From Artemia franciscana (Eukaryota > Arthropoda > Branchiopoda > Anostraca > Artemiidae): a stretch of DNA of 64,000 nucleotides. How positions within the stretch are numbered: position 1 is the first letter of the stretch; every line of letters starts with the position of its first letter. The notes beneath the pieces were generated by a model, which worked only from the letters and a program-made list of their open reading frames with translations, ran no database searches and had not been told where the DNA came from. This document shows positions 1 through 64,000 of the stretch, one piece after another. The position numbers and the translations under genes are program-made. The stretch spans positions 2,711,355 to 2,775,354 of the forward strand of contig NW_027062649.1 in assembly GCF_032884065.1 (NCBI RefSeq), written 5' to 3'.

Positions 1-1668
1 GGATGCAGCATCACTTGGTGGTTTTCGAAATAGTGACTGCAAGTGGTACATCTTGTGGCTTCAACTTATTTGACCACATATCACTTTGACATAACCTGGT
101 CCAGCAGCTTCTTGGTGTCAAGTTTGGTTTAATAGCCTGTGCCTTGTTTTAAGCAAGTACATCTTCTATGGAATGTCCCTGGCTGCTCTAACAAAGAATG
201 GTTAGAGGAAAATAAATTTCCCAGGAGCCCTGTCCCTTGGGATAGTCATACCAATTAGAAGGATGGGATTTGTAGTATTTTTTTTTATTTGAAGAAGCAT
301 TTGTTCTTTATCTTTGTTCAGTAGAAAAAATAAAAAAGCTCTCATTAAAGAGCTTGAAAACTATCTTTTTTGTGTCTACATTTAGAAAGACAAAAGTTCC
401 TGCTTCTGCCTCTCCTATATTCTTGTGAATTGATGCCACTGATCAGAACCAAATTAAAAATTGTCCAAAATCTGGGGGCACCAGCATTAGGAAGCTTCCA
501 TCTCAACTTCAGAAGCCTTGAGTCACAAAATCGGCAAATTACTAAACCTAATTTAGATCCCAAACTCTGCTGACCCAAACGCTAAAGACCTACTTTTGGT
601 GAGAACCCTTTTTCTTTCTGTAAATCTGGTCTCTTTTTTTCTCCTATATTCAAGAAAAATTTTGTATACACATAAAGCTTCAGGGGTTATGAAAATAGGG
701 ATAGGCTTATATTTCTACCAGCATAGTAGTTTATATTGCCAGTTTTACCAATTCAACAATTTATGTTAAAGTTTTTATCTTGATTTCAATGTGCAGATCA
801 AAGAGTCAGGTTGAGTCTTCACTTCTGTAAGGTATGATTGTTCTCCATCTGGTGCCATTCTTAGTACTAAGCAAAAACTTTAAAAAATAGCTGAGTGTAT
901 TACCTCCATAGAAGGCAAAAACCAAGAGAGAAAGAGAGAACTTGTCCCTGGGGGTCAGCAGGACCCAGTGGTTTGTGCACACATCCTGTGGGTTACAAAC
1001 TGTCTGCCAGTCATGGGTTAAATTGCAAGGTGACTTAGAACACCATTGTGGGAAGATCCTCTATAAGAGGCCAACTAAAGCAGGGAATAAGATCAAAATC
1101 TATGGACAATGGCTTCTGCACAGGGCTGTCTTGACCCTGTTTGGTTACACACCAGGCTGGGGACCTTTTGGTTAACTCTATTCCCCTTAAGGAGTGGCAC
1201 CACTCATTGAAACTATAGCTTAATAAAGAACACAACATTTGCATGGGATTATGATTAATAGCTAATTATTCTGGGCTTAGTCTGTTTTGGCAGGCATTTT
1301 TGGGTTGAAGAACCTCTTCCTAGTTAATTTATCTACTATTGGTTACTTCCCTGTAGTAGCATTACATTTGTAGGTACAAATATATAATGAAATGGAGGCA
1401 ATAGACTTCAAGTTTTGTTTTCAGGATTTTGACTCTTGTTGATAGAAGAGCATTGTCAAGTGCTAAAAATCCTGTTGTGACCAAGTTGTGACCAGGATTG
1501 AAAAAAGCCTCCATTACACTGGAGGTCCCAGACTTCTTGCTGTCTGGTTCTAAGCCAGCTTAAGCACTTTGGTATAGATGTGAGAAGATGTGTTGGATCC
1601 CATCCTGCCCTGGCTCCCAGGACCATTGCCTTTCCTGAGGCGAAAAAATTACAATGATTTGAAGAAAT
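1..1668. other. No recognisable gene
   Basis: AT-rich sequence with only short open frames (up to 77 codons) and no domain, splice pattern or repeat that I recognise. The short frames at 942-1175 and 1035-1244 overlap on opposite strands and look like chance. Confidence 0.6.
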
Positions 1669-3594
1669 ATGAAAATTGTAACTTGGAATTTTACAATGTC
1701 AAAAATTAAAGATTGTATCAGTATTTTGACTGATGAATTCAGATGCTTCAAACTTGACTTATTTGGAGTTTCAGAAACCCATATTACAGGGGTAGGAAGA
1801 ATGAAATTAGGTGATATAGATTTTATTTACTTGGATAGGAAAGATGGGAACCCCTACATGGAGTATAGAGACGGAAAGTAGGGTTCAGATGAATAAGGAT
1901 GCTGCAAAGTCCTATTTAGACAGGAAGGTATTAATAATATAATACTAATTGCTCATTTTATGAATAAAAAGTGTAGGGTTTCAGCTGTAGTAGTATATTC
2001 CCTTTTACAACTGACAGACAGAGATACTAGTGACTTGTAAAAACTTTCTTACGGTTTCAGTAACAAATAGACAGGCCCCAGGTAGAAATATAGTGTTTTT
2101 ATTTTGAGATTTTAACACCTAGGTTTGTAAAAATAGGGGTAAAGGGTATCCTAGTCTAGAAGGATTCGGTACAAGAAAAGAAAACAGTGATGGCTACAGA
2201 CTGCTGCAATTTTGTTAGTATAACAATCTAGTTATAACCAATACAGTATTTGGTTATAAAATCGCCCCATAAGTTAATGTGATATTCACATGACAGTAAG
2301 ACAGCTGACCTTATTGATTATGTTATTGTAAACCAAAGACTGGCAAGATCAGTACAAGATACTGGGTACATAAGAGTGGTATTATTGATGTTAAAACTGA
2401 AGATCACCATTCAACATCTAGTAGTTTCTAGGGTTAATTTAAAGTTGAAATTTCAAAAGGGTAACTGCCTTCCAGGATGTTATGATGTTTATAGACTCCA
2501 GAATGAAAATTTGAGAGAAACTTTGCAGGAATAGTTGAATACTAATCTGGAGATATTATAATTTGACAATATAGAAGATGGATGGAATAATTTTAGGAAA
2601 ATAATTTGTGAAGTTGCTGATGGTGTCTTAGCAAAGAAAGCCAAGAATGCAGCTAGGGATGTTAGTAAAGATACTTTATGTTTAATAGAGAATAGAATGG
2701 GCTTATACAAGAATTATCTTAGTGATAGATTAGAGGAATGTATGCAGAATAGATAAAACATTAAAATATGAACTAAGGAGCTGCGGAGTTGAGACCACAG
2801 ACAAAATTGCTGAGTGTATGGAAGATGCAGCTAGATGACATGATAGTAAAATATTGTACTGGCATGTAAATAAATTGAGAGGGAATAGTTGCTCTGGACT
2901 TGTCCTAGTTGAAGATAGGTACAGTGCTACAATTAGCAATAAGGGAAATGTTGAAGGGAGATGGGCAGTACATTTTGTGAATATGCTGAACCAGAATAGA
3001 GATACAGGAAAAGATTTAGAGGAAAATAAAAAAGTTTGTGACATGTTGGATGTGAAAGAAGATTTATTTTGCAAGGAAGAACTCGCTACAGTACCAAAAG
3101 AATAAAAATAAAATAAAAAGGCCCAAGATGCTGATATTGTGGTAAATGGATTTCTCAAATATGGTGGCTTTGAGGTTAGAAATCAGCTACTGAAAATTTT
3201 GAGTATGATCTTTGAACAAGGGGAATAACCTAGCAATTTTAGGGAAACTAATTAAACTCCCAGCATAAGAAAGGTGATAAGAGTGAGTGGGGTAACTACA
3301 GAGGCATTCGATTGGTCTTTGTAGATAGCAAATTGCTTACTATGATGATATTTCTTAGACTGAGAGATGCTGTAGACAAAGTTCCAAGAGAAGAGCATTG
3401 CAGTTTTAGGAAGGGTAGAAAATGTGTTGACTGATTTTTCAGTCTTTGGTTAAGAATTGAGAAATGCCTGAGTCATCAAACAGCTTAAGTCCTCAGTTTT
3501 ATACATTATGAGTAGGTGTTTGATTCAGCTGATTGAAGAAATTTAGTGAAATTCTTATCCTTCTATAGTATACCAGACAAATACTTTAAAGCAA
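1669..3594 (+). pseudogene. RTE-like LINE, 5' portion (endonuclease and start of RT), decayed
   Basis: Remnant of a non-LTR retrotransposon polyprotein. The first 70 codons (1669-1881) read MKIVTWNFTMSK then FGVSETHITGVGRMKLG, the opening of an APE-type endonuclease in the style of RTE elements and the related 'craniofacial development protein 2-like' proteins. After many stops and frameshifts, RT blocks are readable: a NYRGIRLV-like block near 3295-3320 and LRDAVDKVPREEHCSFRKGRK near 3360-3420. The 3' half of the same element resumes at 9465, so this is the upstream part of one copy split by a later LINE. Sister fragments lie at 39886, 43847 and 57570. Non-functional. RTE clade is inferred from remembered family style. 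Confidence 0.8.
3588..3594. repeat. Target-site duplication AAAGCAA, left copy
   Basis: AAAGCAA occurs here and again at 9465-9471, exactly where the RTE-like reading is broken and resumes. Removing the intervening DNA and one copy joins an RT frame reading approximately IPDKYFKAISAIHF, which matches the sister fragment at 45055-45090 (IPDKHIKVVSAMYK). Confidence 0.75.
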
Positions 3595-4130
3595 AAATTG
3601 ATTTCTTGGTGCAAGCATTGTCAAACCTGTAGTATGACCTTGATGAAATGCAACAAATTAGTAAGTCTTCCTGTGTAGTTATTCACCACCTACCTGGTCT
3701 GAAAGAAGCAACAAGGCATCACACAAATTATGTTTTAGACTTAATAACAAACAGGCTAGTTCTATGATTGGTGTCTGAGTCAGATATTGTGAATGTTAAT
3801 ATTTTGGGAAAGCCCAGTAGTTGCAGAATCCCACCAGTTAAAGTCAGATTTAAAAGCTCAACAGTTGCAAGAAAAGTATTGAAAAATCAGAGCAAGCTGA
3901 AAGGATCGCAATGTTTTGTAAGTGAAAGCCTTACTCATCCTAGACAGGAAGCTCTAAATGCTGCTAGAGATGTAGTGGGCATGAGAAATGCTTGGTCAGT
4001 GCAGGGCTGTATCTTTGTACAGTCTGGTGATCAAGTAGTTAGAATCAAGGAACTACCAGAAGTTGTCTTGCTGAGCTGTCTTCAAGAAGCCAGGGTTCTG
4101 GCTAATAGACAGGAGAGTGATTAAACTGTC
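3595..4130 (+). pseudogene. LINE ORF1, RRM-like nucleic-acid-binding protein, 5' truncated
   Basis: This reads as the C-terminal part of a LINE ORF1 protein. One frame runs from about 3660 (SSCVVIHHLPGLKEATRH) through an in-frame TGA at 3765-3767 and on to the stop after codon ESD at about 4122-4124. Blocks such as VNILGKPSS, PPVKVRFKSSTVARKVLK and LKGSQCFVSESLTHPRQEAL match the usual RRM-plus-C-terminal layout of ORF1 in Jockey, CR1 and L2-type LINEs. That protein binds the element RNA. ORF2 endonuclease follows about 200 bp downstream, as expected for one two-ORF element. The single stop and missing N-terminus make it a pseudogene. Confidence 0.7.
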
Positions 4131-4297
4131 TTGGTGAGAGTAAGGCGAATTTTTTGTTTCAAAATGTCTCGGCTGACTCATAGACTATCTGATCTTGGAG
4201 GAAATCACTTTAATTTAGCTAGTATATATGAACAAGGGCTTTATGTTGTGATGGTGGGAATGAAAAAGTAAGTTCAGATCTAAAAATTTCTGTTTCT

Positions 4298-5523
4298 ATG
4301 TACATTAGTCCCTGGTGTCTGAGGCAAATTAAATTATTAAGTGATCTTGTTGTAGCCACGCATAATTGTCAGGGGCTTGAAACTGCATTAGATACACTAC
4401 CTACCACAGTTAATGAAAATGATCTTTGTTTTGATGTGATATCTCTGACTGAGACTTTCTTGAGTGAAATCTCACCTTTAAGTTTGTATTCATTAGGAGG
4501 TTATTCTTTTTACTATAAAAATAGAAGGCAGATGTGAAAAGGTGGATTACGAATTTATGTGCAGGATGATATTTCTGCAACTGTAGAAGATAGTTTAGGT
4601 GTCTGGGTGGAAGGTCTGTTAGGGTCTTTTGTTGTTAATGTAAAAAAAATATGACTTCGAAATTTTGGTTGCTATTATTTACAGGACACCTAGTTCTAAC
4701 CCCTTAGAAACATCTCAATATTTTGAGGACCTTTGTCTGAATTTAGGGTTGTGTAAAAAGCCGTGGATGCTAATGGGAGATTTTAACCATAATTTGCTGG
4801 AGCTCAGCAATAATATGAGTGCGGAATTTTTAACAAATATGCTATCATTAGTTTTCTCCCGTCAATTAACATGTACACACTAATCACAGAACGCACGGAC
4901 ATGGTTATTGATAACATATTAATTAGTGAATATATTTGTGACCAGCTGAAATCATCAAATGTGCTAATTGCGCCAGGTTTGAATCATCTACTTGCATGTC
5001 TAGTGATGTTGCTTATTGATTTATGATCATATCCAAATGATCAACATAAAATTGAAGAATAAATATTTGTTTTCAATGGACCAAATTTGAATAAATTAAA
5101 AGATCATTTAGGAAAACTAGGATGGAGCAATGTTTTGAGTCAGAATGACCCTGAAGTAAGTTGTGTTTTGTTTTCTGATAAGATTCGTGAAACAATGTAT
5201 GAGTGTTGAAATATTGAAGGACGACACGAAAATTGATCAAGAAAGAAAAACGATTTTAAACCTCCGTTGTTAACAAATGAATTACAAAACATGATAAAAT
5301 TAAGAAACAAGCCTTATAGTAGAATGTTGAAAAACCCATTGAATGAAAATCGACATTTTTTTGTTAGTTTTCGAAATGTTGTCAATAAGAAGAAACGAGA
5401 TACCAAGAAGAATTTTTTTAAATGCTTTTGAACTTTCAAAGAATGATGTATCTTCAATGTGGAAAATTATTGATTAAATTTTGAGGCCAAATAAACATAA
5501 AGATAATAAGATCCTTAAGGAGG
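4298..5523 (+). pseudogene. LINE ORF2, endonuclease half, interrupted by family A element
   Basis: First half of the LINE ORF2 belonging with the ORF1 remnant at 3595. The endonuclease is readable as VVATHNCQGLETALD, VISLTETFLSE, then after a stop GGLRIYVQDDI, a frameshift near 4650, VAIIYRTPSSNP and WMLMGDFNHNLLEL (the GDFN metal-binding block). Beyond 5000 the linker is heavily mutated but still gives SSMWKII and NKILKEV up to 5523. There the frame is broken by the family A insertion and resumes at 7227. Dead copy. Confidence 0.8.
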
Positions 5524-5540
5524 TTAAATAAAAGGAGATT

Positions 5541-5789
5541 TAACTGAAAGTAAGGAGCGAGATTAAAACTTAAAACAAACAGAAATTACTCCGTATATGA
5601 AATGGGTTGTCCCCTCCGCAATCCCTCGCTCTTTACGCTAAAGTTTTTAACTGTTTTAAAAAGTAGAATTGTGGCAAACAGTCAAACTTTAGCGTAAAGA
5701 GCGAGGGATTGCAGAGGGGACAACTCATTTCATATACGGAGTGATTTCCGTTCTTTTTAAGTTTTAATGTCGCTCCTTACTTTCAGTTA
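5541..5789. repeat. 249-bp palindrome of A1
   Basis: Near-perfect inverted repeat with arms of roughly 105 bp and a loop of about 37 bp containing AAAAAGTAGAATTGTG. The inner stem carries GCTCTTTACGCTAAAG and its complement. The unit also measures 249 bp in A2 and A3. Confidence 0.9.
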
Positions 5790-6235
5790 AAAAAAACTAT
5801 TTTTTTATTTAATTTCTGGACGTTTTTGAATTAATGCTGTTTGATTTTGGTTCTCCACACATAAATTATTAAAATTAAATTTGCATATTAATTCTTTTTT
5901 TGGCTAAATGGCTTTCTCTTAGTTTTGATCAGACGATTTTGAGAAATAAGGGGTGGGGAAGGAGGCCTGGCTGCCCTCCAGTTTTTTGGTTACTTAAAAA
6001 GGCAACTAGAACTTTTAATTTTTAACGAACTTTTTTATTAGTAAAAAAATATACGTAACTTAAGAATTAACTTACTTAACAACCTTTTATATTCTTATAT
6101 TTTTATTATGTATATGGGGGGGTTTGTCCCCTCGTTAATACCTCGATCTTAACACTAAATCTTAAGTTTTGTCCCAATTCTTTAAGAATGACCCCTGAAT
6201 CAGAAAGGCCATAGAATAAATAGTTGAAATTACTA

Positions 6236-6309
6236 AAAAATACTTTAGCATAAAGAGTGAGGTATTTATCTCCTCCTAAATACCTCACTCTTTATGCTAA
6301 AGTATTTTT
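6236..6309. repeat. Perfect 33-bp stem hairpin in second module of A1
   Basis: Left arm 6236-6268 and right arm 6277-6309 are exact reverse complements around the 8-nt loop TCTCCTCC. The arm contains CTTTAGCATAAAGAG, a variant of the core stem in the first palindrome, which supports duplication of one module into two. Confidence 0.9.
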
Positions 6310-7226
6310 AGAACCCTCATATTCGTAATAATCTCTGTTAGTTTTAAGTTTTAATGCTACTCCTTACTTTCAATTGAAAAAAACTTTTTCATGTTTATTT
6401 TTTCATTGTTTTTTTATAGTAATGCTAGAAAATCTCGTGCCCTTTTCATTGAATCTCTCTTCCCCCATGACATATTCCTTCAAGGAAAGATCCTCCCACA
6501 TAGGCCCCTCCCCTCAACCCCACCCCAAAACCAAAAAAAAATCCCCCTGAAAACGTCTGTACACTTCCCAATTACCATTACTGTATGTAAACACTAAGTT
6601 TGTAACTTGCAGCCCCTCCTCCAGGGACTGTGGGGGAGTAAGTCATCCCCAAAGATATAGTTATTATAGTTTTCAACTATGCGGAACAAAAGGGCTTTCT
6701 CAAAATTTTGATCCATTGACTTACGGAAAGAATGAGCGTGGGAGGGGGCCTAGATGCCCTTCAATTTTTTTAGATCACTTAAAAACGGCACTAGAACTTT
6801 TCATTTCCGTTAGAATGAGCCCTCTTGCAACATTCTAGGACCACTTGGTCGATAGGATAAAAAAAACACGTACCCGTGATCTTTCTTCTGGCAAAAAATA
6901 CGAAATTCCAAATTTTTGTAGATAGGAGCTCAAAATTTTTGCTATAGGGTTCTCTGATACACTGAATGCGATGGTGTGATTTTCGTTAAGATTCTATGAC
7001 TTTTAGGGGGTGTTTCCCCATACTTTCCATAATAAGGCGAGTTTTCCCAAGCTCGTAACTTTTGATGACAAAGACTAAATTTGATGAAACTTATATATTT
7101 AAAATCAGCATGAAAATTCGATTCTATTGATGTATCTTTTAGCATCAAAATTTCGTTTTTTAGAGTTTTGTTAGACTGTTGAGCCAGGTCGCTCCTTGCT
7201 ACAGTTCGTTACCACGAACAGTTTGA

Positions 7227-8870
7227 TAGTTAACCCGAATGGGAAAAGATTAAGAAATGATCAATCTATAGCTTATAATTTGTTTTACAGAGATTGATCA
7301 AATTATTTCGTCACTGTTTGATAGTTGTATTAGTTTAGAAGATGAAAGTCAAATTTCCTCAAATTTTAATGCTGGCAGTATATTTGTTTTTGAATCGGTG
7401 TCTGCAAATGGCTTGAAGAAGATAGTGAATTCTTTTGGACCGTCAGAGACTCCTGGAATTGATTACGTGCCGAAACAAGTTCTGAACCATGTTTTGCTGG
7501 TGATATCCCATATTTTGATTTTTTATTCAAATTGTCTTTCAAGAAAGAATTGTTCCAAAAACTCTAAAGAAAACCCGTATTATACCTCTGTATAAGTACA
7601 GAAATAAGGAAGGGATAAATAATTACCGCCCTATTTCAATTCTCCCAGTTACTTCAAAGATTTTTGAAAAATAATGCATGATAAAATTAGTGAATTTGCA
7701 GAAGAAAAAAAAATAATACCACCTAGCCAATATGGATTTCGGAAAGGGTATTCGACAGATCATGCGACCCATTTTATTTGTAAAGTGAAAGATATTCTAG
7801 ACAAGAGATTTTATAATTCAGGCTTATTTATTTGCCTGTCAAAAGCATTTGATACAGTAATCCATAATATTTTAGTTAGAAAGTTAAAGAAATATAAATT
7901 TCTACCGTGTATTGTTAGTTGGATTGAGTCATACCTACTGGATAGGTCACAGGTGGTTATTGTTGGACCATAAAGATCACAAAAGCACCTAATAACTTGC
8001 AGTATTCCACAGGAGTCAATTTTAGGGCCACTCCATTACTTCATTTATACCGCGGATATAGGAAATTTGATGAAAGATTGTTTGACAATATCATTTGCGG
8101 ATGATGCAGTTTCGTTATTCTGAGCTTTAAGTGTTGAAACCCTTTTAGCCGTTTATTGATTAATATTAAAAAAAAATTAAATGATTTTTCCTACTACTAA
8201 AAAAAGGTAAACACTGAACCATCTTTAACAGCTGATGAACATTTGATAGATAGGGTTTCAAAATTTAAATATTTAGGTGTAATTATTGATGAATTATTGT
8301 CATGGAAAGAAACATATAAATTAACTATTGTATAAAAATTGCAAGAGGAGTTGGGATTCTGTATAGACTGAACAATTTCCCTCTTCAAAAATTTTTGCAA
8401 ACCCTTTTTTTTACTTTTGTTTATCCTTATATTCAGTATACTTGTTATGTTTTGGCTAATTCTTTCAGTTATAATTGAAAGACAATTCAAGCTTAAAAAA
8501 TAGAGCTGTAAAGTCAATCTATTTTAATAAGAAAATCTTCTTGAAACCAGTTACTAACAGTAAGACATTTTTGCCAGTTCCAAACTGCAGCATTCGTGTA
8601 TAAATACTTAAATAGTCTAGCACTCTTGGGACTAACACAACTTGTCCTTTTTCATTTATCGTCATATTATCATGCTTATCCAATGTCGTCATCTACACGT
8701 TTTTCTCTTATTTTGAATATTTGTCACACGCAAAGAGCAGCTTTTTCTATAAAATACGCTGGATTGAAATTATGGAACAGTATTCGGCTGGAATTAAACG
8801 ATTCTGTTTCATATCCGTCGTTTCGATACAATTATAAAAAACATCTTCTTTCTACTAGTACAAATGAATA
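7227..8870 (+). pseudogene. LINE ORF2, reverse transcriptase half, decayed
   Basis: Continuation of the ORF2 begun at 4298. RT motifs are legible across several frames: NNYRPISILPVTSKIFEK at about 7620-7670, QYGFRKGYSTDHATHF (7730), FICLSKAFDTVIHN (7830, the catalytic-aspartate block), SIPQESILGPL (8000) and SFADDAVSLF (8090, the FADD active site). The C-terminal tail at 8596-8871 includes AGLKLWNSIRLELNDSVSYPSFRYNYKKHL, the conserved end of CR1/Jockey-type ORF2. Stops at about 7593, 7971 and 8120 and several frameshifts inactivate it. Confidence 0.85.
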
Positions 8871-8871
8871 A

Positions 8872-9464
8872 TTTTCTTTTTTTTTGCCTTTTTTCAGTCT
8901 TCTTTAGTGCCTTTTCAGTTGTGCCTTTTTTCAGTGTTTATTAGTGCCTTTTTTTCAGTCTTCTGTCTGTTTCAAATTTTATCACTTTGTTTCACGTTCT
9001 GTCGACAATAAGGGAGCCTGGGTAGAGAATTTAAAGTGCCGAAACCCTATAGGCAAGTGTGTATTCTCCTGATGAGCCCTTGTGTTGGGTTGTTGCCTCT
9101 GAATTATTTGTCTTTGCTGTTTTTATTGTTTGGTAAATGACGACTTATACTTATTGACGACTCGACTGCCTGTCCATGGATTATTCTTTATGGTTGATTG
9201 TGTATGGCTATGCTGTTTGACCTATGTGATTGTATGGATGAGTAGGGTTAAGGTCTCATTCAAGTGCTGATCTATATTAATCACTAATGTAGGAAAACAG
9301 TCTTCCTTTTCTCCTTCTGTCTTCCTTTTTTTTAATGTGTTTGTGCTGTTGCATTGTTGCATTGGTGATTTCTCTTTTCATTATATTAAAATGAATACTC
9401 CACGTTCTCCAGTCGCTGGAGTTGTGTTTTATTTGTGTGTTTACATTCAATAAAGTTAAAGTTC
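8872..9464 (+). mobile_element. 3' untranslated tail of the inserted LINE
   Basis: Non-coding sequence after the ORF2 stop with a short repeated motif (GTGCCTTTTTTCAGT, several copies at 8885-8960). It ends in CATTCAATAAAGTTAAAG just before the AAAGCAA duplication, so this is taken as the 3' end of the LINE. Confidence 0.7.
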
Positions 9465-10460
9465 AAAGCAATTAGTGCTATACACTTTTGTGGTTAGGGT
9501 AGGAAATGAGGTTAGTTGCTGGTTTCATAATAAATCAGAAATGAAGCAATGCTGTGTTCTATCCCCGTTTATATGGATCATTTTGATGGATTTCGTCTTA
9601 AACAGCACGATAAAGACAATGGGAAAACACAGCATCAAATGGAGAAGAAAAACATTCCAAGACTTAGACTATGCTGATGATTTAAGCATCCTCAATGAAA
9701 GTGTGAGAAAAATGAATGAGCTTTAGGAGGTTTTCTGAGTGCAGTGTGGTGGAAATAGGTATGAAAATTAATGTTAAGAAGACTAAGTTGCTAAGACTAG
9801 GAATTAGCAAAGGTGAAAAAGTGGAGTTCAATAACAAAAAATTGATCAAGTGGACAGCTTCATGTACATTGGTCGTATTATTTGTAAAGATAGTGCGAGC
9901 TGTGAAGATGTTAACAATAGAATAGCCAAGATATAGGGTATTATGTCACAGTTGAAAAAAGGTTGGAAGAGTAGGAAGAAAAGTCTGCAAACCAAGATTA
10001 GAATATTGGAAGCTACAGTGACGACGGTGGTGAAATATGGTTCTGAAGTATGGACACTCTGAAAAATGGAGGAGGATTTGCTATATGTTTTCTAGAGAAA
10101 TTGCCTATGGATTGTTTTGGGTACCCAGCTGACTGACTCTATTTCAAACAGTAGGCTGTACAAAAAGTGTGGTTCAGTATTGCTTTCTAGGGCTATAATC
10201 AGAGAAATGTTGAAGTTGCTAAGGCGCATTCTGTGGATGAAGTATGACAGATTCCCAAATGCTGTCTTTTTGGCAAACCATCTAAGGCTAAGTGGAAAGA
10301 AGATCATCCATGGTTGAGATGGGAAGATGTCTTAAAGAAAGATTTAAGGGAAACGGGAACATCCTGAGAGGTGTAAAGAGAGAGGTTTTGCATAGATTAG
10401 GATGGAGGAGAAGCGTGCATAGCTATGTTGGCCTCAGGTGGCTTGGTGTTATGGTGAGTT
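9465..10460 (+). pseudogene. RTE-like LINE, 3' portion (end of RT and C-terminal domain)
   Basis: Resumption of the element starting at 1669. It reads VGNEVSCWFHNKSEMKQCCV, LSPFIWIILMDFVLNS and DLDYADDLSILNES (the YADD active site, about 9660-9690), then MKINVKKTKLLRLGISKGEK, and after frameshifts the C-terminal blocks LTDSISNSRLYKKCGS, LLRRILWMKYDRFPN and NHLRLSGKK. The family tail near 10430 (AGGTGGCTTGGTGTTATGG) is followed by TAG repeats. Multiple stops. The same blocks recur at 45379-45855, 39886-40175 and 57570-57910. Confidence 0.85.
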
Positions 10461-11629
10461 TTTTTTAGTAGTAGTAGCACTAAAAGCCAAATATTTTAAG
10501 GCCAACTTTAAGGAGATGTCCTTGTACTGTCTTTCACAAATGCCGTTCCTCCTATTGATAGCAAACTTGAAAAAAATTGACCAAAGACAGCTGCAGATCA
10601 TGAGCTGCAAGTGCTAAATACAGTCATTCTAGAGGGATGGCCTGCTTCAAAAGGTCATGCCATAGCAAAATAATATAATACTGGAAAATGTTCCAGGACC
10701 TCTGAAAATACAAGGTATAATATTTAAAGGTCCCAGAATAGTCATTCTCATTATTTTACAAAACAGTTTTTTGAAGGATTTAAACTTGACAGGTGCAGAA
10801 AGGACAAAGAAAAGAGCCAAAATGATTGTTTACTGGCCAGACATCCAAAAATATATTGAGTGTTAATGTGCAATTGCAAAGCATGGGTTCAAAGAATGGC
10901 CAGTGATCAGAAAAAACTTGTGAACTGTATGCTAATTTCCCTACTTCTTTTGAAATATGATAGAGACAATCCATTCGAGTGATATAGGTAGCATTATATA
11001 ATAACTGTTGATTACTACAGCTGTTACTTTAAGGTAGACAGTTTTTACTTCAAGTAATGGGCCATAGCTGAACTGAACTCATTGGGTGGTTCCATGACAC
11101 TAGGAAAAACTCAATGTGTCAGCTCCCATTTGAAAACTGACACTGGCCCTATGAGTTACTTCCAGTGTCATTTTTAAGTAATAAGAATGCTTTTTTCAGC
11201 CAAGTAGCATTTTTTCTGCTTTTCCTGTCCTACTTCTAGGCAATATTGCACATTCCATTGTAGAGCTGAGTTATTGTATCTATAATCTAAGACTTTGGGC
11301 CTTCCTTAAGAAAACATCGAAGGCAATATTATGTTGCTTGTCACCAGGTGCTAAATGTGCTAAGTGCTAAATGCATGTTAAACAAAAATGTAGGTAAAGC
11401 TATGATATGCTAACGTTGCCTGGAAACAATTAATGTTAGTTTCTGTAGCCTAAAGCTTACCACTTTTCATTTCAGATCTGCTTGAACTTGGGACAATGCC
11501 GTAAGCATGATTTTACATTGTAACTTTATCAATCATTAAGGGGAACAAAAGCCCTATTGTGTCATTGGCTACATACGCTGGAATATGTTCCATGGAGTGG
11601 TGGTTTGTCTAAACCCCCTTAAATAGGAC
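10461..11629. other. No recognisable feature
   Basis: Unique-looking AT-rich DNA. I saw no domain, palindrome or copy of a repeat found elsewhere in the window. Confidence 0.5.
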
Positions 11630-11880
11630 GATTATAGGGAACGTCTTGAACCAAGTTATATTTTAACTCGCTTTATAACTGGCCATTCAAAACTGAATAA
11701 TTTTTTTTTTGGCATAGAATAGGCATAACTGATAGCCCAACGTGTGAATGTGGATGTATAGAAAAGTGTAAGCATGTCCTGTATGTTTTTCAAAGGGCTA
11801 ATATACTTTTTGAATTGAGAGAATACAATGTGAGCTTCCCATTCGATTTTAATTTGACTATTGGTGAAAAAAAAAAACGT
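11630..11880 (+). pseudogene. C-terminal fragment of a LINE ORF2 (CxC-type tail)
   Basis: The frame reads LEPSYILTRFITGHSKLN, then after a one-base slip in a T tract at 11701-11710, GITDSPTCECGCIEKCKHV and LYVFQRANILFELREYNV. A block of the form LTGH...SPxCxCG...KHxL is typical of the extreme C-terminus of I/Jockey-type LINE polyproteins. 200 bp of 3' tail-like sequence follows up to family A copy A2. Confidence 0.6.
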
Positions 11881-12076
11881 TAGGAAAATAATGAAGAAAT
11901 TGCTTTATAGTACAAACAGATTTGCTATTTGAAGTTACTGTCAAAGTTTTCTGAGGATGGTTTAGTTAATTGATAGTTTTTATTCTGTTTTATGTTTTTT
12001 TTTGGTAGTTCGTGTATGTATTTTAGTGGTTGTGTATAAATGTAGTTTGGGGAGTGGATAATAAAAAATGCCGTTT

Positions 12077-13839
12077 TCAAACAGTTCGTGGTAACGAACT
12101 GTAGTAAGGAGCGACCCAGCTCAATAGTAAACGAAAACTCTAAAAAACGGAACTTCGATGCTAAAAGATAAATCAAAAGAATTGGATTTTTATGCTGATT
12201 TTAAATATATAAGTTTCATCAAATTTAGTCTTTGTCATCAAAAGTTACGAGCCTGAGAAAATTTGCCTTATTTTGGAAAATAGGGGGAAACACCCCCTAA
12301 AAGTCATAGGATCCTAACGAAAATCACACCATCGAATTCAGCGTATCAGAAAACCCTATAGAAAAAATTTCAAGGTCCAATCTACAAAAATGTGGAATTT
12401 CGTATTTTTTTGCCAGAAGACAGATCACGGGTGCCTGTTTATTTGTTTGTTTGTCTGTTTTTTTTTTTTTTTGGTTTTTTTTCCCAGGGGTCATTGTATC
12501 GACCAAGTGGTCCTAGAGTGTTGCAAGAGCATTCTAACGGAAATGAAAAGTTCTAGTGCCCTTTTTAAGTGACCAAAAAATTGGAGGGCACCTAGGCCCC
12601 CTCCCACGCTCATTTTTTCCCAAAGTCAACGGATCAAAATTTTGAGATAGCCATTTTGTTCCGCATAGTCGAAAACCATAATAATTATGTCTTTGGGGAT
12701 GACTTACTCCCCCACAGTCCCTGGGGGAGGGGCTGCAAGTTACAAACTTTGACCAGTGTTTACACACAGTAATAGTTATTGGGAAGTGTACCGACGTTTT
12801 CAGGGGGATTGTTTTGGTTTGGGTGTGGGGTTGAGGGGAGGGGGCTATGTGGGAGGATCTTTCCTTGGAGGAATATTTCATGGGGGAAGAGAAATTCAAT
12901 GAAAAGGGCGCAGGATTTTCTAGCATTACTATTAAAAAAAAACAATGAAAATATAAACATTAAAAGTTTTTTCAATTGAAAGTAAGGAGTAGCATTAAAA
13001 CTTAAAACGAACAGAGATTATTACGCATATGAGGGGTTCTAAAAATACTTTAGCATAAAGAGCGGGGTGTTTAGGAGGAGATAGATACTTCGCTCTTTAT
13101 GCTAAAGTATTTTTAGTAAATTCAACTGTTTATTCTACGGCCTTTTGATTTAGGGGTCCTTCTTAAAGAATTGGGACAAAACTTACAATTTAGTGTGAAG
13201 AGCGAGGTATTAACGAGGGAACAAACCCTCTCATATATATAATTAAAAATATAAGAATATAAAAGTTTGTTACGTAAGTTAATTCTTAAGTTACGTGTAT
13301 TTTTTTACTAATAAAAACGTTCGTTAAAAATTGAAAGTTCTAGTTGCCTTTTTAAGTAACCAAAAAATTGGAGGGCAACTAGGCCTCCTTCCCCACCCCT
13401 TATTTCCCAAAATCGTCTGATCAAAACTAAGAGAAAGCCATTTAGCCAAAAAAAGAATTAATATGCAAATTTCATTTTAATAATTCATGTACGGAGAGCC
13501 AAAATCAAACATGCATTAATTCAAAAACGTTCAGAAATTAAATAAAAAAAAATAGTTTTTTCTTAACTGAAAGTAAGGAGCGACATTAAAACTTAAAACG
13601 AACAGAAATTGCTCCGTATATGAAATGGGTTGTCCCCTCCTCAATCCCTTGCTCTTTACGCTAAAGTTTGACTCTTAGCCACAATTCTACTTTTTAAAAC
13701 AATTAAAAACTTTAGCGTAAAGAGCAAGGGATTGCGGAGTGGACAACCCATTTCATATACGGAGTAATTTCTGTTCGTTTCAAGTTTTAATGTCGCTCCT
13801 TACTTTCAGTTAAAAAAAACTAGTTTTTTTTTTATTTAA
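12077..13839 (-). mobile_element. Family A palindromic element, copy A2
   Basis: Full-length copy (1763 bp) in reverse orientation. At its left edge is the terminal hairpin (12081-12102, arms ACAGTTCGT/ACGAACTGT, loop GGTA) followed by AGTAAGGAGCGAC. At its right edge is the 249-bp palindrome (13564-13812) followed by TTTATTTAA. Open frames such as 12534-12926 are coincidental and not conserved intact between copies. Confidence 0.9.
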
Positions 13840-16097
13840 TCTGGTATTAAGGTCAAGAAAAAACTGCCTCATCCCACGATTTAAAAAAATTGTTGTGTTT
13901 TGTCTTCAGTGAAAAAGAGAAAAATTATTTGCCTCCCTACATTTTCGTTAATTATTACCCCCTGGAAACTCTCAAAAATGTTAAAAAGGGACATACCTAG
14001 GTGCCCACCTAGCTCAAAGTCTGACAACGTTTTACCTTCACTCACATCGATTTATCCTCCAAATGCACGAATAAACCTTTGTATTGAAGCAAGAGAGAAA
14101 TGGCAGAGCTTACTAAAAACGTACAATTATGCTTGAAAAAACTCTCGGGTATTGGAATTGGGATAATTTCAAACGCTATAATAAATCTTTTCTTAAGAAT
14201 ATTTTTATAGGTTTACTCTAGCTTGTTTTGTTACCCTACCAAGTGTGCCGCCCAGGACGCTTGCTCTCTCTCTCCACCCCCTTTAGATGCACGTCTGAAT
14301 GTGCATCATGAAAATGCTGTTCCAAAAAAGATCAAAAGTGCGGTTCCACTGATGATCACAACTATGATGGGTCATTTCTATTCATCCATATATTCAAGAC
14401 AAAAGAGTGTTAGTTGCAAAGAATAAAAAGAAAAAAAGGAAAGTGCCTAGTGATATTTATCGTGGCCAAAAAGCAGGCTATTTAACAATTGACCATGCTT
14501 CCATTGTTATATATCATAATCATAACCATAATCATAAACCAATGATTGGTTTCAGTCATTATTGGGATTCAAAATAATAATTAATTTTTAAGTTGTTGAT
14601 TGCTTAGTAAAATAGCCGAACTTTAAAGGTTTATTAAAGTCCTGAGTGCAATAATATGGATTTAGCAATACAAATTACTTGCCAGATATACTCTCCGCTA
14701 GTAGAATGGATTTACTTTTTGTTCAAGTTCATTATTGTCTGTGTATAAATGATTGTTTGGTAGATTTCAGCTAGTCATGAATTCCAATTTTGAATTCTTA
14801 ACAATTTTGAATCCTTAAACAATATTTTAGTTTTTGATTATGCAATTATATGTTTTACTCTTCAAGGTTTGCAATTCAGCAATCATATTTTATGAGCCCC
14901 CTTGTTGCTGGTTTATATATCCTGAATCTGTTTTTCCTGATAATCCTGAATCTGGTTTTGTTAGGAGAATAGACATTAGTATTCACAGCTCTTAGTGCCT
15001 CTGCAGATGTTAGCCTTTTTTTTCTCTTTGACTTTTACCATGAGCAACTTTTCTTTTATTCAAAAGACACGCCTGTAGAATTAGTTATTCATTAGTATTT
15101 TGTTGACTCATCTTTTTGTACTATTAATTGCAACTAGAATGTTAATTATTTTTATTAGTTTTTGATTCAACGTTTTTTAATCAAATGATCTCTTATGCTA
15201 ATTTAATCGAAGAGTAACAGTAGCTAAACTTATTTGATTGCCTTTGCAAAAATATAAAAAAAATAAAAGCTTTTATAGTGTTTGTAGCTGATTATAATAT
15301 TTTTAGTAAGTAGCTTGTTAATAAGCCAAAGAGAAACAGAGAGGTAACATTTTTTAGTTTTAGGCTGCACTTCTATTTTTAAATGTGTGCTTCTATACCA
15401 ATGGCTTTAAATGTGTGACGTATTCTTATAAACTAGTCACATTATTTCATATTTCTGGTGAGACAAATAACCCAAACTGTGCCGGGCCATTTCTCTATGT
15501 GCCAATCAGCCAGATGTTAGACCTGCCTTGTGATGTTTTTTAGGGGGGTGGGAGTAATCATTAACCCTTCCCCGAGATTTTTTGCCCTCCTTTTGGATGA
15601 TGAAAATTCCTTCTTTTTTCTTATTCAGTCAAAAATGACTTTTTCGTATTTTTCCAATGCAATTGAAAATTGTCCACCCCATCCCCCAAAATTTTGAAAG
15701 TGCACTCTCAATCCATGAGATTTAATATTACATTCTCCCCTAAATTTTCGTGAAATGACATCACTGGACCTGCGACTATTAAAAGCGAGTTAAAAGAAAT
15801 CTGTTTGGATGTGCAGATTTTTTAGCCAGAAAATAAAAAAGTTTTCCAGTAGCAGTGTCTTTTACAAGCATTGCAAAAACATTGTTCTCTTTAGATAGAG
15901 CCTCATCAACTGAATTTTCTGTCATATTTTCAACCTATATAATTGGCTAATATCTGTAGCTCTCATGTCTGAAAATAATCGTGTTATGACAAGGATATCT
16001 GAAGCCTTCTTATCCGTTGAGTATATCCTTAATATGGAGTTTGTAGATTTCTGATCTTCATAAAAGAGTTCACACTACGTTTTTTTACGTCGTTTTT
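13840..16097. other. No recognisable gene
   Basis: AT-rich DNA. Small open frames at 13900-14136 and 14223-14426 show no family resemblance and no splice context I can defend. Confidence 0.5.
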
Positions 16098-18894
16098 TAT
16101 GGCACTTGGTATTAACCAAGTGACATATAACAATTGCAAATTCTGTCTGTCTGTCAGTCCTGGTTTTGCTACTTTAGGCACTTCCAGGTAAGCTAGGACG
16201 ATGAAATTTGGCAAGCGTATCAGGGACCGGACCAGATTAAATTAGAAATAGTCGTTTTCCCGATTTGACCATCTGGGGGGGAGTGGGGGCCCGGTTAATT
16301 CGCAAAAAACAGAAAAAATGAAGTATTTTTAACTTATCAGCGGGTGATTGGATCTTAATGAAATTTGATGTTCGGAATGATATTGTGTCTCAGAGCTCTT
16401 ATTTTAAATCCCGACCGGATCTGATGATATTGGGGAGAGTTGGAGGGGGAAAACCTAAAGTCCCGGTTTTGCTACTTTAGGCACTTCCAGGTAAGCTAGG
16501 GCGATGAAATTTGGCAAGCGTATCAGGGACCGGACCAGATTAAATTAGAAATAGTCGTTTTCCCGATTTGACCATCTGGGGGGGGGGGAGTGGGGCCGGT
16601 TAATTTGGAAAAAATAGTAAAAATGAAGTATTTTTAACTTATGAGCGGGTGATTGGATCTTAATGAAATTTGATGTTTGGAATGATATTGTGTCTCAGAG
16701 CTCTTATTTTAAATCCCGACTGGGTCTGATGACATTGGGGGGAGTTGGAGGGGGAAAACCTAAAATCTTGGAAAACACTTAGAGTGGAGGGATCGGGATA
16801 AAACTTGATGGGAAAAATAAGCGCAAGTCCCAGATACATGATTGACATAATCGGAACTGATTTGCTCTCTTTGGGGTAGTTGGGGGGGGGGGGGGGAGTA
16901 ATTCTTAAAAATTAGAAAAATGAGGTATTTTCAACTTACGAACGGGTGATCGGATCTCAATGAAATTTGATGTTTAGAAGGATATCGTGTCTTAGAGCTC
17001 TTATTTTAAATCCCGACCGGATCTGGTGATGGGGGCGGGGAGTTGGGAGGGGGAAACCTAAAACTTGGAAAACACTTAGAGTGGAGGGATCGGGATGAAA
17101 CATGGTGGGAAAAATAAACACAAGTCCTAGATAGATGATTGACATAAACGGAACGGATCCGCTCTCTTTTGGGTTGTTGGGGGGGGGGGGGGTATTTCTG
17201 AAAAATAAAAAAAATGAGGTATTTTTAACTTACGAACGGGTGATCGGATCTCAATGAAATTTGATATTTAGAAGGATATCGTGGCTCAGAGCTCTTATTT
17301 TAAACCCGACCGGATCTGGTGACATTGGGGGGGAGTTGGGAGGGAGAAACCTAAAAATTGGAAAACACTTAGAGTGGAGGGATCGGGATGAAACTTGGTG
17401 GAAAAAAAACACGAGTCCAAAAATACATGACTGACATAACCAGAACGGATCCGCTCTCTTTGGGGTAGTTGGGGGGGGGGGTTAATTCTGAAAAATTAGA
17501 AAAAATGAGGTATTTTTAACTTACGAACGGGTGATTGGATCTCCATGAAATTTGATTTTTAGAAGGATATCGTGTCTTCAAGCTCTTATTTTAAATCCTG
17601 ACCGGATCTGGTGACATTGGGGGAAGTTTGGGGTGGGGAAACCTAAAATGATAGGAAACGCTTAGATTGGAGGGATTGGGATGAAACTTGGTTGGAAAAA
17701 TAAGCAGAAGTCTTGCATACGTGATTTACATAATTGGAACAGATCTGCTCAATTGCGGGGGGGGGGGGGGTAATTCTGAAAAATAAGAAAAATGACGTAT
17801 TTTTCACTTACGAAGGAGTGATCGAATCTTCATGAAACTTCATATTTAGAAGGACCTCGTAACTCCGATATCTTATTTTAAATCTCAACCGGATCAAGCG
17901 TAATTGGGGAGGGGGGGGGGCAGTTGGGGGGACCGGAAATCTTAGAAAATACTTAAAGCGATGAGATCAGGATGAAACTGGATGGGAAGAATAGAAACCT
18001 GTCTAAGATACGTGACTGACATAACTGGACCGGATCTGCTCTCTTTGGTGGAATTGGGGGGGGGGGGGGGTAATATTGATATTTGAGGTATTTGTAACTT
18101 ACGAAAGGGTGACCAGATCTTAATGAAATTTGATATTTAGAAGGATCTTGTGCTTTAAAGTTCTAATTTCAAATTCCGACCAGATCCTGTGACATTCGGG
18201 GGAGTTGGAGGGGGGAACCGGAATTCTTGGAAAACATGAAAATTGGAGTATTTTTATCTTACGAATAGATGATCGGATCGTAATGAAATTTGATTTTTAG
18301 AAGGAATTCATGTCTCAGAGCTCTTATTTCAAATCCCGACCAGATCTTTTGACATTGTGGGGATTTGGAGGGGGAAATCTTGGAAAAATACTTGGAGTGT
18401 AGGAATCGGGATGAAGCTTGGTGGATAGAATAAACAAATGTCCTTGATACGTGACTGACAGAATCGTACTGGATTCGCTCTCTTTGGGGGAGTTGGGGGG
18501 AGGGGTTCAGTGATTTGGCGAGTTCGGTGCTTCTGGACGTGCTAGGGCGATGAAAATTGGTAGGCGTGTCAGGGAGCTGCACAATTTGACTTGATAAAGT
18601 CGTTTTCCCAGATTCGACCATCTGGGGGGCAAAAGGGAGAGGAAAAATTAGAAAAAATTAGGTATTTATAACTTACGAATGGGTGATCGGATCTTAATGA
18701 ATTTTGATATTTAGAAGGACTTTGTGACTCAGAGCTCTTATTTTAAATCTTGACCGGCATTAAGTCTCTTATTTTCCTTTTTAAATCAATCTATTGATTC
18801 ATAGAATTTTGTTAGAGCTCATACCATATGATCTCTTGGCTCTTAGCTCTTCTCGCCTCGTCACAAGTGCCATATGAGCTCTTAGCTCTTGTTT
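16098..18894 (+). mobile_element. Family B element, copy B1, with internal ~290-bp tandem array
   Basis: Starts TATGGCACTTG, where a hairpin (arms CACTTGGT/ACCAAGTG, loop ATTA) forms, and ends near CAAGTGCCATATGAGCTCTT. The two ends share an 11-bp inverted motif (TATGGCACTTG/CAAGTGCCATA). A GGCACTTCCAGG head is partly duplicated. Between the ends lie about nine units of roughly 290 bp, recognisable by GATCGGATCTTAATGAAATT at about 16350, 16651, 16951, 17244, 17530, 17818, 18113, 18272 and 18686, separated by G-rich tracts. No credible coding capacity. A Helentron-derived (DINE-1-like) origin is plausible but unproven. Confidence 0.85.
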
Positions 18895-18967
18895 AAAGCT
18901 GTTCTGCTTTTATTCTATATAATTTTATTTTATATTTTATTAATTTATTATATATTTTATTTTGTTA

Positions 18968-18972
18968 TATAT

Positions 18973-19061
<89 letters not shown>
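18968..19061. repeat. TA dinucleotide microsatellite
   Basis: Essentially pure (TA)n abutting the 3' end of the Helitron remnant. Translated frames through it are strings of I and Y and are artefacts. Confidence 0.98.
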
Positions 19062-19065
<4 letters not shown>

Positions 19066-19072
19066 CCTACAC

Positions 19073-20624
<1,552 letters not shown>

Positions 20625-20823
20625 ACAATAATAATAATAATATATATAATAATAATATATAATAATAATAATATAATAATAATAATATATAATAATATAT
20701 GAATAATAATATGTATAAATAATATATATTATATTTTATATATTATGTATCATATATTTTATTATATATTTTATTTTATCATATATTTTATTATATAATT
20801 TATTAATTTTATTTTATATTTAT

Positions 20824-20837
20824 TTTTCTCTTTTCAG
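20824..20837 (+). promoter_or_regulatory. Candidate splice acceptor before the SENP8-like CDS
   Basis: TTTTCTCTTTTCAG directly precedes the exon that contains the start codon at 20851. This implies an upstream exon (probably 5' UTR) that I cannot locate across the TA and Helitron sequence. Confidence 0.55.
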
Positions 20838-20850
20838 ACATGAAGTGATC

Positions 20851-21459
20851 ATGAAGCAAGAGGTCAGCTACAAAAATAGTTTGCTAACTAATGATGACCT
20901 CAAGCTACTAGATGAAGGCAAGTGGCTAAATGACAAATTAATCGGTTTTGCCTTTGAATATATTGAAGATGCTTACCCAAAGTGTTTACTGGTTAGTCCA
21001 GAGGCTACTCAGTTGTTAAACTTGGGTTCTCCAGAAGATGCCAGCTCCGTTTTGTCTTCTTTAAATGCTGGTGAAAAAGATCTAATCCTATTCCCTTTGA
21101 ATGATTGTATAACCCCAACAGAAATAGGCGGTAGTCACTGGAGCCTATTGGTCTTTGATGTAAAAGCAGGACAGTGTTTTCATTTAGATTCGTCACTGGA
21201 TTTCAACTTTCAAACTGCTGCCAGATTTTGTAAAAAATTATCTTTGCCTTTTATTTCTCCATCTAATGTTAAAAGTATAAATTGTGTACAGCAAAAAAAT
21301 GGGTATGATTGTGGTATTCATGTGATTTGCAATGCTAATCATATACTCGACAATTATTCAAAAGGAGTGCCTCTGTTTGAGACATTAGGTGATGTAACTA
21401 GCTATAAACACAAAAGGAAAGAGATGAAAACTGCAATTCTTAAATTACTTAGTAATTAA
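20851..21459 (+). CDS. SENP8/NEDP1-like NEDD8-specific cysteine protease
   Basis: Predicted 202-residue C48-family (Ulp1-like) protease. Human SENP8 has 212 residues, so this is full length. Family members remove NEDD8 from cullins and other proteins and process pro-NEDD8. The catalytic set is intact: His96 in GGSHWSLLVFD, Asp113 in CFHLDSS, oxyanion Gln148 and nucleophile Cys154 in VQQKNGYDCGIHV. The N-terminal block LDEGKWLNDKLIGFAFEYI is typical of SENP8. ATG at 20851 is chosen because the ATG at 20840 runs into TGA. A splice acceptor lies at 20837, so a 5' UTR intron is likely. The single coding exon could also indicate an old retrocopy, though no poly(A) scar is evident. Specificity for NEDD8 over SUMO is inferred from size and overall resemblance. 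Confidence 0.88.
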   Translation: MKQEVSYKNSLLTNDDLKLLDEGKWLNDKLIGFAFEYIEDAYPKCLLVSPEATQLLNLGSPEDASSVLSSLNAGEKDLILFPLNDCITPTEIGGSHWSLLVFDVKAGQCFHLDSSLDFNFQTAARFCKKLSLPFISPSNVKSINCVQQKNGYDCGIHVICNANHILDNYSKGVPLFETLGDVTSYKHKRKEMKTAILKLLSN

Positions 21460-23654
21460 AAGTATATTACTTTATGATATTAAATTTTTCCGACGTAACT
21501 TTTGTGCGAGTTTATGTGGTTTGAGATTGTAGGCATGGTTGGTTCGAGCCCCAAGGGAGGGAAGAGTTAATAGTTTCAAAAGAATCCTATATGATTGGGT
21601 TATATATAAATGTTAATCTGTGCTCAGTTTGGTAGTACAGGACACATAGTTGGAACTAGACAGTAGCAACACAGTTCAAGGCTGACGCAAGGACCTTAGT
21701 AGCCAAGAAGTGTCAATAATCTGATACTATTAATACATAAAATAAAGAATATGGTACTTCTGTGAGGGTCCCTACTCTGTACCAGGGGCAGATCGAGGAC
21801 TTACCAAAGAAATACCGGCAATTTAAAGGGAACAAACAATTATGCATCGTAGGTAGGTAGTGAAAATGGTCGTGAATTTGATCTAAAATCTGGCGAGGGT
21901 TAAAGTTCTAATAAATCTGTTGAAATTAAAATTGTATAAAAATACTGATACAGAAAATAGTAAGTTATAAAAACCACCCCGCCATAAAGAAAAATAAAAT
22001 AAAAAGCTGTTCACCATCTATAAAAACTAAATGACATTTAATATTTTCCGCATAATTTTTTGCCTTTGCACTTCTGACCACAATAGCGGTGAGCTAAGCT
22101 TTTTATTGTCAAAAAATTGGTCTTGAACTATCTTTTGGGGGTGATGCACTCTTAGTGAAAATTTATATAGGTCAAACCATTTATCATATCGCCTAACTTT
22201 GTGGTATCGCTTAGTAGCTATGATAGTAATGAAGAGTAGGAAATGAGAATAAAGATACAACTTGTATATTCGTAAAACATATATTAAAAGTTAAATACTA
22301 GTTCTTTTAGGGATGTAACAAGAGGAACAGAATGAAGAGATAGAAAAACATACAAGACATTTAAAATGAGGGTTTTAAGTGTAGGCACTAAAGCATCGAC
22401 TAATCACTGTTTCTTTTTAAAATAGTGTTTTAATAAACAGTGTTGACGAAGTGTTGTGAACAGTGTTGTCAGCTTTGACGAAATCTAAAAATTTTACTTT
22501 TCAAAACACCGCAGCGCATTTTCCCACGTTTTGAAGTTCGATATGAAGTGCGCTTAAATTACAGAACACAATTTTGTAAGAAAAGTCTATTTCTCTATTT
22601 CCACTCCCGCCATATCTTTTTATTGCAAGGTCAATGTCTACCTCAATATTTCAGTTAACGTTTATAATGGCTAGTCCTGTCAGGATAGAGTCCTGTCAGT
22701 TTGGAGCTCTTCGTTTGTATTTCCTCTTTTATTCGTCCGAAAATATTCGAATTAACACTAAAATCGTCAGAAAATTTAAACTCTAATAACGATGCATGTA
22801 GGTACGTGCTTCAAACTAGGCACATGAGTCGAAATACTCCTTAAAAAACAAATAATTATGTGTTCGTTATTTTTATATTTGATTAGTATAGATTTCTTAT
22901 TTAAATTCTCAGGGTTTCAACCTGTGGTAGATTTCTAATATTTTTTTTTAATCTTAAGATTTTCAGATATTCAATTCAAACGTTTAAATCTCGATTCGTC
23001 TGTTGAATACAAAAAAAAATCTGAAATTTGACTCAGATTTAGCATTAAGTAAGAGAATTGTCCTGTAAAAATTTTGTTTTATAAACAACTAATCGTGTAA
23101 ATAGGATCGGATGGCATGTATCAGAATAAGTATAAAAATCCTCAGCGGTATATATAGCAGTTTAGACAATTTTATAGACAAATATATGCAACCCCTATAA
23201 AAAAACATACCTATATTTTGTGACTGGTTTGTATTGAGAAGGTGAGAAATTCTGAAGTAATATTGTAGTTGCATTCTGTTTCCGTCGTTAACTCAAGCTG
23301 TGTGAATTCCCACATTTTTATAAACATTTTGTTAGTAAATGTTTGGAAAAAATGGACACCATTTCGCTGATTCAAACTGAGAATTCAGAGACCCATGTAT
23401 ACCAGCAAAAAAAATAGAAAAAGATAGAAAAGGTAAAAAAAAAGATAGAAAAAAAAGAAGAAAGATAGAAAAGATAGAAAAGGCAAAAAAATAGAAAAGG
23501 TAAGAAAAAATAGAAACATAATTATTTGCCTTCCTTTATAAACAATTTTTCGAAAATCTATTCTTACTAAATGATTACTCCGACCTTTGAAGCAGTATTT
23601 CGACTTTATACTTAGTTTTAAGTACTGACTTAAACGAATTTTTATTAGATTATA
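21460..23654. other. No recognisable gene; scrap of a dispersed repeat
   Basis: The stretch at about 21811-21900 is an inverted copy of 42222-42310 (shared words include CCATTTCCACT and ATAATTGT on one strand). An ATAAAATAAAG near 21737 could be a late poly(A) signal for the protease gene, but it is distant. The rest shows nothing identifiable. Confidence 0.5.
23395..23515. repeat. A-rich simple repeat (AGATAGAAAA)n
   Basis: Degenerate tandem copies of AAAAAGATAGAAAAGGTA. Confidence 0.85.
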
Positions 23655-24120
23655 CAGAGTTTGGCCTTTATTTAATATTTTTAGGAAGAACAGAGGAGGT
23701 GATATGTCATATAATGCGGAGCTTTAATTAGACGAAAATAGGCAGTAAATCGGCAACTATTTGCTCACCAAAATCTAAAACTTGAATTAATCATTTTTGC
23801 ACTTCTCATACATGTACTTTCATTATACAAATCCCATAAAGAACAACAATGTTGTAAAAACCACCCCGCTTCAAAAAAAAAAACAAAATAAAAGAGACAG
23901 CCAATAAAAATAATGATATCAACTTTTTCGCCTCAGTGCAAAACAAATTTTTGACAGTAAAAACAAGTAAATATTTTACTTTTCAGCTCCGATGTGACAG
24001 CATAATCCTGAGATATCATTCCGACAGCCTAAAGAAGTTCGGATTTGAATTTCTCCTCCTTGTTATTACGAAATAATGTTTTTTGCCTTCTAATTGGCTT
24101 TTGTCATAATACGGACATAT
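23655..24120 (-). repeat. Dispersed repeat E, inverted copy of 41360-41880
   Basis: The reverse complement follows 41360-41880 over almost 500 bp, with shared words such as CGTAATAACAAGGAGGAGAAA, TTTAGGCTGTC, CAAAAATTTGTTTT and GTTTGGCCTTTATTT. Class unknown. No coding capacity shared beyond short frames. Confidence 0.8.
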
Positions 24121-24235
24121 TCCCTTGATAAACCTAAATTTTATTATATTGCAAAATTTATAAAATTTATTATATTTTATTATATTTTACTATAATTTTA
24201 TTATATTGTATATTTATAATATTATATCATTATTA

Positions 24236-24375
24236 GGAAAATTAAACCACTGGAATCGCCATTACTGAAAACCCCATACAAGGAATTTACAGCCCCCTTT
24301 CATCAACAAGGAAAATTTTTTTTTGCATGAGCAACACTGATGCGGCCCCTTTTTTCTTCACCGCTAGTGGTGAAT
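24236..24375. repeat. Repeat F, copy 1 (second copy at 29700-29850)
   Basis: Shares a collinear pattern with 29700-29850: CTGAAAACC, a TTTACAG block, CAACAA-GAAAAT, TTTTTTTGCATGAG and CACTG, then TTCTTC-CCGCTAG. The two copies flank the LINE plus family A block, which may therefore have landed within or between repeat F copies. Confidence 0.55.
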
Positions 24376-24386
24376 TGAAACATCAT

Positions 24387-24406
24387 AGGTAGGTAGGTAG
24401 GTAGGT
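24387..24406 (-). repeat. (ACCT)n tail of the LINE
   Basis: Five AGGT units on the plus strand at the 3' end of the minus-strand LINE. Short tandem tails instead of poly(A) are usual for CR1/L2-type LINEs. Confidence 0.75.
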
Positions 24407-27400
24407 AAGTTTTATTTTATCCACAATACAAACATAAATAAAAAAATGACAACACTAATAAATTATTGCAGCAAAAAGAAAGTCCTAAGGACTTGTGCTG
24501 CAATTTCATATTATGATTTACATCTTATAAATAAATATCTAAACATAACATCTCATGATTAACCACCTAGCCTAGCTTATATATAAAAAATAACAACACA
24601 TGAACAAAATGCAACAAAATAATCATATTAAACATCATTTACCGGTATTCAGCCCCCACCCCACATCAATAAACTGCAAAAAAGACATCAAAAACCTTCT
24701 GCCCTTCAAAACCTATTACTTAAATAAAATATTTTCAATTTATTTTTAAACCCATATAAAGTGACAGACTCCCTGATGCCAGCCGGCAAACTATTCCAAA
24801 CAGAAGGCCCCAGATTACGAACCACATATGATGATCGAACTGTTTTTCTTTGTTCATGGCTTAAAAGTTGTGAATTTCTTGTATCATAATTATGGTACTC
24901 CTGATTCATGGAAAAGTAATCATGAAAATACTCAGGGCATATATGTTTCATGCTCTGGAACACAAAAATTGATGCCTGGTAGTCACGAATCTGACCAACA
25001 TTTAAAACATTACACCGGGAAAAGCTAGCAGTAGTTTTGGATTCAACCTGCTCTTTTATGTCCGCAATCAATCGAATGCTTTTATTTTGCAAAATCTGGA
25101 TCCTTTTGTAATTAGAGAAGAAATTGCTAGTCCAATGAACACAATCATAATCTATATAAGGATGAACAAGGGAAAAATAAATGATTTTTAAAATCTTGAA
25201 CGGAAAAGTTTTTTTTACACGTCTCAAAATTCCTAGACCCCAAGCCATTTTAGCACCAATAACGCTACAATGCTTTTTCCAACTAACATTATTATCTAAA
25301 TAAAACCCCAAATACCTAATTTCAAAAACTTGTTTAATGGGTAAATGTCCAAAATCATGAAGTAACCTACCTGTTCTACTAAATATAATGTAATTTGTTT
25401 TAGATGCATTAACTGCTAGGGAACTACCTACTGTAAAACTGCGCAAACGTTCAAGTGCCAAATTAGCCTTGCGTACAACCTGCACCAAGCAACTACCAAT
25501 TACTGTTATCGCAGTGTCGTCTGCGAAAGAGGTCAGCGCTTCAACTCCAACATGTGAAGCCAACGAATTAACATAAATAAGATAAAGTATAGGTCCCAGC
25601 ACGGAACCTTGAGGCACTCCACACTTAACACCGAACTCTCTGCTTGATATATCTGATAAAGCAACTTTGATAGTCCGGCCATGCAAATACGATGAAAACC
25701 ACTTTACACAAGTACTACCTAACCCAAGCCCACTTAGTCTACTAAGAAGAGTATTAAAATCAACAGTGTCAAAATCCTTACGGAAATCTACAAAAACAGT
25801 TAAAGGAACCATATTATTTTCAAACGCATTATCAACAAAACTTAAAAGATGGTGTACTGCATGACTAGTGGAATGTTTACTTCTGAAACCAAACTGTCCA
25901 TTATACAAAATTTTCTTCGAATCCAAAAAATCATACAATCGCTTATAAATAACTTTTTCATAAATTTTACTAAATAAAGGTAAAATGGAAATTGGTCGCC
26001 AATTACAGGGATCTGAGGGGTCCCCACCTTTATGTAAAGGTATGATTTTAGATCGTTTCAGTTCCGACGGGAAATGCCCTTTAACCATTGAGAGATAAAT
26101 TAAATGAACCAGTACCGGTAAAAGATACACCGACACATAATTAAAAGCCTTTAGGTTCAATCCATCTACACCAGAAGAATTTGATTTAAGGCTACAAACA
26201 ATTTTTTCAACTTCTTCTACATTACATGGTACAAATTCAAACCCATTCTGCATGCTTGAAGGATTTGCGTTAATGTTGACGGCACAACCACCTCTAGACA
26301 CTCCATTCTGTATAACACTACCAATTTTCAAAAAATAATCACCCACGTAATTTGCTATTTCTAATTTATCATGAATAATTCTATTACTAGTTTTTAAATT
26401 CGTTATACACATATTTTTTTTTTCACATCCTATCACTTCACGGACAATTCCCCAAGTATCTTTTATATTACCTTCCTTAATCTTCAAACGGTTTATATAA
26501 TACTCATTCTTTGCATTTCTTTTTGAATTATTTACATAATTTCTCAACTCTTTAAACTCATTTAAAAACATTTCAGATGGATTATCAAGATATTGACAAT
26601 ACAACTTATTTCTTTGTCTTATTAAACTCAAAATTTTATCATTTATCCACGGCTTTCTCGGTTTAGCTTTTTTGCAATTAATTTTATTCAATGGGCAATT
26701 TTTCTCAAACACAGGGCAAAGAATATCTGAAAAAATATTAAAAGCTTTTGAAGCATCATCCTTTTCATTGTAAACCACCTCCCAATCTAACGAACTAACT
26801 TCATTTTTAAATTTAGCCAGATTAACTTCTTTCATGTCACGCCGAAGAATCTTATTTTTTCTTTTAATTTTACAATGTGATAACTTCTGCAACACACAAA
26901 GAAGCGGTAAGTGGTCCGAACCAGAATGGATTAATACATCACACATGCTATCTTCCACCATAACTTCACTGACGAAAACATTATCAATCAAAGTTGCAGA
27001 ATGGTCTGTTAATCGGGATGGGATAGAATTTAATGGGAAAAGACCAAATGAAAGCATGACATTAAGGAAATCCAAATTTTTGGCTTGAAGATCTAATAAA
27101 TCAAAATTAAAATCACCTATGATTACAATTTTATCAAAATTTCGATTTATTTCAGATATTAAAATTTCGAATTCCTCTAGGAAAAAATCCGGACTAGCAC
27201 CAGGGGGTCTATACACCGATGAAATAAGAAGTGGATTATTATTACTTGTCACTATTTCAATAGCAAAAGTTTCAATCTTACCTTCAATCCATAAAGATAA
27301 ATCTTCCCTTACTTTAAATTTTATATCATCCTTGATTATGAATGCTAAACCTCCCCTTACCATCAATGACCGGTTCTTGGAAATAAGTGTGTAACCTGGA

Positions 27401-27843
27401 AAATTAAATAACGAAGCAGGACACTGTTCACTAATAAATGATTCACAAATACCTGTCACTTGCACCTCACTGTCAAGTTTATTAATTATATCAACTACAT
27501 CTTCATGTGAAGTAGTTAAATGACAGTTCCAGTGGAGAATCTGGAATCCGGACAGCATAACGGGTGCACTCACATCATCTACTGCAACATATTTACTAAG
27601 CCTTGCAGGCTGTTTATCCGAAAATTCTGACCGGCTACCAACATCGCTCGACAAAATATTATCCAACGAAAAGCGATTTTTTTCTAACTGTAGTAATCAT
27701 GAAAAGGTCTTGTTCTCTGGCTGTAATCGGGATTGTGAAGACTTGAGGAACTATTATTATTCGCTATGCTAACGGCAATAAGTGGTTTTCTGGAGGCCAT
27801 AATATTTTCAATGGTCGTGGTCGCAGCGGTAGCTGCAACCTAG
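24407..27843 (-). mobile_element. LINE with intact ORF2, CR1/Jockey-like
   Basis: Runs from the tetranucleotide tail at 24387-24406 to the junction with family A copy A3 at 27844. It comprises a 3' UTR of about 300 bp, intact ORF2 (24706-27666) and, upstream on the minus strand, an open stretch (MASRKPLIAVSIANNNSSS) that may be the end of ORF1. The 5' remainder is cut off or displaced by A3. Confidence 0.85.
24706..27666 (-). CDS. LINE ORF2: endonuclease-reverse transcriptase, intact
   Basis: An uninterrupted 986-codon ORF2 protein that would nick target DNA and copy element RNA in place. The APE-type endonuclease spans about residues 41-255: HWNCHL, TGICESF (Glu), SSVYRPPGASP, VIIGDFNFDLL and the catalytic-His block SGSDHLPLL. 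The reverse transcriptase spans about 535-760: RPISILPLFSKIYEKVI, QFGFRSKHSTSHAV, FVDFRKDFDTVD (catalytic Asp, with Lys-Asp where SKAFD is usual), GVPQGSVLGPILYLIYVN and SFADDTAI (Asp pair at about 715-716). The C-terminal tail ends VWNSLPAGIRESVTLYGFKNKLK, the conserved CR1/Jockey-like end. No RNase H domain seen. Intactness implies recent insertion. The first Met is only the first available one. The true N-terminus may begin at QILHWN. Confidence 0.93.
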   Translation of the reverse strand: MDNILSSDVGSRSEFSDKQPARLSKYVAVDDVSAPVMLSGFQILHWNCHLTTSHEDVVDIINKLDSEVQVTGICESFISEQCPASLFNFPGYTLISKNRSLMVRGGLAFIIKDDIKFKVREDLSLWIEGKIETFAIEIVTSNNNPLLISSVYRPPGASPDFFLEEFEILISEINRNFDKIVIIGDFNFDLLDLQAKNLDFLNVMLSFGLFPLNSIPSRLTDHSATLIDNVFVSEVMVEDSMCDVLIHSGSDHLPLLCVLQKLSHCKIKRKNKILRRDMKEVNLAKFKNEVSSLDWEVVYNEKDDASKAFNIFSDILCPVFEKNCPLNKINCKKAKPRKPWINDKILSLIRQRNKLYCQYLDNPSEMFLNEFKELRNYVNNSKRNAKNEYYINRLKIKEGNIKDTWGIVREVIGCEKKNMCITNLKTSNRIIHDKLEIANYVGDYFLKIGSVIQNGVSRGGCAVNINANPSSMQNGFEFVPCNVEEVEKIVCSLKSNSSGVDGLNLKAFNYVSVYLLPVLVHLIYLSMVKGHFPSELKRSKIIPLHKGGDPSDPCNWRPISILPLFSKIYEKVIYKRLYDFLDSKKILYNGQFGFRSKHSTSHAVHHLLSFVDNAFENNMVPLTVFVDFRKDFDTVDFNTLLSRLSGLGLGSTCVKWFSSYLHGRTIKVALSDISSREFGVKCGVPQGSVLGPILYLIYVNSLASHVGVEALTSFADDTAITVIGSCLVQVVRKANLALERLRSFTVGSSLAVNASKTNYIIFSRTGRLLHDFGHLPIKQVFEIRYLGFYLDNNVSWKKHCSVIGAKMAWGLGILRRVKKTFPFKILKIIYFSLVHPYIDYDCVHWTSNFFSNYKRIQILQNKSIRLIADIKEQVESKTTASFSRCNVLNVGQIRDYQASIFVFQSMKHICPEYFHDYFSMNQEYHNYDTRNSQLLSHEQRKTVRSSYVVRNLGPSVWNSLPAGIRESVTLYGFKNKLKIFYLSNRF

Positions 27844-29509
27844 TCAAACAGTTCGTGGTAACGAACTGTAGTAAGGAGCGACCCGGCTCAATAGTAACCA
27901 AAACTCGAAAAAATGGAATTTTGATACCAATAGCTATATCAAAAGAATCGGATTTTAATGCGGATTTTAAATATATAAGTTTCATCAAGTTTAGTCTTAC
28001 CCATCAAAAGTTACGAGCCTGAGAAAATTTGCCTTATTTTAGAAAATAGGGGAAAACAACCTCTAAAAGTCATAGAATCTTAACAAAAATCACACCATCA
28101 GATTCAGCGTATCAGAGAACCCTACAGTAGAAGTTTCAAGCTCCTATCTACAAAAATGTGGAATTTTGTATTTTTTGCCAGAAGGCAGATCACGGATGCG
28201 TGTTTATTTGTTTGTTTTTTTGTTTTTTTTTCCCCAGGGGTGATCGTATCGACCAAGTTGTCCTAGAATGCTGCGAGAGGGCTCATTCTAACGGAAATGA
28301 AAAGTTCTAGTGCCCTCTTTAAGTGAACGAAAAATTAGAGGGCACCTAGGCCCCCTCCCACGCTATTTATTTTCCCAAAGTCAACGGATCAAAATTCTGA
28401 GATAGCCATTTTATTTAGCGTAGTCGAAACACCTTATAACTATGTCTTTGGGGACTACTTACTCCCCCACAGTCCCCGTGGGAGGGGCAACAAGTTACAA
28501 ACTTTGACCAGTACTTACATATAGTAATGGTTATTGGGAAGTGTACTGGCGTTTTCAGGAGGATTTTTTGGTTGGGGGAGGGGTTGAGAAGAGGGGGATA
28601 TGCTGGGGAAACTTTCCATCGAGAATTTGTCATGGAAGAAGAAAATTTCCATGAAGGGAGCGCAGGATTTACTAGTATTATTTAAAAAAAAAACAATGAA
28701 AAAATAAATATGAAGTTTTTTTTTTCAGCTGGAAGTAAGGAACAGCATTAAAGCTTAAAATAAACAGAAATTATTACCCATATGAGGGGCTCACCTCCTC
28801 CTAATACCTCGCTCTTTACGCTAAAGTATTTTTAGTAATTTCAACTATTTATTCTACGGCTTTTGTGATTCAGGGGTATTGACGAGGTACTGACGAGGGG
28901 GCGAACCCCCTCATATATGTAATAAAAATATGAGAATTCAAAAGTTCTTTACGTAAGCTAATTTATAAGGTACGTAAATCTTTTACTAACAAACAGATTC
29001 GTAAAAAATTAAAAGTTCTAGTTGCCTTTTTAATTAACCAAAAAATCGGAGGGCAATTAGGCTTCCTCCCCCTGAGCTCTTTTTTTCTCAAAATCATTTG
29101 ATCAAAATTATGATAAAGCCATTTAGCCAAAAAAAAATATATGCAAATATCGTTATTCCTCTGCGGAGAGCCAAAATCAAACCATGCATTGATTCAAAAA
29201 CGTTCAGAAATTAAATAAAAAATCAAGTTTTTTTTTAACTGAAAGTAAGGAGCGACATTAAAACTTAAAACGTACAGAAATCAATTCGTATATGAAAGGG
29301 GCTGCTTCCTCATCAACGGCCCGCTCTTTACGCTAAAGTTTTTTACTGTTTTAAAAAGAAAAATTGAGAGAAAGAGTCAAACTTTAGCGTAAAGGTCGGG
29401 TCGTTGATGAGGAAGCAGCCCCTTTCATATACGAATTAATTTCTGTTTGTTTTAAGTTTTAATGTCGCTCCTTACTTTCAGTTAAAAAAACTTGTTTTTT
29501 TTTATTTAA
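27844..29509 (-). mobile_element. Family A palindromic element, copy A3
   Basis: 1666-bp reverse-oriented copy with the terminal hairpin at 27848-27869, AGTAAGGAGCGAC at about 27870-27882, and the palindrome at the right. It ends TTTATTTAA at 29509. It directly abuts the 5' side of the minus-strand LINE. Confidence 0.9.
29236..29484. repeat. 249-bp palindrome of A3
   Basis: Same length and layout as in A1 and A2, but with copy-specific stem sequence (GGGGCTGCTTCCTCATCAAC on one arm and its complement on the other). Both arms carry the same copy-specific changes. Confidence 0.9.
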
Positions 29510-30545
29510 TAAAGGAAAAAACCTGGTCTAAAGTAATCAAAATTAAAAGAGGTTTAAAAAAACAACTGATGAGTTAGAAAACATCGCAAATTCTAGCTGA
29601 TTCAGGAATAGTAAGTATTATATAAATTAGTTAGTAAAATTATATTTTGAAAAAGATGCAATGAATTTCGAAAAACTCCTAAAACCAGCATCAGAAAAAA
29701 AAAAATCACACTATTAAAATCGCAGCTGAAAACCATTATCAGGAAAGTTACAGTTCACTGCCTTGAACAACAAAGAAAATCCCTTTTTTGCATGAGTAGC
29801 ACTGTCATGTCCTTCTTTTCTTTCCTCCGCTGCTAGCAGGGCACTAGAACAATATAGAGAGCTGTTTAAGTGCTACTTTTAAAAGAAATTCTCCTTGTAT
29901 AAATTCTTATATAAATTTGTCCTTGTATAATTTTCGTATATAAATTTGTCCTTAGAAAAGTAGGTATTGTAATTAACTAAATATGAATTTTGAAATAAGC
30001 TGAATATTTTGATCAGAAACTGCATCTTCATACACAAGATGATACATGACGCCATCGAGGGTACAACCTTAAATGACGTTATAGTAAAACTATATGATCC
30101 CAGTTGCTACAAAAGCTCTGTGGATGCCATCAAAAGTATGTTCAAGGGGGGTTGTGGATCTCGATAAATTGAAAGAGACTTAAGTACCAAAGTCATCAAA
30201 ACTATGTCAAATCTAAGTTATTTGTTAGTATTCTAAAATTCAATATTTCGGAATTCAAACTCTAGCAAAATTTGTTGTGGCACAAGTTGACAGAAGACAG
30301 GGCTTTGTTGTGGCGAAATCTGTGCCACTGCACCTTCCCTGATATGAAACCTTTCCTGATATTCTACTTAAAATAAGGTTACCGGTGATGAAAAGCGTTT
30401 CAAATTTGTCTGTATCTTGAATAATTTTATCAGTTCTTCAAGAAAGCTGTTGTTTATAGAACAAAACATGATAAAATAGTAACAAAAAATTCGCATAAAA
30501 TGGTAACCAAAAAAAAAATTTTTTTCGATTAGTTAAGCTTTCAGC
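29510..30545. other. No recognisable gene; second copy of repeat F
   Basis: Contains repeat F at about 29700-29850 and a short tandem of ATAAATTTGTCCTTGTATAA near 29895-29960. The final 100 bp is the A/T-rich region just past the BiP stop codon. Confidence 0.5.
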
Positions 30546-32498
30546 TTATAGTTCGGCTTTTGGTATATCCTGGGGTTTATCATCTTGTTGATAAAGTTTA
30601 GTTATGATTGGAATGGCAATGTCCTCAACCTCTCTCTTAATTTTCTTCAGTTCTAATGTCTCAGAGTTTTCATTATTTTCAAGCCATTTGAGTTTATCTT
30701 CTACAACCTCTCCTATTGTTTTTTTATCCTCATCCGACAATTTCTCTGAAAGTTTATCTTTGTCACTGACTTGGGCTTTAAGATTATAGAGATAAAATTC
30801 TAAATCATTTCGAGAGTCTATTCTTTCCGTTAAAATAGCATCTTCTTCTGAAAACCGCTCTCCATCGCTGATCATTTTTTCAATCTCTTCTGGAGTAAGT
30901 CGATTTTCGTCGTTAGTGATGGTAATCTTTTCTTTATTTCCGCTGTCTTTATCTTCAGCTGATACAATTAGAATGCCGTTTGCTTCAATTTCAAATGTGA
31001 CTTCAATTTGTGGAACACCATGTTTTGCAGGAGGAATTCCACTTAGCTCGAATCTACCTAACAGATGGTTGTCTTTTGTCATTGGACGCTCTCCTTCGTA
31101 TACCTCAATGTCAACACCAGGTTGATTATCAAAGGCTGTAGAGAACACCTGAGACTTTTTAGTCGGTATGACACTATTTCGAGGAATCAATCTTGTCAAG
31201 ACACCACCGAATGTTTCGATTCCCAGACTCAACGGATTGACATCAAGAAAGATAATATCATCTGTTGTTTCTTCACCGCTTAAGATGCCAGCCTGAATTG
31301 CAGCACCATATGCCACAGCTTCATCAGGATTAATACCTCTGTTTGGTTCCTTTCCATGGAAGAATTCCTTTATGAGTCGTTGAATTTTTGGAATACGAGT
31401 GGATCCACCAACGAACACAACTTCGTGAATATCACTCTTTCTCATTTCAGCATCCTTAAGCACTTGTTCCACAGGTTTTAAAGTTCTCTTAAAGAGATCT
31501 AAATTTAGCTCTTCGAATTTTGCTTTGGTCAATGACTCTGATAAGTCTTCCCCCTCAAAAAAGGATTCAATTTCGATCGCAACCTTATCTGTAGACGATA
31601 AAGATCGCTTTGCCTTTTCAACTTCACGACGGAGCTTCTGAACCGCATAGTCATTCTTTCGAATATCCTTACCTGTCTTCTTTCTATACAGATTGATAAA
31701 GTGCTCGATGACCCTTTGATCGAAGTCTTCGCCTCCCAAATGGGTATCTCCGTTTGTGGCTACGACTTCAAACACACCGTTGTCAATATTCAGAATGGAA
31801 ACGTCAAAAGTTCCACCGCCAAGGTCATAAACTAATATATTCTTTTCGCCCTCTTTCTTGTCAAAGCCATACGCAATCGACGCAGCAGTGGGTTCGTTTA
31901 TTATTCGTAACACAGTCAAACCAGCAATTATCCCTGCATCTCTCGTGGCTTGTCGTTGAGCATTATTAAAGTACGCTGGCACAGTTATAACAGCATGAGT
32001 AACGTTCTCACCCAAATAAGCTTCAGCAGTTTCCTTCATTTTACGCAACACCATTGCCGACACTTCCTCTGGTGGAAATACTTTCAAACCTTGACTAGTT
32101 TCAACTTCAATGTGAGGCTTATTGTTTCTTTCCTTTACTTTGAAAGGGAAATGCTTAATGTCATTACGGACCGAAGAATCACTATACAGACGACCCATAA
32201 GTCGTTTAACATCAAAAACAGTGTTTTTAGGGTTCTTTGTCAGTTGGTTTTTCGCAGCATCTCCAATTAGACGTTCACCGTCTGCAGTGAAAGCAACGTA
32301 AGATGGAGTAATTCTGTTACCTTGGTCATTTGGAATAATTTCTACCCGACCATTCTTGAACACACCAACGCAAGAGTAAGTCGTCCCAAGATCAATACCT
32401 ATAACTGTCCCAAGTTCTTTATCTTGCTTATCAGATTTTGCTAAAGAAAGGCCAAACAGAGTCACGAAGAACAATATCTTAAGATCTATTGTAACCAT
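30546..32498 (-). CDS. BiP/GRP78-like ER Hsp70 chaperone (HSPA5 family), uninterrupted, C-terminus KAEL
   Basis: 650-residue Hsp70, full length for the ER BiP family. An N-terminal signal peptide ([13 protein letters not shown], cleavage near residue 20) is followed by the ATPase domain: [12 protein letters not shown] (34-45), [14 protein letters not shown] (223-236) and [12 protein letters not shown] (362-373). Next come the interdomain linker [17 protein letters not shown] (413-429), the substrate domain with [20 protein letters not shown], and a helical lid. BiP-specific features are the signal peptide, the KDNHLLG block and a short acidic tail. It would fold secreted and membrane proteins in the ER and gate the unfolded-protein response. 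The C-terminus is PKAEL instead of the canonical KDEL, so retrieval by the KDEL receptor may be weakened. The CDS has no intron, which suggests a retrocopy or a secondarily intronless paralogue. All motifs are intact, so it may be functional. Gene symbol withheld because paralogue status is unknown. Confidence 0.93.
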
Positions 32499-32825
32499 TT
32501 ATACAAACTGTTTGACCGTTCTTAGTGCTAAGCTTATGTAAAAGTGCGTTCATCTTCGAAGGAGCGTTTTTCAAGTCTTTAGGAGTTAGTCAATTTTCAA
32601 TCTTTCATCAACTACACTTTCTTGCAATGATTGAAACAATATTTTTGCTGCCATAGGAATCTTAAGATTTTCAATATATAAAAAAATTCAATGGCTCTTA
32701 CAAAATTCTATATTCTATCGTTATTTAATCACTAGGAAGGTTCGACTTTATGATATTTATTTAATCTTAATTTAGTTATAATAGATCAGTGCCGAAACAA
32801 ATAAGAGTTCCAATAGGGAGAGGTC
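32499..32825. other. Upstream region of the BiP-like gene
   Basis: No clear ER-stress element (CCAAT-N9-CCACG) or heat-shock element array was seen by eye within 300 bp of the start codon, and there is no obvious TATA box at a convincing distance. The promoter is therefore not defined. Confidence 0.4.
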
Positions 32826-33294
32826 CTTTTATTAGACAGTGAAAAACAGATACAAAAGCTACTGAATATTTCGATCGTATACATCAGTGGTCATTATCAG
32901 CAGAAAAGCAGATACAAAAGCTCTTGGATATTTTGATCACATGCATCATTGACAAATCTTCTATCTATATAAAAATAAGTTGTTTGTCTGTTGACTGACG
33001 TCATGTTTGTGTGTCGACTGACATCATTATAAGGATTGAGCATTATGCCGTCATGAAGTTGTTTGTCGACTCATGTTATGTTTGTCGACTGACGGAATTA
33101 CAGACCGGGACACAGGGAATATAAATGACGACCGGGACACTCAAAGAGAAATTACAGACTGGGACACCGGGACACAAATAACGACCGGGACACAGGGAAT
33201 ATAAATGACGACCGGGACACAACTACAACGGGGACGCCGGGGGGCACAGGGGGGATATATAAATGACAACGGGGACACAGGAAATGTTCGATTA

Positions 33295-33483
33295 GCAATC
33301 ACCATCAACAAAGCTCAAGGGCAATCATTAGAATAGTGAGGTATAGATCTGAATGCGGATTGTTTTTCCCATGGACAATTATATGTTGCATGTTCAAGAG
33401 TCGGTAAACCTGACAATCTATTTATATGCACAGACAATGGGACAGCGAAGAATGTTGTATATTCGCAAGTTTTGCGTAGTTAA
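33295..33483 (+). pseudogene. Helitron helicase C-terminal fragment
   Basis: One frame of 63 codons reads AITINKAQGQSLE, two adjacent stops (TAG TGA), [46 protein letters not shown] and the natural stop at 33481-33483. This is the C-terminal helicase block (motif VI, YVACSRV) of a Helitron Rep/Hel protein. Upstream the coding sequence is replaced by minisatellite. Confidence 0.88.
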
Positions 33484-33617
33484 AAACATATATCTATCTA
33501 TATTCACAGGTGGGACACAGGGACACAACTACAATGGCGCATAACTAATATGGCGCATAACAACTTACGCGCGCGGGGGGGCTTGGGGAGGGGCACGAAG
33601 CGCCCCCACCAACTAGG

Positions 33618-33653
33618 TGTTGGGGTGGCGCGAAGCGCCACCCCAACAGCTAG
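33618..33653 (+). terminator. Helitron 3' terminal stem-loop and CTAG
   Basis: Perfect 14-bp stem (TGTTGGGGTGGCGC/GCGCCACCCCAACA, loop GAA) at 33618-33648 followed by GCTAG ending at 33653. This is the rolling-circle termination signal of Helitrons. A second hairpin lies just upstream (33595-33607 region). Confidence 0.9.
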
Positions 33654-33755
33654 TTTGTTATAAAATTACTCGATATTTCAGTCACATACATCAGCGATCA
33701 AAATGTCCAGTGTCTTTTGTATCTGTTTCTCACTGTCTAATAAAAGTGGTGATTA

Positions 33756-34339
33756 GTGGTCATCAGTGGTCATTATTAACAGAAAAGCAGTAAAAAAGCG
33801 CTTTAAAATTTAATGTAATGTTTTTTTTAAGAGAGAGAGATTACTTAAGCATAACTAACAGTACTACCTTAAGGACGGAATTAAATCTTCCTTGTCCCAA
33901 GAGTTTTAAATTTCATGCAAATTTCTTGAAAAGTACAATTGATAACGAACGTTCACACAGAACATAAGTTTCCCTTCAAAGTCAAAAAGAGAAAGACAAG
34001 TTACGAGACATCAGTATTTTTATAGCAGTGAGAATCCTTATTCTGGCTATCGAGAAAAATTTGCTGAATTTGTTGCACATAGACAAAATTTTTACCCGTT
34101 TGTCAAAAAAATACCTAATTTTCGACTTAGAGAAAAAGTTTTAAAGATGTAAACATACTTAATTTGGTACAATTATACAACCCATACCAACACTGAAATG
34201 TGTAAATTTGAAGGAAACAGGCGGTTCGAGAACTTGTATTAACTTCTTTGGAATTATTCAGGGTTGCCACTTGGTGAAAAAATTATACTATATTCTTGAG
34301 AAAATCACTAAATCAGCACATAAACCGCTAAATGGTGAT
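33756..34339. other. No recognisable feature
   Basis: AT-rich DNA with no readable domain. A partial duplicate of the TCATCAGTGGTCATTAT motif lies at about 33750-33790. Confidence 0.5.
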
Positions 34340-36128
34340 CCAAGTTGTGGTATCACATATTGATCAACTCAAATAAGCGTAGAAGTAGGCCTCTGTTGAA
34401 TCTATTTCAAAAATCCAAGAAAGAATACAGCATGCTGGTTGATAGAGCAAAGATGGAAAATGCTGACAGAGTATCCAAAGAAGCGATCAGTAATCCAAAC
34501 TACATGTGGAAGTGCTTTAGAAAATCGCCTCAGGAAAGTGGAACTGCCTCAAATTTTAGTGAGGAAGTGTGGATTAAGCATTAAACTAGCGTCTTTAGCT
34601 CTAAGAATTTAAAGCTGGAAAGCGACAGTGAAACTAGTTTGAAATATAAATTACAGCCCCTTCTAAGAAAAAGAAGCACATCCGTAATTACTCCTGCAAA
34701 TATGAAGCGTACTATCCGTCAGTTAAAGCGCTGGGATGCCCCTGGTTTCGATAGTATATCTACGGAACATCTCAACACGGGCCTCACTTTGTCTACCAAC
34801 ATCTTGCTTTGTTATATCAGATGTGTATTGATTCTGCAACAGTGCCACAGTCTGTTCATACTGGTATAGTTACTAATATACTGAAGGAAGGTAAAAATGC
34901 AAACGAGTACTATGGGTACAGCCCAGTAACAGTTCATACCACATTGAGTAAAGTGTTGGAACGTCTCATACTTTCAGAAATAGTATCCAAGTGCTCACTA
35001 GATTACCGTCAGTTTGGTTTCTGTCAAAATTTTGGTTGCTTTTGCTCACAAGGTTCTTAAAAGAGTTAAAGCTAAAACAGAAAGTTCAGTTTTGTCCCTA
35101 TTTATATGCAGCGTAGACAAATCATCGGCCTTTGACTTTGTAATTCAAGTGCAAATATTAGCAAAGTTGTTGGAGTGCGGAGTTAACGCTTAAGTTGTGG
35201 CGAGTCTTAAATATTGGTATGATAAATCTTTCATCAGAATTGAGTTAAATGGAGAAACTCTTTCACAACCAATGAAAATCGATACTTAACCCCGTACTGT
35301 TCAGTATATTCACTTCTTCTGTAACTAAAAGTGTTACTGGTGGCCTAATAATTGATTTGTGAGATCTTAGTCTATTGTGTTATGCTGACGATGTACTTAT
35401 GATAAGTAGCAATCTTTCTACTTTCCAGCGCAATCTAGACCAGCTAACTCGTGGATATGATTGTTTAGGCTTAAATGCAAACGCTAAGAAAACAGAGATT
35501 TAATTTTTAGTTCATAACCATGCATACAAAATTCAACCCGAATTTGCCCCGCCGCTTCATATGTTGTTGTCTGTGGGGCAAAAGTATTTCCAGAAAACAG
35601 CTGAAATACCTCGGTATCACTTAAGGATGTAGCGTAACAAGCACTAGAACCCTTTTAGTAGAAAATATATCAAAGGCGATTAGACTCAGCTATGCCAAAT
35701 TAGCTTCCGTTGAGTATACGTTTAACAGAAAAGCACTATCTAGACTGTATTCAGCTGTCGCTCTGTCACACCTGTTGTACATCGCACTTTTATGGGAGTG
35801 GTTTACAGCGACAGAAAAATTGAAGCTTTGTTCAGCTTATTGTAAGCACCTAAAATTCTTACTACGTATGCCACTCCACGAAAGAAATTCCTCGTTGCTA
35901 AACCGTTATAATATGCATGATCCTCTGGAGATGATACTTGAGGTGGAAGAGTCGGCAAGGTCTAAGTCCCTTCGTAAACTGGCAAGATTCTTACCTGTAC
36001 AAATTTTGCATGAATGTAATTTTTAAAGTTGCGTTGTATTAGAAGTTATATTATTTTCTTTCTTTTATTTTACTACCCCTTTTCATGTTGTATGATCGGG
36101 TATCATAAGGTTACTTACTTACTTACTA
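34340..36128 (+). pseudogene. Decayed LINE reverse transcriptase with (TTAC)n tail
   Basis: Pieces of an ORF2 in shifting frames: MWKCFRKSPQESG (34500), MKRTIRQLKRWDAPGFDSIS (34705), a GYSPVTVHTTLSKVLERLIL block (34910, the usual YRPITL position), SLFICSVDKSSAFDFVIQ (35100), LCYADDVLMISS (35375-35410, YADD active site), LGLNANAKKTE (35465) and a C-terminal stretch 35775-36026 ending LARFLPVQILHECNF. The 3' end is marked by CTTACTTACTTACTAA at about 36110-36128. Distinct from the RTE-like and CR1/Jockey-like LINEs elsewhere in the window. Clade not assigned. Non-functional. Confidence 0.8.
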
Positions 36129-36189
36129 AATTATTGACTAGAAATCACTAGAGTTATAATACTTTTTATCATTGTGATTAATAATTGTT

Positions 36190-36545
36190 TTGCTTCTTTA
36201 CCATGTTCATCACCCGTTCGTAAGTTAAGAATACCTCATTTTTTCTAATTTTTCAGAATTAACCCCCCCCCCCCAACTACCCCAAAGAGAGCGGATCCGT
36301 TCCGGTTAAGTCAATCATGTATCTAGGGCTTGTGCTTATTTTTCCCACCAAGTTTCATCCCGATCCCATTACTAAGTGTTTTCCAAGATTTTAGGTTTCC
36401 CCCTCCCAATCCCCCCCAATGTTACCAGATCCGGTCGGGATTTAAATTAATAGCTCTTAGACGCGATATCCTTCCAAACATCAAATTTCATTAAGATCTG
36501 ATCAACTGTTCGTAAGTTAAAAATACTTCATTTTTTCTATTTTTT
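36190..36545 (-). mobile_element. Family B element, copy B3, distal part
   Basis: Reverse-oriented B repeat unit sequence (GATCCGTTCC, AATTTCATTAAGATCTGAT, TTCGTAAGTTAAAAATAC). Its continuation towards the element head is at 38416-38636. The two are separated by copy B2. Confidence 0.8.
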
Positions 36546-38415
36546 TATGGCACTTGGTATTAACCAAGTGACATATATCAATCGCAAATTCTGTCGGGCT
36601 GCCGGTCCCGGTTTTGCTACTTTAGGCACTTCCAGGTAAGCTAGGACGATGCAATTTGGCAGGCGTATCAGGGACCAGACCAGATTAAATTAGAAATAGT
36701 CATTTTCCCGATTTGACTATCTGGTGGGGAGTGGGGGGCCCGTTAATTCGGAAAAAATAGAAAAATAGAAGTATTTTTAACTTACGAACGGTTGATCAGA
36801 TCTTAATGAAATTTGATGTTTGGAAGGATATCGTGTCTCAGAGCTGTTATTTTAAATCCCAACCGGATCTGGTGACATTGGGGGGAGTTGGGAGGGGAAA
36901 CCTAAAATCTTGGAAAACACTTAGAGCGGAGGGATCGGGATGAAACTTGGTGAGAAAAATAAGCACAAGTCCTAGATACATGATTGACATAACCGGAACA
37001 GATCCGCTCTCTTTGGGGTGGTTGGGGGGGGGGGGGGGGTAATTCTGAAAAATAAAAAAATGAGGTATTTTTAACTTACGAACTGGTGATTGGATCTCAA
37101 TGAAATTTGATATTTAGAAGGATATCGTGTCTCAAAGCTCTTATTTTAAGTCGCGACCAGATCTGGTGACATTGGGGGAGTTTGGGGTGGGGGAACCTAA
37201 AATGATGGAAAACGTTTAGATTGGAGGGATCGGGATGAAACTTGGTGGAAAAAATAAGAAGAAGTCTTAGATACGTGATTTACATAATTGGAACGGATCC
37301 GCTCTATTGGGGGGGGGGGTTAATTCTGAAAAATTAGAAAAAATGACGTATTTTCAACTTACGAAGGAGTGATCGGATCCTAATGAAATTTCATATTTAG
37401 AAGGACCTCGTAACTCAGATCTCTTATTTTAAATCTCAACCGGATCCATCGTAATTGGGAGGGGGCAGTTGGGGGGGTGCTGGAAATCTTTGAAAATACT
37501 TAAAGCGATGAGATCAAGATGAAACTGGATGGGAAGAATAAAAACCTGTCTAAGATACGTGACTGAAATAACCGGATCTGTTCTCTTTGGTGGAAGTGGG
37601 GGGGGGGATTTTGAAAATGGATGTATTTGTAACTTACGAAAGGGTGACCAGATCTTAATGAAATTTGATATTTAGAAGGATCTTGTGCTTTAAAGCTCTA
37701 TAAATTCCGACCAGATCCTGTAACATTGGGGGGATTAGAGGGGGAAACCGGAATTCTTGGAAAACGTGAAAATTGGGGTATTTTTATCTTACGTATAGGT
37801 GATCGGATCTTAATGAAATTTTTTTTTTAGAAGGAATTCATGTTTCAGAGCTCTTATTTCAAATCCCGACCAGATCTTTTGACATTGGGGGGAGTTGGAG
37901 GGGAAAATCTTGGGAAACACTTTGACTGGAGGAATCGGGATGAAGCTTGGTGGATAGAATAACCAAATGTCCTTGATACGTGATTGACGGAATCGTACTG
38001 GATTCGCTCTCTTTGGGGGAGTTGGGGGGGGGGGTTCAGTGATTTGGCGAGTTTGGTGCTTCTGGACGTGCTAGGACGATGAAAATTAGTAGGCGTGTCA
38101 GGAAGCTGCACAAATTGACTTGATAAAGTCGTTTTCCCAGATTCGACCATCTGGGGGGCTAAAGGGAGAGGAAAAATTAGAAAGAATTATGTATTTATAA
38201 CATACGAGTGGGTGATCGGATCTTAATGAATTTTGATATTTAGAAGGACATCGTGACTCAAGAGCTCTTATTTTAAATCCTGACCGACATTAAGCCTCTT
38301 ATTTTCCGTTTAAATCAATCTATTGATTCATAGAATTTTGTTAGAGCTCATACCATATGATCTCTTGGCTCTTCATACCTCGTCACAAGTGTCATATGAG
38401 CTCTTAGCTCTTGTT
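36546..38415 (+). mobile_element. Family B element, copy B2, inserted into B3
   Basis: Complete element with TATGGCACTTGGTATTAACC at its start and ACAAGTGTCATATGAGCTC then GCTCTTGTT at its end. About six ~290-bp units (GATCTTAATGAAATT words at about 36797, 37089, 37371, 37650, 37803 and 38217). Excising it rejoins B3 into the sequence expected from B1. Confidence 0.85.
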
Positions 38416-38636
38416 TCGAATTAACCGGCCGCCCACTCCCCCCCCCGCCATATGGCTGAATCTGGAAAACGACTATTTCTAATTTAATCTGGTCCGGTCC
38501 CTGATACGCCTGCCAAATGTCATCGTCCTAGCTTACCTGGAAGGGCCTAAAGTAGCAAAACCGGGACCGACAGACCGACAGAATTTGCGATTGCTGTATG
38601 TCCCTTGGTTAATACCAATTGCCATAAAAAATGCAA
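38416..38636 (-). mobile_element. Family B element, copy B3, head part
   Basis: On the minus strand this reads the family B head: TTATGGCAATTGGTATTAAC, CAAATTCTGTCGGTC, GGTTTTGCTACTTTAGG and CCGGTTAATTCG. It then meets B2. The next expected word, AAAAATAGAAAAAATGAAG, is at the B2 left border. Confidence 0.85.
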
Positions 38637-38936
38637 ATTTTGTTTTAATTATTCTTGGATGATGAGCCAAAATCAAAACCTGCATTAATTCAAATGTGTA
38701 CAGAAATTAAATAAAAAAGGTTTTTTCTCTGAAAGTAAAGGAGTGACATTAAAACTTAAAACTATAACTAAACAGAATTGATTCCGTATATGAAAGGGGC
38801 TATCCCCTCCTCAACGCCCCGCTCTTTACGCTAAAGTTTCATATTGTTTTAAATAGTAGAACTGTGACAGAGTCAAACTTTAGCGTAAGGAGTGGGGGTG
38901 TTGAGGAGGGGACAGCCCCTTTCATATACGGAATCC
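38637..38936 (-). mobile_element. Family A partial copy A5
   Basis: Contains the palindrome region with the usual arms (TGAAAGTAAAGGAGTGACATT, CGCTCTTTACGCTAAAGTTT, AACTTTAGCGTAAGG). It lacks both element ends. The left side is replaced by the head of B3. Confidence 0.8.
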
Positions 38937-39885
38937 AGAAAGCATGATGAAGGGATTAGACCCCTCCTTCCCCAAAAAACGTTTCTCCAACACAAAGACG
39001 TATTAAAAATGTATAAAAGTAGTTTTTATTTTTTATGGTTTCTTTTTGCAACCCCTCCCCCCAGCAAGCCTTAAGTGGTATGAAAATTAAAATAAACAAA
39101 CCCAAGTTGCTTTTTAGGCTATGTAGATTACACAGGGACACAAGTTTGTTTTTCTAAAGCTCATTAACTTAGATAAAGTGCTTCGACTGAAAATTCAATA
39201 GACTTTTAAATTGTAATTTGAGACCCAATGACCTATTGGATATTGCATAGATAGATAGATAGATAAAGTTTATTTCAAAACCCCAAGGGCATCCACTAAA
39301 TCACAACCTTCTCACGGTCGTTATCGAATATTCGAACACACATCAAAACAAGAAAACCCAACTTCAAATTCTTGTCCTTCCGGTTTTATCTTTCTCGTCA
39401 AGGGTTCATTATAATTTAAAACGAACATAAATTAGCATATTACGTGAGGGAGGTTGCTCCATATTACTTTCTTTTTATGAAAAGCGTAATAGGCCTAAGC
39501 GTTTCTGAAAGTGTTTAAACAATGATTCTATTTTTTGTTCGGGGAGGGGGGTATTTACCCCTGGAAAATACCCCATGGCTGAAAAACCCAAACATTCAAG
39601 TTCTTAACAAAAATTCTAATAGAGAAAATTTATGTGGGAGAATATTTTCATTGGGGGGGGGGGGTTTCCGAAAATATTTGCTGCACGTTGGGATCCTCTG
39701 TGATCTTAAAAAGGATTACAACCGAAGTGAAAACAGGTCTTCCTTCAAATATAAGTATGCTAAAGGAGCTGGCTATTTTTTAGGTGGAATCGTAGCCTAT
39801 GCAAAAAGAATTCTGGAAGGAATCCACAACTAGATTTTTTTTTATCTGAATGGTCCAATCAAAATTTTGAGATAGCATCCTACTT
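38937..39885. other. Repeat debris: LINE tail scrap and degenerate family A
   Basis: GATAGATAGATAGATAAAG (39247-39266) followed by TTTATTTCAAAACCCCAAGGG resembles a minus-strand LINE 3' end. Short family A-like words appear at about 39413-39465 (TAATTTAAAACGAACA), 39540-39650 and 39850-39880 (CAATCAAAATTTTGAGATAG). The 103-codon frame at 39522-39833 is not recognisable as a protein. Confidence 0.45.
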
Positions 39886-40175
39886 TCTATGGCTGTAATG
39901 AGAGAAAGGTTAAGATGGCTAGGGCACGCTTTGCGGAAGAAGGATGACAGATTACCGACAATTGTTCTTTTTGGCCAGCCGTCTAGGGCTAAACAGAAAG
40001 CTGGTCATCCACGGTTGGGGTGGGAGGATTTCATAAAGAAAGCTAAATTAAATGGGAATTTTCTGGGAGAGGGTAAAGAGAGAAGCTTTGAATAGATTGG
40101 GATTGAAGAGGACTGAGCTTAGCCGTGTTGACCTCATGCGGCTTGGTGCTGCGGTAATTTGTTCGTGGTAGAAGT
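39886..40175 (+). pseudogene. RTE-like LINE C-terminal fragment
   Basis: Reads AVMRERLRWLGHALRKKDDR, LPTIVLFGQPSRAKQKAG, then HPRLGWEDFIKKAKLNGNFL, and ends in the family tail TGCGGCTTGGTGCTGCGG. Best-preserved copy of this C-terminal block in the window. 5' truncated, as is usual for LINEs. Confidence 0.8.
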
Positions 40176-40225
40176 ATCATTTTGTTCAGAATAGTTGAAA
40201 GGCCGAACAATTATACCTTTCGAGA

Positions 40226-40682
40226 TACCACGATCCTTCTGGGAATAGGTCTAAGTTATAAAATTTGCCCGTTGCTTACGTAGCCTATTATAGGGAAGTA
40301 TACATAAATTTTTTGAGTGGGTGAGATTTTCTGAAAGTGAAATTCTTCACTAGGAGAATTTCTCATGGGAGGTAAGTTTCTAGGGGGATAAATTTCTCAT
40401 GAGAAATTTTACACCAGGAGAATTTGCTAGAATTCTTATACGAAGTTTTACCTTAATACCACGATCCTCCTGAGAATAGGTCTAAGTTACAAGATTTGCC
40501 CGTTGCTTACGCAGCCTATTATAGGGAAGTATACATACATTTTTTGAGTGGGGGATATTTTCTACTAGTAAAATTTTTCACGGGGAGAATTTCTAATGAG
40601 AGGGAAGTTTTTTAGGGGGTAAATTTTTCATGAGAAATTTAACACCAGGAGAATTTGCTAGAATTCTTATACGAAGTTTTAC
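40226..40682. repeat. 231-bp direct tandem duplication
   Basis: TACCACGATCCTYCTG at 40226 and 40457. Both units end AATTCTTATACGAAGTTTTAC. Within each, ATTTCTCATGAGAAAT-type short palindromes recur. Confidence 0.9.
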
Positions 40683-40762
40683 TGTAAAGAGCAGGGCGAT
40701 GAGGGAGGGACAATCCCGTTCATATACAGAATATTTTCTGTTCTTTTTAAGTTTTAAAACTT
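40683..40762. mobile_element. Family A palindrome arm fragment
   Basis: GTAAAGAGCAGGGCGATGAG, TTCATATACAGAATATTTTC and TTTAAGTTTTAAAAC follow the right arm of the A palindrome. Confidence 0.6.
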
Positions 40763-43217
40763 AAAAGGAAGATATACTATCAACCATAAGTTGTCGACCC
40801 AGCTCTTACTAGGTTTTATTTCTCGTTTGAATCTCTTTAATTGCATCTGCAAGATAGATCATTGGCAGGTGGTCAGAACTCCTTGATGTGGCTGAATTAT
40901 CGCAATGGATGTTTCATATTTGTTATATGGTTTTAAGATATGTTAAAATTGTTTTAAGCATCTGAAATTCACTCATGTAAGCGTCTTCACCTCAAAGCAG
41001 CCTAGTCTTCAAATGACAGCTAGATCTTTCAATCAGAACAAGGGTGGATCCAAGGAGGGCACGGGGGCGCAACCCCCCCCCCCCCCCATGACCTGGTGTT
41101 GTATTTGTGGTTGGGACTGCTTGCTCTGGTTTGGGTATGGATGAAAGTAATTTTACTTTGTTATTGATTTTTAATAGTTGAGTTTTTCATAAATTGTTTA
41201 ATTTAAGACTGTTTTTTTTTTGGCAAACCAGTTTGAAACAAGATTTTAGTCACTTTGTGTGGTCTTTGTTAGATTTTACTAATGTTGCATACCGCCAAAA
41301 TTATTTAATTAAATTTAGGTTTATCAATGGAATCTGTCCGTATTACCGCAAAAGACAACTGCGAGGCGAAAATCTTCATTTCGTAATAACAAGGAGGAGA
41401 AATTTAAAATCCTAACTTCTTTAGGCTGTCAAAATGATATTTCAGGATTGTGTTGTCACAACAGGATTGAAAAGCAAAATATTTACTTCTTTTTACTCTC
41501 AAAAATTTGTTTTCGAGTCTTGCTATGGCACTGAAGCAAAGAAATTGATAGGCCTATCATTACTTTTTTGACAGTCTGTTTTGGTTTTTTGGGTTTGCTT
41601 TTTTTTGCGAAGAGGGGTGGCTTTTCCAACATAGCCTAGTTGTTTTTTAGGGGATTTGTATAATAGAAAGTAAGTGCATGAGAAGTACAAAAATAATTAA
41701 TTTTCTTATTATTTGTTATTATTATTGTTAATATTAATTATTAGTTTTGGAATATTGTGAGAAATAGTGGCCACTTTACTGCCCATTTTCATCTAATTAA
41801 AGCTCTGCATTATATGGCATATCACCTCCTCTGTTCATCCTAAAACATTAAAATAAAGGCCAAACTCTTTAGCACTTTAGACCATTTCCACTACCTACCT
41901 ACGACGCATAATTGTCGAGGTTTTCTTTAAATTAGCAAGTATTTCTTTGTTTGCAAGTTTATCCGAGCAACCTATTATGCCCCCCCCCCAAAGAAAATCC
42001 TGGATCCACTATTTTCTCTCTGAAAATCCAATTTTAAATAGCAAATTTCAAGACATTAAAATGTCTAATAACGAGACAAAGAGCCTGAGTCATAGCCAAG
42101 ATAACAGCGGGGACTGACAGGACGAGAATATGTGTTATTGCATAATAACTTTGTCACTAATTTTTTGTATCAACATTTTTATACCATCTAACTTTCAGCA
42201 TATTTATTTGAATTTTATCCCTCACCAGATTTTAGATTAAATTTACGACCATTTCCACTGCCTACCACGACGCAGAATTGTTGAGGCTCCCTTTAAATTG
42301 AGGGTATTTCTTTGGGTAGTACCTTTCTTTGTTTATCCAATCGCAAGTTTATCCAAGCAGCCTATTATGCGCCTCCTCGCCCAAAAAATTCCTGAATCCA
42401 CTATTTTCTCTCTGAAAATCCAATTTAAAATAACATATTTCTTAAATTTATCCAAAAATATTTAAGCTTTTAAAAATTAATATGTATTGAGACAAAGAGC
42501 TGATGCATTGAGCAGTTTGAACGGTTTATTTTATAACCGGTTGTATTAAAATAAAGGCCAAACTCGTTACCACTTTAGACCATTTCCACTACCTATCTAC
42601 GATGCATAATTGTCAAGGTTCCCTTTTAAGTGCGGGTATTTCTTTGTTCGCAAGTTTATCAAAGCACCTATTATGCGCCCCATCCCCCCAAAGAAAATCC
42701 TGGATCCACTATTTTCGCTCTGAAAATCCAATTTGAAATAACAAATTTCAAAACATTAAAATGTCTAATAACGAGACAAAGGGCCTGAGTCATAGATCTC
42801 AGCAAAGAATGTCTAAACAGGTTTTTTTGAAGTGACTGAGAAAAAGCAAGACTGACTGAGATTGTGTATTATTGCGTAATATCTTTGTCAGTAGGAGAAA
42901 CATATGACCGAGTATTAGCTGAACTGATAGCTTTTGCTAAATTCGAAAATATGCAGCGCTGTATAAGCAAAACTATTCAAATTAATGACCTACTTGTTCA
43001 GAAAGTTTAATTGTGAAAAAATCAAATTTCTAGGTGGTATAATAAAGTAGTTATAATAGATTGAATGTCAAAAAGTGAAGATTGAACAAAGTGACCGAGT
43101 ACCAGTCGTCTATACAATAGAAGCAGAATGTAAGAAAATCACGCTTTACTTTGTATATTCTGTATATGAGAGGGGTCTTCTCAATAATTTGCTCTTGACA
43201 CTAAAATTAACCTTTTT
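40763..43217. repeat. Repeat-rich stretch: repeat E and a three-copy unit
   Basis: 41360-41880 is repeat E (inverted copy at 23655-24120). A unit beginning CCATTTCCACTACCTA and containing AAAGAAAATCCTGGATCCAC, ATTTTCTCTCTGAAAATCC and ATAACGAGACAAAG recurs at about 41880-42085, 42245-42490 (diverged) and 42580-42790. No coding sequence recognised. Confidence 0.6.
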
Positions 43218-43846
43218 GGTAAAATTCTAGTTAATTGACTTCTTGCTAGGCTATCTCAGAAAGGGTTTAGGTTAGGAAAATGAAACTTTCAGGGATAAAT
43301 CTACAGGCTAAAGTATGTCCTGGGAAAGTATTTTAAAGTACCCACCTCCACTCCATCTCCCTCTAGAGGGCCCTGAAATTTGCCTAAATGATAGGTCTAT
43401 ACCTATTGAAATTTCGACAAAACAACATTTTACCTTGATTTTCAGTTACCAGTTGCTTTTTCTCTGCCTTTAGTTCTGTAATTCCTGTTATTTGAGTAGA
43501 ATTTTGAGCCATATCAATGTTTTTTTTTTCAGAATTTAGGAAATGTATTTGCATATCTTTAAAACCTTATAAAATAGAATTGAGCAAAGTTATGATGCTG
43601 AAAACAATTTTGTTGTGCTTCAATTAAGCAGAAGATCTATTTTGCAACCATTTCACTTTTATAACACACATATTTTTAAAGGTCATCAAAGGTCAAGGGC
43701 CTCTAGAGGGAGAAGGCATGGAGGTAGTTGCTTCAAAATACCTTCCTGGTACATACTTTAGTCTGTAGATTTATCCCTGAAAGTTTCATTTTCCTAACCT
43801 AAACCCTTTCTGAGATAGCAAGAAGTCAATTAACTAGAATTTTACC
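43218..43846. mobile_element. Palindromic MITE C1
   Basis: 629 bp with terminal arms of about 165 bp that are reverse complements. The left end is GGTAAAATTCTAGTTAATTG and the right end CAATTAACTAGAATTTTACC. The arms contain GAAACTTTCAGGGAT and CCCTCTAGAGGG. The core is AT-rich. The right flank is RTE-like sequence. Confidence 0.85.
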
Positions 43847-45900
43847 AATTTGAGAATATGCTAAAGCAAGATAGAGTTGCAGGAAAAGGTATAGGCTAGA
43901 GGAAGCTAAAAATGTTTTTGTGGTATGTTAGATGTGAAGGTTTGTTTTGTGAGGAAGTAGGCCTATTAGTGACAGTACTTAAAGGATCAAAAAATAATAA
44001 GGCTCCAGGTACTGATAGTTTGGTAAATGAGTTTCTTAAATATGACAGCTCTGAGGTTAAAAATAAGCTAGGCTACTGAAGAGTAGCCTATGAAGTATCA
44101 ATTACACCACTGTATAAGACAGGTGATAAGAGCAAGTGCAGTTAAAATTCTAGTTTAGTGACTTCTTGCTATTTTGGAAAGGGGTTAGGTTAGGAAAAAT
44201 GAAACCTTCAGGGATGGGTCTACAGGCTAAAGTATGTCCCAGGAAGGTATTTTGAAGTACCTACCTCCACTCCCTCTCCCTCTAGAGGGTATTGACCCTT
44301 GATGACCTTTAAAAATATGCATCTTATAAAAGTGAAATCTTGCAAAATAGATCTTCTACTTGAATAAAGTATAACAAAATTGTTTTCAGCTTCACAACTT
44401 TGCTCAATCCTAATTTATAAGATTTTAAAGATATGCAAATACATTTCCTAAATTTTGAAGAAAACAACAACATTGAAATAGCTCAGAATTCTACTCAAAT
44501 AACAGGAATTCATTTTCAGAACTAAAAGCAGAGAAAAGGTAACAGAAAACTAAGGTAAAATGTTGTTTTGTCAAAATTTCAATAGGTATAGACCTGTCAT
44601 TTAGGCAAATTTCAGGGCCCTCTGGAGGGAGAAGGAGTAGAGGTGGTTACTTTAAAATACCTTCTTGGGATATACTTTAGCCTGTAGACCCATCCCTGAA
44701 AGTTTCATTTTCCTAATCTAACCCCTTTCTAAGATAGCAAGAAGCAACTAAACTAGAATTTTAGCCAAGTGCAGTAATTTTTGAGGCATTAGTCTGGTTT
44801 TGGTAGATTACAAATTGCTTAGTAATATGATACTCCTTAAACTGAGAGATACAGTGGACAAAGTTTTAAGAAAAGAGAACAGCATGGTTTTAGAAACAGT
44901 AGAGGAGATGTCAGCAAAACTTTAACTCTTAGATTAATAATTGAGAAGTGCCTGAGTTGTTAAATACCTTTGGTTGTCAATTTTATAGATTTTGAGGAGA
45001 GTTTTGATACTGTTTATAGAAAAGCTTTAGCAAAGGTCTTATCCTTGTATGGTATACCAGACAAACACATTAAAGTGGTTAGTGCTATGTACAAGAATAA
45101 CCCTGCTACAGTTAAAGTAGGAAATGAATTTAGCAGCTGGTTTTCTGTTAAATCAGGAGTTAGGCAGGATTCTGTTCTATCCCTCTAGGTTGTATGGATC
45201 ATTTTAATAGACTTTGTCTTAAGGAGCACAGGAAAGGCAATGGGAGACCACACAATCAAATAGGGAGGAAAAACTCTCCCAGACTTAGATTATGCTGATG
45301 ATTTAATCATCCTAGATGAAAGTATAAGCAAAAGATGAATCTTTAGAGGTTTTGTGAGTTCAGGGAACTAGAATAGGCTTGAAAATTAATGCAAAGAAGA
45401 CTAATTCACTAAGGATAGGAATAAGAGACAATGAGAAGGTGATACTGGGTAACAAAAAGATTGATCATGTTGGCAGCTTCACTTACCTTGGTAGTATTAT
45501 TAGTAAAGACAGTTGGAGTAGTGAGGATGTTCAAAGTAGAATAGCCAAGGCACAGGGTGTTTTTTTTCACAGTCAAAACAGACTTTGAAAGAATAGGAAG
45601 ATAGTCTACAAACCAAGATTAGAATATTAGAAACTACAGTGATGACAGTGGACAAATATGGCTCTGAAGCATGGGTGCTCTAAAAAGTAAATGAAGATTG
45701 GCTAGATGTTTTCTAGAGAAATTGCCTATGGACTGTTCTAGGTTCCTGGCTGACTTACCATATTTCAAACAGTAGGCTATACAAAAAGTATGGTTCAATC
45801 CTGCTTTCCAGGGCTGTAATGAGAGAAAAATTGAGATGGCTAGGGCATGTTCCATGGATGAAGGCTCTGGTATATCTCACTGTAATTAACCTAACTTCAC
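43847..45900 (+). pseudogene. RTE-like LINE remnant carrying MITE C2
   Basis: Collinear with 2960-3600 plus 9465-10300. It has a NNKAPGTDSLVNEFLKYD block (43995), ITPLYKTGDKSKC (44100) and, after MITE C2, GISLVLVDYKLLSNMILLKL (44785). It continues with MVVNFIDFEESFDTVYRKAL (44970-45030, catalytic Asp block), VGNEFSSWFSVKSGVRQDSV (45115), LDYADDLIILDES (45285), MKINAKKTNSLRIGIRDNEK (45379) and IDHVGSFTYLGSIISKDS (45460). The C-terminal blocks run to about 45855. Stops and frameshifts throughout. Confidence 0.88.
44143..44766. mobile_element. Palindromic MITE C2 with target duplication
   Basis: Same element as C1 with its core in the opposite orientation. The flanks repeat AAGTGCAGT (44134-44142 and 44767-44775). 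Removing the element and one flank copy restores the RTE frame DKSKCSNF. A TSD of 8-9 bp and long TIRs fit hAT- or Mutator-type MITEs. Confidence 0.85.
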
Positions 45901-46689
45901 TTCTTGAGTGTAGTCAGGATAACACTTGTGTACCTTGGAAGTTTATTGCTCTTGTTGAGAGTCAAAGGGTGACAAGTTACCCTACATCCTTTTTTCCTCA
46001 AATGTATAAGATCAAAATTTTGAGAAAGCCATTTTCTTCAAAATAGTTCAAGAGTCAAGGCTGTAGATTCCACCACCCATTACTCTTGTTTTTCTTGTTC
46101 TTGATTTTCATGGACACCCATAAGGAGGGGCAGGGGGCTCCATCCCCCCTGGGTGGACAATGCTGCCATTTTCGTTTCAAGATTTCTATTATAAAGCATT
46201 GGAAGTGCTGATTAGACCAAGTAAGCCCCCCCTAAAACTCATCTTATTGGTTCCCATGTTTTTTCTTCACAGTTGATTCAATTTAAAAATAGGCTACATT
46301 GGTTGAAACAAGAGATTTACTAATTGCAAACCTAATCTAGACCTTTACCATATTGGTTCCAATAAAGTAATTTTGTTTTTTAAATTTAAACATATTCTCA
46401 ATTTTATTGTTGCTATGGACTATTTTGAGCCCCTTGAAAAACTCAAAATGAAATATCCCCTTGAAGCAATTGTAGTACTTAGAAAGAGCATAAAAAGGTA
46501 TGAAGTGATGTATTTACTTTCTTCTTAGCCAAATCATATGATAGAACAAAATTATGTGCCAACAAAGGCTAGCTAAAATTTTATATTGTCAGTTGATTTC
46601 TTATAGCACATCCTCCTGGTACTTGTTTCCTGTTAGCTAGAAAATTAAAATTTTGAGATAGCTATTTTCTTCAAATTAATTAGAAAAAT
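45901..46689. other. No recognisable gene
   Basis: Contains short stretches reminiscent of family A (GATCAAAATTTTGAGAAAGCC near 46010) and a small G-rich hairpin at 46120-46150. Nothing else identified. Confidence 0.45.
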
Positions 46690-47990
46690 ACTTTCCAAGA
46701 AGAAGTTTTCTAAAGGAAAGTGAAGGCCATATTAAACTTGAGATCAGAAGAAATAGAAACCTACAACAACTCAAACTCAAAATAACCAGAAATTAATCTT
46801 AAAGAATAAATGAAACCCAAAACAAACAGCAATTGAATAAACAATCATAGCGAACAATAGGTACTAATATAAATAAAAAAAAGATATTAAAACAATTGAC
46901 ACTTAAATTGAATATGTAAATCATGCTTTAAACAAACAAAAATCACTATAAACAAGAGTTTAGTTTTTCCTCCTTTTCCCACTGTAAAAGTCTAAAACCT
47001 ACAGTGTCATTGGTACTTTACTGAAACCAATAGATGTCTTGAACAGTCTTGGAAAAATACAAATAAAATCAAATTGAATGTTTGATATAATGCTATTAAT
47101 TGTTGAAAGATCATCAGTTCAAGATTTATTTCACTAAAATTGTATTCAGACTTTTACAGTTAGGGATGGAGGCAGTATCCAACTCTTGTTTATAGCAAAG
47201 CTATATTTGTCTTGAGCAGTCTTGAAAAGAAATAATAAAGTTATACTGAATATTTGATATATAGCCTAATGATATTAGTTGCTAAAAGCTCATGAGTTCA
47301 AAATTAAATTTTACTGTGATTTTTGTGTTTATTTTTAATGTTGTAATAAGTACAAAAGAAAATATTTGTAACATAATTTGTTTTCAGTAAAGTGCCAATG
47401 ATGCAGTAGGTTTAAGAGTTTTACAGTGAGAGAAGGAGACAAAACCCAAACTCTTGTTTGTAGTGATTTTGATTCATATCAAGCTTGATCTGCATATTCA
47501 GTTTAAGTTTCACTCGTTTTGAGTTTTTTTTATATATATTTATATTAGTAACTATTGTATGTTTGTTTGCTATGATTGTTTATTTAATTTCTCTTCGTTT
47601 TCGGTTTCATTCATGCTTCAACAGCAAAAGATTTTGTTTGTTTTAAGCTTGATTTGCATATTCAATCTCAGTTTTACTCGTTTTGGATTTTGGGTTTCAT
47701 CTATATTTCAATAGCAAAATATTTTTGTTCATTTTAAGCCTGATTTTGCATATTCAATTTCAACTTTACTTATTTTAAGGTTCATTTATTCATTAATATT
47801 TGTACCTGCTGTATGTTTTTTTTTGTTATGATTGTTTGTTTAATTTCTGTTCATTTTGGGTTTCATTTATTCCTTAATAGTAATTTCTGGCTGTTTTGAG
47901 TTTGAGTTATTATAGGTTTCTGTTTCTTCAGATTTTATCTTGGTATGGCCTTTACTTTTCTTTAAAAAACTTCAAGTTTTTCACAATTCC
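46690..47990. repeat. Large foldback repeat
   Basis: The left arm (46700-47030) and right arm (47380-47990) are diverged inverted copies. CACTATAAACAAGAGTTTAG pairs with CAAACTCTTGTTTGTAGTG, ACTAATATAAAT with ATTTATATTAGT, and AAACAATCATAGCGAAC with a GCTATGATTGTTT copy. The right arm contains extra tandem copies of a TTTTGCATATTCAAT-type unit, and ATAAAATCAAATTGAATGTT recurs at about 47060, 47235 and 48045. Confidence 0.75.
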
Positions 47991-48543
47991 CTATTTCAAA
48001 TTTTTTTACTCCAGTTTAAATTAACAGTCTTGGCAAGAACTAATAAAATTAAATGGAATGTTCAATATTTAATGATATTAGTTGCTGAAAGCTGACTAGC
48101 TCAAGTTTCTGTTTTGCTCAGGACTGGATTTAAAGCTTTGACACTTCTAGGCCCAAGCGTTTTTGCCACCCCATTTTTGCAATATTTTTGGGGAAATCCC
48201 CAAAACTTTGGCAATAGTGAAAGCACCAGGGCCTATTGAGCCTATTTGAGAATCCTGGTCTGGTTTCACAGCAATTTTCATTTTATTTTCAATGTTGTTA
48301 TAAGTTTTTAAAGTTTTGTAAAAGAAAATTTGTGTAAAATAATTCGTTTTAGTAATACAAGGTTGGCCTTGTGTTTTTACCATTAGGGAAATGGGCTGTA
48401 GCCAAAGTCTTGTTTGTTGTGAAGAATATAGGTCTGTCAAACAGTTTTGTAGCGTCCAGCGTTCCCATCTGGGAACAACTTACTTCAAATTTTTTTACTA
48501 ACACAATAGCAACTAGGGCAAATTTTAAGCGTCCCTTAAACTG
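47991..48543. other. No recognisable gene
   Basis: One further copy of the foldback-associated unit at about 48025-48110. The 97-codon minus-strand frame at 48147-48440 has no recognisable features. Confidence 0.45.
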
Positions 48544-50023
48544 TTAAAATAAAAAAAAACAAGTTTTTTTTAAATGAAAGTAAGGAGCGAGATTAAAACT
48601 TAAAACGAACAGAAATTACTTGTTTTTTTTATTTAATTTCTGGACGTCTTTTAATTAATGCATGTTTTGATCTTGGCTCTTCTTACTTAAATAATTAAAA
48701 CGAAATTTGCATAATAATTTTTTTGGCTAAATGGCTTTCTCATAGTTTTAATCGGAAGATTTTGAGAAAAAAGGAGAGAGGGAGGAAGCCTAGTTGCCCT
48801 CCAATTTTTTGATTACTTTAAAAGGCAACTAGAACTTTTAATTTTTTTACGAACATTTTCATTAGTAAAAATTAAACGTAATTTACGAATTAACTTACGT
48901 AACGAACTTCTATATTCGTATGTTTTTATTGCGTATATGAGGGAGTTCACCCCTCGTCGATACCTCGCTCTTTACACTAAAGCTTTAAATTCTGTCCCAA
49001 TTCCTTAAGAATGACCCTTGAATCACAAAGGCTGTAGAATAACTAGTTGAAATTACAAAAAATACTTGAGCGTAAAGAGCGAGGTATTACGAGGAGGTAA
49101 ACCCCTTATATGCGCAATAATTTCTGATCGTTTTAAGTTTTAATGCTGCTCCTCACTTTCAGTAGAAAAAAAACTTTTCATATTTATTTTTTCATTGTTT
49201 TTTTTTAATAAAGCTAAAAAATCCTGCGCCCCCTTCATTGAAAGCCTCTTCTCCCATGAGAAGTTTTTCCATGGAAAGATCTTCCCAAGTAACCCCCCCA
49301 CCTCATCTATCCCTCCCAAACCAAAAAATCCCCCTGGAACGTCTGTACACTTCCCAGTAACCATTACTATATGTAAACACAGGTCAAAGTTTGTAACTTG
49401 CAACTCCTCCCACGGGGACTTTGGGGGAGTAAGTCGTCCCCAAAGACATAGTTATTAGGTTTGTCGACTATGGTGAATAAAACGGCTATCTCAGAATTTT
49501 GATCCGGTGACTTTGGAGAAAAAATGAGCGTGGGAAGGGGCCTAGGTGCCCTCCGACTTTTGGACACTTAAGAAGGGCACTAGAACTTTTAATTTCCGTT
49601 AGAATGAGCCCTCTTGCGACATTCTAGGACCCCTGGATCGATACGATCACCCCTGGGAAAAAAACACGCATCCGTGATTTGTCTTCTGGCAAAAAATGCG
49701 AAATTCTACATTTTTGTAAATAGGAGCTTGAAACATCTACAGTAAGGTTCTCTGATACGTTGAATCTGATGGTGTGATTTTCGTTAAGATTGTATGACTT
49801 TTAGGGGGTGTTTTCCCCTATTTTCTAAAATGAGGCAAATTTTCTCCAACTCGTAACTTTTGATAGGTAAGACTAATCTTGATGAAAGTTATATATTTAA
49901 AATCAGCTTAATAATGTGATTTTTTTAAAGTAACTATTGGTATCAAAATTCCGTTTTTTAGAGTTTCGGTTACTATTGAGCCGGGTCGCTCCTTACTACA
50001 GTTCGTTACCACGAACTGTTTGA
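48544..50023 (+). mobile_element. Family A element, copy A4, lacking the first palindrome
   Basis: Both ends are present (TTAAAATAAAAAAAAAC at the left; hairpin arms ACAGTTCGT/ACGAACTGT and TTTGA at the right), but after ACAGAAATTACT the sequence jumps directly to TGTTTTTTTTATTTAATTTC. It has therefore lost about 200 bp of the 249-bp palindrome. The second module with its hairpin (49000-49130) remains. Confidence 0.9.
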
Positions 50024-52320
<2,297 letters not shown>

Positions 52321-53335
52321 TCATTTTAATAATAAAATAAGTTACAAAATGTCCCGAGCCCGGCTGAGAAGACAAATTCGTAATGCACGGGATGGAAAAA
52401 AACTTATTTAAATAAATACAACATCCATACTTCACTACATGCAATTCAAACAAGTGTACTTAAACATATTCCCCCGTCAATTGCCCGGTCAACAGCACCA
52501 CCCGTTGACGCGTCCAGCGAAATAAACATAAAAATAAATAAAAGATACCAAGAACCCTGGAGAATGCCTAGGTCCAGTATCATAAAAAACCATGTAAAAT
52601 GGGAACACACTTAACATCCCAAAGGCGACCCCCCACCAACCAACAACAATTCAGTTATCACAAAACATTTTCAATAAATCAACATAAATTTAAGTTTTCG
52701 TTTAGCTGTTTTAATTGATTTTGAAGTATCCAATTTAGACGTATAAATATTCCAATACCGAATTACCGAGTTTCGAAGGGAGAATTTCGATCTTTCATTT
52801 ATTATTATTGGCTGATATAATTTAATGAAATTTCTAGTTAGATGTCCGTGTTCAATACTTTTAAGTGGGAAAAGGTTTGAGGAACGAAAAAACGAGGGAA
52901 GCAAACCACGGTCATACTTCAGTTTGAAGAGGATAGATTCAACCGTCACAAAATGTATTAAAGGAAGAATATTAAGGAAGCAATACAGAGAATCAGCTGA
53001 CGACTTCGCTGGATATAATTTAGGGGAAGGCAAGTAGCTCTTAAGGACTCGCAAAGCTTTGTTCTGTTGTCTCTGAAGTGGCATAATATGAGGACTAAAT
53101 GTGTTAAGGTAAAAAAGTGATGAAAACATGAAATGAGAATGAATAAGTGCATAATAAAGTGATCTCATTGCTTCAAAGGGAAGGGATGACCTGAGTATTC
53201 GCATTATCCCTATATTTCTCCCCAATTTCATCCGCAGATTAGATATATGAGGCTTCCATGATAGATTAGAGTCAAGGAGAACTCCGAGGTATCGAGTTTT
53301 TGTAAATCGGTTCAAGAGTTTTTGTAAATTATGAA
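52321..53335 (-). mobile_element. 5'-truncated LINE, 3' end
   Basis: Consists of the C-terminal part of an ORF2 (52671-53315) and about 350 bp of 3' UTR. The 5' boundary is near 53335, where the RT reading stops. Confidence 0.7.
52671..53315 (-). pseudogene. LINE ORF2 C-terminal region, open but truncated
   Basis: 214 codons, uninterrupted, beginning inside ORF2 after the FADD motif. RYLGVLLDSNLSWKPHISNL is the conserved block following the palm domain, LGRNIGIMRILRSSLPFEAM and LYYALIHSHFMFSSLFYLN follow, and the end is IRYWNIYTSKLDTSKSIKTA plus a basic tail. The RT core and endonuclease are absent, so it is a 5'-truncated insertion. The open frame suggests it is fairly young. CR1/Jockey-like by layout, but distinct in sequence from the 24706-27666 element. 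Confidence 0.85.
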
Positions 53336-53532
53336 AGCCTGTTGTTCAATTTTCATAGAGAGAGAACTATTATCCAGCTAAGCATATTTATAAATCGAAA
53401 TGGAATGTTAGGTCTTTGAAGGACAAATTCATATTATGAGTTATTCTTTAATTTAGAGTTGCTGAGTACTTTCATATTTTTCACCTTTAGTACCTATAAT
53501 GCCTGTGATTTGGAATACTTATTTATATCTTT

Positions 53533-53545
53533 CGTTTCATTTCAG
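53533..53545 (+). promoter_or_regulatory. Candidate splice acceptor upstream of the BTB start codon
   Basis: TTTCGTTTCATTTCAG ends at about 53545, 40 bp before the ATG. This implies a 5' UTR intron and argues that translation starts at 53586, not at the earlier in-frame Met of the open frame. Confidence 0.5.
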
Positions 53546-53585
53546 TGAGTTTGTCTTCTTCAAGGATTTTGTTCTTATTCCTGGA

Positions 53586-54413
53586 ATGGAGCAAGAAGAA
53601 TTTTGTTTGAAGTGGAACAACTACCTGGATGTATTTCATGGAGCTTTTTTATCTATATTAAACAGTGAGAACTTCACAGATGTCACCCTGTTTTGTGACA
53701 GCCAAAGCATCAAATGTCACAGACTTATTCTCTCATCTTGTAGTTCCTACTTTGAAACACTGTTTCTTGGGATATCACACCCCCATCCTATTATAATTCT
53801 AAAAGATGTGAAATTTCATGATCTGCAAGCTTTGGTAAAATTTATGTATACAGGTGAAGTGACTGTTCCACCAGCTCAAACTAGGTCATTAGTAAAATTG
53901 GCTGAAATGCTTAAAGTTAATGGTCTTGCATATTCTAATGAGACAGCTACCCAGATACAGAAACCTAGATATCCCTCTCAAAACTCTCAAATTACTCAAC
54001 CGGCTACGGAGGGAGACAGAGTTGATACAACTTGTGAAAACAGTATCTTGGCTGAAGATTCTTCCAGTGATCTTGAGCCTCCTGTTGCAGATACCTTAAA
54101 TGATAGCTTTGTAAACTATCCTTCTAATTCTAGTTCCTCTGTTTATAAGACAGATATTGGTGCATGCAACTCACTAGTAAGTTTTTTTTTATTGAAGTTC
54201 ACTTTATTCAAAATAAAGTGCCTAAAAGATGGTTATGTATTTAGTTCCTCTGTTTATAAAACAGGTATTGCTGAATGCAGTTCACTTGTAAATTTTTTTA
54301 ATTGAATTTCCCTTCAGTCAAAGTTCAGTGATCAATGGATGATTATATATATTTAATTTTAATTTTTGTTTCAGGAAGACTCTTGGCTAGGTTACAGCCA
54401 AAAGATAGCATGA
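53586..54413 (+). CDS. BTB/POZ-domain protein of the tramtrack type (5' exon plus possible short terminal exon)
   Basis: The exon 53586-54176 encodes 197 residues. The BTB domain (1-118) reads MEQEEFCLKWNNYLDVFHGA, then FTDVTLFCDSQSIKCHRLIL, SSCSSYFETLFLG, IIILKDVKFHDLQALVKFMY, TGEVTVP and LAEMLKVNGLA. This is the arthropod tramtrack/bric-a-brac-type domain that mediates dimerisation of nuclear regulators. A Ser/acid-rich linker follows. GTAAGT at 54177 is a good phase-0 donor. A second in-frame donor, GTAAAT, is at 54288 within a tandem duplicate. An acceptor at 54366-54374 (TTTGTTTCAG) would add EDSWLGYSQKIA and a stop at 54411-54413, giving a 209-residue DNA-binding-domain-less isoform. 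Alternatively the gene splices onward to distant zinc-finger exons outside the window. ATG chosen by conservation of the MEQEEFCLKWNNY opening. Target genes unknown. Confidence 0.85.
54131..54350 (+). repeat. 111-bp tandem duplication spanning the exon end and donor site
   Basis: TAGTTCCTCTGTTTATAA begins at 54131 and 54242. Each unit includes the final coding segment (SSVYKT-I-C-SL) and a donor-like site, GTAAGT in the first and GTAAAT in the second. The reading frame is open across both. Confidence 0.9.
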
Positions 54414-54960
54414 TACTTGTGTAATACTTAGACATTAGAATCTTCTTTCCCGCCTGAAAAATACCTTAGGCTAGAAATTCTTTATTTTAACTGTCAAAAA
54501 ATACTAAGCACAAGGTCCGATTTTGTTGTCTTTGATAAGAAATTTTTTTCTCATATTTTGACATTCTGGCTTTTGTTTCCTTCAGAGGTTCAATAGGTTA
54601 TCCAATGGCTCCCTTGTCTTTGCCAAAACTGCTTAAACTTAATTTTTCATTAAACACTGCCTTAGGCTAGAAAAATACTTAGTAATACTTAGTAACATGA
54701 TACTTGTGTAATACCTAGACACTCGAATCTTTTTTCCCACCTGAAAAATACCTTAGGATAGCAACTCTTTATTTTGATAGTTAAAAAGTACTAAGCATAA
54801 GGTCCAATTTTGCTGTTAAGGTTTTTCATCTTTGATAAGACGTTTCTTTTTCTCTCGTATTCTGCTTTTGTTAAATCCTAAGTACCAAAAATGCTCCCAG
54901 ATTCAAAGTGCTCCCTGGTCTTTGCCAAAACTGTTTAAACTTAATTTATCCCTCTTACAA
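54411..54960. repeat. Direct duplication of about 285 bp downstream of the BTB exon
   Basis: GATACTTGTGTAATACYTAGACA starts units at about 54412 and 54700. Both end CTTTGCCAAAACTGYTTAAACTTAAT. Confidence 0.8.
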
Positions 54961-56744
54961 CACAATGATAGAAGAGTTTAATAACATTTTAATGAAAGTC
55001 CTTAGACCGCTAATTTGAATAGAATAAAGTCTTATATTTTGGTAAATGGTCTGAGGTGTGAGGTTAGGATCCCCAGATTTTCTGAAAAAAAATTCTCTTA
55101 AAAGATTTAAGTTTCAAGCTTACCAACTATTAAAAAAGCATATGGATATTCTATTTTCATCTGAGTCTATACACCTTGACCAATTATACTAAACTACACA
55201 ATTGGTTTGAGTGCAGAAAATGGTCTCAATGACTTCACATAACAAAATAAATTGATTTCTGCTGGAAAATAGGCATTGTCAAGCATCTGTATACATGATA
55301 CATAGAAACTTTTTGAAGAAAACAAATAAATATAAAACAGTTGTTAAGAAAATCCAAGGTAACAAAAGCCAACAATTACCAGTTTGGTAATTACCAATTT
55401 TTTTCAGTTTGGTGAATTTTGACAAGTTTGTAATATTAACTCCTTTAGAGACTGTTTTCAGTGCAGGAATTTATTATACACTATATTTCAAAGTTGTGGC
55501 CTTTGTCCTGTTCTATAAAAAATCTACCAGAAGATATATCTACCACATAGGTTAAAATTCTTTTTTTTTTGTTTCAGATGGGAACAGGGTTTTCACTTTT
55601 TTGTTTACAAAGGCTTCTGTCCATGTGTGGCTTTTTTTGTCCTTTTTTTTTAACTAGTTCAGGAATTTATGGTATAGTTCATAGGTGTGGTCTTTTCCAG
55701 TCCTGTTAAAAATCTACCAGAAAATCTCTCTACCACATAGGTTAAAATTCCAAGGAAACCATATTTTCAGGTCTCTGTTTCCTCTTGTGTATTTAAAATG
55801 AGAACAAGACCTTAACTTTTTTTGTTTACAAAGAGTCCTGGCCATATGTATCTTTTTTTTGTGTGTTTTTAAAAGCTATTGAATTTCACACCAGTAAACA
55901 TGTTAAAATAAGGATTTGATTAACTTGCCTTTACAGTTTTGTGTGGCAGATATGTCCTGGCAAATTTGGTCAGGTATAGACAATTATGTTAAATATTTCT
56001 CTGGAATAACTATATTCACCCACAATAATTAACGAAAAGATATTTATAATATATATTTTGTAATAAAAACTGCTGAGCTATCAGAATCTGTCTGTATTCG
56101 TCTGAACTGGATCAATCAAGGTCTATAGAAAGTAAGTAAAATTACTATAAAATAAAAACTCAATAAGTAAAATTACTAAAATACAATAAAATTGGGTAAA
56201 ACAGGGTACTCGGTCAGGAATATAGGGTAAAAGTTTTTGTTTTAGAGTTGTCCTGTAGCTAAAAGACCAGTTGAAATTTTTCCTTTTTGTCTGTCGTTTT
56301 ATCAGCTTTTAATTAAAAATTTTAATGATTTCAATTTTCCTCCGCTTGGAAAAGGTAGTGCCCCTTCTCTGGAGTTTCATCAATTTAATCAATAGTCTAG
56401 TTTAACCTTTTAGTAATCTTTTGCCAAGGGTAATATCTCAGTGCTTTGACAATACTTAATTTCAGACAACTATTTTGTTAAAAATAAACTTCAAAACTTC
56501 ATTCTTGTTTTTCGGGTTCCTGTTTTATCACGGTTAATTCAATTTACGGGTATGCGAGTTGAAACATGAGATACACATTGGCAAAATTCATGGAACTATG
56601 TAATTTTGACTATGTATTTGTACATTAAAGAAGAGAGGATTGGGGGTAAAGTATAGTAGAGCTGCATGCACAATGTGTGACCTACAATTATTATGTACAG
56701 AATGACGTAAGAATTGTTTTCTTAAAATGTTTCCTTCTCAATAG
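54961..56744. other. Downstream or intronic DNA of the BTB gene
   Basis: Apart from the duplication at 55440-55860, no recognisable coding sequence, hairpin or shared repeat. It is an intron only if the exon at 63001 belongs to the same gene. Confidence 0.4.
55440..55860. repeat. Second direct duplication of about 200 bp
   Basis: Units near 55440 and 55650 share CAGGAATTTAT, AAAATCTACCAGAA and TCTACCACATAGGTTAAAAT, and end with TTTGTTTACAAAG. Confidence 0.8.
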
Positions 56745-58365
56745 CCGCTGATTATCCCGTATATAAAATGGCCCGTTCTCTTCAACGCCCCGCTCATTAC
56801 GCTGAAGTTTTTTATTGCTTTAAAAAGTAGAATTGTGAGAAAGTCAAACTTTAGCCTTTACCGAAAATTAAATAAAAAAAACGAGTTTTTTTTTAAACTG
56901 AAACGAAAGAGTGACATTGAAACTTAAAATAAACAGAAATTATTCTGTATATAAAATGGCCCGTTCTCCTCAATGCCCCGCTCTTTACGCTTAAGTTTTT
57001 TATTGCTTTAAAAAGTAGAATTGTGAGAAAGTCGAACTTTAGCGTAAAGAGCGGGGCGTTCAGGAGGGGACAGCCACTTTCATATGCGGAATAGTTTCTG
57101 TTCGTTTTAAGTTTTAATGTCGCTGCTTACTTTTAGTAAAACTAACTTGTATTTTTATTTAATTCCTATTTTTTAAGTAATGCTGGAAAATCCAGCGACT
57201 CATTCATGGAAATTCCCATGAGAAATTCATCCCTGGAAAGATCCTCCGACGTAACCTCGCTAAACTTTTGATTGTTTTCGAGAAAAAAAAATTCTTATTG
57301 TTCTAATAAACAACCCTTGCGTTGCAGGAGTCGTTCTTAAAGGACTTGGACAAAATTCAAGCTGTAGCTTAAAGAGCAAGGTATTTAGGAGGGGGCCATC
57401 CGCTTCGTATTCATAATAATTTCCATTTGTTTAAGTTTTAATATTGCATTTTCACTTTAAGTCGAAAATTTAATTTTTTCTTAAATAATATTGGTAAATC
57501 TGATTCCACCTTCTCTGAAACATTCCTTGCAACGTAAAGGTCCTCTAGACAATTCAATAGTAATACTTCTTTCATAACTCACCACAGCACCAAGCCGCCT
57601 GAAGTCAACAACAGCTATGCATGCTCCTTCTCCATCCCAATCTACTCAAAGCCTATCTATTTACACCCTCCCAAGAAGTTCTAATTCCCCTTAAATCTTT
57701 TCTCAAGTCTTCCTCCCACCGCTACCGAGGACAAGCGGCTTTCCGTTTAGCCCTAGATGGTTGGCCAAGAATGACAATCTTTGGCAATCTGTCACCCATC
57801 ATCTGCAGAACGTGCTCCATCCATCTCAGCCTTTCTCTCATTGTAGCCCTAGCAAGCGGGATTGAACAATATTATTCATATAGCCTACTTTTTAAAATAC
57901 AGTTGGTCAGCTTTTGGACCTTTCTGCTATGCTGGACAGAATGGCTATCCCAAAATTTTGATAAGACAATTTTGAGGGGAAAGGGCGTGTGAGGGGGACC
58001 ACTGGCCCTCTAATCTTTTTGGTCACTTAAACAGGACAATATAACTTAATTTCCATTAGAATGAGCCCTTTCCCAATATTCTAGGGCTATTGGTTCAATA
58101 CGATCATTCCTGAAAAAAAAAACACAACAAACAAAGATGTATCCGTGTTCTTTCTTCTGGCAGAAATACAAAATTCCACATTTTTGCAGATAAGAGCATG
58201 AAACCTCTACAGCAGGGTTCTCTGATATGCTAAATCTAATGGTGGGATTTTCATTAAGATTCTTTGACTTGAAGGAGGTTGTTATCCCCTTTTTTGAAAA
58301 TCAGGCAAATTCTCTCAAGATAATAGCCTTTGATTGGGATCAATGAATTTAATGAATCTTATGAG
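56745..58365 (+). mobile_element. Family A element, copy A6, degenerate and interrupted
   Basis: Begins with an extra half-palindrome (56755-56860), then TTAAATAAAAAAAACGAG at 56868, the full palindrome (to about 57140) and module sequences to 58365. The terminal hairpin is missing. A minus-strand RTE fragment sits inside it at 57570-57910. Confidence 0.8.
57570..57910 (-). pseudogene. RTE-like LINE C-terminal fragment inside A6
   Basis: The minus strand reads MRERLRWMEHVLQMMGDRLP, KIVILGQPSRAKRKAACPR and the tail GGCGGCTTGGTGCTGTGGTG, matching the RTE fragment at 39886-40175. Confidence 0.8.
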
Positions 58366-58372
58366 TTAGCCG

Positions 58373-58560
58373 TCCTGGCTAAGTGTTTGGTATGCTGGTT
58401 TGAGACTTCTTTGTCCAAGTGGAACGAATTAGATCCCTGGCATAGCCAGTTATTTGGTTGGGAGCGGGGGTCAGTGGCGTGAATCTGTTTGCTCAGCATG
58501 AGTCGACCAATCTATTAGTGTTGATCCAACATATGTGCCCTAGACTAAAGAGTATCTTAA
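58373..58560 (+). mobile_element. Possible tRNA-derived SINE
   Basis: TTAGCCGTCCTGGCTAAGTG followed by TTTGGTATGCTGGTTTGAGA resembles the 5' half of a tRNA with a pol III A box (TGGCTAAGTGTTTGG). A degenerate B-box-like GGAACGAATTAGATCCC lies about 45 bp downstream. It adjoins the truncated end of A6. No second copy in the window to confirm. Confidence 0.4.
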
Positions 58561-58792
58561 CAAAGTAACGTGAAGAAAATTATTACCTTCTGCTTATCAG
58601 GATAGCTTCTAGTTTGGCTGTCCCCTCAAATGCCTCTACGTGTAATTATTATTTCTAATGTTTAAATATTTTCCAAAGTGTAGGGAGTGGGCAATTTTGT
58701 CATTTTTTCAACTATTTTCAGTGAAAATACCAAAAGGCTTATTATCTATTAAGATATAGAGATATAGAATAGTAGATGTTTACTGCTCAGTG

Positions 58793-61194
58793 CAGTGTTT
58801 CCACTTCATGATGGCGATTCTCCGTTCTGGTTGACAAAAAAATCCTAAAAATTCCGACGACTGAGAACGAAAAATCCGTCAAATTTTCCGTTAAAAAATC
58901 CTAAAAATCCACAAAAAAATCTGCTCAAATAGAACTCTTGTGGTAAGCAGTTGCTACAAGCAGAACAGTGTGCTCTGTTGAAACACTTCCTGGAGTTCAA
59001 TGCTGCCCTTAAGAAAGATTCCACGAGATCCGTGTGCAGTCAAATGAGAAAAAAAAGCTAAAAATTCCATTTATTCACTTCTTGAAAAGGTGGTGTGAAC
59101 GGGATAGATAAGAGGGTTGAAAAAATGATGCACTGGCTACTTGAATTTCACCTAAAATATCGTCAAGCCGAACTGCGGATCAGTAAGTGCGTTCTTACCC
59201 AGAGTGTTCTTTCGAGTTTACATCTCGTTTCTCCCTTTTTGTGTTTTTAATGTAACTAATGACCCCCCCTCCCAGAAAGATACCAAAAGAGTTTTAAGAC
59301 CGATGTTTAACAGTTCATGGATATTTTTCATATAGTCCAGAATGTCGCCGAGTATCTCGTTGCCTGTAAATTGCTAAATGAATCCCGCAACTATCTCATT
59401 GTGAAAAAGACCACAACTCTATGAAACCAAGTGTGTCAGTGGCACTTCTGCTTGAGTTGGACTAGAGTATATCTCGGAACGCTCGTTTATCCGTCTATAG
59501 ACTACAATTCCTATCTGATCGTACAGCTCAAACATACAATGTTCTGTTAAGTGGTATACAAATCAGCCTGTTGTCTAAATTATTAGACAGCTAAGCTAAC
59601 TCAGTAAAAACTGTCCTTTTATCGTGATAGACTACGATCTGCAGTTACTTTGGGCAAAAGAGAGCTCGACGGATTTGATGTGTATTTACGGTAGACCTAT
59701 TAGAACTCATGAAGGCCAATAGCTCGGAAGCTAGCTCCTTTGAAAGCCTCGAAATTTTGAGAAAATACACGCTTAGTAACTAGAACGGATACGGATATCG
59801 ATTAACTATAATATGTAATGCTGTATAAAAAAAAAAAACAACCATTTTCTGGGGTACTGGGATACAATGGAAATCAGCTACCACTGCATGTTGGCGACGG
59901 CATCAGCTCCAGAAACAAGAGCTTCACGTTGTATACTAGCTAGTGTTTGACACTCTTCAACCGTCATGTTTGCCTTGACCGACATGATTCTTTTGGTCAG
60001 CTTTTGGTTCAGCATGATCGATTTGGAGTGAACGTTTATTCTTCTCATCCCTGGCTTCGTTTGCATCGCAGTCCTTAGCGAGATGATTCCAAATTTTGAT
60101 GTTTTTTAGGACAATAAAAATATGTTCAACGACGGCGTATAAGAATGGTAGCGAAAGCAAATACCTAATCACGACCATGCCGTTTGCAAACCATGGACTT
60201 CCAGTGGGAGTATTGATCTCGGGAATCTTTTTCCAGAAGCCCAAAGTTTCAGTACTTTTGGGGAGGTCTGAGACCAGCATTTCCCGCCACTCTTCCTGAA
60301 TGCTTTTAGCATTCCAGTTCAGAAGTTCGTATTTGAGAAGAAATTTTGATAGTTTTATTGGAGCTGTCGAGTTGGTGGCCATCACAGGATCTAACAGATC
60401 AGCGTATACGAACATTTCGTCGTCAAATACGAATCTTTGCTGTAGCTGCTTAATCGCCTCGACGTAAAGACAAAGGGCTGACAAATACACCAAATTAACA
60501 GAAAGGTCTTCAGTGCGAGTTCTTTGGTTTGACTGCAACGTCTCCAGAGATTCACAGGCGAGTATCCCAAGATATAACTCTTCCAAAGCAAAGTATTCCC
60601 TGATATTTTCAGGGTTCAACTCTAGCGCAGACGTCCCTTTGACGTAGGCTGCTTTCATAAGGTTTATTGACAATCTACGGATCAGCAGCTTCACTTCTGG
60701 CTGAATGATGGAAGAGCGGCTTTTTGCTCTAGAAGATTTTGTTAAAATCATTGAATAACTCCAGAACATAGCTTTCAAATTCTAACTTGATTCTCAGAAG
60801 TGTATTAGCCAACTCCCTGAATAAATAAATCGCAGGAATCAACTTGACCTGATGACTCACTGTATAGCTCACGCATGCTTGAAGAGTAGATACGACTTGA
60901 TCGTGTTAACCCCAAACCGGTTTCTGGACTGGAGTAGGTGAGCTAATTAGTCCGGGAATCAACTGTGGTTGAATAATAGTCGGAACAGAAAACAACAAAG
61001 AAACAACAGTAAAGATTAATACTTAAAAAGGTCAGTGTGATTTGAGAATAAAAACAACTAAGTTCAATTCTTACGTAAAATCTTAGAAATTCCGTCAAAA
61101 ATCCGGAAATCCTACAGATTAAATTCTCATCCGTCGAAGACCCTTTGACGAAAATCTGTCTTTGACGGAAAAATCCGTCAAAGTGGAAACGCTG
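58793..61194 (-). mobile_element. hAT transposon with TIRs and perfect 8-bp target duplication
   Basis: 2402 bp. The left end is CAGTGTTTCCACTT and the right end (reverse complement) CAGCGTTTCCACTT, matching 13 of 14 and the CAGNG start typical of hAT elements. Flanks are GCTCAGTG at 58785-58792 and again at 61195-61202. Subterminal CCGTCAAA-type motifs cluster near both ends (58860-58915 and 61085-61185), as in hAT transposase-binding regions. The transposase gene on the minus strand is broken and short, so the element is probably immobile on its own. Confidence 0.92.
59878..60778 (-). pseudogene. hAT-type transposase remnant
   Basis: 273-codon frame (60778 to 59957) that appears to continue, after a frameshift near 60000-60060, into a second frame ending at 59878 (KANMTVEECQTLASIQREAL). 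The diagnostic block is GSPWFANGMVVIRYLLSLPF followed by VVEHIFIVLKNIK, the hAT C-terminal dimerisation region (usual form LxVxxxxLSLPHSNAxVERxFS). Here the SNAxVER core is changed to LYAVVEH. An upstream helical region (EALYVEAIKQLQ-like, KLSKFLLKYELLNWNAKSIQ) fits the RNase H-fold insertion domain. The N-terminal catalytic part and BED finger are missing, so it is inactive. Confidence 0.75.
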
Positions 61195-61370
61195 GCTCAG
61201 TGTGTCCGCGCTGGAGTTGCAACGGTAATAAACACCAAGCTTTCCTCGGGCCTTGAGCGGGTAGCCGTTCTACAGACCATGGGCCAAATGATAATGTTTT
61301 CTGGAATTGTTTTAGTGGAGAGATTACATGCACTCGTTAAAGAGAATAAACATATGCAAATGTGGTGATA

Positions 61371-62400
61371 TCAAAGAGTTCTCGGTAACGAACTGTAAGT
61401 GAGGAGTGATGCGGCTCAATAGTAACGGAAACACTAGGAAACAGAGTCTTGACAACAATGGACATATCAAAGATTTGAAATTCGCTGCTTATCCGAATTA
61501 TATAAAATTCATACAGTTTAATGTCGCCCATCAAATTTTGTGACCCTGTGAAATTTTGCACAATTTTTGAATAAGGGAGGAAATACCCCCAAAACATTCA
61601 GTGATTTTCACGGAAATTATCCAAGATTATTATTTTTCCAATTATTATTTTTCCAGGGGTTATTGCATTGAACTAATGATCTTAGAAGATCGGGAGAGGG
61701 GTCCTTTAACGGGAAATCAAAAGTTCTAGTGCCCTTTTTAAGTAATAAAAATATTGCAGGACAGCTCCCATGCCATTTTTCTCAAAGTCGTCCAATCAAA
61801 ATTTTAACATTTTTTTTTCAGCTAAGCCCAATGATCTAATTACTAGTTCTGAGGATGAACACAGCCCCAGAAAAAGGCCTGCAAGCTAAGAACTTAGTCC
61901 ATTGTTTAGGTATAGCATTGTCTATTGGGAAGTATACAAATACTTTTCGGGGAGGGGGGATTACGTGAAGGATCTTTTCATATAGGAGCTTTTTGGAAGG
62001 GAAAGGAATTTCCCATGGAGGCTGGATTTTCTGGCATTATTTGAAAAAAAGCAATCGGAAATTAAATAAAAAAAAGAAAACAAGTTTTCAACTCAAAGTA
62101 AGGAGTAACATTAAAATTTAAAACGAGCAAAATTTATTACGTGTGAGGGGTTTGCCCCCTCCTGAATATTTCGCTCTTTGCGCTAAAGTTATTTTAAACT
62201 TTTTATAAAAGTTATTTTTCTTTTCAAACGTTCCTTATGTTTCAGGAGTCATTTTTAATAACTGGAAAAATTAGTCAAACTTTCGAGTAAAGAGCTAAGT
62301 ATTGGGGGGGAGGCAATTCTCCTCTTATACGTATTAATTTCTATTCGTATTGTTTTAATGTTGCTTCTATCTTTCAGGTGAAAAACTTGCTTTTTTTTTC
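61371..62400 (-). mobile_element. Family A element, copy A7, short
   Basis: Left end with a degenerate terminal hairpin (TCAAAGAGTTCTCGGTAACG) followed by AGTGAGGAGTGATGCGG. Right end with the palindrome region (TCAAAGTAAGGAGTAACATT to ATGTTGCTTCTATCTTTCAG). Only one module remains, about 1.03 kb, diverged more than the other copies. Confidence 0.8.
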
Positions 62401-63000
62401 GCTTGATGCTGCAAAAGAAGGATTAGTTGAATACTGATTTGTCGCTCAGTTATAAACACTTCTCAATGAAATTAATCAGTGCAATTAATAGTTATATCGC
62501 TTTCTTTCAGCCTGCTCTATATCCAATAATATTATTGCAATAATATTTTATTATTATATATAATATATTATATATAATTATAAATATATTATATATATTT
62601 TATAAATATATTATATATAATTATTATATTATATTATTATAACAATATTTTATCCAAACCTGTTTTTTCCTAGCTTTCGGGTAGCTTTGCATGATGAAAA
62701 CTGCAAGACACCTTAAAATATGTTAGTAAAATATTTAAAATGTCTTCAAAATACCGGTAAAATACTTAAATTACATAACATAGTAAAATAGGTGAAATTT
62801 ACGAGGTCCGTAAAATTAGTGTAAAATGCGCAAAATACCCAATTTTACCATTAGAATACTAAGTTTGACAGATTCATCTATTAGTCTATAACATGTATAA
62901 TTTGGGTGCAAGAATAAATTTTGCCCTTTACGTTCTTGCCTTCCTCATATTTATATTTTGGTACCACTTATTTTAATTTAGACGACTTTTTTTTTAGCAG
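62401..63000. other. AT-rich DNA before candidate exon
   Basis: A TATA/TAATA-rich imperfect repeat spans about 62525-62650, and AAAATAC-type repeats 62715-62860. Ends in the polypyrimidine tract and AG at 62987-63000. Confidence 0.5.
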
Positions 63001-63099
63001 GTCAAAGATGAATTTGCTACAGGTATTGAAAAAGGGGGCAATAATAGTTCTATTCAGGTTGAAGATGATGAAGAACATTTTTATTATGGCAGTGAAAAA
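63001..63099 (+). CDS. Candidate internal exon, 33 codons, phase 0
   Basis: TTTTTTTTTAGCAG (ending 63000) then 99 bp with no stop in one frame, then GTAAGC at 63100. Encodes VKDEFATGIEKGGNNSSIQV and EDDEEHFYYGSEK, an acidic low-complexity linker. Exactly 33 codons with phase 0 on both sides, which matches the phase-0 donors at 54177 and 54288 of the BTB gene, so it may be its next exon across about 8.8 kb. No homologue recognised. Confidence 0.45.
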
Positions 63100-63529
63100 G
63101 TAAGCATTCGTTTTCTCTTTTTAATTTTGAAACAGGTCTTTCTATTCTTGACTAACTGGTAGTTCTCTTTTAACGTGAGATCTGCAAGAAGAATAGTTAA
63201 GGATGACTTTATTTGTTTATTTCGTCTAAATAGTAATGTCCTATTGAAACAATAGAAATTTATACTACAAATAGGCACTTTTTCTGTGTATGTTCATTGA
63301 AAATAAATGACCTGTGTTGTCACAGAAATCAGAAACCACAAATAGGGGTGTTCATCTAATTCAAACATGGGACATCGGTTTGTCAAATATGTGGCTTTTT
63401 CTCAATTTTAGTTGTTGTTTTTATATTCTTGGTAGAATTTTGGTAGACCTTGGCATGTTTTTTGGACTTTGATTGTTGGATTTTGATTTGGATGTTGGTT
63501 TGTTTTGGATTTATTTTCAATAATTTTTT
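63100..63529. other. No recognisable feature
   Basis: AT-rich spacer between the candidate exon and the Penelope-like frame. Confidence 0.45.
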
Positions 63530-64000
63530 ATGCAACAAAACACAAATATTAGCCTCGGAACTCGGAACGATTTTTTGAAAGTTAGTAAGTGTAAAAGTCG
63601 TTGTTTTCTTTGCCAAGATCATTTTATCCCACGGACTTCTGTTAAAAGTACATTGTATAATAAAAATTTTGCATGCAAGTTACGTGGTAATGTTAATTGT
63701 AGAACAACCAATGTAATTTACCTATTAGAATGTAATAAATGCTGTCTACAATATGTGGGGGAAACAATTAATAATATATATAAAAGATTTTCTGGACATA
63801 AGACAACAGTTAATAATGAAAAAACTAATAACTATCTAGTTCAACATTGTAATAATGGTAAATGTTCCATATCAGATATAACTCTCACAATTTTAGAAAA
63901 TTTAGAATTAGAAAATTTAAATAAAGAAGAGAAGAATAATAGAATACGTAAACGGGAGGATTTCTGGATCCATACTCTTGGTACAGCTTATCCTTTTGGG
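63530..64000 (+). CDS. Penelope-like element C-terminus: zinc-binding motif and GIY-YIG endonuclease (partial)
   Basis: Open frame of 157 codons from ATG 63530 to the window end with no stop. After an in-frame TAA at 63521 it reads MQNTNISLGTRNDFLKVSKC, then KSRCFLCQDHFIPRTSVKST. The endonuclease follows: CRTTNVIYLLECNKCCLQYV, GETINNIYKRFSGHK, then KREDFWIHTLG. The VIYLL and QYVG blocks take the GIY and YIG positions. The Arg in YKRF and Glu in KREDFWI are in the places of the catalytic pair. The preceding cysteines and a second CRTTN...CNKCC cluster are typical of the linker in Penelope-like retroelements. The endonuclease cuts target DNA for RT priming. The RT would lie upstream but is not seen, so this copy is 5' truncated. 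Its 3' end is outside the window. Confidence 0.85.
   Translation, partial: MQQNTNISLGTRNDFLKVSKCKSRCFLCQDHFIPRTSVKSTLYNKNFACKLRGNVNCRTTNVIYLLECNKCCLQYVGETINNIYKRFSGHKTTVNNEKTNNYLVQHCNNGKCSISDITLTILENLELENLNKEEKNNRIRKREDFWIHTLGTAYPFG

Follow-up and report, generated by a model that had tools for sequence, protein, structure and literature searches.

Helitron2 elements are described as carrying hairpins at both ends and asymmetric inverted repeats of 8-15 bp, the 5' repeat lying 0-2 bp from the end and the 3' repeat directly before the 3' hairpin, some 20-30 bp from the terminus (PMC3627910; here and below, comparisons follow the available portions of the sources cited). Bases downstream of the 5' repeat pair with it, the target is T-rich and usually not duplicated, and compensatory changes of the end structures were noted in two related elements (PMC3627910); some Helitron2 relatives do carry target duplications (PMC3627910, Bao and Jurka 2013). 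Helentrons are placed in the same wider group (PMC5148889), for which the published position of the 5' repeat is 0-4 nt, and HINE and Helentron elements insert at TT, with Ts at both borders. HINE/DINE-1 elements present 13-bp subterminal inverted repeats with a complementary repeat after the 5' one, a 3' stem-loop, a very high copy number and, in some copies, tandem repeats (PMC4067079; PMC7492417). The FoHeli elements of Fusarium (fungal, autonomous and with short hairpins) present inverted repeats, a 5' hairpin, an A-T step as target and joined ends, and self-insertion has been modeled to yield an element with two 5' termini (PMC5148889). Finally, canonical Helitrons (Helitron1), including Helraiser, insert between A and T, use a 3' hairpin as stop signal and form exact head-to-tail junctions, with neither a 5' hairpin nor subterminal inverted repeats (PMC4778049); their ends are 5' TC and 3' CTRR, with the hairpin 10-12 nt from the end.

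We analyzed a window of 64,000 nucleotides of the Artemia franciscana genome for which a first-pass annotation had proposed seven copies of a palindrome-bearing family (family A). The multi-copy family and its palindrome were confirmed by motif counts against shuffles, by alignments and by the 3' termini found genome-wide; family A is a genuine non-autonomous element, about 1.7 kb long. In the window, the motif ACAGTTCGT was present 8 times (0.24 expected) and AGTAAGGAGCGAC, allowing up to 2 mismatches, 13 times (0.74 expected); none of 100 shuffles reached 8 or 13, respectively. Genome-wide, we counted 34,943 occurrences of the exact 19-base 3' terminus and 16,730 of the exact 39-base 3' end, and the reversed control of each yielded 0. 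Both ends were present, by a set rule, in 28 of 39 genomic copies, and 24 of these 28 measured 1.4-1.9 kb; one of the 28 (L056) consists of two copies, which were split as N1 and N3 for the counts of arms, loops and trees. The earlier statement that no copy has a conserved reading frame was not contradicted: among the stop-to-stop frames of at least 130 residues in the window, just one lies within a family A copy (A2). Rfam (gathering threshold) and ARAGORN gave no matches in the window, and a 3'-end pattern of 28 places had no exact match in viral and bacterial/archaeal contig collections.

Four of the seven proposed copies possess both ends: A1 (5524-7226, plus strand), A2 (12077-13839, minus strand), A3 (27844-29509, minus strand) and A4 (48544-50023, plus strand). 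Over their whole length A1, A2 and A3 align at 77-89%, and A4 aligns with them at 80-81% except for the 5' palindrome (P1), which is almost wholly deleted in this copy; A4 starts with TTAAAATAAAA. The other three are less than had been claimed. A5 is a fragment (about 38628-38932, minus strand) with a 5'-truncated P1 and the start of the body but no element end; A6 (56745-58365, plus strand) has undergone rearrangement and has no 3' end, and its TTAAATAAAA lies near 56868 and not at 56745; A7 (61371-62400, minus strand) is short and old, with an eroded 5' end, where its palindrome lies (about 62060-62400), and an imperfect 3' hairpin. P1 spans 5524-5815 (plus strand) in A1, about 13537-13840 in A2 and 56867-57163 in A6, with its loop in orientation F in all three; the loop is inverted (R) in A3 (P1 about 29210-29510) and in A5. 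The short hairpin H2, inside an internal palindrome (P2), lies at 6236-6309 (plus strand) in A1.

Family A presents sharp ends, TTAAAT...TTTGA, and its body is composite, containing a second 5' end that is internal and decayed. The 3' hairpin stands 4 nt from the end, and its stem is followed by TTGA instead of the TTTGA first reported. The 9-bp arms of this hairpin are exact in A2, A3 and A4 but altered in A7 and in A1, where the hairpin and its TTGA tail (7201-7226, plus strand) carry one stem change; the fold reaches a z of -5.3 in A3 and -1.8 in A1. The 13-bp inverted subterminal repeats were borne out. In A1-A4 the 5' repeat starts 26-36 nt inside the 5' end, and the 3' repeat ends 26 nt from the 3' end and adjoins the 3' hairpin. 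In A1 these are AGTAAGGAGCGAG (5549-5561, plus strand) and a copy with 1 mismatch (7188-7200, minus strand), and a further complementary copy lies within the right arm of P1 (5769-5781, minus strand).

At 30 of 32 sites an A precedes the insertion (-1), and at 23 of 33 a T follows it (+1); the latter also holds for 24,376 of the 34,943 exact 3' termini genome-wide (69.8%). The DNA upstream of the insertions is T-rich from -6 to -12. Two pre-insertion sites agree with the earlier claim that no target duplication is produced, and both place the insertion between A and T. The first was defined by the flanks of L062 (GTCA^TAAAA) relative to L048 (84%) and to positions 1888-2159 of the window (76%), and the second by L056, in which one copy is nested in the P1 of another (A^T). 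This nesting led us to reject L056 as an inverted dimer formed by replication around the hairpin. As further pre-insertion sites we discarded L048 nested in an old copy, too diverged for the junction to be defined, and the comparison of L045 with L071 (71%), which is too weak. In addition, 148 exact head-to-tail junctions were detected, against 0 in the reversed control.

The rolling-circle class is well supported, because two sites lack duplication, a 3' hairpin is present, the subterminal repeat adjoins it and head-to-tail junctions occur. A terminal inverted repeat transposon, MITE or foldback element was rejected, since the ends are not inverted repeats of each other and two sites lack duplication. 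The proposed assignment to HINE/DINE-1 is partly supported: the anatomy matches the Helitron2/Helentron group, including the 13-bp subterminal repeats, the complementary repeat, the 3' stem-loop, the very high copy number and the head-to-tail junctions, but the target is A^T and not T^T, the complementary repeat lies about 200 bp away in the far arm of the giant hairpin, and no Helentron with family A ends was found in the comparisons made. The Helitron2 description fits at least as well, as far as the available part of PMC3627910 goes: the two have in common a hairpin at each end, asymmetric inverted repeats, a 5' repeat that pairs with downstream bases, a 3' repeat adjoining the 3' hairpin and, usually, insertion without duplication into T-rich DNA. 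Family A departs from that description by its A^T step, which is the canonical Helitron target, by the more internal position of its 5' repeat and by a 5' stem of about 130 bp; the first two count against the assignment. FoHeli shares the inverted repeats, the 5' hairpin, the A-T step and the joined ends, and the two 5' termini of its self-insertion model resemble P1 and P2.

The first-pass annotation considered the giant palindromes alien to this group. P1, however, reaches the 5' terminus itself and forms a near-perfect stem of about 130 bp; the DNA fold of this hairpin in L071 has an energy of -154 kcal/mol and a z of -31. The palindrome is better read as the element's own 5' terminus, i.e., the known short 5' hairpin of Helitron2 grown very large.

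We further analyzed the evolution of the P1 arms in 25 copies. The two arms of a copy are more similar to each other (identity 0.954) than are arms of different copies (left-left 0.910, right-right 0.907, left-right 0.908). Departures identical on both arms numbered 68, against 12.6 after re-pairing, and none of 2000 re-pairings reached 68. Among changes private to one copy, 10 were on both arms, 52 on one arm and 2 differed between arms, with 0.42 double hits expected. Other both-arm changes recur across loci within a subfamily (L066 and L071; L046 and L049). The arms of P1 evolve in concert, whereas those of P2 do not: identity in 22 copies is 0.645 within copies against 0.911 (left-left) and 0.912 (right-right) between copies. 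The arms of H2 (24 copies) show 0.819 within copies against 0.913 and 0.948 between them. The absence of correction in P2 may reflect mismatch and not position, because its arms were less alike from the start.

Of 30 copies, 8 carry P1 with its loop inverted, among them both parts of L056, and a looser scan revealed inverted loops in L051, L073 and L075 as well. In the tree of the bodies, the inverted L048 and N3 form a pair whose sister group is an upright clade (fork 100/99); the inverted L063 falls within another upright clade (100/98). At least two separate flips have occurred. In one copy, L057, the body lies close to those of upright copies and the loop belongs to another subtype; therefore, exchange between copies also occurs. 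Terminal hairpins of parvovirus type likewise occur in two orientations (flip and flop). This is a comparison of how the structures work, and we saw no evidence of self-primed replication here.

We suggest that a Rep/helicase supplied in trans would nick the 5' end of family A, peel off one strand and stop at the 3' hairpin. The 5' end of the freed single strand (or circle) would fold into the giant hairpin, in which arm mismatches might be erased by repair or arm-to-arm copying; opening or crossing of the hairpin would sometimes leave the loop inverted. With arms corrected in this intermediate, each new insertion would therefore start with nearly matched arms and then drift, with little further correction. 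Taken together, we favor, as the likely reading, placing family A among the non-autonomous rolling-circle transposons of the Helitron2/Helentron group, with correction and flips occurring in the transposed hairpin strand. We propose more tentatively, as a possibility, that every cycle of transposition regenerates the 5' end through a single-stranded hairpin, one arm being rewritten from the other and the loop being free to invert.

Ordinary gene conversion between inverted repeats at a chromosomal locus, with loop flips by crossing over and no role for transposition, would also account for concerted arms and flips. Gene conversion homogenizes other palindromes, such as those of sex chromosomes, in the available parts of PMC3723533 and PMC8981503. 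Moreover, the unpaired arm changes do not track age (no correlation with the end branches of the body; rho = 0.16, P = 0.44), and N1 has none despite the longest body branch, a pattern that correction in place would also give. However, in two duplicated loci, the sample on which the test of in-place correction is based, all 5 unpaired arm columns predating the duplication persist in both daughters. The 3 newer unpaired columns there also remain unpaired, and loop orientation agrees within both pairs. Unpaired changes amount to 0.0229 per site, which reaches 0.73 of the mean body end branch. We regard chromosomal conversion as rather unlikely; the arms are probably corrected during transposition, because no correction following insertion is visible in the two duplicated loci.

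The enzyme itself was sought with a GSPH-type motif pattern and by comparing one Helentron 3' end, and no Rep/helicase/endonuclease gene with family A ends was found, which counts against the favored reading. Neither consistent target duplications nor a DDE partner, the two findings named as refuting the class first proposed, turned up, but neither did a partner of any other kind. The genome contains a Helentron-like family (L083, L084, L090), whose 3' end differs from that of family A. This family, with the motif QQRGSPHIH, was rejected as partner. The stretch of L090 faintly similar to the family A 3' end begins after about position 431; most listed copies stop by that position, and beyond it the matches listed comprise just L090 and one near-identical place, so the faint stretch lies outside the Helentron family. 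L085 (QLRGSPHEH) has no open frame above 120 residues within the 3 kb examined. Alternatively, family A could have diverged ends and owe its mobility to the canonical Helitron that is abundant in this genome, instead of to a Helitron2-type enzyme. Copies of this Helitron are common and have long open frames; of 7,436 candidates, 150 were scored and every one passed the cut-off. Their class inserts between A and T. But their Rep motif is GLPHAH in the 14 loci read, and the 3' end of the one copy compared, a GC-rich hairpin followed by CTAG, has no similarity to family A, which lacks TC...CTRR ends and carries subterminal inverted repeats. A canonical Helitron is an unlikely mover of family A, and was rejected as its source on the differing ends of the one copy compared.

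Selection on a P1 transcript, as a long hairpin RNA giving small RNAs or as a structural RNA, is very unlikely: paired arm changes do look compensatory, and P1 would, judging from its sequence (the computed fold being that of DNA), also form a very long RNA hairpin, but selection on pairing predicts neither loop inversion nor interchangeable left and right arms. Assembly artefacts are highly improbable, for although palindromes are hard to assemble and this assembly combined noisy PacBio Sequel long reads with short-read polishing by Pilon, both-arm changes recur at different loci, unpaired differences outlast polishing and duplicated loci agree.

What is new here is the concerted evolution of the P1 arms together with the repeated inversion of the loop. 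In a partial literature search we saw no Helitron described with a giant 5' hairpin, with flips or with arms evolving in concert, and the available part of PMC3627910 describes neither loop inversion nor fully concerted arms. The ends of family A can now be used for annotation, and this family may explain part of the large share of the Artemia genome reported as Helitrons (8.81%; available part of PMC11492255). The arms of P1 record correction events and its loop records inversions, with the internal, formerly terminal palindrome and the duplicated loci as controls, which makes the question of a folded single strand testable by counting. If the proposed cycle is true, the renewal of the terminus of a eukaryotic rolling-circle transposon would resemble the hairpin-transfer step of hairpin-ended single-stranded DNA genomes, and tens of thousands of copies would hold, in their paired changes and flips, a natural log of the intermediate.

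Family A, the Helitron2/Helentron-like non-autonomous element of about 1.7 kb, is not a product of chance: its repeat motifs occur far above expectation and the window copies align with one another. Of the seven main copies listed in the first-pass annotation, A1–A4 indeed retain both ends (A4 without the palindrome), but A5 is a fragment, A6 is a rearranged copy missing its 3′ end and A7 is short and old. The window sits in a 1.27 Gb genome, from which we scored the best 40 of 5,368 first-look candidates with the 3′ part of A1 as query and took the 39 outside the window; being chosen by their match to this query, these copies are skewed toward A1-like ones. The 3′ end was found with three changes or fewer in 39/39 sampled copies, and both ends, as defined by rule, in 28/39 (32 once A1–A4 were added). 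Twenty-four of the 28 measure 1.4–1.9 kb and the rest 0.96, 2.36, 2.58 and 2.64 kb. Locus L056, among these 28, consists of two copies. The genome contains 16,730 exact matches to the 39-base 3′ end (8,388 + 8,342; reversed control 0). After the last 19 bases comes T in 24,376 cases and another base in 10,567, so that T accounts for 69.8% of 34,943 occurrences (reversed controls 0). Helitrons are reported to represent 8.81% of the Artemia franciscana genome (PMC11492255), and the main text of that paper contains no word starting with “palindrom”.

We then considered the termini (TTAAAT...TTTGA) and their insertion sites. Position −1 is A in 30/32 sites and position +1 is T in 23/33, counts that exclude the spurious 5′ flank of L056, add the nested copy there and include a few sites that duplicate each other. 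With L056 counted as one copy, position +2 was A in 20/32 sites and a T-rich stretch was observed at −6 to −12. The suggested absence of target duplication is borne out at two pre-insertion sites. The joined flanks of L062 match uninterrupted relatives at L048:2691–2972 (84%) and window 1888–2159 (76%), with neither duplication nor loss at the insertion point GTCA^TAAAA, although one base on either side may be shifted. The window relative belongs to another repeat family. At the second site (L079 plus L056), copy N1 (− strand) sits in the right arm of the 5′-terminal palindrome of copy N3, whose two parts join without loss around it, again with the step A^T.

The 5′-terminal palindrome, P1, extends from the first base to ~290–304, with arms of ~120–130 and a loop of 41–45; in the most regular copy, L071, its DNA fold reaches −153.7 kcal/mol versus −27.8 for shuffles. 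The 13-bp inverted subterminal repeats described initially are confirmed: the 5′ copy starts at 26–36 from the 5′ end in A1–A4 and its complement lies 39 from the 3′ end, immediately before the 3′ hairpin. The fold of this hairpin beats 200/200 shuffles in A3, but the changed stem of A1 beats just 188/200. The complement is also found at ~245–255, in the far arm of P1, except in A4. In the Helitron2 plan of Bao and Jurka (PMC3627910), the 5′ repeat likewise forms a 5′ hairpin by pairing with bases further downstream, and the 3′ repeat immediately precedes the 3′ hairpin; the layout is the same as in family A, but small. The complementary repeat is described 3–22 bp after the 5′ one in DINE-1 (PMC4067079) and 1–12 bp after it in C. 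gigas HINEs (PMC7492417), far closer than in family A. The giant palindromes had been regarded as foreign to this group; we instead read P1, by analogy, as a probable enlargement of its short Helitron2/HINE-type 5′ hairpin. Within the body of family A lies a second 5′ end, P2, which is decayed but has an arm and a subterminal repeat of its own; body blocks are also duplicated in A1 (5906–6021 and 6689–6806). Self-insertion followed by one-ended copying, as proposed for the Fusarium Helitrons FoHeli (PMC5148889), would give such an arrangement.

The two arms of P1 evolve in concert. Across the 27 copies whose P1 end is defined, the body failed to follow P1 only in L060, a true copy with a deletion where the body meets P1, and in L056, where P1 belongs to the nested N1 and the body to its host N3 (counted separately hereafter). 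The arms were compared in 25 copies over 98 core columns, leaving out duplicates (L050, L058), copies without a clean right end (L059, L077, L060) and those without the P1 core. Arms agree at 0.954 on average within a copy (0.897–1.000); between copies, left-left (0.910), right-right (0.907) and left-right (0.908) identities are nearly equal, indicating no side-specific arm history. Departures from the arm consensus were identical on both arms in 68 cases, confined to one arm in 111 and different in 2, when random re-pairing of arms predicts 12.6 both-arm departures (maximum 40 in 2,000). Single-copy changes affected both arms in 10 cases (0.42 double hits expected), one arm in 52 and differed in 2. 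The opposite is observed for P2, where related sequence inside the element is not corrected: its outer arms agree at 0.645 within a copy versus 0.911 (left-left) and 0.912 (right-right) between copies (22 copies), and its short hairpin H2 at 0.819 versus 0.913 and 0.948 (24/30 copies). Alternatively, the lower starting identity of P2 could account for the lack of correction there.

Correction might occur in place after insertion or during transposition. Unpaired changes average 0.0229 per arm site against a mean body end branch of 0.0312 (ratio 0.73), so that arms drift after insertion nearly like the body; across copies, the two quantities are not correlated (rho 0.16, p 0.44), and N1 has zero unpaired changes despite the longest body branch. 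In the loci duplicated after insertion (L049/L050 and L047/L058), loop orientation is unchanged in both pairs. Five unpaired columns predating the duplications (3 and 2, one of the latter being a gap next to a substitution) are kept in both daughters, and 3 newer columns are likewise unpaired. In-place correction thus looks slow, whereas correction in the mobile lineage is nearly complete. Of 50 arms, 22 are at least as near to their own partner as to the best same-side arm elsewhere, and the 28 nearer to a relative's same-side arm are as expected if correction precedes insertion. Granting the class assignment, we favour correction during transposition, at roughly even odds against in-place correction. 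Candidate routes would be mismatch repair of the folded strand, copying of one arm from the other, or recombination on a circle.

The P1 loop also varies in orientation. P1 cores were present in 29/32 copies (30 after N1 and N3 replace L056), with 22 loops upright and 8 inverted (L048, L057, L063, L069, L070, A3, N1 and N3). Elsewhere in the window, the loop of A5 is inverted and that of A6 upright. Scanning 17 loci under looser criteria added inverted L051, L073 and L075 and upright L039 (a duplicate of L062), L044, L053 and L076. On a body tree of 25 copies (9/22 inner branches well supported, 10 drawn open), the inverted pair L048 and N3 (100/100) lies beside the upright clade L042, L066 and L071 (joint fork 100/99), and inverted L063 groups with upright L046, L047, L049 and L061 (100/98). 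These placements amount to two separate flips, both in the common subtype of the loop. L057 carries the other subtype although a weak fork places it with upright copies, which makes exchange possible; inverted loops of this other subtype occur in A3, L069 and L070, an upright one in L060. The tree gives no firm placement for N1 or L070. In L061 (1665–2931), a 422-bp unit (P1 and body start) forms three tandem repeats at 97%, a satellite-like array within the element whose three loops are all upright.

The 3′ end directly abuts a 5′ end at 148 exact genome occurrences (reversed control 0). Among 100 junctions listed, four same-strand pairs lie 510–1,722 bp apart (contigs C3:36.96, C4:50.99, C5:25.35 and C14:8.65 Mb), a spacing suggestive of arrays with at least three units. 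Helitron circles are known to yield exact head-to-tail joins (PMC4778049); an identical join would result if one copy inserted at the A^T step bordering the 5′ end of another.

An owner of the family A ends was not found with the PF14214 profile or a Helentron-type motif pattern, nor by comparison with the 3′ ends of two candidate families. The profile retrieved a very homogeneous Helitron (best 150 of 7,436 candidates, all scoring above the cut-off, with open frames as long as 2,091). Of 30 Helitron loci, each examined on one strand, 14 carry the Rep motif GLPHAH in their longest frame and one carries GLSHAH; the remaining 15 have no long frame on that strand. The canonical Helitron L078:1405–6393, whose Rep/helicase frame is open over 1,663 residues, ends with CTAG after a GC-rich 3′ hairpin and bears nothing of family A. 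Its Rep has numerous near-identical matches across the genome, and a second copy lies in tandem behind it (88–89% alike). It looks recently active. The motif pattern occurs in 31 places (control 1), seven reading QQRGSPHIH. This last family (L083, L084 and L090) has, by eye, Helentron-like protein pieces, including an endonuclease-like C-terminal piece, but its 3′ end differs from that of family A; its 3′ region matched 54 times with the best 40 of 2,533 candidates scored.

The window also carries two mutually related G-rich arrays of ~295 bp period (16067–18801 and 36515–38268), A5 lying near the border of one of them, and low-complexity TTTTTAG-type and GTGTCCCGGTCGTCATTTG-type repeats (18911–20669), the latter resembling, by eye, a GTGGGACACAGGGACAC stretch that the canonical Helitron carries close to its end. 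A second large palindrome, a nested inverted repeat (43250–43450/44538–44738, with 43650–43809/44179–44338; 90% and 84% complementary), had no match in the family A search. Host and mobile genes include an Ulp1-type protease (20719–21459), a non-LTR retrotransposon with endonuclease and reverse transcriptase (24706–27696), an Hsp70 with a signal-like start (30546–32498; BiP-like by eye) and a BTB domain (53466–54305).

Family A is thus real and abundant, ordinary in its class and unusual in its 5′ end, and the mechanistic reading of this hairpin is the part of family A worth following.
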